Assembly: GCF_964204645.1 (NCBI RefSeq)
Contig: NC_134026.1
Span: forward strand, 27,732,650 to 27,796,649
Origin: Tubulanus polymorphus
Taxonomy: Eukaryota; Nemertea; Palaeonemertea; Tubulaniformes; Tubulanidae
Reading direction: 5' to 3'
Length of the DNA stretch: 64,000 nt
The position numbers and the translations under genes are program-made. The notes beneath the pieces are model-generated. The model worked only from the letters and a program-made list of their open reading frames with translations, was not told the DNA's origin and ran no database searches. The stretch's first letter is position 1; each line of letters starts with the position of its first letter. Shown piece by piece: positions 1 through 64,000 of the stretch.

Positions 1-1049
1 TTGCGCGTGCGCGGAGTAAATCAGCCAATTAGAGACGATATCTGGCAAAATATAGTTTAGAAGTCAGTGACTGGATCCGGCTAAATAACCACAGCCTTTT
101 CTTATTCCCTGAGTTTTTCGGGTCTGTGGCCACCTTGCCTAAATCCAACTTTAAAACCAATGAAGTTATGGTGGTGTTATAATGGCGCCAATGTTAGTCT
201 AGTACCCAGCCATCTAAAGCCAAAACACATAAAAGGTAGCATTTTATTTCAGCCCTTTTGTCATGGACGATCTGATAACTCAAAGCATAAGTAACCATTT
301 ATTGATAAAATTTCCTTGACAGAAATTTGCAGGAAACAGTGAATTAATTAACTGACAGTTAGACATCAGAAGTTGTAGGGGAACCAGTAGAAGGGAACCA
401 GTACATCGTCCGTATTCAGACTTTAAACTACAACGTATGCTTGTACAGACTGACTCTGACTGTCGCTGTTTTGAAAGCATAATAGTAGTAGTCCTTTTTG
501 TTGGGCTTTCAAGGTTTCAAGCTACACGAAATTAAACCCCTATCTATTACGTAAACTAGTTCAATTTCAATCCAGACTGGGACAAACCAACAGAATAACT
601 TTGTGCTCAGATGAGATTCACGCTTTTAGAAATATCAAAATAATAAGACTGCCTGGGTCATGAAGATATTCTTACCTTTTAAAATGGAAGTGAAGATGTA
701 AACACGACCTTCACCTTCCCTTCTTTTTTACAACCACAGATAAAACTTAAAAGTTTGCGCACAAATTACGATTAAAATAACGACATCATGCAATGATCTT
801 GGTATGCAATACTTAGATAAATAAATGGGCAATCGTTACTTACGCAGCACAGGGCATGATATCCAGTATAAACACAGAACAATTGATATTTCTTCGTCTT
901 CCCTGCATCGCGCATTTAGGCCTGGATTCGCTCTGTGGAAATCAGCTGTGGTTCGGGCGTACAAACAGGTTTCGGTAAATTCCGTCAAAGCGGAAACACC
1001 CGAACAGCTTTCCGTAAGGTTGCGGAGAATCCCGACCAATACCGACGCA
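1..1049. other. Upstream intergenic region
   Basis: I see no supported gene here. Short open frames overlap on both strands near 825-1142, but they run across the predicted promoter and 5' UTR and have no recognisable protein character. The very start (GCGCGTGCGC) resembles an NRF-1-type GC palindrome. Confidence 0.5.
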
Positions 1050-1160
1050 ACTAGAACACTACGCATGCGCCTAAGATGTAAACATCGCTGTTTCCGGTTT
1101 ATATATTTGATGGAAGAAACTGTCAGTAGTGTTCAGACGTGAGAAAAAGATCATTTAGAG
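1050..1160 (+). promoter_or_regulatory. Core promoter and non-coding first exon of the ZBTB-like gene
   Basis: A palindromic GCATGC core of NRF-1 type lies near 1062-1072, followed by a short transcribed stretch ending in a strong splice donor, GAG|GTAAGT, at 1160/1161. The matching acceptor (TTTCAG) is at 2293-2294, just before the coding exon at 2295. This implies a 5' UTR intron of about 1.13 kb. The transcription start itself cannot be placed exactly from sequence. Confidence 0.5.
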
Positions 1161-1289
1161 GTAAGTCTTTGGTTCATTAATTACAATCTCGGACAAAGAA
1201 CATGTAATTTTGCTTATATATTGGCCTATTTATTTTCCTAATTCTTATCTTTGCGAGAAAACCGTATTTGGTAGGGTCTAAAAACACAG

Positions 1290-1360
1290 ATCGATGATGG
1301 TTGGTGGTTAGTCAGTAACCTGTCTGTGGTTTAGTTTCACGATTGGATATTTTCACAAAC
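1290..1360 (-). repeat. Dispersed repeat, part 1 (shared with 26735-26850)
   Basis: Reverse complement closely matches the right half of 26735-26850, including the run that reads AAACTAAACCACAGACAGG. It lies in the 5' UTR intron of the zinc-finger gene. Confidence 0.65.
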
Positions 1361-2092
1361 CACAGTCAGGAATGGGAAGGTCATTTTTGTATGAAATCTT
1401 CGTCAGCCAATTTGACTGACGAGTAATTTGCCTGGCATTTCATTGTCTCTTAAGATATCTGTCTCATTTTTGTTGTAATCGACGCACAACAGATTCGTAG
1501 TTTGTCTGATACCTATAACACCTCACCTGACGATCTTAATCCATGTGCAAATCGGCCGTAAAGTGAGAGTAAATTTCCGTCCAGTCAACAGCTGCCATTT
1601 TAAAAATTACTGGAGGTGCTGGCACCTGTGGACTGAGGCCAGGACAACAGCACAAACTAACAAAGCGAAACGACGAAATTTAAAAAAATTAAAAAATCAA
1701 CATTTATTCACATTTTTCTTTTACCAGAAATTTATTATTTCATTATTTATTATGGAAAACACGAAGACTTGAAATAAAAGTTGGAAAACCATCAAAAATA
1801 AAAATTGTCGTTTCGTCTTGGAAGTTTTATATAAATCCTTGTAGGTCCCCTTGTCTTATCATGCCACATGTGCAATACAGAGAAATGGCGGCCAATGGCG
1901 AAATTTGTGGAGAAATTAATTAATTTCTCAAAATAATGTTGATTAACCACTCGAAACATACATAAAATTGGATTATTTCGAAAGGTACCTGTGTTAGTTT
2001 GTGAATTAAGCCATTAATTGTGGACTGAAGTGAATAGAAAGTATATTTTTGAAGTGTTACTTTTTTCAACCGTGTTTTGGTCCTTGTCATCC

Positions 2093-2165
2093 CTAACGTT
2101 GGTATAAGCCCATCCGATTATAAAAAGCTTACCACCAACGATTAGGTAACTAACTAGTTGGTGGT
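2093..2165 (-). repeat. Dispersed repeat, part 2 (shared with 26735-26850)
   Basis: Reverse complement matches the left half of 26735-26850, including CTAATCGTTGGTGGTAAGC. Together with 1290-1360 it reads as one repeat copy split by about 730 bp. Confidence 0.65.
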
Positions 2166-2303
2166 GTGACGACTGGTTGTTGTACTTGTAGTGTAGCAAA
2201 TTCAAGAAATTTTTATTGAATTACAACTCGATTGAATTTATAATTTATAGATCCATGTTACAACGTATAAAGTTGCTTATGTCCTTAATTTCAGACTGAA
2301 TGA

Positions 2304-4232
2304 ATGCCCTGTTTCTCTTCTGTGGTGGTGTGGCTCGATGATCAGATGACCATGGACGAGTATACTAGAGACATTTTACTGGGTCTAAATTCTCTCAGAA
2401 CTTGTGGTAATTTTTGCGATATAAATATGGTTGCTACTGATGGAACCAAATTTCCTGTTCATCGATGTATTCTCGCTGCGGCCAGTAATAATCTTTACCA
2501 ATACGCTATTGATGTACAGTCTGATGTTTGTGTAGACATCGATGCAAATATTTTAGAAATATTCTTAGATATTCTGTACACTGGAAAGGTTTCTCCACTT
2601 TGTGATAAAAATGACATTGACAAATTGAAGGAAATAAGTAATATATTAAGGATGGATTGTGTTTTAAACTTATTGAATGAAAAAGATGAAACCGAGCAGT
2701 CAATCAATGATGAAATGGCATGTTGTTCCCAGAAAACATCATCGTGTCAAAATATGAATGCGATTCCTATGCATAAAAAGAAACGCGGTCGTCCGCGAAA
2801 AAGAAATGACGTGACTTTGGAAGAGAATGATAAAAAGCGACTGAAATTGGACGACACGATATTGGACAGTACGGAAAAGCCCTCAAAACGATACCTTCCT
2901 AAACGTGCAACACGTGGGAAAACCGGACTAGAAAGATTGAAAATTATAAATTCAATGAGGAATGATTCTTCTCAACAACTAAAAAGACATTCTGTGTACG
3001 ATGAATCAATGTATGTTGAATTTAGTGATGAAGTTCAGTCTGTTAATCCTGGTGATTGTATTGATAAATGTCTCGATACCACGTGCTCTGATCTTTATGA
3101 TAAAGACACTGCTATATATGTAGAAAATAATGATGAAGATCCTGAAATTTTTGCGAAAAAGGTATCTACTTCTTTGAGTCAAATACTTTCCCAATTGCAG
3201 ACATCAGTGTCTTCATGTACAACACTCAGTGAAAATGAAAAGCATTCCGATACAGAAAAGAGAGAAGAATGGAAAAATTGTCCCTACTGTTCAAAGTTCA
3301 AAGGTATCAAAAAAGGTCGCTATCAATTTCATATCCGTTTTTGCCATTTGCCGCTGAAGTGTGTTCATTGCTTTAAACCATTTGAAAGTGAGCATGATGC
3401 AAAGCAGCATTGCTGTCCACTTACCAAACCTGAAACTTTGCCACATGTTTGTGAGTTATGTGGGAAAACATTGGCCGGCATTCAAGCCCTGAAACTACAT
3501 CTCAAAATTCATAATAATGTGAAAAATTATAAATGTCAGTTTTGTTCAAAGGCATTTGTTCGTAAAGTGCAACTCGATTCACACATAAAACATATTCATA
3601 AACAAGACCGACCGTTCAAGTGTCTGCATTGCGAGAAAAAATTTGCATATAATTATGAGTTGAAGAGACACAAATCATCGCATCAGTGCCCGCACTGTTC
3701 AGCATTGATTCCTGGAAAACAAGCCCTAAGTATCCACATAAGAACTTGCTATTCTAATTCTAATTTTACGACAAACAGGCAAGAGGAGAGCGGTGCATTA
3801 TTGAAAGCAACAAACGGAAACATTGAACACAAGTCTTCCATCGATGACACAGCCACAGTATCAAAAACTATTGAATCTAATATTTTGCCAAACTCAGCAG
3901 TTAATGCACAGGAGGTGTTGGATATTGAAAATATTAATAATCTCTTTATGTGCAAATTCTGTGAGTGCATCTTTCCGGAATATAAGGATATCAATGAACA
4001 CTTCGAATTAAACCAGTGTCGTGCTCAGTGCCCATCTGATAATAATGTACAAACAACTGGAAATATTCCTGTTTATCTGAATAGTAATGAAACAATAATT
4101 CAATCTGTTCCACAGATTGAACAAACAGAATCAGTACAGTATCTCATAATTGAAGATGTAACTGAGCTTACAACTGATGATATAGATTCATTTTCAATAA
4201 AAAATCTTGTTCAAACAAATCCAACTACATAA
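2304..4232 (+). CDS. BTB/POZ domain C2H2 zinc-finger protein (ZBTB-like)
   Basis: Predicted nuclear transcription factor, up to 642 residues in a single coding exon. Visible parts: a BTB/POZ domain (about 20-125, with the typical CDINMVATDGTKFPVHRCIL opening), an AT-hook (KKKRGRPRKR, about 158-167), a basic/acidic linker, then a zinc-finger cluster from residue 326 (CPYC, CVHC, CELC, CQFC, CLHC, CPHC knuckles) and an isolated C-terminal finger near 550 (CKFC). The BTB domain normally dimerises and recruits co-repressors; the fingers bind DNA. Start choice: ATG 2304 is the longest, but ATG 2352 sits in a far better context (accATGG) and begins right before the BTB fold. A 13-codon upstream frame (ATG 2300) overlaps the 2304 start. 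A poly(A) signal AATAAA is at 4318. No specific orthologue can be named. Confidence 0.93.
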   Translation: MPCFSSVVVWLDDQMTMDEYTRDILLGLNSLRTCGNFCDINMVATDGTKFPVHRCILAAASNNLYQYAIDVQSDVCVDIDANILEIFLDILYTGKVSPLCDKNDIDKLKEISNILRMDCVLNLLNEKDETEQSINDEMACCSQKTSSCQNMNAIPMHKKKRGRPRKRNDVTLEENDKKRLKLDDTILDSTEKPSKRYLPKRATRGKTGLERLKIINSMRNDSSQQLKRHSVYDESMYVEFSDEVQSVNPGDCIDKCLDTTCSDLYDKDTAIYVENNDEDPEIFAKKVSTSLSQILSQLQTSVSSCTTLSENEKHSDTEKREEWKNCPYCSKFKGIKKGRYQFHIRFCHLPLKCVHCFKPFESEHDAKQHCCPLTKPETLPHVCELCGKTLAGIQALKLHLKIHNNVKNYKCQFCSKAFVRKVQLDSHIKHIHKQDRPFKCLHCEKKFAYNYELKRHKSSHQCPHCSALIPGKQALSIHIRTCYSNSNFTTNRQEESGALLKATNGNIEHKSSIDDTATVSKTIESNILPNSAVNAQEVLDIENINNLFMCKFCECIFPEYKDINEHFELNQCRAQCPSDNNVQTTGNIPVYLNSNETIIQSVPQIEQTESVQYLIIEDVTELTTDDIDSFSIKNLVQTNPTT

Positions 4233-4728
4233 GTGAATTCTGTTGATTTCCTTTTATGATGTACATTTTCTTGTCATGTGAGAATCGGATATGATGATAT
4301 GTTATGTTTTTTGTTGAAATAAATTTCAAAAAGAATGTTAAATTGTTTTGCTAGTCCTTGTAATGCTGTACTGTGAAGGAAGGATAACAAGAATCAGTGC
4401 CTTCATTGGGATTTTATTTTGACTGAATTAAATCATATAAAACAAAGTAAATTTCTGAAATGCTGATTTTCACAATAAAGTATCACTAGTCTACAGACAC
4501 AAAATACACACTTGAGATTTCAAAAGTCATTCACCTAATGAACATCAACAAAAATACTAAACATTTTTGCATCCAACGTATATAATACTGACTTCGATAA
4601 TACTGAAATACACCGATACATAAATGTAAATAATTTTGATACTTAATTAGTTAATCTGAATTATTTAGTCAACTAAATATTGAGAGTTTGATAATCATTG
4701 CTAGCAATATTGATGTATAACTGATAGA
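4233..4728. other. Tail-to-tail 3' UTRs of the ZBTB-like and PM20D2-like genes
   Basis: AATAAA on the + strand at 4318 serves the zinc-finger gene. On the - strand, the TTTATT at about 4413-4420 could be the poly(A) signal of the peptidase gene. No coding sequence is visible. Confidence 0.5.
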
Positions 4729-6668
4729 TCAGCTACTTAAATCGGTCATAGAACTAACATGAGTACCAGTAGCGCTCTTATCTGAACCAGCTCTTCCGCG
4801 ACTAAGAGAAATACGAATGTCACTCAAAGAAGATGACGTTAATTTATTTCGAGGTTGACGAGAGGCAATTTTCTGTTGTTTAAATGTCTCCATCATCTGT
4901 TTTCTTAGTTCCAAATTGGTCATCACTTGTGTTGCTGTTGTCGCCAAAACTTTCGCAACAGTCATACTTTTTTCTGGAAATGTATGTGATTTACGTCGGA
5001 TTAGAGAATGCATGTACAGCAAGCGAAAAGAAGTGAGAAATAATGAACATTTCATTTCAGTACCCACCATGAGCTTCTTGAGTTCCAGCCGCTACCTGAA
5101 ACTCTGTTGTGTTCCTGCTGGCATTTGTCAAGATATCAAATGCTGGACACAAACATGGAACTAAATGTGACACATTTCCCATATCACTCGATCCTGAATA
5201 ATTTACATTAGACTCAAATAATTCAATGATATGGTTCACTTATTTTTGAACGAATCATCTCAATTGATGAGTTAGTTTTAACTTACCACACTGGTAGATG
5301 AGAGAATCCAGATCATCCGTAAATTCCATACCAAACTCTAACCCAATACCAGCATATGCGTCTGCTAATATAGGATTGTGCCACAGAGAATAAACTGGTT
5401 TATCGCGGAAGTCATAATGTAATTCACAACCAGTTGCCTGAAAACATCCATCGTAACACGTGGTAAAAACATGAATCCATAAGTTATAAGTACATTGCCA
5501 ATATATGAACTGATTACCTTGGCAGCTGCATGGAAGCAGGCGGCAACTTTTTGCTGAAGTATAACTAATTCCTTTTCATCAGGTGCTCGTAAATAGAACT
5601 GAAGCTCAGCCAAATCTGGTATTATGTTAGCTTGAACCCCACCTTTGGAGATTATACCTGGAAATAGATTGAAGATTGTGCATCATTGCAGAAATCCTCT
5701 TCACCGGCTAAAACATTCTTATGATGGAATTCACGACTTACCATTTACTGTCCATGTAGGCTTCAATTGTTGTCTGAGAAGAGAAATATTAGTATAGCAG
5801 GCAACAGCAGCATCAAGTGCATTTTTTCCTTCCCAAGGAGACGCGGACGCGTGCGCACTTTTACCCTCATATCTGACTGTGACTATCAATAGAGATGAAT
5901 TCACTGGACACACTATATTCAAATGCATTGGTGTAGGTAACATACAGAATGTGATATCATCAAACACGCCAGCATTTATCATATCAATTTTTCCACTTCC
6001 CCCATCTTCTCCTGGTGTGCCCAGCACAGTTACCTGGAATAAGGAGATACAGAAAAATTATTTTAAGGAAATTTGTGATTTGGGTTTGGCCGGAGAATCT
6101 TAAGACAGTGCTTATATAACTGATCTTTTGGAGACACAATTGAATATGCTCCGATCTATGGAGTATAACTTACCTTGCCAGCAATACTGTACTTGTTCAT
6201 ATGCGCTTTCAAAGCAAGTGCAGCAGCTAGGCTAGCAACAGTACCAAGATTATGACCAGTTGCATGCCCTAATTCAGGTAGAGCATCATATTCACAGATC
6301 AAACACACCGAATTCTCACTACTGCTTGATTCATCATCTGATATTTTGAGATCATTAACATTGTGGATGGTTTTTCCAATACCAGCAGTACCGTTACTAT
6401 CAGTGATTTCATTCAGAACAATGCTTTCATCGTTATCTTTATCATTGTTAGCAATCAAAAGTTCAGCTTTAAAACCAGTAGGGCATACATAATGTTTCTC
6501 CACTGAAAAACCCTGATTTTCGAGAAATTCTGTTATGAGCTTATGAGCAAATATCTCCTTAAAACTTGTTTCTGGCTTCCCCCATAGACTGAGACTCAAA
6601 TCTCGAAGGATGTCAGCGTATTCGTCAATAACAGTAATCATTAACTCGCGATCAATCACACATTCCAT
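4729..6668 (-). CDS. PM20D2-like M20 family peptidase homologue, probable pseudoenzyme
   Basis: Six exons: 6174-6668, 5742-6033, 5518-5657, 5287-5437, 5068-5193, 4729-4973. Joined they give 482 residues without a stop. Family members are cytosolic metal-dependent dipeptidases (PM20D2 removes beta-alanyl dipeptides). Family signatures are clear: [16 protein letters not shown] (125-140), [12 protein letters not shown] (169-180), [31 protein letters not shown] (360-372) and the final [14 protein letters not shown]. However, the usual HACGH is HATGH (T137 for Cys), the EE pair is E174-D175, the MAHP His is T199, and the C-terminal IHP His is C375. Only H139 of the expected ligands is kept. An acidic insert at about 73-120 explains its extra length over the ~436-residue human protein. 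Exon 5 uses a GTGGGT donor, chosen because it alone keeps frame and family match. Head-to-head with DNAJC14. Confidence 0.88.
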
Positions 6669-7628
6669 AATGAAGACAACTTTGAAAAACTTTTTAGGGG
6701 TTGTGTATCAACGGTCCTGTATCAACCTCGATTACTTCCGGGTTTCCCGACCGGGGATAACCGGGATTCCCTGCCGGGTAGTTATTGAAAAAATACGACA
6801 TACTTTTATAGGTCAACTTGCGAATACTTTAATAATTCACATGTTCTACCATTTCTAGATCATAGATCTATAGTTTGAAGTGTAAATTATTTTGTTTTGA
6901 TTGAATATTGTGGGTATCAAAATCGTAGACTGTTATCGTATATTTCAATTACCCGATTCAGGCGCTGGCTGTCATGGCTGCTCAAACAAGACATAGCAGC
7001 GGGAAAGTGTACAGTTGTTGAGGTAATTACTGTACATGACATGTTATTTTCGAAGAAGTGTGAATTACTAAGAACCTGTGGCTATTGCTTGAAATGTTTC
7101 TGGGGAATAGATTAATTGTTTATGCTCTGAATGTTACAAAATAAGGTACCCAAAAAAAAATCAAGAAACTTTTTTTGTCTTCTCACTCATCCCTGTGACT
7201 ACTGTGAGTGTGAGTGGTGAGTGTGCTGTCGTGTAGTAGGGCCTTCCAGTTCCAGGAATCTCTCTCGTCGTGAGTCTCCACTGATTCAAGAAGACAGACC
7301 TGTTATTTCATGTATTGAATTTCATATTCATTTGGTCTAGTTAAAGTGAATCATATTTTATCCGTAAGAGGATACGAATTGTATTTAGGGACTAAAGCAG
7401 TTTTTAGCCCATTCCACTGTGTGGTGCTAGAGTGTTATTAAAGAATTGTGTTATGGTTAGGTTGGGTACATAGTCATCAGGTACACCTGAACTGCAGTTG
7501 TTCCAGGCCACCTTATCATTCCATTTTTATGTCATATAGGTTATTGTAGTGTTGTACTAATCGGTTATCATTGTTGACAATGCTTCAGGCTTACCTTTGC
7601 TAATGGCCTTCTGATATTTATTTTCCAG
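6669..7628. promoter_or_regulatory. Bidirectional promoter region, PM20D2-like / DNAJC14
   Basis: About 0.97 kb separates the two divergent start codons. An ETS-type ACTTCCGGGT lies near 6730, close to the peptidase start. A possible 5' UTR donor (GAG|GTAATT) for DNAJC14 is at about 7022, and the acceptor TTTTCCAG at 7621-7628 opens its coding exon. Confidence 0.45.
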
Positions 7629-7636
7629 ACAAAAAG

Positions 7637-10600
7637 ATGGATGACAAAAGTTTGGAGGGTGAACTGCCACCATTGTATGACAGCAGAGCCCTTGAACAAC
7701 TTTTACGGGGAATGAACTCGGCAAATTTTGATTTTGTTAGCAATCCAAACAACTTCTTGCAGCAAGGTTTATGCCCAAATGGCAATATTCAAAATCTCGA
7801 TGGATTCCAGCAATGGTCGAATGGTTTTTCTCACTACCCGAAGGAGGATGACCCATTGAGCTTGTCTTGGCAGAATTTGTCACATTTGAGAAATGCTGAA
7901 TCAGATTTTAGTCAACCTCAAAGTGGCCATACATCTCCTACCTTTTCAAGCGGTGAAACTTCACCAACGTATGTGCAACATAACAGATATCCAGTATATG
8001 AAGGTCTCATGGGTAACTTTAACTTCTCTCAGCCCGACCTCAACACAAATACAGAACCTGTAGGTTTACAACATCAAAGATTATTCGGCGATAAACTGGA
8101 TAGTTTTGGTGGCAATTTGAATTTTGGTTCTTTGAGTCAGGATCAGCCAAAGTTTCAGCAACCAGATCACAATAGAATGCAAACTTGGACAAATAGCATG
8201 CCTGAATATCATCCTTTTCAGTCTTCGACTGTATTGCACGATCAGAAAGATTTGCCACCAGTAGATATCGGCACGCATCAAGAAACGAAACCCAAACGTA
8301 GCTATTCTGACGTGGCAAAGAAACAACCGGAGACCACAGCTAATATCGCACGCACTAAATTCAAAGAGAAGCGCAGCAGCAGTTTACCTGAAGAGCTGAA
8401 AGCGCCGACACCACCACCTGTGTTCAAACAACGCAAGAAAACTAACAAACCACGAGGGGCAAAGAAAATGCAGCAGCACCAACAGCCTGTAGAAATCCTT
8501 GGAAGCAATGTTGAACCAGATGCCAAATATGGGCTTGATACTTTCGATGATCCTATTCAGAATGAAGTGAAGAATGTTGATAAATCGAGTGGTATTGATG
8601 ACGTGGATGAAATACCAGCTAATGTATTTACAAAAATGAAATCTGCGAAACTGCCATCTGAGAACTACCACCCATCTCGGGATGCTCCAGCTGATCTGTC
8701 GCACGGCAAAGCTAAGAAATCAGCTGAGAAACAAGGTCCTTTCTTTGATCCAAAGCGTATTTTTCAATCAAAGCCCAACAACAACACTGCCAACTGTAGT
8801 AGCTCATCAAAATCGAAGGTTCACTCTAACATCGAAGCGGACTGCAACGGTGGAAGTAAAGCATCTGGTGACATTGATGAATATGCTTTCGTTCTCAACA
8901 ATGGTAAATGTTGTCCAACTTTCACAAATACGGCTGCTGCTACCAAAGCGACTACTTACATCAATAATGATCTCCGTGACCGATCAGAACCGAGAAAACA
9001 AACAAACACCGATGTAAAGCAAAACCATGCAAACCGTTCACAGTCATGTTCCGAGACACGGACTTCGAAGAGTAGCAAAGGTTCGAAAGACGTCTACATG
9101 AATGGTGCTGCTGACCAATCTTCTCGAGCTCAACGCAAGACCAACAAAAAGAAAAGCCGTCATGCCCAAGTATTTGGTAAGTTTATTTTTGTGTTAAAAT
9201 GAGTACTAAAGCAATATAATCAATTGAATTTGATGAACCTTTGATATTCGAATTAGATTTATTGATCTATCTATTTATGTAACGTAGATATGATAGACGT
9301 ATAAAATACCTAGCAGATGTTGTCATGTATATTGATTAAATCTAGGACTATCCACTTTCGCTTTGAATTCTAGGGATATCCACTTTCTGTTTTAATGCTA
9401 GGTTTATCCACTCTTTCAATACTTGGTTGGTTTTTCCAACTCTCATTTCCAAGAATTGGTTGGTTTTTCCACCTCTCATTTCCATGAATTTTAAGATATT
9501 TTCTTAATTATTAGTGTTATTTTAAGTTAGTCTTAGAACAGAAATTCATTATCTTCACATTTATTAATATTTTTCCAGGACAAATCTGTGGAATTGCCTA
9601 TCAATGGTGTTATTGGTTCCTTGTTGAGGTGCTGTTAGCTCTTATCATCCTCGTGGCTATGGTCTCATACCGGTTGCTGATTATTTTGTAAGTACTAATT
9701 AGTGCTTTTCTCTCGATATTTTCATAGCGCTCTAATCTACTCTGATTTGAGGTCTATGATTTTTTTGTTGTTTTTGGTAGATCAATAATACAGTAGAACT
9801 TTCTGTATTTCTGAATAATTGTAATAAAAACCATTGTGTTATTTTTACTACGGTATTTTGAATAAACGCTGTAGCATTGGAGACGGATAAAAATCAATAC
9901 AATAATTCATCATTTTATATGTATGCAGTATCATCGCGCATGCAGGTATTATATAGATATGCCATGATAGCACCTGATGGGTTGCTTTTTAACTTAGGGA
10001 TCTTAATGTTCATTAGGTAGAGTTGTGTAAGTAGTATTACAGAAGGATGGAGGTATCTGTGCAATGTACGATACCTTCCGATGTATAATGAGTTATATTA
10101 GTTTTATATTGGATTAATTGAAATGCAGTATTTTTCGATAGGCATAGTTGACAAATGTGTTTAGTCATCTTTTTTGTGCATTGCATCACATTCAGAACAT
10201 TGAATTTTACTTTCAGGATCATGAAAATATATCAATATATTGTTCTCGCTATCACCAAGACTTATACATGTATTAAAAGCCGTGTACAGTCCTGGTGTTG
10301 TGGTGCTAATCGACGGAAAAAAGCCTGGTCGGCTAATGATAGTCAATATCAGTCCTATGGGCTTGATGAAAACATAGTTTTACCCACTACAGGTATCAAT
10401 CTTTCAGCATAGTGTCTGTATGTGTTTTTATTTCAAATCAATAAACATACATGTGAAATATCGTTTCTCTAGGAGAAGAAGCTATGAAGCGGTTGTTGGC
10501 TGGTAAAGGAAAAGACCCATATAGGTAAATAATTATGTTTAACCGAGCTTAAGAAAGATCCAGTTCAATATATCAAATTAACTTAGTCTATGCTGGTATT

Positions 10601-12743
10601 TATTGTATATACAGTATATTAGGACTGAAGAATAGTTGCACAGATGATGATATAAAACGTTATTACCGAAAACAAGCTATACTCGTTCATCCAGATAAGG
10701 TAAAATTTCTCTAATCAAACTGTCATTTATTCTACTGATTTACTCTTCGAAACTCAACAGTAAATCATATCTTTCATTTCAGAATTCTCAACCTGGTGCT
10801 GAAGAGGCGTTTAAGATTTTAGGCCATGCTATTGAAATAATTGGAAAACCTGTACGTGATAATGTGGTGATATTTCAATTGATGGCATTTTTCTTTGTAA
10901 AATGAATTTTGCTGATATAAGTTGATTCATTCTTCTTTCAGGAAAAACGTGCCCTTTATGACCAACAATTCCATGAAAACAAGGCTGCTGAAGAGGCTAT
11001 GGTATGGCTTGTTGAAATTCTTAACTCATAATATTCTCAAAACGAAATTTATCTTATGATACCAACCCATATCATCATCATCAACATTCAGTGTGTTTCT
11101 TCATTTTACAGAAAGAATTCTCGGACATGCTTACAAAACTAAGGGAAAAGGTTCAAGAGGTAACTTTAAGAATGAATCTAATAGAATTTTGTTTGAACTA
11201 AAAAGAAATTGTTAAAATACTCATTCAGATGATGATAAATCGTTATTTGTCTCAACTAGGCTGCATATCTTATGCGTTGTGACCAGTGTGGTGGTAAACA
11301 CCATCGCATACCTGTAGACCGACCCTGGTACAGTGCCAGACACTGTGAAAAATGCAACACTAGACACTCTGCCAAAGAAGTAAGTTCTGCAAGATTACAA
11401 CCAAAATGTTAATAATGATAATAATAATGCTGATAATGATAATGAGTTATATTTCGATGATATATCCAGTTCTTTGTATTTTCAAATTTTTCATTTTTAG
11501 GGTGATTTATGGGCTGAGAGCACATTCCTGGGCTTTCTCTGGTACTACTATGCATGTATGGATGGGAAAATCTTTGATATAACCGAGTGGGCTTCCTGTC
11601 AGGTAAGACACAAATGATGCTACACTGAACGAATAAATGTTAAGAGGAGGATTAATTATTGGAATAAGTCTTACTGTGAGCGGTTGGGCGATTGGTTAGA
11701 GCATTCAACTCTGGCAAGTCAGGTTGTGGGTTCGAACCCCATATATTACCATAGCATCTTGGACAAGACACTAATCCTCTCTCACCCAGGAGTAAATGGG
11801 TACCTGGTCTGATAGATGATTCCTGAGTGCCCAGCAGCTGCTCGGGTGTTACTTCTCCCCAGGGAGAGAATAAAGTGGTTAGAGTTATAGGCTTGGGGAA
11901 ATAACCAATTTAATAGAAAGCGTTGTGAACATTGTATCACAGTGAAAAAAGGCACTATAGAAATAAGATTACTATAGTATAGTAATCTAATAGGTATAAT
12001 ACCATTACTATTACTGTTATTCTAGCAAGAAAATTTCCGTCATATGCAAGCAAATGCCCACTATGTGATGTATCGGATAGCCACTAACAGTAACCGTAAT
12101 AACCACCATCAACATGGACGATCCTCCGGGTAAGCACAACTTTAATCGCTAAGTCCTTAGAACCTAGTTGAAAATCTGCTGCCTTTTGCATTTCTTGGTG
12201 TTGTAAACATTCAGTCATCTTTCTCATCTCAGTCATAAGAAACATTTATTTTTTGCATATTCTTCATTTGCAATTTTCAAACAACAATCTACTCTCTGTC
12301 AGTTTGAATGAAAATTAAACTCAAAATGAAGGATTTGTCGACATTTTTGTGCATGCTGCTGTAAACTTTTTAAATCATGTAGCTCGAACCTCTAATTATC
12401 ATCTACCAATTTGTCTGATCACCAGTCATCAAAAGTTTCAGTTTTATTTCATTGCATATTCATTTCTGGTGAAGGGCTTATCAATGTTGTCTGATTAGTT
12501 TCGTGTTTGATTGAAGGAGATTCGAGTTCCAACAGCATGTCACATATTACCTTTTTCAGTGAAAATGATCTGGAGGATTTTCTTAATAATTTGATCCACA
12601 GGACTATGCAAAGCGACCACCAAGAAAGCCATAAACCTTACCCCGGCCCACCTGGATCACAGTCGACTAACCGCCCCGCTTGGAACCCAGGACCAGCCTC
12701 CGCTGGTAAAACGGGCAAGAAACGTCGCAAGAAGAAACACTAA
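7637..12743 (+). CDS. DNAJC14: DnaJ homologue subfamily C member 14 (Jiv/DRiP78 type)
   Basis: Twelve coding exons: 7637-9176, 9579-9687, 10217-10392, 10473-10524, 10615-10699, 10783-10851, 10942-11001, 11112-11159, 11260-11379, 11501-11602, 12026-12129 and about 12527-12743; ~893 residues (human about 700). An ER-membrane Hsp40 co-chaperone by family. Order: a long disordered Gln/Ser/Asn/Lys-rich region (1-513, one exon), a hydrophobic membrane segment (about 515-551), a J domain (about 622-695) with HPD at 651-653, and the Jiv90 zinc-binding domain (about 714-787) with CDQC and CEKC pairs and the conserved [14 protein letters not shown]. The tail ends in a basic KKRRKKKH run. The last splice is uncertain: the donor at 12129 leaves phase 2, and only a weak acceptor at 12525-12526 fits. 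A longer N-terminus than vertebrates is the main oddity. Poly(A) candidates at about 13404 and 13802. Confidence 0.94.
9340..9490. repeat. Short imperfect tandem repeat in DNAJC14 intron 1
   Basis: Three variants of CTAGG..TATCCACTTT and two of TTGGTTGGTTTTTCCA(A/C)CTC follow each other at about 40-bp spacing. Confidence 0.6.
11676..11985 (+). mobile_element. tRNA-derived SINE in DNAJC14 intron 10
   Basis: Pol III promoter boxes are visible: an A box (TGGGCGATTGG) and, about 40 bp later, a B box (GGTTCGAACCC). A conserved-looking body follows (ACACTAATCCTCTCTCACCC, AGGAGTAAATGGGTACCTG) and then a tail GGCACTATAGAAATAAG with simple AT repeats. It is in the same strand sense as the host gene. 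Confidence 0.75.
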
Positions 12744-15465
12744 ATCGAGGATTCGACTTCAGACTTGGAAAATTCTTGATGGTGACTTGTCATTGTGCTC
12801 AACTTTTGCTAAGATTGTCAACATTTTAGACATGGATTGTTTGTACGTTAGATGAAAATATACCTGCCATTTATCAAATCAAGTACCTATATAGTTTTCT
12901 GTTATAATGTTTATTGAGATGATACATGTTTGTATATACAATGAATATTGATCAGCACACAATTACTGCAGTGGATAATTGATGGAACATCAATATCTGA
13001 TTCAGTATTTTAGTATGTTATAGAATTCCCTACTTCTCTACAAGTTAGTTTTTAGTGTTAAAGAAAACTTGAAATATTAAATGCATAAGGATTAAAAAGA
13101 TTAATCGTGGAAAATGTAGATTTAATTTCATAGTATTCTTTCAATTCAATTGAGGTTGTGTAACTTTGTTTAGTCCTACGATGCCCTTGCTGAAAAAAGT
13201 ATTCTTTAACTAAAACATGCATTTAGAAAGATTGTATAGAGTAAGTTACAAATGGTGTGGTGCAAAATGTGGAACAACTTTGATTTGAAAGAATTATGTA
13301 TGTTGCTCAATCGACAGCCTAGAAGGGTCCATGGGAATAGCCAGTATTATTAGAATTGTAACCTTTTTTCCATCTAAATTCTCGTTTTTGGGTTGTGAAT
13401 GCCAAATAAAATATGACATACAGTGTACTTACCTTAATTGAAATTTTTCTGCTATTCTTAAGGATATCAGTATGATGAAATGGATACCGGTAACTAGTTT
13501 TATCTAAACCGGTTGTTGGGTTTTCTAAAAACTCTAAATCTTAAAGAGCAAATGAGGAAAGTCTACCTCATGAATATTTCCCTTTTTAGTTGTTTCATAA
13601 GAAATGTAATAATGTATTGATAACGTGATTATAGAAAGGCATATCATAGCTTATTTGTCTTGTGAAGTATTGCTTGCACTTGTAAATTTAATACTGTTTA
13701 AACAGTTTGGTGGAAGTATGCTTGTTATTTTAAAAACAACTGCTATGTACTACTATGAGAGTGCTTTCCCTTCTTCATATCACGTGCAACTACATGTATT
13801 CAATAAATGAAAATGATGCTTTCCTGGGATTAATGTTTATGTATTAAAAGTGAATCACGGTATTCACTGCACTTTCTATTCCTCGAGCGCATTGAACTTC
13901 GCACTGGCTGAGGAAGGGTCGAAAGATATTTTCATTTCAACAAAATACTTTGAGTACTTTAAGTACATAATGAGTACTTTGTAATGGTATTTCCATTCAC
14001 TCAAAATGCTTGTTATAATCAAGTGCTTGACAGGTATATATATATATATAAATATGGATGAGTTGGAATAAGACATGTCACTGCCCCAATATCTAGTTCA
14101 ACTTGTCTCTAAAGATTACACCATTTCTACTAAACATCCACATGTCCAGGAAGTGGAAAATATCTCGTATATCACCTTATTGGGTCATTAAAATGAAAAT
14201 ATTAACCTAATATAGATAACTTTCATGGATCTTTCATTTTGATATCTTCAATCACAGTGCATATTTGCAGCTGATGGTTACTTCAGGGATTTACTCACAT
14301 TTGTCCCTTATAGTTGATGCATTTATCTTGTGATATTGTGATAGCTCTAAATTCCCACCATGGGTGCAGGGGATATTGTGTGTATTAAAATGTGTTTTGT
14401 TCATCAGAGTCGGTTTTGTGGGTTTACCAGTAATTAAACTGAATATTTACGGTAACTGTTCTTTGACTTTAAGTGCCGATTCAGTGCCGGGTTATGTTTC
14501 TGTAAGTGCCATCCTTTGAAGTATATTGTCAATAGGCCATATTATTTGAAGTTCAACATTCTAATGTATTGAGCCATATTATTATTGGCTGGAGAAATGT
14601 GTCTTCACTTCGAAATGAAGCCAACACAAATTTTCACTGACCGCTAGATTTAGTTCATTGATATCATAATTGGAAGTGAATTGTTTATGTACTGGCTTAG
14701 TTGGAATAAGTGTCTGTAAATGTCCTTCAAATCGATCATTGAACCAACAAACACTTACCTGTGTACTTATCAGGTATTATTATTGACCATATGTGAGTCT
14801 TTTCCATTTGATCATATAGATCAAATTTCTTGAGAATAACCGATTCTATCAGCTAATCTTCCCGTAAGGAACATGGATTTTTCATGGTCACATTTGACTT
14901 GTTTATGAAAAAAAGCTAAATTGACAGAAGACGAAAAGCTGTTTACCTGTTGTTGCTATTTCTGAAGCTTGCATCTCGCGATGAAGGCTAAATCATGTAG
15001 ACACCAGATACTGGTATGTTATTTTACTGGGTTTTCTTTTAAGGTGACTAAAATCTGGGTTTTGACTAATTAATTATCAATTAATTGAGGATCGCTTTCA
15101 TGAATTGATTTTGTGGTATAGCTGAAGTTTGACTGATTACAATTATCTGTTTCGATTTAGCATAGTATATATAGACTTTTCTTTTTATGAAGCATATAGA
15201 GTTTGGGGCGTTCTGTTTTCATGCGTAATTAGCCAGGAAATTTCATCATAACATTTTGTGTTACAAACTTCCAAAGAATAATGATAATAAAATACAAAAT
15301 ACTTATTTTGACAAATACATCAGTTTCGTAATTCTTCTGTCTTATGCCAATGTCCTCTATTCGATCCGAGCTGGTTACTGAAAATCAAGCAAGTGTTTTT
15401 TTTGCGAGAATTTACACAGACCTTCCACATGTTAAACAACAATGAAATCCATTTAAGTATAACAT
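12744..15465. other. DNAJC14 3' UTR and intergenic DNA
   Basis: AT-rich sequence with poly(A) signals near 13404, 13802 and 15289 and a short (TA)n at about 14037-14050. I see no gene. The end approaches the 3' end of the WSB1-like gene, which is transcribed towards it. Confidence 0.5.
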
Positions 15466-16248
15466 TAACAGTTTTATTATACATGGCATAATACATACAT
15501 AGTCATTAGGTCGTTAATATTATGGCACATTGAGACCATAAACTTTGATTAAAGACGTGAAACAAAAGGGATAAAACAAAATTAAGACTAGTCTGGCAGG
15601 GAAACCTACACTGTAAAATATAATACATACTACATACATGTATGAGCTATTAAAATGTTTTTATACTGCAACTGGAAAGAGATTCAAGATAAAGAGAGTT
15701 TTTTTTGGAAGGTCTTCTAAATCTCTTCAAAATTGGCACTAGAAAACTCATCACCGTCATTTAGTATATTTGTTTAATACCCGGTATTCAACTTCTATAC
15801 AAACAATATTTACATTATTTACATATTTCCTTTTTAGAACATGAATGTTAAGGCCTACTATAGAGTACAACCATGTTACATACAATATAAATCATACACT
15901 AATATACCTGGTATATCAATTTTAAACCTGCTTATCAATTCCAAGGTAACTCCATGAACGTGTCATGGAACGTCTGCAATATCTATCAAATTTTTAAATC
16001 ATTCTTATGATTATTCAATCTTGCAAATAAAACAAATTTTAAGACATTATTTTATGACTACGCAAAAAAGAAAATATAGACCATGGCTATAAATGCATGT
16101 CCTTACTTAAAACTAAATTTGTAGCAACTAATGAATGAAGATGTTAACAACACAACACAACTACATGCTGGGGTAAAAAAATGTATGAAATTCAACCGAA
16201 TGAAAATGGTCATAAAGCTCCTTGTAATGTCAGGTCATCTAAAGCTTT
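15466..16248 (-). other. Probable 3' UTR of the WSB1-like gene
   Basis: On the - strand, AATAAA (TTTATT at about 15472 on +) lies about 780 bp after the stop codon. No coding frame is seen in between. Confidence 0.45.
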
Positions 16249-18904
16249 TCACAAGTGATATTTTAAAAATTCTTTAAGTCTCATTGGCAAATGAATATGA
16301 TCAACACTTGGTGTAGGTAGAATACGTCGAACAGCCATACGACATAAATGCTGCAAACTTTCAACTTCCATAGGTGCTGCCCAGAAAGAAACTGCACCAT
16401 TACGAGTACTGAAATGGAGGTTATCAGTAGAGTTATAAGTGTTAATTTTGGCTGTTAGAAGATATAATTTCACAATCAGCATTCCTAAAACGTTATCAAA
16501 AGCCCAACAATCACGTTACATTAACCCAGACTATCTAAAGGTCATATAATTGACTAGTTTTTATTTCTTGGTACAGATAAACTTTTTTTGAATGCTTATA
16601 GGTAATAACAAAAAAACATTTAACGATACATACCCAACAGCTAACACAGTACCATCTGGAGAATATGAACAGCATAAAGCATCTGGCACTACAGTTATTT
16701 GTTCAGGAGGACCCTCACCATCTAGAATTCTCCAGAAACGCACATATCTGAAAATTGATATATTCAGTTTAACAGAAACTGACCGAAGTTACGAATAATT
16801 TAACAATTTTCAAACTAAATCTGAATCTTACCGATCATCAGCAACTGAGGCGACATGCATGCCATCGTGTGAGAATGAGACACTACGCACGTATGTATCA
16901 TTAGCACCACCAGCAAATATAAATGTTGGGGGAGGGAATAAATGTCTGAAAATATGCAAGTAATATTCAAGTATAGATACTGTCTGTAAGTCGAAATGCA
17001 GTTGAAATCCATTTCTTTCTGGTTTAGACGCCGATCAAACTGCCATTATTGATATTAGCTTTAAAACAGCACGAATGGGAGTAATTTGTATTGGAGTATA
17101 TATATATATATATATACATATACCTTAATTCCTGAATCTTTTCACCGGTATGAGCATCCCAGATCAGAACTCTCGTATCGTATGAAGCAGTTACGAGTAG
17201 AGCGCCATCTGGTGAAAAATCACAGCTCACAACATCGTGGTAATGTCCTTCTAATTTGTGGATACATTTATAGGTTTTCATGTCCCAAACAATCACCTAA
17301 TAATAGTGATGAGATCATGTTTATAATAACGACCTATGAAAAGCTACCCATGGATTTGCCATACCACAAAAATTAAAAAGCTTACCGATTTCTGGTTTCC
17401 AACACAAGCTAAACGCTTGGCATCGGGTGACCATACACAGGAGTAGACCCATTTAGCATTGCCTCGTAAAGTTTTCTTCATATTGCCATCATCTACAATA
17501 TCCCACACTTTAACTGTACCATCTCGACTTGCTGATACCAACTGCAGCAAACCGTCGGGCGAGAACTTAAGATCGCGTACTACATCTTTATGATCGAGAA
17601 GTTCAAACATTAAACGACCTGAAATTTAATCGCAATACTACACATTCATTGTTAAGGATTGAAAAAGTTTTTACCACATTTCAGACACGATATCTACCTG
17701 AACTGACTTCCCAAACACGGATACGACCACTGTTTAATCCCGTAGCCAGTAACAGATCAGCTGCATGGTTATAATGTCGCATACTGAGATTCACTGAATG
17801 AGGCTGTGTCTCAGCAGATGATGAACCAAACGCGACTGACCATATCAATTCACCCGCATCAATAGTAACCGCATGACGTTTGACGTGACGTCCAAATCCA
17901 ATACCTTCTCGGTTAGTCGTATATCCGCGGATAGCGAAGTGGTCATTTTCCTGTTCATAGTCATTTTCATCTGATGGATCATTTCTAAAATAGAAAGGAT
18001 TATTGTGAAACATCCACGTGGCATATCTTTTATCTATAAAAAGTAAATATACTGTAAAAAAAATTTGATATCAGAGTACACTTCTATTTGCTTAAATCGA
18101 ACTGTCTATGTATGTCATATATATGCTTATAGCTAGTATCATTAATTCCATTCTGTTAAAAACTGACCAACTATGATTATGCTTGCCCATTTGTAAAAAA
18201 GTGAATTCAGCAATTCAAAAAGTAGGTCAGACAGTTGTCTCATAAAAAAACTAAATTAAACTAGTGTATTCGCTCTTATTTAGATTCTAGAAGAAAGACT
18301 CTTTGCAAGAACTTTAAGTTTTACTTAGATTTAACTTACAAATTGACTTCATTCCTAACACGATTCCATGGAATGATCTTGACAATTCTGTTACCACATG
18401 ACCAGGCAAAGCAGGAACTATCAGGGGCCCAAGCCGTCGACCATGTTTCTCCACCAGCTTTCTGCGCAAATGGATTGTTCGTTAGAAGTAACTCGGTGAT
18501 CAGCTCAGCTGGATCTGAATCAAATTTATAATAGCCAAGCATAATTATTGCAGCGCCAGTAATTGAAGACAACTGTATATGAATTAAATCCCTCTTTGTC
18601 AAATGACTGAAGTGGACTGATATACATGTATCAAGAAGGTCTATCTATTCAGCACATGACACTAACTTTAAGCCTTAAAGATTGATGATAAAATGTTGAT
18701 ATGATACAAAATTCAGGTTGATTATGTCGGTCAAAATACTAGTGGTTTTGAAAGTAAGTTTTCAACAAACAAACCAGTAAACAGAGATAACGGTTTAATT
18801 AATATCAAATCTATGAAAGGTAGGCCTCAATAAAAACTCGCTGAATGCTGGCTTATAGTATACTTACCAATATCACTTGCATTAGCATTATAGAAACTTG
18901 CCAT
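16249..18904 (-). CDS. WSB1: WD-repeat and SOCS-box protein, WSB1-like
   Basis: Eight coding exons: 18868-18904, 18340-18514, 17698-17984, 17386-17618, 17124-17296, 16832-16945, 16634-16747, 16249-16408; 430 residues in frame (human WSB1 421, from memory of the family). By family it is the substrate-receptor subunit of an Elongin B/C-Cullin-RING ubiquitin ligase. WD repeats form a beta-propeller (SASRDGTVKVWD, TASYDTRVLIWD and DDRYVRFW blades). The C-terminus is a SOCS box: BC-box SLQHLCRMAVRRIL, then LPMRLKEFLKYHL at the very end. The tiny first exon starting MASF matches the family N-terminus and fixes the start. Divergent from EIF2D with 933 bp between starts. WSB2 is the alternative, but the LEGHYHDVVSCDFSPDGALL stretch and SOCS box favour WSB1. 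Confidence 0.95.
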
Positions 18905-19837
18905 ACCAATAACAGCAATCTGACGCTTTGCCTGAGCTAAAGGCCCCAACTCTTCAGCGCTATATTTTTCTCTTTAGACTAAAATAGAAAATTACGAATG
19001 CAACTTACAGTGGTAAAAACTAAATTACATGAGATGGTATCACTAAATTTGCACAATGTGAAAGTAGTTGCTATGGATCTGGATGCCAGTATCTATCAAT
19101 CAGACTGGATAAGACTTGACACATTTACATCAGTGACAGATCTACACTTTTAGGACTAAGCTTTGCGACCCCTCTGCCAACATACATACTGTATAGTAGG
19201 CTAAATAACATTAACAGGAATAATCTTTTCTAAATTTTTCAAGTGGATCACTATTCACTGTTGTCTGTGTACTATGTAATAGATATAGAGGTGTGCTGGA
19301 CAAGTGCCAAAAAGCCCAAAAACCAAACACGGACTAACCCACACGCACACAGGGACTTGTCACAATTGATAGTGAATGAATATAACCAGTATCAATGACC
19401 AACCCCAGTATCCCTGTATAGTAAAAAAATACAGGGATGCAGTTTTTTTGTTATACTACAGGGATACTGGGGTTGGTCATTGGATACTGCTGGTTTTATA
19501 TTCTCATTCACGACACTACACTATCAATTGTGACAAGAACCCACACCACGTCGACCGACAGAATAAGGACCTTTATCTTCGCTATATTTACCTCAATCTT
19601 CGGTACAATATGGAGAGTCCGATATTTCTACTAAGTCCACAGAATAACCACTTGATTTCCCAGATAAAACGTATCAAATTTCCTACGGTTTATCACGTAG
19701 CGAGAAAGCCTAAAATGACGTCACTATTATGGGAATCCTCTTTTGCGAGTTGATCCAAATTCTCGGAGCCGCCCTTTATCAACCAAGGAGCCATCCTTTC
19801 CTCAGTATATTGAATTGAATTGAATAGAGCAGAAAAT
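18905..19837. promoter_or_regulatory. Bidirectional promoter region, WSB1-like / EIF2D
   Basis: A perfect CRE (TGACGTCA) lies at 19716-19723, about 115 bp before the EIF2D start. The region also contains the foldback repeat at 19356-19537. No TATA box was noted at the expected spacing. Confidence 0.45.
19356..19537. repeat. Foldback inverted repeat between WSB1-like and EIF2D
   Basis: Left arm 19356-19423 is the reverse complement of right arm about 19456-19537 (shared CTTGTCACAATTGATAGTG and ATGACCAACCCCAGTATCCC). The right arm has an 11-bp extra piece. The loop is about 32 bp. It could be a small MITE. Confidence 0.8.
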
Positions 19838-22800
19838 ATGTTTACAAAACCTTTTAAAATCAAGACACAAACTGCCATACGTGGTTCAGACAGGTGAGGA
19901 AAGGATTAAGATTTTGTTATTCTCTAGATCATCCTGGAAAAATTGGCATTTTAGATAAATGGAACCCCCAAAAAATAGAAAATACCCGAAATACCAATCA
20001 ATTCAAATTCAATTTAAGTATATTGTACCTACTAATTGACTTGATTGAAGGAAAAAGTTGCGAAATGATGTGGCGAAGTTTTTCTCTGGAATACCGAGTG
20101 ATATAGTACCAGGAAATAAAGAAGAGATGACCATCATGAAAATCTATACGCATGCAGGGGAAAATGTCACTGTTTATTGCTTACATCGAAATCCAATCTT
20201 TTTTGAAACAAAAGATCACCTTTATCCTACAGGTAGGCCGAGAAGAAACAATGCTTTTTTGAACTATATCTAATTCATCTAGAATTCTGTTTGAAGATTA
20301 TTCTTTTTAGTCTTTTTACTGTGAAATATATTAGCTGAAATCTTTTTAGTTTATACAATGTGGAAATATCCAGGCATTTTACCAGTTTTTACAACTTGGC
20401 CGCCAGTCATAAAGAAGCTACAAGCAGGCGCAGGTAAGAATTATTGATTTAGTTAATTTGATTATTCAGAATGATTTCATTCAATTGAAATGTGATGAAA
20501 TAATTCTGCTTTTGAATTCTATATGTAATGAAGTCAGCTTGTTATGAATATTTTCTTTAATAGATTTAATGTTGCCGGGTGTGATAATAAAAGGAGCCAG
20601 AGATGCTAATTGCTTAGGAAAGATTGACAAAGGACAATTGTATGCTGTAAATTTAGCTGATAATAGGTATGTGTCGTTTAACCAGGTAAATTCCTATGTC
20701 ATGAATTTCTAGCTTTATATAGTTTTCTTCGCTCTTCTCATTATTCAGGGCTCCGATTGGTGTTGGTCTAACTGCCATGTCCAGTGAAGATATGTATATG
20801 TCGGCAATGAAAGGAAAAGGCGTTCTTATGGCGCATGTGTATAAAGATTATTTATGGTAAGATTATTGGAGTACTAAGTTATTCTTTCACTGCTCAAGTA
20901 AAATGATTTGATTTTTTATCTGACAGGGCTTTAGGGGATAAATCAGAACCTCCTGATATGGGAATTAGTGATGTGATAGTTGGCGACCTAAACCTTGAAG
21001 ATGATGACAATTTAGCTGTGGAAACTGTCAATGATCCTCTATCGATGTACGAAAATGGCCAAATACTCACTGACGTAACTGATGATCACTCACAAAATAC
21101 TGATAATATGGTGGGTAATCTGGCTGCTGCAGTTGATGAGATTGAAGTGAAAAATCATTTGTGTGTGAGCGAGCTACAAACTCAGCCAAACGGAGATGGT
21201 AGTTTAGAAAATCTTGAAGATATCACTGCAAGGGAGAATGAGGAAGAAATAAGTATTGATCCACAAGGTCAGAGAAGTTAAAAGGTTAACAAAAAGGTAT
21301 TTGTTAATCTCATCTAGTCATCGTCACATTGTATATTTTCAGTTGAAATGGATAATTTACTGTACCAGTGTTTGCTTCATGCCATCAAAGAGAAAATTAA
21401 TATCAAAAGGGGAGATCTTCCAATTTTGATGAGCACCTTTTCTAGTCAACATATGAAATCTTGCTGGTATGTTTCTATGAGTAATGTTTGACATAAGGAT
21501 CTTAAGAATTATTCACCGTGTTGATTCATGGTTATATTGATTTGTATTTTTAAGTCCAGCAGGAAAAACGCTTGATATAAAGAAATCTAGTTATAAAAAG
21601 GTAAAACAAATTTGACAGACAAACATATTGGAAATGAAATTTATGAAAAATATGACATTTCAAATTGGGAAATATCATATTCAGTGATAATTGGTTGATT
21701 CAATTTCAGTTCTCTAAATTCATGCATGAAATGCAAAAGAAGGATCTAATCCTCGTAAAAGAATTATCAAAAGGTGTAGAAAGTATTATTGATGTCAATA
21801 AGTTACATCCTGAGTAAGTTTGTTCAATGTTTCCATACATCTACCAGTATTGACTATATTTGCAAGTATTATACTGTGGAGTGTTTTTCAGTGTAAGAAG
21901 TTTCGTCATTCCTGATATTCCTGAATCTGTTGAAGAAGAACCAGATGAAGAGTCATATTCTCCACCGGAAATAGTCGAGATGTTTTCCGTCAATGGTGCT
22001 ACTCTTCCTTTCTTTAAAAATATGGGTTTCCAGTAAGTATTAGGGTATGCGTTCATTCTAGTTCATACTGTATAGAAACCTATAAAACTAATGAATGATA
22101 ATATTGTAGGAAAGGTTTGTCATTGTCAGCTAGTGAAATACGAAAAACAGTCACTGATTATGTGAAATCAAATGAGTTACAAGATCAGAATAATCGCAGG
22201 TTGGTTCATCAATGTTTATTGCTGGTTATTTTATCTACGGTAAACTGATTTATACTGAATAAGTATTTTGACCTTTATAGTCAGGTTATTCTTGATGGCG
22301 TTTTATCGGATTTGGTGCTATATAGGGGGGAACAGGTGTCTCATGTGAAATGGGATGATCTCTTTCATAGGTAAGTAACTGTGTTGCAAGTTAATGTAAT
22401 GAAGGTGTTTTAACTTTGCTCGCTACACAGACTCTCTTCTTTCAGACTCTCGTCAAAAATGGGTCCGATGCATTTAATAACCTTCCCTGGACAGAAACCT
22501 CAACTACATAAAGGCAAACCAGAACCTGTTAAAGCGTCGATCTCTCAAAGAGGAGGAAATAAGAAAGTCTCTTTGATAGAAAACTTGGAACCATATGGTA
22601 TCGACCCACAAAAGTTTGCTCATGACATACAGATCAGTTTAGCTTGTAGTACATCCGTGAGTCCATTACCAGGGAAAAATAGAGGTCAACAGGTTCTTAT
22701 ACAAGGAAATCAGTTAGCTCATATCTTACAACTTCTCAAAGGTATTCATCATTCTATTATCAAATGAAATTAAAGGTGAAGTATATGTACGGTATTCATT

Positions 22801-22898
22801 ATATAGAATTTTGAACTTTTTCAGGCAAATATCAACTGAAGGACAAGTATCTCTCTGGGTTTGAAAAAGCAATAAAACCAAAGAAAGGAGCAAGATGA
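19838..22898 (+). CDS. EIF2D: Eukaryotic translation initiation factor 2D (ligatin)
   Basis: Fourteen exons: 19838-19893, 20051-20232, 20350-20433, 20564-20666, 20749-20856, 20927-21267, 21343-21466, 21555-21600, 21710-21813, 21892-22032, 22110-22199, 22281-22370, 22446-22741, 22825-22898; 612 residues, all phases consistent (human 584). By family it works in the cytosol on 40S ribosomes, delivering initiator tRNA without GTP and recycling post-termination subunits. Order: N-terminal DUF1947/PUA-type region (MFTKPFKIKTQTAIRGSDR opening; YTMWKYPGILPVFTTWPPV), an acidic linker in exon 6, a winged-helix part (about 295-385), a SWIB/MDM2-like part (about 405-490) and a C-terminal SUI1 domain (about 505-600) with QRGGNKKVSLIENLEPYGID. 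AATAAA at about 22928. No abnormality is visible. Confidence 0.97.
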
Positions 22899-24080
22899 TT
22901 TCTTGCACCGTATGGGAAATTTATATAAATAAAATGGTGTTAAGTTTGATTCAATATTGCTTTCATTTGTTATCTATTAGTGTTCCATGAATACATTCAC
23001 CCAACACAAAGATAATTTTTCCTCGGGTACCCTAGTGATTTGGATGAAGTCTCTTTAAAATCACACGTCGTGGTGGTTTGAGGATTTCCTCGGAATCCGG
23101 ACAATACTTTAGTCTACAGTGGCCATTCAAAGACTTTGGCAAGCGATCATGAGCAGTTACTATATCTATCGTGGGCGGCAATCACTATAAAGTGCCACTG
23201 CTTTCTCTGGACTAGATTTCCTGGAAAATGCTTACCTACCACAAACCATGCAGTTGGCCAAAACCTGGTTAAAACGAACATCATGGAGAACAAATGTTTG
23301 TTATAACCGACAGTTCATTATCCAGTATTGAAATTATCCCTTTTGGAACGATATTCTTGGTTTGTAATAAATAACCAATAGATTGTTATACCCGAGGTCG
23401 TTATAACGAGGTTCAGCTGTACCCAATTTCGATAATGAAAGGAGTGGAAGAATTGCGTTTATCTCATCTTGACAATGGCATCCTCTGAAACGGATCTCAT
23501 CCGGTATCTGTTATTCATGTAGTGAACTGGATCCATAGTTCCACTTTCTCAAGACGTGCGATCATTTACTGGGAATTTCTCATTTGATTCATTGAAAAAT
23601 TAAGAGGTTTCTTTAAATATTTAACTTTTGATTTTATTTTAACAAAATTTACACGCATACAGAATCCTATTAAATTCAAGTGCATCACTTCGCAGTGAGA
23701 AAACCTGACACTCAGTAAGGAATGTATATACCTGTATTTCAACAACTACCGTATCGTCAAACTGACTGTGTAATTGTACATGTACTGCACGTTTGTATAC
23801 ATAGTAAAAACACTATATACCGTTACGTACATTCAGAAAATAATGATTGGTTTATGTTCGAACCTCATAAAAACTTGGTTAGAATTATGAATTATGAGCG
23901 CTACAACAGTTACAGTCTGAACATGAACCATGCTTCGATATAACATAAAACAATTTACAATTTGATTTTTATATAATATTGATTAATTGTAGACCAATAT
24001 GAGTGGATACTTGAGAAAATTGTGGACGCTATTTTTTGAGATACCTAGTGAGAGATTAACTTGAAAAACCGAGAACAAAA
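22899..24080. other. 3' UTRs of EIF2D and the GRX fusion gene plus intergenic DNA
   Basis: EIF2D and the GRX-DEP-DUF547 gene meet tail-to-tail. The EIF2D poly(A) signal is near 22928; TTTATT near 23635 may be the - strand signal. A pogo/Tigger-like element end lies at about 23255-23420. I see no gene here. Confidence 0.45.
23255..23420 (-). mobile_element. Fragment of a pogo/Tigger-like DNA element
   Basis: On the - strand it begins CAGCTGAACCTCGTTATAAC, the kind of terminal sequence seen in Tigger/pogo-type elements. The upstream part (TTTGTTATAACCGACAG) has the same character. No transposase is present. A related end is at 58407. The family call is from memory and is tentative. Confidence 0.4.
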
Positions 24081-26540
24081 TCATTTGGAATTCAAACTCC
24101 AGTCATAGTGCAAGTATGAGATTTTGTAATTCTTTTTGTTGATCAGTTCTTGTAATTGTAATTTCTTATCGCCAGTGCTCATATGAAAACATATCCACTC
24201 AAGCATCTGAAAATACAAGTCATATGAACTAGTGATAGTTTTTCGGAAACCGACTCAAATCTTTAACTATCAATTACATTAACTCTATCTACCTCTTCAT
24301 CATTTTGGCCGAAGTCTATCTTATACCAATTGAAAATCTTGGAGAGATTCACCTTGCTTTTAGATATATCTATGCTGACGCCTTCATCTCCTTCAAGAAA
24401 TGCTTCAGTAGCAAGTTGCAACTCATTGTCAACATCCTTGAAATGCCATTAGATATTAGAACAGAATGTATTATTAAACAACTGATCCAGGGCTATTTCA
24501 CAGAAAGACAACATTTTAGTGTTACAGTTTCCTAGTAATGTGAGAAATCCCACTATAACGAAGCCAAGATTGAAAAATTCTATATCAGAATGATTATATT
24601 TGAGGAGCGACGTTTCGGCTAACAACTGTTAGCCATCATCAGGTGTACTGACGCCAGATTTCTCTCGTTATCATCATACACGGATATTGTGTATCTTCTC
24701 GTCTTTTCCTAAGAACGTGTTATCATTACGAATGAAACTTCAAGTTGTACTGAGAATTCGACCTCTGGTAATTATAGCATTTGCACACCGTTTTACTCAC
24801 TTGAGTTGAATAGGTTTTAATAGGAGGACAGCTCTTGGCTCCACAGACAAGTGCAAAGTGTATTTTTGGATCTGCCTTATCAAGAGCTATATTCAAGCGT
24901 GGATCATTTTGACCAAATGGCTTTGAAATCATACCTAAAATAGAAAAACAGTGTCATGAATATTTTGCCAAAAAGGTACATGTAATTTTAAAGCAAGTAA
25001 TGCATTTTTCTATTAGAAAATTGTCTTACCCATTCCTTTACGATTGCCTCTCAGAACACCATTTTCAATAGCCTGTAGTGAATATTCACTGCCACCTATC
25101 ATATACTTCACAGTGTTGAAAAACTATAAAACCAGCATTATAGTATAAATATGTTTCTCTGAAGATGGCAGTTGTTGATAAATTTGAACTGAAAACTGTA
25201 CCTTCCATCTTTGCCAGAGATTTACTGGAGGACCTTTCACCACAGTAGCATGAATTACAAGTGCATTGTAGACATTAATGAAAAATGCCAGTGTTTCCTC
25301 TCGACTCAAACTGTTCATGTTTAATCGCTGTAACTCTTGTGTAAGACGCACATATTTTTGAAATTCGGGACTTTTACCAATTCCTTTATAGTCCACTGTC
25401 TAAAATTGAATACATGTATCATGAAACGTAATAAGTAATACTTAATCGAATTAAGAGTTTTTGTTAAACTTTACCTTGCCATCTTTAGAAAGATGCTTGG
25501 AATAGATTAGCAATATCAACTTCCTCAAATTTTCACTTAATTCACCAGCTGTAGGAAAAGAGCAGAATGCAGAGTTATTATTTCTATTTTGAGCAATCAT
25601 TCAGAGATATAAGGGAGGTTTACCTGAGCTAACCTTGCATTCAGAAACAGAACCAGAGTTAAGAGCCAATGAATCATCATCCTCCATTAGACGATAATAA
25701 ACGTCGCTGTCTTGAAAAATCTCCTCTTTATGAACATTATGACCAAAATGTCTATCAATAAGTTGCTGTCCCATTTCTATTGCTGTTACTCTCTCTACAA
25801 ATAGTAGAAAACAGCAATGATTTCAAAATCTGAAGCTTGAAAAGTGAATCACTGTTTAAGTCTCAAATATGTTACATACCCACATTTTTAGTATTGACAA
25901 CCCAATCAACAAATTTCTTCCCAGAAAATGAATTCTTATGCACAGTTAAAATACCAGACCGGTTATCTTGTATGAGACCACTTTGTTTCAGTTCCGTCAC
26001 AAGTCTTGCATATTCGTCAGGTTCACATATAAAATCACTTGGATCTAAACAAAAATAAGAATCTATTAGTTTAAGAAGCTAATGCTGAAATTATATAAAT
26101 TACATCAATATAATATACCATGAGAGGATACAGCAGTGCTAGGATCTGGTATTTGCGGAGCATCAGGTGGGACAGTATTATTCTTTACATCTTCTACTAA
26201 TTTATCAAAAGCTTTCTTTTCTTTAACCTAAAAAAGGCGTAGTACATAACAAGAACTTAATACATGTGTACTAACAGAATAAAGAATTAAAGGTGTATTA
26301 GGCCCACTATCTTACCAACTTCTGGAGGTCATCATTTCCTCCAATATATTTGGCATTGAAGAATATCTGAGGTACGGTCTTTTTGCCTGTTCTTTCAAGC
26401 ACATACTGTCTACATTGTGGAAAGATATCAAGACTTATATCAGTGTAAGGCAGAATGAATTGTTGAAGTGTATTCTTGGCTGCGATACAGTGAGGACAAC
26501 CAACTATGGAGTAAATCACAATGCGCCCCTTCATTATCAC
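24081..26540 (-). CDS. Glutaredoxin-DEP-DUF547 fusion protein
   Basis: Ten exons: 26316-26540, 26119-26227, 25880-26044, 25624-25794, 25475-25548, 25202-25399, 25030-25123, 24801-24934, 24293-24436, 24081-24206; 479 residues with all phases closing. Domains: an N-terminal glutaredoxin fold (1-77) with CPHC active site at 15-18, the TVP cis-proline loop and GGNDDL; a linker; a DEP domain (about 115-215); and a DUF547 domain (about 250-450) with the hallmark FALVCGAKSCPPIKTYS and the closing KISYLHYDWSLN. Glutaredoxins reduce disulfides or bind Fe-S clusters using glutathione; DEP domains bind membranes or G-protein partners. The role of DUF547 is unknown, so the function of the whole protein is not known. 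Start: first ATG of the frame; the third codon is also ATG. Its 5' side lies about 500 bp from the left end of the giant element. Confidence 0.92.
24541..24700 (-). mobile_element. Penelope/retrozyme-like repeat with hammerhead motif in GRX-gene intron 8
   Basis: This intronic stretch (between exons 24801-24934 and 24293-24436) carries the palindromic GGCTAACA...TGTTAGCC block with CATCATCAGG. That block is familiar from metazoan Penelope-like elements and retrozymes. Its outer limits are guesses. Confidence 0.5.
24609..24642 (-). ncRNA. Hammerhead-ribozyme-like core (probably decayed)
   Basis: Read on the - strand: CTGATGA (24642-24636), a perfect 8-bp stem II GGCTAACA/TGTTAGCC with a 2-nt loop (24634-24617), GAAAC (24616-24612), then GTC (to 24609). 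These are the conserved core boxes and the cleavage triplet of a type I hammerhead with minimal helix III, as reported in Penelope-like retroelements. Helix I is not convincing: the 5' side reads CAGTACAC and the 3' side GCTCCTCA, with only the first pair formed. It lies in sense orientation in an intron of the GRX fusion gene. Confidence 0.55.
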
Positions 26541-26734
26541 TTCTGAAAATTAGAAAACAGAATCATATTTTTTCTGGATTAGACATAATTTTGTTTCTAT
26601 TTCAAGCATTAATTATCTCTTCAACGCAACTGAGTGACAACTCTATTGATTGCAGGGTAGGGCAGTTATTCTGTAGTAGTAGTAGACTCTCTCTAGTCTG
26701 GTCTGGCAGGCTGGCAGATCAGATCAGCAGTCAG

Positions 26735-26850
26735 ATTAGTTAGTTACCTAATCGTTGGTGGTAAGCTTTTTATAATCGGATGGGCTTTGAAAATATCCGA
26801 TCGTGAAACTAAACCACAGACAGGTCACTGACTCTACTATTAGTCAGATC
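26735..26850 (+). repeat. Dispersed repeat, full copy upstream of the GRX fusion gene
   Basis: Matches, in inverted orientation, the two pieces at 2093-2165 and 1290-1360. It sits 195-310 bp upstream of the GRX fusion start codon. Confidence 0.65.
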
Positions 26851-27032
26851 AGTTATCCTGCTATAAAAAGTTGCTAAATTCTTATCAATTGTGTTTCTTA
26901 CTTGATTGTAGCACTGGCTAGTTGTAAAACAAATCAATTAACACTGAAATACCTACTCTCAATCTCATAGTTGTGAGCGTCGCTAACAAGTTCTTTTGGG
27001 TCAATAAAAAATAATTGAATTGAAGTGCATCC

Positions 27033-27041
27033 GTCCGCTAG
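27033..27041 (+). other. Target-site duplication, left copy (GTCCGCTAG)
   Basis: Nine bases directly outside the left terminal inverted repeat, identical to 60532-60540 directly outside the right one. Confidence 0.8.
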
Positions 27042-27109
27042 GGTTGTCATTCTTCCAAGACGAGTTTGTCGATGACGTCATATATAAATAATAACAAACA
27101 CGTGCGTAC
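27042..27109 (+). repeat. Left terminal inverted repeat of the giant element
   Basis: Begins GGTTGTCATT and matches the reverse complement of 60462-60531 with one or two substitutions and a few single-base gaps. It contains a perfect CRE (TGACGTCA, 27073-27080) immediately followed by TATATAAATA (27081-27090), which resembles an inward-pointing promoter. Confidence 0.8.
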
Positions 27110-27164
27110 TCTCCGTACCAGTGTCGGTGATAAAGAGTACAATCGGAGAACGACTGTACATAAT

Positions 27165-27480
27165 CCCTTGATTCAGAGTAGTCCTGATGCTGAATATAGG
27201 ATGTACAGGGGTATCCCGGGTTCGAATCCAGTTATTACTGATACTGGTTTAGAGTGGTCCTGACTGAGGCTGAGATGCTGGAACACAGGCCGTGTGTCTC
27301 TGGGGTTTGAACCCGGCCGAGTACTCGTGGTCCTGATGCTAAATAGAGGATGTACAGGGGTGTCCCGGGTGCGAACCCAATAATTACTGAAAGTGGTTCT
27401 GGAATGGCCCTGATGCTGAATAGAGGATATACTTTGGGGTGTCCCGGGTTCGAACCATGTGAATACTGGTTCGAAACCAT
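27165..27480 (+). repeat. Left subterminal array of ~77-bp B-box-bearing repeats
   Basis: Four units of 72-78 bp, each opening near GTCCTGATGCTGAATAGAGG and carrying a pol III B-box-like GGGTTCGAACC about 35 bp later. No matching A box is seen. The same family occurs at 59040-59416. Confidence 0.75.
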
Positions 27481-27984
27481 ACATATTTAAACCGTCAAGT
27501 GCTGCCCCTATACATATCGTTGACGGTGAATATATGAACTACCTTATTACTCGCGCGCCGCAGTAGGATAATTGAACTATCAGTTAGTTCACAAATTTAC
27601 CGCTTATGATACACAAGTGGCAGCACCCAACAGTAAATGACCGACTGTATGTACTGAAAAAGAAATGAATAGATTCGTAATCAAAAGTGAGAGCCATCAC
27701 AGGGTTCACTCACTCAATCACACTACCGATCACAATTTGGGGCTGCTCTTATTGGCGTTTCAAATTATACCCTCTGAAATTACATCCTTCATCTGAAATA
27801 TTTCTGTTGGTTTTAAACATGGGTCAGTGGTGCTGTAATGTTTTTTTTCCCTAAATTTATGATCCATTAAATTATTTCATCTTCAAATCAATATCACCGA
27901 GTAGGCCAACCCCTCTTCACAATCTGAAATGTAAAAAAAAGAAAAAGACTTGGGGCAAATTACCAAGTCACGTGAAATAAAAAA
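27481..27984. other. Non-coding stretch between repeat array and tRNA-like element
   Basis: I see no gene; AT-rich apart from a short CGCGCGCCG run near 27552. Confidence 0.4.
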
Positions 27985-28065
27985 GCGAAAGCTGAGCAGG
28001 CAGGACTCGAAACTGTGGTCTCCGGTTTACCAGGCGGGAATTTTAACCACTACACTATAGATCTG
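27985..28065 (-). mobile_element. tRNA-like SINE head or tRNA pseudogene
   Basis: On the - strand it reads TAGTGTAGTGGTTAAAATTCC (A-box region of Asp/Glu/Gly-type tRNAs), a CCCGCCTGG anticodon-arm-like part, then TTTCGAGTCCTGCC (B box). Acceptor, anticodon and T stems do not pair properly, so it is not a working tRNA. Confidence 0.55.
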
Positions 28066-28325
28066 TGGTAATCACTCGGGTGTGCAAGTTTGTCTGGTAT
28101 GTGATTTCGTATGTGTTCAGTTTGCTTAAAATCTATTTTCAGAATGCATCTTAAACAGTTTGTCAAACGGATTAAGTTAAACAGATAACTGGGGTAAACT
28201 GAGGACACATCAGTGTGAATATTTGCGTGGATTTGAACCAAATGGAATTTTTTTGTGGCGTTGATCAGGTTCGAATCCCATCAGAAAATGATTTTCTAAA
28301 CTTGGCGGTAATATTGGTACTTTTC

Positions 28326-28408
28326 ATTGGTCAGGATCAGTGACGTCACACTGTCAGTATAAAAACTCAGGTCAGCTGATCCCTCTTTCCAGTTCGGCCA
28401 TTTTTCAG
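28326..28408 (+). promoter_or_regulatory. CCAAT/CRE/TATA promoter and first exon of the element-borne gene
   Basis: Inverted CCAAT (ATTGG, 28326-28330), perfect CRE (TGACGTCA, 28341-28348) and TATAAAA (28358-28364) are spaced as in a real core promoter. About 25-30 bp downstream begins a short non-coding exon ending at 28408 with TTTTTCAG|GTAAGC. The acceptor ATTGCAG at 29013-29019 opens exon 2. Confidence 0.7.
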
Positions 28409-29137
28409 GTAAGCAAACGTCATCCATTTTATTTATTCATTTCGATCAAATTCATTTTATTAATCTTACTTGTAAATGTTATACATAGACCTTAGGTTTC
28501 GCACACGAGACAATTTCCAAAGTTCCGAAAGTTCGGATTACACTATATAGGTGTTTAATTATGACATTTCCATTGTGACGTTCCTTTTGCTCAAAATTGT
28601 CCAAATTGTGTTTTAAATATTTAGAATTAAATTACAACATTTGATTTTCAATTTAGCTCTCGTAATAATGAAGACGTTATTGTGATTTTATTGAGGAAAT
28701 GGAAATTTATCAAATTTATTTATGAAATTTTCAGTTTTTCTGGTGTTCAAATCTACGCGCTAAAGCGGCTAGTTGACATGCCTAGGTGTAATACACAGAC
28801 AGCTCAGTCTATTCAACCATGACTCGAATCCATAGAATCCTTTCATTCGAAACGTCGTTCAACTTAATTCTGGTGGCTTCTATATCTAATATTTGAAAAT
28901 AATGATGCCCAATAATTTAATGTTAATTATATTATCATTCAATATAAAGAGTTAGCTATTTCTTAGAATCAATAATTTTTGATTTTCTTGATTTTAATAA
29001 CATTTGTTTTACATTGCAGTAACAGCAGCAGTTAATATAACCAGCGACAGCAGCAAGACAACATCACCAATTGAACATTCCAACTACCAAACTACGAATA
29101 CCACAACTACAACTATATTACAACTCAACAGGACACC

Positions 29138-32100
29138 ATGTCAACCAAATCAGACATTTTCTTGGGACTTCTAAAATTGGTGCGCGCCGAGGTCCTGACC
29201 TTGGATGCTGAATCCCTCGGCGCGTTTTTTGATTTGAGTAAGTACAAACTTTACTTCATCAATCTTAATTAGTTCATCTTGAGTATCTCGAATTCTTTTT
29301 TGACAGACATCTCAAATTATTTGATTTCTTATATCTGAAATTATTTGATCTCAAATTCACAATTATTTTATCTCAAATCTCGCATTATTGGATTTCCTAA
29401 ATCTCAAATTGTCTCAATTATTTCGAATATCATCAATTTGAAAATCTAATATCATCTAATGTCAATTTCATTCAATCCTCTTTAATTTTGGAAAACTCAA
29501 TTTATGTCTCACACTGATTTAATTTTGAAAATATCATTTTATGTTTCTAGTCTTTTATTCTATTTCAAATTTCAATTGTTCGAGTATAAATTTTTCGTTT
29601 TGACAAATGTTGCAATTTTGTCACCACTCTTAAACTCGATTGAATTTGTTAACAAATCTAATAGTGAATAAAGTTTGATTTGAATTGAATTGAATAGCGA
29701 GTAGAGGCTCTGGTGGATGAGAATTAACTTGAGGAAGTAACTTCATTTCCTGGTTGGTTTCAAATATCGTCGAAATTTTGAAATATTCCTCATGTTATTC
29801 ATGTGAATGCTGTGTCCAGTCAATAGAGAGTTACAACATAAATAGTTTAGACTGTCTAGGCCTCCAGACCAATGCACTTCATAGAAAATCCTGATTTATG
29901 TTTGATAAAGCAAGTAATTGGACTGCGCAGTTCAGTCCATTTAGTCACAGGGGTTTGGCGATGGGCTTGGATTTTATTTCCGGGTTGTTGATAATCTCGC
30001 GAGAATGGCGCTAAATATGAACTGCAAATAAATTCAAAATATCATAGAAATACCTTGTGTTTATATTGTTTATTTATCCGCCATTAAGTTCCGATAAACA
30101 ATTGGTCGTTAAGGATCATTATCAGACGGTCGTCACGCTACTATATAAAATAACAAGGGATGAAACGCAGTTCAATTCATGCCAGCCAGAAAGTTGGGAC
30201 AGTCACGTGACAGTCGCGCTTCTTATTTGAATGAATGCAAACCCGAAGCATCTAAGATGGAAACTATGATACGAAAAATATTTGAGATTAACTTACATTC
30301 AAATGCATTTTTTTTCTATGAATTATATATTTGATCACAATTTATTCTTTATAAATTATTAATTTCATATGAATCATAATCTGACAATTGATACCGGTCT
30401 GTGAATATGTTAACTTTTCATGTTAAAGTTTTAAATGTGATGACATCATCAGAATGTCACGTGACTGTCCCAACTTTCTGGCTGGCACAACTCTGAAGGC
30501 GTTTCATCCCTTGTTCTTTTATATAGTAGCGTGACGACCGTCTGATAATGATTCTTAACGACCAATTGTTTATCGAAACTTTATAGCGGATAAATAAACA
30601 ATATAAACACAAGGTATTTCCGTGATATTTTGAATTTATTCGTAGTTCATATTTAGCGCCATTCTCGCGAGATTATCAACAACCCGGAAATAAAATCCAA
30701 GCCCATCGCCAAACCCCTGTGCATTTAGTCAGTAAGCAGACTTCAGTTTCCCTTACAGTTTAGTCCATATTTTAATCAGTAACTGGACTGGCCGGGTTTA
30801 GTCCATAGTGTATTTAGTCAATAACTGGACTGCGCGGTAGTCCATAGTTAAGTCAATAACTGGATTGCGGTTTAGTCCATATTTTAGTCAATAACTGGAC
30901 TGCTGTGTAGTCCATCGTTTAGTAAATAACTGGACTGCGGTTTAGTCCATAGTTTAGTCAATAACTGGACTGCGGTTTAGTTGATAGTTTAGTCAGGAAC
31001 CGGATGGCTGTTTAGTCCGTATCCAGATACCTGTCACAGATACGTTTAAATACCCGTTTAGATACCGCTAAAAAGCACTAATTTTTACGGTACTTTCGTT
31101 TTTCTCTGCGACTCCAGGATCCGAAAACATGTGATTTTTTTTTATTAATCATTCATCAATCGTCAGGAAATTCAGGATCACTATTTTTGATTGATTGGTT
31201 AAACTTTGTTCCTGGTATCTCAAGGTAGTTGCTCAAAACAGTTTGAGATCCCGAGATTATGGCGGGAAGGAGGTATATCTCGCAACTGCTATCATGAGCT
31301 TATCTGCGAACTAGTCTCAAGCCACACCCACTCAATGTTTATACTAGATCTAAACTGATGTTTGTAACGAATGTCGTTCACTAGCTCAGCTCATAGTCTG
31401 AATCTTCATCGTCTTTTTTAGCTGCACCAAAGCATACGGTCCCAGTGGTTTAGTCAGTATCTGGACCACAGTTTAGTCAGTATCTGGACCACAGTTTACT
31501 CAGTATCCGGATGACAGTTTAGTCAGTATCCGGATGACAGTTTAGTCAGTATCTGGACCACAGTTTAGTCAGTATCTGGACCACAGTTTAGTCAGTATCC
31601 GGATGACAGTTTAGTCAGTAACTGTGAGATTTATTTCGTTCTGAGACCAGATTTTATCAAATTTCCTCTAGCTGTTCTTCAGATAGGCCTACCCTTTGAC
31701 TTAATGTTTAATTTTCAGAATTCTATTATTTTCTTAAAGTAAAAAGTATTTCCTCTACCGTTATCCAGGCCTGACATTGATCTAGGTCTATCCTGTTTTA
31801 CACCTTACAAGTTCGACGTGGACATTTCGTATTGTTTTTTCTGTAAACGGCTGCAGCTGTATTTATAGTGAATTATTCCACTGAATGATTCTATACTTGA
31901 AGGGTAAGTAGTGACTTAATTGAAATACTTAATGAATTCATGTGAAATAGGCCTAATTCTAAATATCATTTATTGTTCGCTGTTTAATGATGTATGATTT
32001 TTGATAGATAAAAATCTTATCATTATTTGTAGTGAATGGATTTAATTGTATGAAAGTACAGCAGCGGACAGTATGGTGTGAAATGGTTGTTACCCCTAGT

Positions 32101-35100
32101 GGTTGTTTCTGAAAATAAAAGTTGAAGTTTTTTGTTTGATGATGAAAATACAGAAGATATTTGAATGAAATTTTTTGTGTCGTTTTTCTGTTTGTCATGA
32201 AATGAAAATGAATTAAACTTACTTAGCAAAAACCATAGGGAAATGTGCAGTAATCGAAGGAAATATCACAATTTTTGGAACTAAAATTTGGTGAAAATTC
32301 ATTTTAGATAAAAATCTTTTCAAATGTATCGCATTTTATTGGATTTTTTGCCCTTAATGATACTGTAGACTTTGCTTAAACTGGTAGACGGTCTATATCT
32401 GGTATAATTTGTTCAATTCGATGAAATAAAGATATGTTGTTTTTCAACACATATTTCCCGTTTTCTGGTATTGCTCTGTTCGATGATAATAATGATGATA
32501 ATATTATGGGTCTAATATAGACCTAAATCCAGCAGCTGCTCAGGGCGCTTCACATTTTCCCTTTTTTTGCCCCAGCCGATCACTTCAGTTCCGTTTATTC
32601 TCTGCCTAAATCGGTAAACTGTAATGGCTGTTCGCCTATATTATAGAATACGTGTATGTACTATCAACCTTCTATCTCTGTTAGCAAAAATACATAAAAA
32701 CATAAGAACATCTTTACGTATTTTTGCTGTTAGTGATTAGGCCTTGTGTTCTATTAATGCACACGCATGACTCAAACTGGTCATAGTTTCCATTACTCAA
32801 CGAGGACGTCACAAATGGACTGAATCGGAGGAAAATGTTGCGGGATAAAGAAACATGAAATGTCCAGTCTATTGAAGCACTTGTGTCTAGTATATTATCT
32901 CTTTCAGCGCCCATGTGAAATAAGAGAAAAACCCATCATTGTTACCTAAAAAGTAGGAAAATCAGTAGAATCTTTGGAGCTCCGTAGAGTGAAAACTGTA
33001 AGAGCTTTATGGCAATTGAAAAGTTTGTAGGGTATGACCCTTGGAAAATTTTGGTGATAATTTTTCTTACTGGATGTGACGTCCTATGCAAATGAGCTAA
33101 TTTGCATAAATTATAATCGGTGACCTATTTATTTGATAACCCCCCTAAATTTCAGGTATCAAAATGAACAAATCGGGTATCTAGCCTCAGCTAACAGCTG
33201 ACAATATGTAATATTCTATGTCTACAGTCAGAAATATATATTGTATGGGTAAATTGTAATTAGAAAATGAGCTAATGATTAAACGACAGGGCACTGTACG
33301 ACCTGAAATAATCCGTAGACGAAAGTGGACTGTGCTCTGAAAGAGTTATAGAAGGAATTTGGGGATTCACTACATGGTCAGATTGTATAAAATACAAAGA
33401 AATTGATAATTGTGACCGCTTATAGGCTCAATAAATCTTTTTATCAATTGATTTTTGCAATTCTTAAAAACCGGTAACTGCCTAATTAGGTAAAAAATGA
33501 AGGTGCCAAACTGTAGCGGATTTTAGGCGGAGTCTACTGCATAATGAATACCAGTTGAAATGGCTGTGCATGGAATTTTGTTGATCTGAATAAATCAATG
33601 GCTGGTGTAAGATTATACATTCTAGGTAAGTTATATAATGAATATGTGGAGTACCGATAGGCCTATTGCTGACAATGAATATTCTATTGGGAATAATGAA
33701 TTACAGCCATTTGTGGTGATAGTTAAATATTGTTCTTCAAAATGAATGTTTTTTATTTGTAGTGAGTGTTGTTTCTGAAGGTGCAGTAGCGGGCAGTTTT
33801 GTGTGAAATGGTTTTTACTGGTTTTAGATTCAGGGAAGTGAAATTATTTATGTCGTTTTTCTGTTTTAATTCATGCTGTAAATAGTTTAAACAATAAAAT
33901 ATAAAAAAATCAGTCATAATTTTATCTTCATTTTTGAGAAAATATAATGTTCACACTTGCCTCATGTTCAGAGGAAATAAAATGCAAATTCTCCCACTTA
34001 CCGTGGATGGAGTGTGGCCCTGTATGCAATAAAAAAGTGTTCTACAAAATAATTGAATAGATTTCTGAAGTGTGGACACATTTTTCACACATCCAATCGA
34101 AAAGTAATTACTGAATAAAAGGAATTATCGATTAATTTTTTGTTGATACAGCGCGACATCTGTTTTAAATGAGATCTTTTATCGTTGCAAAGTTTTCGTT
34201 TCAATTGGTTGATAAATGATACATAAATGAAAAGTTATCATGCGTGTCATTCCAAAGAGTTCCCAGATTTTGAAACAATGGTCATGGGTTAACAATTCCA
34301 TTGATTATTCATTATAATGTATAGTTTTTGTCACTTGGAACGTCATCACCCCGAGACAAAAAATCAAGTGTATTTTTGATTCATGATTTGCTACCAAAAT
34401 TGATTGTCAAGGTTGTAGGATGTAATTTATTACAATCAGTAGTTCCAGTAATGAATTAACAAAAGTGTAAGTCGCCAGCAACTTGCAAAGTACCCGTCCA
34501 CGTACAGGGTTGGTTCTGAAATATATAAGTATATAAGACATAAAAATACCATTATAAAATGTGTATTGAAAGATTCAATTATCAGCCTCACTGATGATAT
34601 ACTGTCGACTTATCGTTATTATGTAATGGATGATGCAAATCATGAGAGCGGTAAAAAGTGTAGTTACAACAGAGTAAGTTGTACAACCGTATCGTGCAAC
34701 CAGTGATATGATCACTTCTCACAAAATAAGCTTACGATCACTTCCAAACGTACAAATGACCCTTCTTACCCAACTTTCTTCTTTGTTGCCATCACGTCAC
34801 ATTCACCTATTGGATAACTGCATCATTTTATAGGTTAATATCTACAAATACGATAATTATATGCGAACATGTCATTATGTCATTTATGTGCAATATGCAT
34901 GATCCTTAATGTTTTTTTTTTTCATTCCAGATTTAGACATCATTCAAAATATAAAAAAAGACCAGTCTGAAGCAGCCCGCAGAGCCCTTCCAGGATTGGA
35001 AGACCATTTCAAAAGGTGCGTAACATCTATCTGCGGGCCTAAGGAACCAACTCTTCCTGAAATAATACCACCTTTTGAGTTGGTTCCTGTGCAGGAGGTG

Positions 35101-35783
35101 GACCCTGCTTCTCCTGTAAATGTGGAGCAGGAGGTCACCCCTCAAGTGGTGACCCCGGCAGAGGCGCCACAGCTTCAGACGCCTTCACTGCATCGGTCGC
35201 CCCGTCGAAATACAAAAGAGATAGATTATACAGAAGGTACAGGGCGTCCGAAATCCAAAAAAAAGGCAAACGTGCAGCTCGTCCTCCCCCACTTCCGCAA
35301 CCAAATTTTGAGGAGGAGAGCAGTGATGAGGAGGAATTCGCCACTCCTGGAGCGCCACCACCAGGGCCCGCAACACCATCACCTCGCGATGATGATATTA
35401 CTCCACCACGACCACCACGACAACCACCTACAACTACTACTAATTCTACTACTACTACCACTACTACCACTACTAAGAAAAGACGACCACGACCACCTAC
35501 TTCAACTCCTACTAATACTACTACAACTCCGACAACTAGATCAAATAATACAAGAAATAGAAAAAGAAGACTTGAAGATGAAGAAAGTGATGATGATTAC
35601 GAAAATAATAATCGGCATCGACAGCCCAGGCATCGACATCGGGCGCTCCAAAGGGGCCACCACCTTCCCCCGCTGTCGAGCTCATCGCGCGCGGCCCTGG
35701 TTGGTCACGAAACATCGAATATAAAGATCCTATTTAAATGCTCCGTGACGTTGAAGGGGCCTTTAAAGGCAAATATGAATTAG
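29138..35783 (+). CDS. Element-borne gene of unknown family with apparent frameshift
   Basis: Coding exons 29138-29237 and 34931 onward are joined across a 5.7-kb intron (donor TTGA|GTAAGT, acceptor TTCCAG; phase 1). The ATG has a good context (caccATGt). The first ~60 residues are amphipathic and helical (DIFLGLLKLVRAEVLTL, then FFDLNLDIIQNIKKDQSEAA), reminiscent of a death-fold domain, but that is only an impression. A Pro/Glu/Val-rich part follows. At the A8 run 35257-35264 the sense frame changes: the frame continuing to TAA 35722-35724 becomes Leu/His-rich and improbable, while the +2 frame gives a coherent disordered tail. That tail has an acidic EEESSDEEEF block, Pro/Thr tracts, basic KKRRPRPP and RNRKRRLEDEESDDD, and a stop at 35781-35783 (~317 residues if one A were missing from the sequence). 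Poly(A) AATAAA at about 36009. Family not recognised. Confidence 0.55.
29946..30721. mobile_element. Foldback DNA transposon, 266-bp inverted repeats, 8-bp duplication
   Basis: Left arm 29946-30211 and right arm 30456-30721 are near-perfect reverse complements (both ends start CACAGGGGTTTGGCGATGGG). The 8-mer CATTTAGT flanks both sides (29938-29945 and 30722-30729). The 244-bp middle has no coding frame. An 8-bp duplication fits hAT- or P-like non-autonomous elements. It lies in the long intron of the element-borne gene, inside the 35-bp repeat tract. Confidence 0.9.
30765..31030 (+). repeat. Tandem array of ~35-bp units
   Basis: About seven units of the kind TAACTGGACTGCGGTTTAG / TCCATAGTTTAGTCAA. 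A related half-unit precedes the foldback element near 29920-29945, so that transposon inserted at the array edge. Confidence 0.8.
31440..31625 (+). repeat. Tandem array of 23-bp units
   Basis: Roughly 7.5 units of CAGTTTAGTCAGTATC(T/C)GGA with alternating CCA and TGA endings; shares TTTAGTCA with the neighbouring 35-bp array. Confidence 0.85.
31626..34908. other. Remainder of the long intron of the element-borne gene
   Basis: No exon can be supported. A degenerate duplication is visible: 32030-32230 and 33755-33885 share GTGTGAAATGGTT and TGTCGTTTTTCTGTTT. Otherwise AT-rich sequence. Confidence 0.4.
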
Positions 35784-36284
35784 TTAAACGCAGGCGAACA
35801 CATTAATATAATATAGCCCCTTCACTCGCCATTACCCGGGCAACAACATCAGCCCCTGCACGTCTGCAGATCGGCACTTCTTGAAACTCAGTTTTCCCTT
35901 CCTCCTTCGTCGATCTGCAGGTTGCGCAGTGTTAAATATCTGTCAACACTCCTTGAACCAGTGGGCGTGCAGTCCTTCCTTATTTTTATTTGAAAAAAAA
36001 TATGAAAAAATAAAAACCAGCCTTGTAAATATGGATTTTATGGAGTTTTACGGTTAATCTCCAAAAAAATTTAAAAAGATAAAAATTTAAAAAAATTCAT
36101 AATCATTTCATCAATTTATTTATTTTTTGGATAAAAGGAAATTTTTATCCATCATCTCATTCATATACATTTTATATCATTTATTTATTTCTTTTTTTTG
36201 ACTGTACGTCCCACTGTGTTCCACACCATTTTTGTTCCGACCCATATTCATTAAACAGCTCCTAGTAGCGTAGATTTAACTCCA

Positions 36285-36598
36285 TTCAGTATTAGGAAAA
36301 AATGGAGACAAAGTCAGGAAGTCGTGAGACAATTCTGGCATCAGTGGATTAAGGAGACATGACCTCAACTCAGTGTACGCAGAAAATGGTATTCTACAAG
36401 TCAAAACGTCAGCGTTGGAGAGGTAGTCTTAGTTATCGACAAGGATACTCCTAGACGTCAATGGAAGTTAGCAACTAATGCGCAGGTTTATCCAGGAAAG
36501 GACAATCTCATTTGAGTTGTAGACTTTAAAACCGAGAAGAAAGTCTACAAACGTTCGATCGGAAGCGTGTGTCTACTTGAGTTGAACTGTTTAAAGAA
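36285..36598 (+). pseudogene. Decayed BEL/Pao retrotransposon pol tail
   Basis: A + strand frame has the character of the C-terminal end of BEL/Pao integrase polyproteins: a WRQSQEVVRQFWHQWIKE stretch, then VSVGEVVLVIDKDTPRRQWK, then a YPGKDNLI and CLLEL ending. Two in-frame TGA codons (about 36359 and 36513) break it, and no integrase core is present upstream, so it is a truncated relic. It lies just after the 3' end of the element-borne gene. Confidence 0.75.
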
Positions 36599-36644
36599 CT
36601 AAAGGGATTATGAAATGATCGATTCGAGGAAACGGATATGCGTT

Positions 36645-37010
36645 AAGATTCATTGTGCTTCTCACAGTGCTGAAGCATTTACCATCTTTGCTTCTACTTT
36701 GCAGTAGTAACCATCCATACCACCTGATTGTGGAAGTAGCCTTCTTAGGAGTCATCTATCCTAATCCTATGGTCAGCCTTTTCAAATGTCTTTCGGGATA
36801 TAGACCATCCTTACTACTACTTCTATTACAACACCTTATTATTAAGGTTCATTTTGCTTCTCATGATGCTGAAGCATTTACCATCCTTGCTACTACTTTG
36901 CAGCAGTAACCATCCATACAACCTGATTGTGGCAGTAGCCTTCTTAGGAGTCATCTATTCTAATGCTATGGTCGGCCGTTGTAAATCTCTTTCGAGATAT
37001 GCAGGGAATC
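36645..37010 (+). repeat. Tandem duplication of a ~195-bp unit
   Basis: Two copies (from about 36648 and 36843) share TGCTGAAGCATTTACCATC, AGTAACCATCCATAC and GCCTTCTTAGGAGTCATCTA. They directly follow the BEL relic and could come from its 3' non-coding part. Confidence 0.8.
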
Positions 37011-37064
37011 AATTCCTACAATAACTCCCATGGAGTTTGAAAAAAGTGGATTTTTCAAATCAAA

Positions 37065-37215
37065 AGGAACAGCTATGATTCACATAATGTGATTCTTTAT
37101 CGAACTTTATCGGAACATGGAGAAGGAATAGCTATGTTTCACACATAATGTGTTTCCTTATGAAGCTGAAAATAACATGGAGAAGGAACAGCTATGTTTC
37201 ACATAATGCGATTCC
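37065..37215 (+). repeat. Three ~62-bp tandem units
   Basis: Each unit has GGAACAGCTATGTTTCACA followed by TAATGTGATTCCTTA and ends in ACATGGAGAA; the TTCACA..TGTGATTCC part is itself an inverted repeat. Confidence 0.75.
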
Positions 37216-37864
37216 TTAGGAAACTACATTGAAACATATTGTTCAATGTTCCATGTTGCCCCTCCCCCCAAATACTATGACGTTTATACGTCAATGTAAA
37301 ACCATTATATCGTTATTAACATACTTGTTTTTCTAATTACAGAATTAAAGATTAATTTAATATGACATGAAAACTTGAATGATTGAAATGTTAATATCTA
37401 ATGCTCAATGACGGAGGTAAATCCTTCACATGTGATCGGAGGGATTTAAAATGTTTACTCATAAGGAAAAGGAATATATATTTATATACGTGAGATTGCC
37501 TGGATTAAAAATTGCGCAAGAAAGGAAACCACAGCAAAGACTACGGTAATCAATTTCATTACATTTCTAAGATGTGAAACCATCACCATCTGGATCGGTG
37601 GTCAATGCATGAATTTATGAGTTCATAATTGAACATAGGATATAATGCTAAGATCTGCAAAAATGCAATGATTAAGAATCTCTGATAAAGAAAGTATAAA
37701 ATAAAGATCTTGGATTGGAAAGTTTGTTGTTATCAATCACATTAGTGATTGGCTTTTATTGATTGATATTGATCTCAACTGATTCTAACGATCACCAGGA
37801 TCAAGGGTTGAGTTCAAAATTCTTGTTAATAATTAGTCTTAATTAATCTCTTGTTGAAATCAAT
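37216..37864. other. Non-coding stretch
   Basis: No gene or array recognised. Confidence 0.4.
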
Positions 37865-38035
37865 AAGGCATATGAGAGAGGAGGTTCAGGGAGGTATGAG
37901 AGAGGAGGTTCAGGGAATATGAGAGAGGAGTTTATGGAGATATGATAGAGGAGTTTATGGAGATATGATAGAGGAGTTTAGAGAGATATGAGAGAGAGAG
38001 AGAGGAGTTTAGAGAGATATGATAGAGGAGATAGT
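37865..38035 (+). repeat. Purine-rich GA tandem repeat
   Basis: About six variants of TATGAGAGAGGAG(G/T)TT(C/T)A with pure GAGAGAGA stretches. Confidence 0.85.
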
Positions 38036-39740
38036 CTAAAAGGAAAATTGTTAAGTTCATAACAATCGATCAACTCAGTAATAGACACCGCTCTGATATA
38101 GTAACTCCTGGTCCTTGATTAGGGTCTAAATTGCAGGAATTGCGTTTAGCCATTGAAATATGGTTGATAGAGCGTGGAATTGTTTCCATTTAGGCAAGCA
38201 ATGCATAAAACACATGTCAGATTAAGGCTGTTGAGAGTGAATTATCAATAGATTTAAGAAATCGAGGATGAAGTTGTTTTCAAGAGGTCGATCATTCATA
38301 TGGTTGTTAATCAGATCAGGTTCTCAGGTGCTTCCTTCGTCCCCAAAAACTGCATAAGTTGTATCAAAGTATGTGATATAACCTACTAATTGATTATATG
38401 AAAAATGGCTATTTTTAGTTTCTCAGCCACTTTGCAATTATTGTTGTGAAGAGGTCACAAAATCCAAACTTAAACCAGCATCATCAATAGATTTCTACTG
38501 ACTGAGACCCGGTCATACTGCACATGTTGAACAGTTTGTTGTATTTTTGTGGTACCAGTTTCTCACGTTCCAAGATAGAACAAAGTTCCTAAATTTTGAG
38601 TCCTTCAGTGCTGAAATTCCAATTTACTACAAACTTCCTAATCTTAACTTTCCAAAAGTTTAAATTTTTCCTAATATATCTCTTGTTGAAGATTTCATTC
38701 CAGTTCTCAAAATTAATTACGGTTTTTGAATATCTGCGAAATATCATTAATTATTTTCCTGGTTTCATTTTTACTATTGCCCAAAAGCATATTTTATGTG
38801 AATTATTATCGCTATTATTGGATTCTTTCAATGATGTTTTGGTTTGATATTATGATTGATCAAGGTGATCCATCTAAATCTATTACATTGGTATGAATTA
38901 TGAAATATTCATATCTGCAAACATTTCATTGATACTTCTAAACTAGTAATTCTGAAAACACTCTAAAAACTATTTTACCCGTATTTTTAGGACAATTGTA
39001 GAAAGTATTTTAAATTATCTCAATTTTAAAGTATCTATAATATGTAAAACTATTTTATTTCAATTTTAAAAAGATGGAAGAGACTATTTTATATCTGAAT
39101 TTTAAAACACCTGTGATATCTAAAAACTATTTTATCTGAATTTTAATCTATTAAAGAAACTATTTTATATCTGAATTTTAAAATACCTGTGATATCTAAA
39201 AACTATTTTATCTGAATTTTATACTATTTCATTTGTATGTATTTTATCTCAAAGTATCTTTTTAAACTATTTTATTTGTATACATTTAAAAAACTATTTT
39301 TTTTGTTTATATTTAAAAACTATTTTATTTTTTATATTAAAAAACTATTTTGTTTGTATACATTCCTTTTAGAACAATGATTTATTTGTATTTCAATACT
39401 AACTAAAAGATCAATTTAATGAAATATTTTATATTTGACTATCACTGTGTATATTCGAAGCCCAGTGATTTCATGAGAATGGAATAACTGAAGGTCCAGG
39501 TTTTATCACCGAATACTCTTTGACACAATTACGTGGTCCACAACACAGATATAAATAGTGGTTATATAAAAGGCCCATGTTGTATATAGTGCACGCATAA
39601 AGAGCTTTTACTCGCAGTTGATATAGGCTTAGTAAATATGAAATGTGATTGAGAACGTTTTCTCATACTTTCTTTACCTTTGTAGTTTTTTTCAATTTTT
39701 ATTAATTCAGTGAATTATCTACTCATTTTCAGTTGGTGTT
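38036..39740. other. AT-rich region with degenerate repeats at 39000-39365
   Basis: No gene seen. From about 39000 to 39365, AAAACTATTTTAT and CTGAATTTTAAAATACCTGTG recur at irregular 45-80 bp spacing. Confidence 0.5.
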
Positions 39741-39744
39741 TCAC

Positions 39745-40000
39745 TATCATGGAATGCGATGAATAAAAAACAGTCCGAGTGTATTTTTCATATGATATTT
39801 TCAGCGTCCCGTCGTATGAAATTTTGAATTTTTAATTTGATGTCATCTCAAGAAAATATATGACTGAAAACATCATATGAAAAATACACTCAGATTGTTT
39901 TTCATTTATCTCGTTCCATACAATACAGGACTCAGTTCCACAGTTTGATTTGGATACAAGAATTTAGATACATATTTGTTGCATAACTGTGGAACTGGGT
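39745..40000. repeat. Two adjacent foldback hairpins
   Basis: Arms about 39745-39804 and 39864-39925 are inverted copies (GAGTGTATTTTTCATATGAT...TTTTCAG). A second hairpin follows, CAGTTCCACAGTT / AACTGTGGAACTG, at about 39929-39998. Confidence 0.75.
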
Positions 40001-40382
40001 GTTGTTAAATTGTGAGCATGATGTTTATGATTAATCACTAGTGCGTTTTGAACTAGATATTAAAACTTTGGTTTCAAGTTAACCTTAGTTTAGATTAGTT
40101 GGTTTTTGTTTAGTTATTTTAGTAATTTTCGCTGTTTATGAATTTAATTCGTTGCAGTTGATTTAAGTCTAATTTAGTTAAAGTTTTAGTTCATTTAGGT
40201 CAAGTTGATTAAGTTTTAACTATAGCTGTTAACTTAATTAAAGTGTAAACCTCTGATAAACTGAGGGTCAATTCATCTTATGATAAGTTACACTCGGGTA
40301 TATTAATCAATAATCCCGTTTAAGATCTCCTTTTTTTATGTGGTTCGGAGATTTTCACTGAATAAAATAGTAACATCTTAGA
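40001..40382. other. Non-coding stretch with a degenerate 62-bp monomer
   Basis: At about 40253-40310 a diverged single copy of the following satellite is visible (AAACTGAGGGTCAATTCATC ... CACTCGGGTA). Confidence 0.5.
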
Positions 40383-41672
40383 ATGTGATGAACTGAGGGT
40401 AAATTCATCATTGTTGAAATCACTCTCAGGATCATCATTAAAACAATGAATGAACTGAGGGTAAATTCATCATTGTTGAAATCACTCTCAGGATCATCAT
40501 TAAAACAATGAATGAACTAAGGGGAAATTCATCATTGTTGAAATTACTCTCAGGATCATCATTAAAACAATGAATGAACTGAGGGTAAATTCATCATTGT
40601 TGAAATCACTCTCAGGATCATCATTAAAACAATGAATGAACTGAGGGTAAATTCATCATTATTGAAATTACTCTCAGGATCATCATTAAAACAATGAATG
40701 AACTGAGGGTAAATTCATCATTGTTGAAATCACTCTCAGGATCATCATTAAAACAATGAATGAACTGAGGGTAAATTCATCATTGTTGAAATTACTCTCA
40801 GGATCATCATTAAAACAATGAATGAACTGAGGGTAAATTCATCATTGTTGAAATAAGTCTCAGGATCATCATTAAAACAATGAATGAACTGAGGGTAAAT
40901 TCATCATTGTTGAAATTACTCTCAGGATCATCATTAAAACAATGAATGAACTGAGGGTAAATTCATCATTGTTGAAATTACTCTCAGGATCATCATCAAA
41001 ACAATGAATGAACTGAGGGTAAATTCATCATTGTTGAAATCACTCTCAGGATCATCATTAAAACAATGAATATACTGAGGGTAAATTCATCATTGTTGAA
41101 ATTACTCTCAGGATCATCATTAAAACAATGAATGAACTGAGGGTAAATTCATCATTGTTGAAATAAGTCTCAGGATCATCATTAAAACAATGAATGAACT
41201 GAGGGTAAATTCATCATTGTTGAAATTACTCTCAGGATCATCATTAAAACAATGAATGAACTGAGGGTAAATTCATCATTGTTGAAATCACTCTCAGGAT
41301 CATCATTAAAACAATGAATGAACTGAGGGTAAATTCATCATTGTTAAAATTACTCTCAGGATCATCATTAAAACAATGAATGAACTGAGGGTAAATTCAT
41401 CATTGTTGAAATAAGTCTCAGGATCATCATTAAAACAATGAATGAACTGAAGGTAAATTCATCATTGTTGAAATCACTCTCAGGATCATCATTAAAACAA
41501 TGAATGAACTGAGGGTAAATTCATCATTGTTGAAATCGCTCTCAGGATCATCATCAAAACAATGGATGAACTGAGGGTAAATTCATCATTGTTGAAATCA
41601 CTCTCAGGATCATCATTAAAACAATGAATGAACTGAGGGTAAATTCATCATTGTTGAAATTACTCTCAGTTC
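40383..41672 (+). repeat. 62-bp satellite array, about 20 copies
   Basis: Exact 62-bp period, for example AATGAATGAACTGAGGG at 40445 and 40507. Unit includes GGTAAATTCATCATTGTTGA and CTCTCAGGATCATCATTAAA. Variants after GTTGAAAT are CACTCTCAGG, TACTCTCAGG and AAGTCTCAGG, appearing in a patterned order. Each unit can form a hairpin (AATGAATGAA/TTCATCATT). Confidence 0.95.
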
Positions 41673-42623
41673 ATTGAGGATATTTTAGCGTTAACACCAG
41701 TTTTAATTACCCCACTGTTTTCTTGTTATTGAAAGTAACATCACTAGTTATAAAATATAGATGATTAGGTTTTTTATTGTTCGATGAACTTGCAGTTAAT
41801 TAGATTGATTAATAATACAATACTCTCAGGTCATTGAAACATAATCTTTAATGTTATCTTAATTTTAGGGATCTAGGGTTTTACGCTGAAATAGATTATA
41901 AATGAATGAAACAATGGAATTTTAAATCAGTATTTTTTCGTTACTGTTAGAGAACTTTTATTTAGTTTTTAGGCTTTTCACTTTTTGGTGTCTCTAGATT
42001 CTAGTTATTTTCTAAAATATTGTTGAAATTTTGTTGTGTTTTTTTTAATCGATTTTAAGCTTAAGTCCTAGCAGGCTAGTGTATTCGCTTTTTATCCGTT
42101 GTTCGACTGGCAGAATAGAATCAAGATGGCGGACTGGTAGCCATTCTTGTTCGGCACTTTTACACAGTTTTTAAGGGAGGTTTCAAAGATTTCTCCAACA
42201 TTTGATGTTTGATACCGATATTTATCCCCCATCATTATTAGAAATATTGGGTTGCTTTAACTTACAGTCATGATGTTTGATAATTGTTAGCATTGTCATA
42301 GGACACCATTTACATGGAATCAGTCTTACCCCATTTTCTATTCTTCCCATCAGGGGTATTGAATTCATACAATTTTTCCATTAGTTTTGGTATTTATGCA
42401 TATAACCGTAATCAATTGCATATTTGTAGCATTGGTTTTTGTTATTTTTACCGGGGGGCATTAAATATCTTAATTGTCAGATTGTCAAGCATTTCACCGA
42501 GTGGGCATGGTGTCCCTGCACCTCTAGTTTATATCTTTTTTCACTGTTTTCAAGGTTCTCGTACACATTTCATATTTACATGCAGCTTTTTCATTCAATA
42601 TATATCAATGCCATCCTCGCTTG
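41673..42623. other. Non-coding stretch after the 62-bp satellite
   Basis: A diverged satellite monomer remains at about 41783-41840. CAAGATGGCGGACTGGTAGCC at about 42121 resembles the motif repeated at 55100-55640. Short open frames have no protein character. Confidence 0.45.
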
Positions 42624-42948
42624 CCAGGTTTTAATTGTCGTCTGCCGAAGCTCATGCCAAGACAAACCCCGGTCGCAAACTCTTCATTGGTCTATTACGT
42701 TGTTCAAGATTGCTTGGGTAGTCAGGTTGCCACTGAGAGGCCACCAGTCTATATATCTAGCCAATCAGATACGTTGTTTTTCGCCGGCAGATTTGCTACA
42801 CATCTGATTGACTAGATGTAAAGACTAGTGGCCGCTTAGCATCAACCCGTCAACCGAAGATATCTTGGACAACGTAAAATACCAATTAAGGGTTTGCCAC
42901 CAGGGTTTGTTTAAGTGTGAAATTCGGTGGGCGACAATAAAACCCTGG
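42624..42948. mobile_element. Foldback MITE, ~150-bp inverted arms
   Basis: Left arm 42624-42775 and right arm about 42795-42948 are imperfect inverted copies, ends CCAGG(G)TTTTA(A)TTGTCG. Small central loop, no coding sequence. No convincing target-site duplication seen. Confidence 0.8.
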
Positions 42949-43855
42949 TGATTGAGGATGTATCGATATACATATGAACACACAAGAAGCCAAACATTAT
43001 AGGCGGCATTATTATTGGGAGGTGCACCTGGCCTAATATATCGCGCGGTAAAAACCACTCTTTCTGTGGTTGTGTAGTACCAGTAATTGATGATCATCGA
43101 GTGAGTGATTGGCCTGGCCCAGTTATTCCATTCTGAAATCACTTGGGTTCCGATTATGATTGACAAATAATATAAAATATTTCATCAAATTGATCGACAC
43201 ATTTTATCCGTACTTGTACATGTTGTAAATTTATAAATAGCTTTTTATTTGTATATATTATATTTCTTTTTAGATTTTTTTTTATTGATTTTGATTTCTA
43301 CTTGTAAATATTTTTAGATATCTTTAACTTAAGATTTTAATGATTATTTAAACATTTCAAATATAATCTTAAATTTTTAATTTTCTAAACTTCATAATAT
43401 CTATACATCAAATCTATTTTAGTGCAAATTTTGATAAAGATTTAATTGATAATTAATATTTTTAATTCTATTGAATAATTTTAATATTCAAAACAACAGA
43501 ATGAATGCATTCGATCTTAGTTTGATACTGATATCACTTGTTGCATCTATTGTTTTAACGAGATTTTAACCTATAAGTTTGGAGCATTGATATTATTTCA
43601 TTGCATTAGTCCCGCCTCCTCATTTATGGCTGATGGTTGATTTCAGATTTTCAGCTTCTGATAACATTAATAATAATTCAATGCTATGTTATGTTTTGTT
43701 GTTTTATTTCTTACGAACGTTTTCAAAGATGACTTTTTGTCGAATTGATATTTGGTAGTGTAGAGGTTGAGATAATTATACAATTTTATAGAATTGTCTA
43801 AAATACTGTACCTAGTAACATATAAGTAGTATTGCTAGTGTACCTCTATTTTCAA
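42949..43855. other. Non-coding stretch, older copy of a local duplication
   Basis: 43220-43640 is repeated in degenerate form at 44470-44800 (shared ACAACAGAATGAATGCATTC and AGTCC(C/G)(C/T)CTCCTC). No gene seen. Confidence 0.5.
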
Positions 43856-44065
43856 GTTGTCCTGTTGTACGACGTTAAACTGCCTCATTTCAACAATACG
43901 TTTTATCCATACATTTTATCAGTGATTTTTATCTGTTTGTCCTGTGGTATGACGTTAAACTGCCTCTTTTTACAAAATGTTTTATCCATACATTTTATCA
44001 GTGATTTTTATCTATTTGTCCTGTGGTATGACGTTAAACTGCCTCTTTTTAACCATTTTTATCCA
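43856..44065 (+). repeat. 79-bp tandem repeat, 2.7 copies
   Basis: TTTGTCCTGTGGTATGACG recurs at about 43858, 43938 and 44017, with TTTTATCCATACATTTTATC between. Confidence 0.9.
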
Positions 44066-44109
44066 TATGTTTTATTGTTTTTACCCATATGTTTTATCGT
44101 TTTTATCAC

Positions 44110-44411
44110 CCCTTCTTTTTCTACCTTTCTCTATCCTTTCCCTCTCTGTCTCTATCCTTTCCCTCTCTGTCTCTATCCTATCCCTCTCTGTCTCTATCCT
44201 ATCCCTTTCTGTATCTATCCTTTCCCTCTCTCTCTAACCCACTAACTCTCTCTTCCTCTTTCTCTAACCCACTAACTCTCTCCCTCTTTCTCTAACCTAC
44301 TAACTCTCTCTTCCTCTTTCTTTAACCCACTAACTCTCTCCTCTCTCTCCTTTCTTCCTCTCACCCCTCTCCTTCATCCTTCCTCCTCTCTCCCTCCTCT
44401 CTCTCTCCTCA

Positions 44412-44453
<42 letters not shown>

Positions 44454-44470
44454 GCTCTCTTTCTCTCTAT
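44110..44470 (+). repeat. Pyrimidine-rich CT tract with 21-bp substructure
   Basis: About 360 bp almost without purines: CTCTGTCTCTATCCTATCCC units, then CTCTAACCCACTAACTCTC units, then pure (CT)n near 44415-44452. Confidence 0.95.
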
Positions 44471-44640
44471 CTTGTAAATATTGTAAATTTGTAAATAGTA
44501 GTTTTTATTTCTCTTGTAAATATTGTAAATTTGTAAATAGTCGTTTTTATTTCTCTTGTAAATATTGTAAATTTGTAAATAGTCGTTTTTATTTCTCTTT
44601 TTAATTTTCTTGTAGATATTGTAAATTTGTAGATAGTAGT
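44471..44640 (+). repeat. 44-bp tandem repeat, about four copies
   Basis: Unit CTTGTAAATATTGTAAATTT-GTAAATAGTCGTTTTTATTT. Confidence 0.9.
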
Positions 44641-45019
44641 TTGTTTTTCCTTTTTTCATAATTTTCATCGGATCTCACTTTATTCAATACAACAGAATGA
44701 ATGCATTCAATCTTGGTTTCAAACTATTACTTTTCACTTTTCACATACATTCGTAGCATTGATACCATTACGTTAGATTAGTCCCTCCTCCTTTTGAATT
44801 AATATTTGAAAGAAGATTCTAGTTAAACATATAGTAGGCTAATAAGCGTATTACATCGAAGACATTTTGTCACAGGCTGAAGAGTATTTTATATCATATG
44901 TCAAGAAATAAGGATTGGAGTGACGTTGCTTCCTGTGATCTCTGATCTGTTAGCTTGCAAGTGTATTTAACCATCACTTGTTTGTAAATGATTGAGTGTA
45001 CTTTACCATTACTGGTTTG

Positions 45020-45840
45020 CAATATGCTTTAGCATCATTGGTTGCAGTTATGAAAAATCATCTCATTGTTTGTGCATACCTCCCCCTCACTGGTTGCAGT
45101 TCACTCCATTGGTTGCAGCTATGAACAATCATCTCAATGATTGAGCTAAATTCCCCTCACTGGTTTGAAATATAATTTCCCCTCACTGGTTGCAGTTCTC
45201 TCCATTGGTTGCAGCTATGAACAATCATCTCATTGATTGTGCATACTTTCCCCTCACTGGTTGCAGTTCACTCCATTGGTAACAACTGTGAACAATCATC
45301 TCATTGATTGTGCATACTTTCCTCTCACTGGTTGCAATTCACTTGACTGGTTGCAGCTATGAACAATCATCTCAATGATTGAGCATACTTCCCCTCACTT
45401 GTTGCAGTTCACTTGAATGGTTGCAGCTATGAACAATCATCTCATTGATTGAGCAAACTTTCCCCTCACTGGTTGCAGTTCACTCCATTGGTTGCAACTA
45501 TGAACAATCATCTCATTGATTGTGCATACTTTCCTCTCACTGGTTGCAGTTCACTTGACTGGTTGCAGCTATGAACAATCATCTCAATGATTGAGCATAC
45601 TTCCCCTCACTTGTTGCAGTTCACTCCATTGGTTGCAGCTATGAACAATCATCTCATCGATTGTGCATACTTCTCCCTCACTGGTTGCAGTTCACTTGAT
45701 TGGTTGCTGCTATGAACAATCATCTCATCGATTGTGCATACTTCCCCTCACTGGTTGCAGTTCACTCCATTGGTTGCAGCTATGAACAATCATCTCATCG
45801 ATTGTGCATACTTCTCCTCACTGGTTTGCAGTTTTCAGCT
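45020..45840 (+). repeat. ~71-bp tandem array, about 11 copies
   Basis: Unit contains CCCTCACTGGTTGCAGTTCA, TTGGTTGCAGCTATGAAC and CAATCATCTCATTGATTG; the last is a hairpin (CAATCA/TGATTG). Confidence 0.92.
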
Positions 45841-46894
45841 TTGGTTTGATGTTGATAAATGCTGGTTTTATCATTGGCTCTACGCGAACAGTTATCAAAA
45901 TGTATGAAGCCTTTGCCAGACGTTTTGTGGGTTCGATCTCTCTAAGAAAAAGCAAAAAGAGATAAGGGTTTCAATTTGGAATACAGTTTGTCTCCTCCAG
46001 CAACAAACGTCCATGGTCTAGAATAAACTGATTTGCATTTGTAAAAAAGCTTTGATAGGTGTATCGCTACATTTCCTACTAGACTCCTCTCTCTCATCAC
46101 GAAATATGAATTACTGCTAAATCAATTAATGGTAATGAAAGTAAAGTGTTACAAAACACTGCAAGTGGGTGTCTTGAAACAATGATACATGTAATGAAAC
46201 ATTGAAAGATGTACTGATCTTGTGGTTTGTTCTACCTCCTTCCTCTGCTACGAGGTGATATATCGTGCCATTTTTATATACAATATCAAAATTATAGACA
46301 ATTAAAATCTTGTGGTGGCATGGCTTCTCCTTTTGTTCTCTATAACCCCCGGTAATGGCCTTACTATGACATCAAACGAGTATCAAATACAGAAGATACT
46401 CCATTCTTCTCCTTAAAAATGGCAAATACTGCTGTTTCCTACTACGGCAAATACTGTTGTTTGCTACTGCATGTTGCTCATTCCACTCTGTTCTAGGGGT
46501 GATATTGAGTTTTGGAGTCTCTTCTCCTTCCCTTGCCTTCTTGAATTGTCAAATAGATGCGATTTACAATACTGATTACTTCCTTATTTGAAAACTTCAT
46601 GTTGCTGATGCTTGCTATCATTCAACTCTTGTTTTGGTTGTGATATTGAGTTTTAAACGTTGTGTTAGGTGTACATGCCTCCTCTCCTCTCTCTCCTCTC
46701 TCATCAACAATTAAATAAGACACTCCTTGTATATATACATTTAGTTTTTTGCTGTGGTTTCCTGAATAGAAAAGTTTGAAATTGCTCATTGATTGCAGCG
46801 CATTTCAAACTATGGATCAATTACTGCTAAATCAATTGATGGTGATGAAAGTTAAGTGTTACAAAACACTGTGGGTAAATTACTGCTAAATCAT
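45841..46894. other. Non-coding stretch with degenerate family-A pieces
   Basis: Single-copy-looking sequence in which fragments of the 153-bp family (GGGGTGATATTGAGTTTTGG, TACTGCTG) are recognisable. No gene seen. Confidence 0.45.
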
Positions 46895-47840
46895 AACTGA
46901 TGACCACCTTTAATACTGCTGCTTGGTGCTGGGTGTTAATTGATACACTCTGTTTTGGAGTGATAATGAGTTCAGGAGTCTCCTCCTTCCTTCTTCAACT
47001 GTCATGTAGAAACGTGACAAACAAACTGAATTGTCAGTGTGTTACAACACTGATGGCCTCCTTTAATACTGCTGCTTGCTGCTGGGTGTTAATTCTTACC
47101 TTCTTCCCTGAACTTCTTGAATTATTACATTAAACATTATTACAATAAGAATTATTACATTAAACATTATAACATCATGAATCATCCTCCTTAAATACTG
47201 CTGCTTGCTGCTGGGTGTTAATTCTTACCTCCTTCCCTGAACGTCTTGAATTATTACATTAAATATAATTACAATAAAAAATTTTACATTAAACATTAAA
47301 ACATCATGAATCATCCTTAAATACTGCTGCTTGCTGCTGGCTCTGTTTTTGGGTGATATTGAGTTCAGGAGTTTCCTCCTTCCTTCTTCAACTGTCATGG
47401 AGAAACGTGACAAACAAACTGAATTGTCAGTGTGTTACAAGACTGATGACCTCCCTAAATACTGCTGCTTGGTGCTGGGTGTTCATTGATACACTCTGTT
47501 TTGGGGTGATATTGAGTGCAGGAGTCTCCTCCTTCCTTCTTCAATTGTCATGTAGAAACGTGACAAACAAACTGAATTGTCAGTGTGTTACAACACTGAT
47601 GACCTCCTTAAATACTGGTGTTTGCTGCTGCGTGTTAATTAATACACTCTGTTTTGGGGTGATATTGAGTTCAGGAGTCTCCTCCTTCCATCTTCAATTG
47701 TCATGTAGAAACGTGACAAACAAACTGAATTGTCAGTGTGTTACAACACTGATGACCTCCTTAAATACGGCTGCTTGCTGTTGCGTGTTAATTAATACAC
47801 TCTGTTATGGGGTGATATTGAGTTTTGGCGAGTTTTGCTC
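46895..47840 (+). repeat. Family A (153-bp) array, block 1
   Basis: Unit has CTGTCATGTAGAAACGTGAC, GAATTGTCAGTGTGTTACAA, TACTGCTGCTTGCTGCTGGG and TTTTGGGGTGATATTGAG. Because 153 bp is 51 codons, one frame stays open for up to 170 codons; this is a by-product of unit length. A secondary AT-rich insert (AATTATTACATTAAACATTA) interrupts some units. Confidence 0.92.
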
Positions 47841-48930
47841 CCTGATCATCCTTATTGCGACTTAACGTTTTAAATGTATAAATATTCAAAACAGCTATCC
47901 ATCGATAGCTTTGTGGTGGTTGAATCTTTGAAATGTCGCTGGTGTTGGTACATTGTATATATTGTAATATATGTCGGGTGAAATGGGATTGATCATGTTT
48001 CCTGATCGTCCTTATTGCGACTTGACGTTTTAAATGTATAAATATTTAAAACAGCTATCCATCGGTAGCTTTGTGGTGGTTGAATCATTAAAATAATGCT
48101 GGTGTTGGTTCTGTGTATATATATTGTAATATATGTCGGTGAAATGGGATTGATCATGTTTCCTGATCGTCCTTATTGCGACTTTACGTTTTAAATGTAT
48201 AAATATTCAAAACAGCTATCCATCGATAGCTTTGTGGTGGTTGAATCTTTGAAATGTCGCTGGTGTTGGTACATTGTATAGATTGTAATATATGTCGGTG
48301 AAATGGGATTGATCATGTTTCGTGATCATACTTATTGCGACTTAACGTTTTAAATGTATAAATATTCAAAGCAGCTATCCATCGATAGCTTTGTGGTGGT
48401 TGAATCATTGAAATGTCACTGGTGTTGGTACATTGTATATATCGTAATATATTTCAGTGAATTGGGATTGATTATGTTTCCTGGTCATCCTTATTGCGAC
48501 TTTACATTTTAAATATATGAATATTCAAAACAGCTATCCATCGATAGCTTTTGTGGTGGTTGAATCATTGAAATGTTACTGGTGTTGGTACATTGTATAT
48601 ATTGTAATATATGTTGGTGAAATGGGATTGATCATGTTTCCTGATCATCCTTATTGCGACTTTACGTTTTAAATGTATAAATATTCAAAACAGCTATCCA
48701 TCGATAGCTTTGTGGTGGTTGAATCATTGAAATGTCGCTGGTGTTGGTACATTGTATATATTGTAATATATGTCGGTGAAATGGGATTGATCATGTTTCC
48801 TGATCGTCCTCATTATGACTTAACGTTTTAAATGTATAAATATTCAAAACAGCTATCCATCGATAGCTTTGTGGTGGTTCAATCATTGAAATAATGCTGG
48901 TGTTGGTTCTCTGTGTATACTGTATCAGCA
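47841..48930 (+). repeat. Family B (~160-bp) array, block 1
   Basis: Unit has TTATTGCGACTTTACGTTTT, CAGCTATCCATCGATAGCTT, GTGGTGGTTGAATCATTGAA and TTGTATATATTGTAATATAT. The ATCCATCGATAGCT centre is nearly palindromic. Confidence 0.92.
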
Positions 48931-49014
48931 AATATTATCACATTACGCATTTTAAAAGTGTTATACTCAAAGATGCTATTGTTTGATTGCTTCACTTTGG
49001 TTCCTTGCACCTGA

Positions 49015-50165
49015 AGGTTGTTAACTGTCATATAGAAACGTGACAAACAAACTGATTTGTCAGTGTGTTACAAGACTGATGACCTCCTTTAATACTGCTT
49101 CTTGCTGCTGCGTGTTAATTAATACACTCTGTTTTGGGGTGAAATTGAGTTCAAGAGTCTCCTCTTTCCTTTTTCAACTGTCATGTAGAAACGTGACAAA
49201 CGAACTGAATTGTCAGTGCGTTACAACACTGATGGCCTTCTTTAATATTGCTGCTTGCTGCTGGCTCCGTTTTGGGGTGATATTGATTGCAGGAGTCTTC
49301 TCCTTCCTTCTTCAACTGTCATGTAGAAACGTGACAAACGAACTGAATTGTCAGTGCGTTACAACACTGATGGCCTCCTTTAATACTGCTGCTTGCTGGT
49401 GGTGTTAATTCTTACCACCTTCCATGAACTTCTTGAATTATTACATTAAACATTATTACAATAAGAATTATTACATTAAACATTATAACATCATGAATCA
49501 TCCTCCTTAAATACTGCTGCTTGCTGCTGGCTCTGTTTTGGGGTGATATTGATCGCAGGAGTCTTCTCCTTCCTTCTTCAACTGTCATGTAGAAACGTGA
49601 CAAACGAACTGAATTGTCAGTGCATTACAACACTGATGACCTCCTTTAATACTGCTGCGTGCTGCTGGCTCTGTTTTGGGGTGATATTGATCGCAGGAGT
49701 CTTCTCCTTCCTTCTTCAACTGTCATGTAGAAACATGACAAACGAACTGAATTGTCAGTGCGTTACAACACTGATGACCTCCCTTAATACTGCTGCTTGG
49801 TGCTGGGTGTTAATTAATACACTTTGTTTTGGGGTGATATTGAGTTCAGGAGTCTCCTCCTTCCTTCTTCAACTGTCATGTAGAAACGTGACTAACAAAC
49901 TGAATTGTCAGTGTGTTACAGCACTGATGACCTCCCTTAATACTGCTGCTTGCTGCAGCGTGTTAATAAATACACTCTGTTCAGGGGTGATATTGAGTGC
50001 AGGAGTCTCCTCCTTCCTTCTTCAACTGTCATGTAGAAACGTGACAAACAAACTGAATTTTCAGTGTGGTACAACACTGATGACCTCCTTAAATACTGCT
50101 GCTTGCTGTTGCGTGTTAATTACTACACTCTGTTATGGGGTGATATTGAGTTTTGGCGAGTTTTG
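49015..50165 (+). repeat. Family A array, block 2
   Basis: Same unit as 46895-47840. The linker 48930-49015 (GCACCTGAAGGTTGTTAACT) recurs before block 3. Open frames run to 272 codons (49543-50361) only because of the 51-codon period. Confidence 0.92.
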
Positions 50166-51870
50166 CTCCCTGATCATCTTTATTGCGACTTTACGTTTTA
50201 AATGTATAAATATTCAAAGCAGCTATCCATCGATAGCTTTTGTGGTGGTTGAATCATTGAAATGTTACTGGTGTTGGTACATTGTATATATTGTAATATA
50301 TGTTGGTGAAATGGGATTGATCATGTTTCCTGATCATCCTTATTGCGACTTTACGTTTTAAATGTATAAATATTCAAAACAGCTATCCATCGATAGCTTT
50401 GTGGTGGTTGAATCATTGAAATGTTACTGGTGTTGGTACATTGTATATATTGTAATATATGTCAGTGAAATGGAATTGATCATGTTTCCTGATCATCCTT
50501 ATTGCGACTTTACGTTTTAAGTGTATAAATATTCAAAACAGCTATCCATCGGTAGCTTTGTGGTGGTTGAATCATTGAAATAATGCTGGTGTTGGTTCTG
50601 TGTATATATATTGTAATATATGTCGGTGAAATGGGATTGATCATGTTTCCTGATCGTCCTTATTGCGACTTTACGTTTTAAATGTAAATATATTCAAAGC
50701 AGCTATCCATCGATAGCTTTGTGGTGGTTCAATCATTGAAACGTCACTGGTGATGGTACATTGTATATATTGTAATATATGTCGGTGAAATGGGATTAAT
50801 CATGTTTTGTGATCATCCTTATTGCGACTTAAAGTTTTAAATGTATAAATATTCAAAACAGCTATCCATCGGTAGCTTTGTGGTGGTTGAATCATTGAAA
50901 CGTCACTGGTGATGGTACATTGTATATATTGTAATATATGTCGGTGAAATGGGATTGATCATGTTTTGTGAGTTTTAAATGTATAAATATTCAAAACAGC
51001 TATCCATCGATAGCTTTGTGGTGGTTGAATCATTGAAATGTCGCTGGTGTTGGTACATTGTATATATTGTAATATATGTCGGTGAATTGGGATTGATCAT
51101 GTTTCCTGATCGTCCTCATTATGACTTAACGTTTTAAATGTATAAATATTCAAAACAGCTATCCATCGGTAGCTTTGTGGTGGTTGAATCATTGAAACGT
51201 CACTGGTGATGGTACATTGTATATATTGTAATAAATGTCGGTGAAATGGGATTGATCATGTTTTGTGATCATCCTTATTGCGACTTAGCGTTTTAAATGT
51301 ATAAATATTCAAAACAGCTATCGATCGATAGCTTTGTGGTGGTTGAATCTTTGAAATGTCGCTGGTGTTGGTACATTGTATAGGTTGTAATATATGTCGG
51401 TGAAATGGGATTGATCATGTTTCGTGATCATACTTATTGCGACTTAACGTTTTAAATGTATAAATATTCAAAACAGCTATGCATCGATAGCTTTGTGGTG
51501 GTTGAATCATTGAAATGTCACTGGTGTTGGTACATTGTATATATCGTAATATATGTCAGTGAATTGGGATTGATTATGTTTCCTGGTCATCCTTATTGCG
51601 ACTTTACATTTTAAATATATGAATATTCAAAACAGCTTTCCATCGATAGCTTTGTGGTGGTTGAATCATTGAGATGTCGCTGGTGTTGGTACATTGTATA
51701 TATTGTAATATATGTCGGTGAAATGGGATTGATCATGTTTCCTGATCGTCCTCATTATGACTTAACGTTTTAAATGTATAAATATTCAAAACAGCTATCC
51801 ATCGATAGCTTTGTGGTGGTTCAATCATTGAAATAATGCTGGTGTTGGTTCTCTGTGTATACTGTATCAG
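50166..51870 (+). repeat. Family B array, block 2
   Basis: About ten and a half ~160-bp units, one shortened near 50970. Confidence 0.92.
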
Positions 51871-51956
51871 CAAATATTATCACATTACGCATTTTAAAAG
51901 TGTTATACTCAAAGATGCAATTGTTTGATTGCTTCACTTTGGTTCCTTGCACCTGA

Positions 51957-53217
51957 AGGTTGTTAACTGTCATATAGAAACGTGACAAACAAACTGATTT
52001 GTCAGTGTGTTACAAGACTGATGACCTCCTTTAATACTGCTTCTTGCTGCTGGGTGTTAATTAATACACTCTGTTTTGGGGTGATATTGAGATCAAGATC
52101 TCCTCTTTCCTTCTTCAACTGTCATGTAGAAACGTGACAAACGAACTGAATTGTCAGTGCGTTACAACACTGATGGCCTCCTTTAATACTGCTGCTTGCT
52201 GCTGGGTGTTAATTGATACACTCTGTTTTGGGGTGATATTGAGTTCAAGAGTCTTCTCCTTCCTTCTTCAACTGTCATGTAGAAACGTGACAAACGAACT
52301 GAATTGTCAGTGCGTTACAACACTGATGGCCTCCTTTAATACTGCTGCTTGCTGATGGTGTTAATTCTTACCACCTTCCATGAACTTCTTGAATTATTAC
52401 ATTAAACATTATTACAATAAGAATTATTACATTAAACATTATAACATCATGAATCATCCTCCTTAAATACTGCTGCTTGCTGCTGGCTCTGTTTTGGGGT
52501 GATATTGATCGCAGGAGTCTTCTCCTTCCTTCTTCAACTGTCATGTAGAAACGTGACAAACGAACTGAATTGTCAGTGCGTTACAACACTGATGACCTCC
52601 TTTAATACTGCTGCGTGCTGCTGGCTCTGTTTTGGGGTGATATTGATCGCAGGAGTCTTCTCCTTCCTTCTTCAACTGTCATGTAGAAACGTGACAACGA
52701 ACTGAATTGTCAGTGTGTTACCACACTGATGACCTCCTTTAATACTGCTGCTTGCTGCTGGGTGTAAATTCTTACCACCTTCCATGAACTTCTTGAATTA
52801 TTACATTAAACATTATTACAATAAGAATTATTACATTAAACATTATAACATCATGAATCATCCTCCTTAAATACTGCTGCTTGCTGCTGGCTCTGTTTTG
52901 GGGTGATATTGATTTCAGGAGTCTCCTCCTTCCTTCTTCAACTGTCATGTAGAAACATGACAAACGAACTGAATTGTCAGTGCGTTACAACACTGATGAC
53001 CTCCTTTAATACTGCTGCTTGGTGCTGGGTGTTAATTAATAGACTCTGTTTTGGGGTGATATTGAGTTCAGGAGTCTCCTCCTTCCTTCTTCAACTGTCA
53101 TGTAGAAACGTGACAAACAAACTGAATTTTCAGTGTGGTACAACACTGATGACCTCCTTAAATACTGCTGCTTGCTGTTGCGTGTTAATTAATACACTGT
53201 TTTGGGGTGATATTTAG
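51957..53217 (+). repeat. Family A array, block 3
   Basis: Copy of block 2 at an offset of 2,942 bp (for example the linker TTATACTCAAAGATGC at 48961 and 51903). Confidence 0.92.
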
Positions 53218-54190
53218 TTTTGGCGAGTTTTGCTCCCTGATCATCTTTATTGCGACTTGACGTTTTAAATGTATAAATATTCAAAGCAGCTATCCATTGA
53301 TAGCTTTGTGGTGGTTGAATCATTGAAATGTTACTGGTGTTGGTACATTGTATATATTGTAATATATGTCGGTGAAATGGGATTGATCATGTTTCCTGAT
53401 CGTCCTTATTGCGACTTTACGTTTTAAATGTATAAATATTCAAAACAGCTATCCATCGGTAGCTTTGTTGTGGTTGAATCATTGAAATAATGCTGGTGTT
53501 GGTTCTGTGTATATATATTGTAATATATGTCGGTGAAATGGGATTGATCATGTTTCCTGATCGTCCTTATTGCGACTTTACGTTTTAAATGTATAAATAT
53601 TCAAAACAGCTATCCATCGGTAGCTTTGTGGTGGTTGAATCATTGAAATAATGCTGGTGTTGGTTCTGTGTATATATATTGTAATATATGTCGGTGAAAT
53701 GGGATTGATCATGTTTCCTGATCGTCCTTATTGCGACTTTACGTTTTAAATGTATAAATATTAAAAGCAGCTATCCATCGGTAGCTTTGTGGTGGTTCAA
53801 TCATTGAAACGTCACTGGTGATGGTACATTGTATATATTGTAATATATGTCGGTGAAATGGGATTGATCATGTTTCCTGATCGTCCTTATTGCGACTTTA
53901 CGTTTTAAATGTATAAATATTCAAAACAGCTATATATCGATAGCTTTGTGGTGGTTGAATCTTTGAAATGTCGCTGGTGTTGGTACATTGTATATATTGT
54001 GATAAATGTCGGTGAATTGGGATTGATTATGTTTCCTGATCGTCCTTATTGCGACTTTACGTTTTAAATATATAAATATTTAATGCCGATAGCTTTATGG
54101 TGGTTGAATCATTGAAATGTCGATGGTGTTGGTTCTGTGTATATATTGTAATATATGCCGGTGAATTGGGATTGATTATGTTTCCTATAG
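53218..54190 (+). repeat. Family B array, block 3
   Basis: Six units; the last ones are degenerate (shortened near 54080). Confidence 0.9.
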
Positions 54191-55100
54191 ATGCTGGCAA
54201 ATTGTGACTTCAGGCCAGGCTGATATTGAGTCTTGGAGTGTTCTCCTTCCCTTACCTTCTTCAAATGTCAAGACGACATTCGATATTGACTGAATTGTCA
54301 GCGACTTACAACATCGATTGCTGCTTTATTCAAATACTGCTCCTTGCTGCTGCGTGTTAACTATTACACTGTGTCTTAGGGGTGATAATGAGAATTGTAT
54401 TTCTGTCCCGTGCCTTCTTCCATTATTACATTAAAACATTATTACATCATGAATTATAACATTATTACATTATCAAAATACACATTATGAACATCTAAAA
54501 AACTCGCAAGTTCCTTCTCCATGTTTACTCATTGCACTCTGTTTAGGGGTGATATTGAATGAGTTGATGTAGTTCTTTTGCTGTGGTTTCCAGAATAGGA
54601 TTGATTGAAATTTCTCGTTTAATGTTCAAAAACCCTGAAAGTGGGAAAATAACTGTTGAATCAATATTTTCTCTTACCTCCTTCAAATGTCAATACGAAC
54701 TGTAACATTGACTGAATAATCAGCGACTTCAGGCCAGGCTGATATTAAGTGTTGGAGTGTTCTCCTTTCCTTACCTTCTTCAAATGTCAAAACGACATGC
54801 GATATTGATTGAATTGTCAGTGACTTCAGGCCAAGCTGATATTGAGTCTTGGAGTGTTCTCCTTCCCTTACCTTCTTCAAATGTCAAGACAACATGTGAT
54901 ATTGACTGAATTGTCAGTGACTCCAGGCCAAGCTGATATTGAGTCTTGGAGTGTTCTCCTTCCCTTACCTTCTTCAAATGTCAAGACGACATGCAGTATT
55001 GACTGAATTGTCTTGGAGTTCCTCCTACCCTTATCTTCCTCAAAATGTCAAAAAGAAGTGTGACATGGACTGAATTGTCAGTGACTTACATCACTGATTG
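54191..55100 (+). repeat. ~97-bp array (family C), diverged relative of family A
   Basis: Units with GACTTCAGGCCA(A/G)GCTGA, GAGTCTTGGAGTGTTCTCC and CTTCTTCAAATGTCAAGACG. The order of motifs matches family A at lower similarity. Confidence 0.85.
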
Positions 55101-55700
55101 CTGCTGACACTCTAAGCCTATTGATTGTGGTGATATTCACGTTCAAGATTGCTGACTGGCAGCAATATTGAATTGTAACACTGTTTGTGTCATACAGGGT
55201 ACAATTTTTCATAGAGTATTCGTTTTCTCATCCACGTAACCTGTATGATATATTTTTCAAGAAGCTTATTGTTTTTGGTTCAAGATTGCTGATAGGCAGC
55301 CATATTGGATCCAAAAATTCACCATTCCCATTCTACAGGCTGCAACTTAAAAGTAAAGTATTCAATTTCACGTATTACATGTTTGGTGTATAGCTCCAGA
55401 ACCCTATTGATTTTGGTGGTATTCGCAGGCAAGATTGCTGACTGGTGGCCATATTGAATTGCAATGCTGCTTCTCTCATACATGGTAAAATTTGTAGTAG
55501 ATTATTCATTTTCACTTATAATGTCTTTGTTATATAGCTCGATGAGTCTATTTATTTTGGTGGTATTTTGGGTCAAGATTGCTGACTGGTGGCCATATTA
55601 GATTGTAACGCTGTTTCTGCCGGTTAGATTTGTGAAGTAGATTTTCACATACTGGGTATATAGTTTGAGAATCAATTAATTTTGGTGATATACGTGTTGA
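55101..55700 (+). repeat. Degenerate ~150-bp repeat (family D), about four copies
   Basis: Recurring AAGATTGCTGACTGG(C/T)(A/G)GCC-ATATTG and GATTTTGGTGGTATTC at 130-160 bp spacing. Confidence 0.7.
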
Positions 55701-56339
55701 AGATTGCTCCTTAGATTGTCAAGTACAATTGTGGCATAAAAAACAATGAATGTTCAGTGACTTACAGCACTAGCACTGATTATTACTCCACGTTAGTGAG
55801 TGATAAAAATATCAGGGTCTAAAACTTTGATAAGGTAAATAAGTTTGACAGTGTAAAAAACCGTTAGCATTCTTATTGCTTTAAACATCTCAGAAAGATG
55901 GTTAATCATCATAAACACTTGCAAAAACAATTGACGTCTCACTTTGCACTTGATGTCCCACTTTGCACTCGACGTCCCGCTTTGCACTTGCACCGTTGCA
56001 TCACTTGCACAAAACAGCACTGGCACACCCGCGGATCCATGCGCATGGTAAACAAATTGATCAGCATGCAGCATGCCATCTTTGTGTGTGGAAATAATTT
56101 ACAAACAGCTGTGAGTTTAAAATTAAAGAAGGTATTTTTGTGTCATTTCTTGTACAATATCCAACAACGATGATGTAAAGAAAAACATAATGTCAATTTT
56201 ATTAAGTTGAAAAAATGAAAAGTGTTGCATAGTTAAATATTAATGAGTAAAATGAGAGAAAAGAGGAAGAAGAAAGTCCCAGAAAGAGAAGCGTTGAACT
56301 GGTGTCTGTTGTCAGCAGAGATCGTAGGAAATCTCCACC
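55701..56339. other. Non-coding stretch with a 21-bp triple repeat
   Basis: At about 55930-56000, GACGTCCCACTTTGCACTTG recurs three times. No gene seen. Confidence 0.5.
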
Positions 56340-57206
56340 CCTCAAACAGAAAGTTCAAGATGATACCGAAAGTGTGTGAGGTTCTGAGAAATTTCGCTAA
56401 GTCAAGACTATAAATCAGGTAAAATATATATTGCTATAAATTGTTTTGTAGATAATAATGTTTCAACTAGGACGGTAAGTTAGTTATAACATGTAATTGC
56501 ATGTTATCTTATTGTAGTGTGTATTGATTTGGTCGTCAAGTACAAAATACCAAAGGATTGATGGGAACCGCCATTCGGGATTGTTCCAGTTGTGCAGAGC
56601 AGTATTTAAGGTGCCATGAGTCTGAATTGACTATAAATCAGGTAAAATTGAAATTTCTTTTTTTAAGAATTATTCAATTTTTGTGTACATTGTAGTTTTG
56701 AGCTTGTGGTTGGCTGTACAATATCAGATGACAGGAAGATCAATGAAGCTGGTTACTTTTATTCTATGTATTTCTGTTGTAGCCAGTGGTTTGTCTGTTC
56801 GTTGGTTGTTGGTAGAGAGGAAAGGAACACATCGGAGTTCACGAAGCGTTCAGCAAATTTCTCAAGGTCCAAGTCATGAGTCTGATTTGACTATAAATCA
56901 GGTATAATTAAACCCGATATGAATTTCATGGTAGGAACAGCAGACTCAATGAAGCTGGTTACTTTTATTTCATGTATTTCTGTTGTAGCCAGTGGTCTGT
57001 CTGTTTGTTGTGGTCGTTGTTGGTAAAGACATGTAATACTAGAGGAAAGGGAAACATCAAAGTTCTGGAAGTGTTGAGTGAATTTCTCCAGGTCGATGTC
57101 GTGACTCTGAATTGACTATTAATCAGGTATAGTTGAAAATTATCTTTGGAGAAGAGTCTTAAAAATGATATCATTATTCATATTTTGTGTTTTGTCATTG
57201 TAGTAT
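56340..57206 (+). repeat. Tandem exon-like modules with splice-site ends
   Basis: Four modules end in the same donor-like GACTATAAATCAG|GTAWAAT (56418, 56641, 56901, 57126) at 223-260 bp spacing. Acceptor-like TTGTAG precedes module bodies (56517, 56695, about 56985, 57203). Bodies share TTGAGCTTGTGG, AGCCAGTGGT(T/C)TGTCTGTT and CCAAGTCATGAGTCTGA. No long open frame, so if transcribed it would be a non-coding RNA. Confidence 0.6.
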
Positions 57207-57231
57207 TGAGCTTGTGGAAAAGATCAGATTA

Positions 57232-57605
57232 GAGATGCCAACCAATTTCTCCGTCAATTCGGGACTTTTAGTGATTGTTACCCACGGGTTAGCGCAGTTC
57301 CGTAGATGCCGACCAATTTCTCCATCAATTCGGGATTTCAGTGATTGTTACCACGAGTGAGCGCAGTTCCGTAGATGCCGACCAATTTCTCTGTCAAATT
57401 GGGACTTTCAGTGTTTGTTACCGCTAGTTAGCGTAGTTCCAGAGATGCCAACCAATTTCTCCGTCAAATTGGGACTTTCAGTGTTTGTTACCGCGAGTTA
57501 TCATAGTTCCAGAAATGCCGAACAATTTCTCCGTCAAATCAGGACTTTCAGTTTTTGTTACTGCGAGTTAGCCTAGTTCCAGAGATGCCAACCAATTTCT
57601 CCGAG
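57232..57605 (+). repeat. 70-bp tandem array, about 5.3 copies
   Basis: Unit has GATGCC(G/A)ACCAATTTCTCC, GTCAAATTGGGACTTTCAGT and TTAGCGCAGTTCCG. Confidence 0.92.
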
Positions 57606-58406
57606 GCTGATAGCTTCAAGTATAGGTTGAATATAAATACACATTGTACATCTATTGGAAAATAGATATGAACTGATGGTTTGATTGGCTGGTTTGTTGT
57701 TGAATCTGATTGTGGGTTATTTATTACTGATTTGCTGCGACTTAACGTTTTAATTGCATACATTTCAAAGGGCTTCTCTTGTTTTTGTTGTGCTGGTTAA
57801 ATTATTTTGTAAATGATAATTGAGGATGTCAAACTTTGGTTTAGCGTTTTGTTACAGTGAATGCACTGTATATGTGGAGAGTATGTACATGTGACTTTGC
57901 GTTTGTTTTTGTAAATACATTTATTTCTTTAAAATGATTGTTTTTGTGTTGCATCTCATTCTGAGGATGTTAAACTCTTAAGTCAAGATACTCAGTTTGC
58001 TCATGACTTGTTTGATTATTATATTGATGAATACATTGATTTTATGGTGTTTGATTATCTGTTGAACTATTGTTTATCAATACCATTTGAACTACTAACC
58101 ACTAGTTGTTTTAACATCAGTATCATTAGTGGTCAGTTGTTCCCTACAAATCGTATGTGTTATTTTTTCTTTATATAATGTACGGTGGACTCTGTTAACT
58201 AGAATCACTTCAAGTCCAGTCACTTTATCTTGGAGTAATGATTCTCCAAGCTTACATCAACTTGGACATAAAGACATTGAACTATTGCATTGAAATTCTT
58301 TTATCTGCAGGCGACAGTTATCACCTTGTCTTAATTGATTCGAGTTAGTCAAGTCTATTGTACATGGATTCTTTTTTCTCTGGAAGTGAATTAAATGAAA
58401 CGAGAC
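57606..58406. other. Non-coding stretch with a stray family-B monomer
   Basis: GCGACTTAACGTTTTAATTGC at about 57738 is a diverged start of a family B unit. No gene seen. Confidence 0.45.
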
Positions 58407-58560
58407 GACAGTTGAACCTCATTAATACGATTGTGTTTAGGACGAAAACCGTTTATTACGATCAGATTTCCAGCATGTCCCGGTTAATTTACATCGATCC
58501 ATATTTTGATAATACGACAATTTCACTTTCAACCATAAGATTTGTATTTAACTAAGGATC
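58407..58560 (+). mobile_element. Pogo/Tigger-like element fragment
   Basis: Starts ACAGTTGAACCTCATTAATA and continues with TTTATTACGATCAG, like the element end at 23255-23420. No transposase. Confidence 0.4.
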
Positions 58561-59039
58561 CAATGTAAAATGAGGACTTCAAACCATTCTGATGTGGAGA
58601 CTTTCTTTTATTAAAGTTATCAGTCTGATTACTCATAAATTATGCATGTATCAATCTGCCGCAGCTTGGCACTACCCTATCTGCTGAGGATACTCCAGTA
58701 CCCACCCATACCCTTCAGATACTCGTTTAGACTTTAGACCTTCTACATAATCTGAAGTACTGGCTCTTCCAAAACACAGCTTGAACCCTCCACTCACCCC
58801 CTTTCAGATAGAATGTCTGGGGTCCAGGCAACAGATCGACACCTTTCTCTTGGCTTTGAGTAATCAGACTGATCTTGTCTGATTACTCTTAAGGTCTCAG
58901 AGACTTTCATTTATTTGACTATTTATGCAGCTATCAACCGGCATTTTGGACACTGATTCCCTGCCATTAATGGAATAATTAATTTAACTGAAAAATAACT
59001 GTGTCAGATACGAACTCCATCGATAGTTGCTCGAGCTGT
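58561..59039. other. Non-coding stretch bounded by a 15-bp inverted repeat
   Basis: CAGTCTGATTACTCA at 58621-58635 is inverted at 58857-58871; possibly a tiny MITE of about 250 bp. Confidence 0.5.
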
Positions 59040-59416
59040 TTCTGATAGGCCCTGATGCTGAAATAGACGATCAGCCGGGGTGTCCCAGTATTTATTTAGA
59101 GTGGTCCTGATGCAGACAAAAAGGACATGTAAGAGTGTTCTGGGTTCGAACGTAGATACCACTTATACTGGGAATGGTCCTAATGTTGATTTGAAGTTAA
59201 ATAGGACTGTACGATACAATTACATGTATACATATAACTATTATCGCCACCTATTGGAATTTCGATAAACTATCAAATAGCTAGAATTAACCGTTGTAAA
59301 TATTTGTGGTGTACCACATTTCACAAGCGCCATCTATCGGAATATGGAATAAAATGTCTACAAACGTAGTGGAGTGGCGGGTTCGAACCCATTGCATTGA
59401 TTCGGAGGGCCGAATC
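59040..59416 (+). repeat. Right subterminal copies of the ~77-bp B-box repeat
   Basis: GGCCCTGATGCTGAAATAGA, GTGGTCCTGATGCAGAC, CTGGGTTCGAACG and GCGGGTTCGAACCC are members of the family at 27165-27480, in the same orientation and more degenerate. Confidence 0.65.
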
Positions 59417-59688
59417 CAGCGACGGATCCAGGGGGGCACCCCCTAAAGTCCTCCCTAATTTTTTATGGACTGACGGCATGTGAAAAATCCCTGAAAATGC
59501 GTAAACTTATGTCTTCGTTTACCAGCGCTTTTTTACGGCAGTCCTACGTCGTTCATGTTGTTTCATACTCTGATTGTGCCCAGAACGCGTCTACGCGCGT
59601 CTAATTTTGAAAAATTCTCTGGGGGAGGACCCCCCAGATCCCTATTTGAATTTGTGCACCCCTCCATGAAATCCTGGATCCGCCGCTG
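59417..59688. mobile_element. 272-bp MITE, CAGCGRCGGATCCAGG ends
   Basis: Terminal inverted repeats match at 15 of 16 bases (59417-59432 and 59673-59688), followed by a GGGGGGCACCCCC-like stretch. No coding sequence. Confidence 0.85.
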
Positions 59689-60461
59689 GACTCTTATCAT
59701 CACAGCCGGATTGATATCTAAATAATCCGGGAATTTGATCAGACGGTGGCCTAGCTAAGTCAGTTTTGGTGGAACGAACATACCTGATAAAAGTCTTATT
59801 AGAACCAGAAAGCACAGGCAGTTGAACAAAACATCGTTTTTTAATCCATTCTTCCCTTTATTGCAAAAGACGGTGCGGGTGAGCTGAATCAAACTCTATG
59901 TAATAATAAGGCTTCAAGAAGAAAAATAAAAAATGTTTTGTTTCGTGTTTTATGTTTTATTTTTCTGAAATCTCTAATGATAAGTTATCAGTTGGTTCAT
60001 GATACTGAAATAGGACAGGGTCTTGAATTTTCTTAAGCAGATTTGAAGCTAGAGTTTCACGTATCATAGTAAATTGAAGACGAATTGAAGAACTGATCTA
60101 TTTTATGGAGTTCAACTGTGTTAAACTGGCATCTAATAACACGTCTTTTTTCATCCTTCAGTTTGATGACTGGATCCCAGGCTCCATATAATTAGATTAC
60201 ATAGCCTACTAGTTGTATTCATCATTATAAGTCTTGCAAGAAAATAAACATTTTCTTCGTAAGTAAATAATTCATTTTGTTTATTTACATACCAAAATAA
60301 TTAATTTAGTGGATATTCCTTGTTGAATAATGTTGAACAAAGAATCATCAAAAGATGATAACGGAGGTAAAGATTGCGTCAATTTATTTATGATTATGCA
60401 ATTTGGCGCACAGAATTGGTTAAATAAAGTCTTTGTATTTGAATTTGTTCCCCTCATCATG
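59689..60461. other. Non-coding right part of the giant element
   Basis: No gene seen. An AATAAA at about 60424, facing the right end, followed by CTTTGTATTTGAATTTG, could end a transcript. Confidence 0.4.
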
Positions 60462-60531
60462 CACGCACGTGGTTATGTTATTATTTATGTATGACGTCAT
60501 CGACAAACTCGTCTTGGAACTAATGACAACC
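60462..60531 (-). repeat. Right terminal inverted repeat of the giant element
   Basis: Reverse complement of the left end: same GGTTGTCATT start, the same internal CCAAGACGAGTTTGTCGATG, the same CRE (TGACGTCA) and an ATACATAAATA variant of the TATA-like run. Confidence 0.8.
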
Positions 60532-60540
60532 GTCCGCTAG
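60532..60540 (+). other. Target-site duplication, right copy (GTCCGCTAG)
   Basis: Identical to 27033-27041. Confidence 0.8.
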
Positions 60541-61100
60541 CGCCATCTCATTGGGCATCGGGACCGGACCAAGTTGTGCGGACAATTTGGACTAGGGGCG
60601 TGGCTAGCGGCCGGGGCGCGGGGACAAACGAAGCCCGTGGGTGCTGTTTCGAAATCCGTATTGCGCCGTCATCACATTCGAGATGATATTATATCCTCTT
60701 CTCGAATTGCTCTCGACCAGTATTGCGTAATAGCTCTCTAGGTTCACCGACCCCCCACCCGCGTGGGACACCGCGACTGGGCCCTGGCGATGGCGGGCCC
60801 ACCGCGCCGGGAGCCTCACCTTCATCGATCCCTGGCACGAGTCAGCATCCTGGAGTAGTGTCACTATCCCCTCCCTAGGCATAGCACACAAATTCAGGCG
60901 TGGCGGCCCGGCCCCCCAGTGTTGCTGGAGACTCGGGCGCCGCATATACTCTCCGTTCCGGACGGGTCTTTTGATATTTTCTGCTGATTAAAATCACACA
61001 TTTTTCTGTGAAAGACACGCCTTTATAGCCAAAGAATAGTACCCCAGTCGAGCCCGGTGGCTCCTCGACTAGTTGAGTGGCAGAAGCCATATTCGCTTCT
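60541..61100. other. GC-rich island in the right flank
   Basis: 60590-60970 is strikingly GC-rich for this window (GGCCGGGGCGCGGGG; CCCACCGCGCCGGGAG). The - strand is open for 113 and 71 codons in overlapping frames, but I recognise no protein, rRNA or snRNA. Without the giant element it would lie about 0.5 kb upstream of the GRX fusion gene, so it may be part of that gene's original promoter region. Confidence 0.45.
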
Positions 61101-61690
61101 CCGGGCAGGTCGATAACTGCAGAAGATTAAATTCGCCAAGGGCAGGTCGCTATTCAGGGGCGGATCTAGGGTTTAATTAAGGAGGGGGAGCAGGTAAAGT
61201 TAGGGCAAAATTTGATGGGCACTTTATGAGCGTCACACCGGAGGTCTGGACACATACCGCACCGCAGGTGCGAAGCCCTTGCCGGGTGTCTGGGGGACTC
61301 TCCCCCAGAAAATTTTCTAAATTTGATGCAATTTTAGAGCTATCTGGGCTTTTCTGGTGGCACCTGGGAGCCTTTGCGAATCCTGTATCCTAGACATAAA
61401 TAGCCAAAGATAAGAGTCGAAAACGGGAAGAGTGGTCTAGCCCCAGCCCTCCATGAAAGTCACCGGAAAACATCAACTATATTTTTGAAACAGCCAATTA
61501 CGGATGGTTTAGTTTTATAACAAATTTTACTTCAATAAAAAAAAATTATGAAAATTTTTTTAGGGGACCTTGAAATTTTGAGGGGGGAGCGCTCCCCCTG
61601 TTCCCCTTGAATCCGCCCCTGCTATCTGCAGAAGCTAAATTCGCCTCTCAGGGAGGTCGCTATTTGCAGAAGCTAAATTAGCCTAAATGA
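61101..61690 (+). repeat. Three ~50-bp tandem units, one split by a MITE
   Basis: Units contain GCAGGTCG(C/A)TA and TGCAGAAG(C/A)T(A/T)AAATT(C/A)GCC; the second unit is interrupted by 61155-61621. Confidence 0.8.
61155..61621. mobile_element. 467-bp MITE, CAGGGGCGGAT ends
   Basis: Eleven-base perfect terminal inverted repeats (CAGGGGCGGAT / ATCCGCCCCTG). The flanks CTATT and CTATC, compared with the intact neighbouring unit (GTCGCTATTTGCAGAAG), indicate about a 5-bp target duplication with one later change. Confidence 0.85.
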
Positions 61691-61769
61691 GAAGTTAAAG
61701 CGAATTACTCTCAATAGAAAACTGTGCGTCAAATTTCAGAGAATTGATTTTCACTTATGTCTCTTAGGG
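61691..61769. other. Short spacer before the LTR
   Basis: No feature seen. Confidence 0.4.
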
Positions 61770-61963
61770 TGTCGTGAAAGGTTCGATTCGACCAGAGGGG
61801 ACAGATCCGAGAGAAAGAAGCAACACGTCTGGTTACTACGAAACCTTGGAAGTGACTGATTTTATTTCACATAGATGGAGAATAAACATAAACAAGATGT
61901 CATCCACAGTAAATATATAAACACAAACCAGATGAGCGGCTTAGTAACCGAACTTTCGAAACA
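61770..61963 (-). repeat. Probable 3' LTR of the BEL/Pao element
   Basis: Read on the - strand it begins TGTTTCGAAAG and ends CTTTCACGACA, i.e. TG...CA with short inverted ends, about 180 bp after the pol stop codon. The partner LTR lies outside the window, so this is inferred from position and end structure only. Confidence 0.5.
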
Positions 61964-62142
61964 CTCCCGGCGGCGGGAAGAAAAAATAGGATGTATAATG
62001 CCTATGTGCTATTAGGAATACCTATGAGGTTAATAAGCCTACGTAAAAAATGAGAAATTAATCAATTTCCAATTTCATATCAGAATCACTAAATCTTCGA
62101 TACATTAAGTTTGCATTACTCTGATTAGGCTGAACCTGTGCA

Positions 62143-64000
62143 TTAGTCGACCAGTTTGTCACACCAGTTTTTTATTTTATTTCTAGCGTTCAATGCTGCA
62201 TTTCGTTTTATTTTCATTGGGGGTTGAATATTACTAATTAGTGGCGATGATTCATCATTCATTTTCTCACCACTATCAGAATTGATTTCTAAGGGGTATA
62301 ATTTCTTAAGAGGTCTATTCGTAATTCCGTTTTTAGTACGAATTACCGCGGATCTCACAAGACCGTCGTTGCCCTTGTTCAGACCTTCAATGATAGCGAG
62401 TTGCCAAAAGATTCTCTTTTTTGAGTCATCATGAACGATCACTATATCGCCTATTTTGACATGATTTTCCGTAATTCCACCCCGCTTTAGCGTCTGACAG
62501 TGGTTTTCCCTTAAGGTTGGCAAATATTCATTTCGCCACCGTATCCAGTAATCTTGGAAAAGACTGTCTAAGTATTTCATGCGTTTGTTCGCGTCGGAGA
62601 AACCGATGGGCGGTAAGTTAAAATTCGGATCAATTAGTTCGTTTTCTTCAACTACCGGTTGAGGTAACAGAGTAATCATTCTCCCACAAATTAAATGTGA
62701 TGGAGTTAAGGGAATGATCTCATCGTCATCATTTGTCATGTACGTTAAGGGACGATCGTCTATTGTAGCCTCTATTTCAATAATTAGAGTCGACAATTCG
62801 TCCAAGGTAATACACGCTCGACCAACTACTTTTTTCAAAGTGTATTTCGTTATACCGACTAATCTTTCATAAAATCCGCCAAACCATGGCGCGCGTTTCG
62901 GTATAAATGTCCAAGTGACAAGTTTGTTAGACAGAAAGTTTCTGACTTTTGTTGATTTGAATATTTCTTTGATATCGTTTTCTGCAGACAAAAATGTTGA
63001 ACCATTATCAGAGATCAATTGACTTGGCAACGACCTCCTGCTGGCAAATCTGCGAAATGCTCTCATAAAGGAAGCAGGCGTCAGATCAGTGACTATTTCC
63101 AGATGTATTGCCCTGGAAACGGCGCATGTAAATAGACATATGTATGCCTTGTTCTGTTTTGAGTGTTTCGTGCGATAATATAAATGGCCAGTGAAATCAA
63201 CGCCTGTGATGGTAAAGGGTGGAGCTTCTTTTAGTCTACAGGCAGGTAACGGAGGCGTGATTGGCGCACGATATGATTTACCATCATGTCTAATGCAAAC
63301 TGAGCATTTTCTAATAATTGGGCTAACTATTTTCCTAATTCTTGGTATCCAATATGATTGACGTATGTAACACAAAGTTGATTGTAACCCACTGTGTAGA
63401 ACCATTTTATGGGCGTCACTAATTACTAATTTTGTGTATGGGTGCTTCGATGGCAATAATATTGGGTACTTAGCGTTGTAGTTAAGATTCGCGTTTTGAA
63501 AACGACCGCCACATCTAATTAAACCCTCTTTATCAGTGAATAGGTTTAATTGTTTAGTCAATTGGGTACTTCGTCCCCCTTTCTGAATACATTTAATTTC
63601 ATTTGAAAATTCGTCATCTTGCAAAGAGCGAACCCACGTAGTACGAGCCAAACGTATTTCTGGCACGGTAATATGATTATGTCTAGGTTGACATGTCTTC
63701 TTCATAATAGAAATAAAGCGTAGTACACATGCTGTGACTCGAAGTAATTTATTCAGCGAATTGAATTGCTCGACATCTATTACTTTTTGTATTCCAGACG
63801 GTTCTGATGGAGTTGCGGTGGTTGATAGAACTGAGATAGAATTAGTACTAGCTAATTCTGCACACTGTTGAGAGTGCGATTCAGAATTATTTACTGAACA
63901 AAATAGTACAGTTGAATTATTCAATCGATCAATTGGCCAATCGCCATTAGGCAGCCAAGTTGGTCCAAACCACCATAATCTACTATTATCCAAGTCTTGG
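62143..64000 (-). CDS. BEL/Pao retrotransposon pol, C-terminal part with integrase (partial)
   Basis: The frame is open to the window edge, so the N-terminal protease, reverse transcriptase and most of RNase H lie outside. Counting from 63993, the visible 616 residues hold the end of the RNase H region (SRLWWFGPTW), the integrase zinc-binding HHCC module (H195, H200, C230, C233), and the catalytic core with D266 (TGVDFTG), D329 (ISDNGS) and E376 (GGFYERL). Then comes the BEL-specific C-terminal domain (WIRWRNEYLPTLREN; about 480-590). All three catalytic acids are present and no stop or frameshift is seen, so this copy may be recent. The TTG at 63993 is not a start. It lies outside the giant element. 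Confidence 0.95.
   Translation of the reverse strand, partial: QDLDNSRLWWFGPTWLPNGDWPIDRLNNSTVLFCSVNNSESHSQQCAELASTNSISVLSTTATPSEPSGIQKVIDVEQFNSLNKLLRVTACVLRFISIMKKTCQPRHNHITVPEIRLARTTWVRSLQDDEFSNEIKCIQKGGRSTQLTKQLNLFTDKEGLIRCGGRFQNANLNYNAKYPILLPSKHPYTKLVISDAHKMVLHSGLQSTLCYIRQSYWIPRIRKIVSPIIRKCSVCIRHDGKSYRAPITPPLPACRLKEAPPFTITGVDFTGHLYYRTKHSKQNKAYICLFTCAVSRAIHLEIVTDLTPASFMRAFRRFASRRSLPSQLISDNGSTFLSAENDIKEIFKSTKVRNFLSNKLVTWTFIPKRAPWFGGFYERLVGITKYTLKKVVGRACITLDELSTLIIEIEATIDDRPLTYMTNDDDEIIPLTPSHLICGRMITLLPQPVVEENELIDPNFNLPPIGFSDANKRMKYLDSLFQDYWIRWRNEYLPTLRENHCQTLKRGGITENHVKIGDIVIVHDDSKKRIFWQLAIIEGLNKGNDGLVRSAVIRTKNGITNRPLKKLYPLEINSDSGEKMNDESSPLISNIQPPMKIKRNAALNARNKIKNWCDKLVD

Follow-up and report, generated by a model that had tools for sequence, protein, structure and literature searches.

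Mutator-like elements (MULEs) have terminal inverted repeats (TIRs) of 14–500 bp and make target-site duplications (TSDs) of 8–11 bp, as described by Dupeyron et al. (2019, PMC6446971). Pack-TIRs carry captured sequence, with a median of 224 bp in animals, and some have reached several copies by transposition, with duplications that differ; the animal reference genomes of that work yielded no Pack-MULE (Tan et al. 2021, PMC8277862). A further tie between transposons and repeats is provided by Tetris, a fold-back transposon of Drosophila virilis that supplies building blocks of satellite DNA (PMC4079207). The element described here is a DNA transposon that bears one complete chromosome-end repeat unit, with the scars of capture and, less directly, of transposition in one genome. 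The titles and beginnings of abstracts in the literature searched gave no account of a MULE combined with a distal repeat unit. It is likely a giant nonautonomous MULE of the Pack-MULE/Pack-TIR type, in which a MULE captured one distal repeat unit and the composite then moved.

The window (the whole 64-kb stretch of DNA analyzed) holds an element of ~33.5 kb that starts GGTTGTCATT.. at 27042 and finishes ..AATGACAACC at 60531. Its TIRs are inverted repeats with 66/69 bases aligned, two substitutions, and three one-base gaps (91%; alignment score 51), and both are abutted by a perfect 9-bp duplication, GTCCGCTAG, which occurs only twice when both strands of the window are checked. As a control, the other direct 9-mer pairs lying >20 kb apart, 8,970 in all, were compared for an inverted match of the 70 bp inside. 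The best control score was 18, against 51 for the real pair, and the next best was 13; the two control pairs scoring 18 both fall within the real pair's own terminal repeat. The ~33.5-kb unit with inverted ends and a 9-bp duplication that the preliminary description proposed is thus borne out.

Flanking 9-mers were compared at 17 two-ended loci of the family, the window included (L038, which duplicates L037 as its reverse complement, was dropped, and for L041 the left end was placed by hand). They are identical at eight loci and agree at 8/9 bases in two more, so that at least 8/9 agree in 10 of the 17; none of 272 mismatched flank pairings reaches this level. Five loci (L031, L033, L034, L035, and L045) have no duplication, with two to six of nine bases agreeing. 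L028 and L036, which agree at 1/9 in the fixed register and show an exact 9-mer and 10-mer, respectively, with the end shifted by two and one bases, were left out of the match count. Both window termini read GGTTGTC, which elsewhere among these loci is found only at L033, and GGTCGTC is found in most. Since the 9-mers differ among loci, no target preference accounts for the one shared in the window, and two independent MITEs with a chance-shared 9-mer were rejected on this comparison and the 8,970-pair control. A genome search with the joined flanks, for a paralogous empty site, returned only the window itself.

Features of the element and its immediate flanks in the window
Feature	Position	Strand	Basis or remark
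Left TSD copy, GTCCGCTAG	27033..27041	.	One of two window occurrences
Left TIR, MULE family	27042..27107	+	91% to right TIR; family seen at >15 other loci
Remnant, left subterminal part of short MULE	27108..27123	+	ATCAGAC lost here; kept in C9:16.07/C10:0.36 copies
Truncated right-hand part of MITE D (TCGGTGATAAAGAGTACAATCGGAGAACGACTGTAC..); cargo left edge	27124..27171	+	Solo D copies on C4, C9, C2
Cargo, one unit of ~30-kb distal repeat family	27172..59406	.	Genome searches, tandem join
76-bp satellite, start of repeat unit	27172..27470	+	Arrays at many distal loci
Inverted-arm element, inserted in window copy	29946..30723	.	Missing from C11; present in L029
62-bp satellite, 20.7 copies	40388..41669	+	C11: ~360 bp, ~6 copies
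129/153/159-bp satellite block	47057..54186	+	Common to C11 and C1 copies
First bases of MITE D left part (GGGCCGAATC)	59407..59416	+	Sequence comparison
MITE (CAGCGACGGATCCAGG..CCTGGATCCGCCGCTG) nested in D	59417..59688	.	Missing from C3:0.82 copy
Remainder of D left part, with ..CCGGATTGATATCTAAATAATCCGGGAATTT at its end; cargo right edge	59689..59736	+	Sequence comparison
Right part of short MULE, 795 bp	59737..60531	+	Matches short relatives
ATCAGAC	59738..59744	+	Both cargo sides; left copy seen in C9/C10
Right TIR	60463..60531	-	TIR alignment
Right TSD copy, GTCCGCTAG	60532..60540	.	Second of two window occurrences

A MULE-type transposase gene adjoins the family end on the 3′ side at C4:15665442, and the same gene adjoins it on the 5′ side at C2:11196462; the two genes share 97% DNA identity over 2.4 kb and 93% along another 2.0 kb. 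The C4 gene matches the Pfam families ZSWIM1-3 RNaseH-like (PF21056, 4e-13) and ALS2CR8 (PF15299, 1.1e-11), with MULE (PF10551) at 9.7e-5 and 23.2 bits, just under the cut-off of 27.6, and a PHD finger at 7.6e-4 and 19.9 bits, under the cut-off of 24. Because this ZSWIM/MULE-type gene adjoins the same ends at C4 and C2, the window ends belong to a Mutator-like family, as had been supposed. The gene was not found together with both ends in any family copy, the C4 copy having the 3′ end and the C2 copy the 5′ end. A SWIM-like motif was judged by eye.

Like the Mutator-like elements of PMC6446971, the family described here has a 9-bp TSD, TIRs (66–69 bp), and a ZSWIM/MULE-type transposase gene in the genome; unlike them, the window copy lacks a transposase and consists almost entirely of cargo. 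Rehavkus, as described in the same paper, is similar in its 9-bp TSD and in internal satellites, but the window satellites belong to the captured repeat unit. Its transposase also has a PHD finger, for which the match in the C4 gene lies below the cut-off. In the C4 copy, a minisatellite between the gene and the 3′ TIR was not found (no tandem repeat in L046:3300–7001 at score 50).

No transposase was found inside the window element, which is likely nonautonomous. Six transposase pieces compared with the window by tblastn gave two matches (E 0.055 and 0.11), both outside 27042–60531, and Pfam searches on nine of the 98 open reading frames (ORFs) of at least 60 aa gave none at the cut-off, neither transposase nor integrase. 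Giant transposons of animals, for instance Polinton/Maverick and Teratorn, reach tens of kilobases or more and have their own replication or viral genes. The window element is likewise tens of kilobases in size, but no replication or viral genes were found in it. A new autonomous giant class was rejected because no transposase was found inside, and the body, which had been thought to match no standard class, resolves into a short MULE and a 32.6-kb unit of a repeat family.

That family (~30 kb) is present at at least 37 loci, the window included, and is partly tandem; all 37 listed unit loci lie <5 Mb from a chromosome end. Cargo-family searches of the genome scored the best 40 of 713, 151, and 925 candidates, and the 37 positions were gathered by hand from the latter two. 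Further pieces were left out, for example at C3:2.15, C10:14.28, and C2:9.70 Mb; among these only C2:9.70, a single 300-bp unit piece away from chromosome ends, is >5 Mb from an end. At C2:31.45 Mb a tandem join runs from 59407 through the 76-bp satellite to 27490. MULE-derived ends are visible at seven of the 37 listed loci, and none was seen at the other 30, whose ends were examined in part. The left ends of six units, C11 included, start with another dispersed repeat, CGTGAAGTGAGC.., and were therefore rejected as the unit's own terminus. As in Pack-TIRs and Pack-MULEs (PMC8277862), non-TE sequence lies between two parts of a TIR element and parental copies exist elsewhere; in contrast to the Pack-TIRs described there, the cargo is 32.6 kb long and is a whole distal repeat unit, not gene pieces. 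Tetris also links a DNA transposon with satellite DNA (PMC4079207), but the window cargo is an already existing repeat unit.

The short MULE relatives are mostly 0.5–1.3 kb. They match 59737–60531, and among the best 40 of 533 candidates none reaches left of 59736. The right end of the window element is thus nearly a whole short relative without its left ~80 bp, and the missing piece is found at 27042–27121; in L032, L033, and L047 (type A), the left ~80 bp is joined straight to 59736. The preliminary description saw no other MITE end inside either end, which is right in that there is no second terminus, but the right end is close to a complete short relative. Each TIR does occur elsewhere in a two-ended short MITE, yet the unit is not overturned, because the window's two ends fit together at one breakpoint and have a duplication in common. 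MITEs usually arise as internal-deletion derivatives, and the order could be reversed, with a 33-kb MULE and its body ancestral to the short elements: type A elements are exactly the giant's left end plus its right end, direct repeats of ATCAGAC could promote deletion, and the element at C10:6348647 does resemble an internal-deletion derivative. We consider this order highly improbable, given that at ≥30 other loci the cargo is present as a repeat unit with no MULE end seen (ends partly examined), that it is also found as a tandem join, that type B elements (L030, L035, L039, and others) have the right part in common but a different left part, and that the cargo edges fall inside another transposon.

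This other transposon is a dispersed MITE, D, of which the two cargo edges are the two halves. The sequence of 27124–27171 recurs in solo D copies on C4, C9, and C2, and D exists unbroken elsewhere in the genome; its length and 3-bp duplications were judged by eye. The MITE nested in D we take to be hAT-like from the form of its ends. Units at C4:1.08 and C3:0.82/1.03 end ~2 bases from the same point in D with other flanks, and a single capture leaves these stops unexplained. They would fit a cargo that is itself mobile, with true ends TTCGGTGA.. and ..AATCCGGGAATTT at the D break, a 7–8-bp duplication (ATCAGAC), and the MULE as its target: three unrelated flanks (the MULE in the window, C11, and C3:4.87; that of C3:0.82/1.03; and that of C4:1.08) follow the same right edge within ~2 bases, and ATCAGAC is duplicated. 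Mobility of the cargo nonetheless seems very unlikely, as each edge comes from the interior of a dispersed MITE that is unbroken elsewhere, no terminal inverted repeats were seen, the left edges differ in other copies, and the nine ORFs tested include no transposase or integrase. Helitron-type elements have a 3′ hairpin followed by CTRR and make no target duplication. Near the right edge of the cargo, reading by eye found no CTRR after the hairpin, and ATCAGAC is duplicated; a Helitron or Helentron was rejected on the missing CTRR and on the edges being pieces of D.

Capture by a MULE accounts for these edges as follows. The sequence shows that a ~0.9-kb MULE-family MITE bears the 32.6-kb insert at a single point ~85–100 bp from its left end, and that the insert is one ~30-kb distal-arm repeat unit opened within D, which is Harbinger-like, such that its two edges are neighboring pieces of D. 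ATCAGAC flanks the cargo on both sides once the window and C9 copies are combined, and together with the D halves this suggests the capture of a single repeat unit by a MULE, plausibly in circular form. The circle would have come from a repeat array and been joined during repair of a break at the MULE ATCAGAC; alternatively, a fragment whose two ends were both cut at the same fragile site may have been joined at that break. These are the simplest routes of entry because the insert is exactly one period. No intact unit–D–unit junction was seen, so an array with D is something we infer. As in Pack-TIRs (PMC8277862), the breakpoints are close together inside a TE, with short sequence similarity at the joint. 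The transposase of a full-length MULE would then have acted on the outer TIRs and moved the composite, a well-supported step that would explain why the window has its 9-bp duplication and why the flanks of C11 and C1 are unrelated.

The other composite loci bear on this last step. The cargo/MULE junction GAATTTGATCAGACGG is common to the window, C11 (C11:12886990), and C3:4.87, the last of which stops at 59897. Homology with C11 ends at the exact MULE terminus, where the flank, GTCTACGTT, differs from that of the window; C1:1192068 also ends at the exact terminus, with the flank TTGTTTCCA, and has the right TIR but lacks 58735–60262. No left TIR was found at C11 or C1, and C11 has another left end among the loci compared. 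The C8 copy is missing both the sequence that spans the cargo junction and the 11 outermost bases of its TIR. The chimeric left end recurs at C9:16.07 (C9:16073356) and C10:0.36, in copies without the right TIR, and also at C10:6348647, within a two-ended element of 439 bp whose left terminus is changed and whose flanks show no duplication (4 of 9). Signatures of the chimeric junctions are the MULE TIR plus GAGTACAATCGG and AATTTGATCAGACGG. Of the copies found, that of the window is alone in having its cargo enclosed by both TIRs and a perfect duplication.

Because C11 has the same chimeric junction, the exact MULE terminus, and another flank, the composite probably transposed. Growth in situ would have the ~0.9-kb MULE jump alone, the 32.6-kb unit added later, and the other composites produced by exchange between distal regions. 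The TIRs and duplication would look identical, the distal arms are already home to the repeat family, and one complete composite only was found. This history is unlikely in our view: C11 keeps the cargo/MULE junction, yet its homology stops at the exact end of the MULE and another flank follows, and the window's chimeric left end sits in a two-ended element at C10:6.35 Mb. The earlier suggestion that everything moved or grew as one unit therefore holds for movement as likely, although indirectly, from C11, C1, C10:6.35 Mb, and C9.

The arrival of long chromosome-end repeats on new chromosomes is usually credited to recombination. The capture and probable jump of a distal unit by a MULE suggest that transposons may help to spread such repeats to new sites. 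It is a tentative extension that MULEs seed ~30-kb chromosome-end units on new chromosomes, through circle formation, capture, and a jump, followed by spread through exchange. With MULE ends around a cargo far above the 224-bp median of animal Pack-TIRs (PMC8277862), it becomes possible to test the size limits of cut-and-paste transposition and the part it plays in the spread of repeats.

No coding function of the element's own is seen. The longest ORFs near 35 kb (34903–35721 and 35079–35780) match no Pfam family at the cut-off, and the C11 copy does not keep them open; the promoter-equipped gene that had been proposed is not borne out. Some ORFs of 60–190 aa stay open in C11 and/or C1, for example 39474–39662 (98% and 97%) and 42430–42804, which is weak evidence of genes at this level of DNA identity. 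Rfam gave no match at the gathering score over 26500–61000, and ARAGORN found no tRNA gene despite a tRNA-like box in the 76-bp satellite. A reverse-transcriptase ORF in L029 was judged by eye. Growth of the unit is borne out in part by the 62-bp satellite, which has 20.7 copies in the window and ~6 in C11.

The two inverted ends and the shared 9-bp duplication of the preliminary description, which claimed a ~33.5-kb transposon at 27033..60540, proved exact. Terminal inverted repeats (TIRs) lie directly inside two copies of GTCCGCTAG, and the 70-base stretches just within these 9-mers match in inverted orientation with a score of 51. The window's other direct 9-mer pairs separated by over 20 kb (8,970 of them) reach at best 18. 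Mutator-like elements (MULEs), according to PMC6446971, have duplications of 8-11 bp and TIRs of 14-500 bp. The window lies on sequence C2 of the assembly (268 Mb in total), at 27.73-27.80 Mb.

The right end has many relatives, with at least 42 matches in the genome (best 40 candidates scored). Relatives with two ends are mostly 0.4-1.3 kb long; L047 reaches 3.2 kb and L029 reaches 9.4 kb, with an apparent reverse-transcriptase ORF (by eye) in the interior of the latter. Flanks were compared at 17 two-ended loci, including the window and leaving out L038 as a duplicate of L037. The flanking 9-mers are identical at 8 and agree at 8 of 9 bases at 2 further loci, become exact only once the end is shifted by one or two bases at 2, and show no duplication at 5. 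Mismatched pairings of left and right flanks (n = 272) reach a maximum of 6 of 9. Searching elsewhere for a MULE-type transposase with matching ends, as had been suggested, was fruitful. At C4:15665442 a transposase gene is followed, 1.4 kb beyond its 3' end, by a family end; another copy of this gene, at C2:11196462, carries a family end on its 5' side. The two genes share 97% DNA identity over 2.4 kb and 93% over a further 2.0 kb. Since neither 14.5 kb at C4 nor the 10 kb examined at C2 showed a second TIR, it is from two partial copies that we argue that the gene would belong between two family ends.

Features of the window, of related loci (L numbers, genome loci fetched for comparison) and of repeat families
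Feature	Position	Remarks
Left TIR	27042-27107	
Right TIR	60463-60531	Inverted relative to left TIR, 91% alike
9-mer GTCCGCTAG	27033; 60532	Directly outside both TIRs; only 2 copies in window
76-bp satellite	27172-27470	Arrays on C4, C6, C8, C10, C31 and others; unit tRNA-length, with tRNA T-arm-like box GGGTTCGAACCC (by eye); no tRNA gene in window by ARAGORN
Element with inverted arms of ~270 bp	29946-30723	Also in L029, partly in L045; missing from C11 unit copy
MITE D		Dispersed, about 330 bp; ends GGGCCGACTC; apparent 3-bp duplications in three copies (by eye); presumably Harbinger-like
Transposase gene	C4:15665442	Pfam: ZSWIM1-3 RNaseH-like 4e-13, ALS2CR8 1.1e-11; under cut-off: MULE 9.7e-5, PHD 7.6e-4
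Perfect GATG microsatellite	L093:7467-7684	54.5 copies; just past end of C2-to-C4 transposase copy match
Long ORF	L045:5216-9001	1262 aa, open at locus end; near family end; possibly Polinton-type
Integrase-like ORF (by eye)	L091:4751-4999	Near family end; possibly Polinton-type
BTB-zinc finger gene	2304-4229	Makes an animal host probable
Dispersed repeat	1309-2159; 26737-26833	
Retrotransposon ORF	62146-63999 (-)	DUF5641 1.3e-18, integrase zinc-binding 7.2e-10, rve 5.3e-7 (under cut-off); BEL/Pao type

Three short relatives (L032, L033 and L047) carry the left TIR and ~20 bp and then pass straight to the sequence at window position 59736. No short relative among those compared reaches left of this point; 14 stop at 59736-59740 and others start further in. 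Because the short relatives join the left end directly to 59736, the window element is a short MULE whose two parts are separated by 32.6 kb of cargo. The left MULE part terminates in TATCAGAC, with cargo next, in the C9/C10 copies; in the window, in C11 and in C3:4.87, the right part starts GATCAGAC directly beyond the cargo. The motif ATCAGA(C/T) is single in the same three short MULEs.

Window pieces 27042-29940, 33600-36240, 41990-43848 and 57604-59735 each match tens of genome sites. At least 37 loci, window included, carry the repeat unit, as drawn from two of these genome searches (best 40 of 151 and best 40 of 925 candidates). All 37 are within 5 Mb of a chromosome end, at a median distance of 1.2 Mb versus a random expectation of 5.5 Mb (0 of 10,000 simulations as extreme). 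A 300-bp unit piece at C2:9702990-9703292 (92% to 57604-57900) falls outside this zone, far from chromosome ends. At C6:3.87-4.08 Mb, seven ~30-kb units stand head to tail at a spacing of 27.8-34.1 kb, with 70-87% identity to the window; the array looks older. The arrangement at C2:31.45 Mb is a tandem join of units, because one unit passes 59407, enters the 76-bp satellite and continues into a match to 27490-27604 (80%). The C11 copy is collinear with 27175-60531, with gaps.

Adjacent stretches of MITE D form the right edge of the cargo, ..AATAATCCGGGAATTT (59736), and its left edge, TCGGTGATAAAGAGTACAATCGG.. (27124). The cargo is thus a single repeat period whose opening lies within D. Such a cargo would result from a one-unit circle opened once, and equally from a linear array cut twice at the same weak site. 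Units at C3:821033, C3:1034112 and C4:1082745 end within about two bases of the 59736 equivalent, with other flanks. The window, C3 and C4 breakpoints lie inside D, just past a CCGGATT..AATCCGG hairpin, with three unrelated flanks; this recurrence at C3:0.82/1.03 and C4:1.08 counts against a single event. No intact unit-D-unit join was found, all six genome places with the right-hand edge turning into other sequence.

Whether the composite moved as a whole is addressed by its partial copies. Since C11 has the same cargo/MULE junction as the window and stops at the exact MULE terminus beside an unrelated flank, either transposition or a copying event ending precisely at the terminus must account for one of these two loci. 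At C1:1.19 the cargo is followed by the exact right terminus and a different flank, with 58735-60262 missing; at C8:14.28 the cargo is followed by a right TIR without its outermost 11 bases, and the junction is also missing. The chimeric left end recurs at C9:16.07 and C10:0.36, which are 99% alike over 1.3 kb and probably represent one event, and within a 439-bp two-ended element at C10:6348647 that has no flank duplication. MULE-derived sequence thus stands at an end in 7 of the 37 loci (the window, C11, C1:1.19, C8:14.28, C9, C10 and C3:4.87, the last without a TIR); none was seen among the matches listed at the other 30, with the left sides of 12 units and the right sides of about as many examined. 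Among the loci listed, the window alone is complete. This single complete copy is the main weakness of reading the element as transposed whole. The joined flanks match the window alone in the genome, so the search for a paralogous empty site found none.

The gene placed in the element body by the preliminary description found no support: Pfam returned no match at cut-off for the 9 of 98 interior ORFs (at least 60 aa) searched, and the C11 copy does not preserve the long ORFs near 35 kb as open frames. Six transposase pieces searched against the element had no match inside it. Some shorter ORFs stay open in C11 and/or C1, which proves little about coding at such DNA identity.

The element works like Pack-MULEs and Pack-TIRs and is best filed beside them. 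According to PMC8277862, sequences captured in 100 animal genomes have a median length of 224 bp, and Pack-MULEs are absent from those reference genomes. The novelty is in the size and kind of cargo, and a new class of element is not implied. The dispersed repeat outside the element is 97% identical to part of L029, and pieces of it also occur at C6:0.83 Mb and C12:1.88 Mb.
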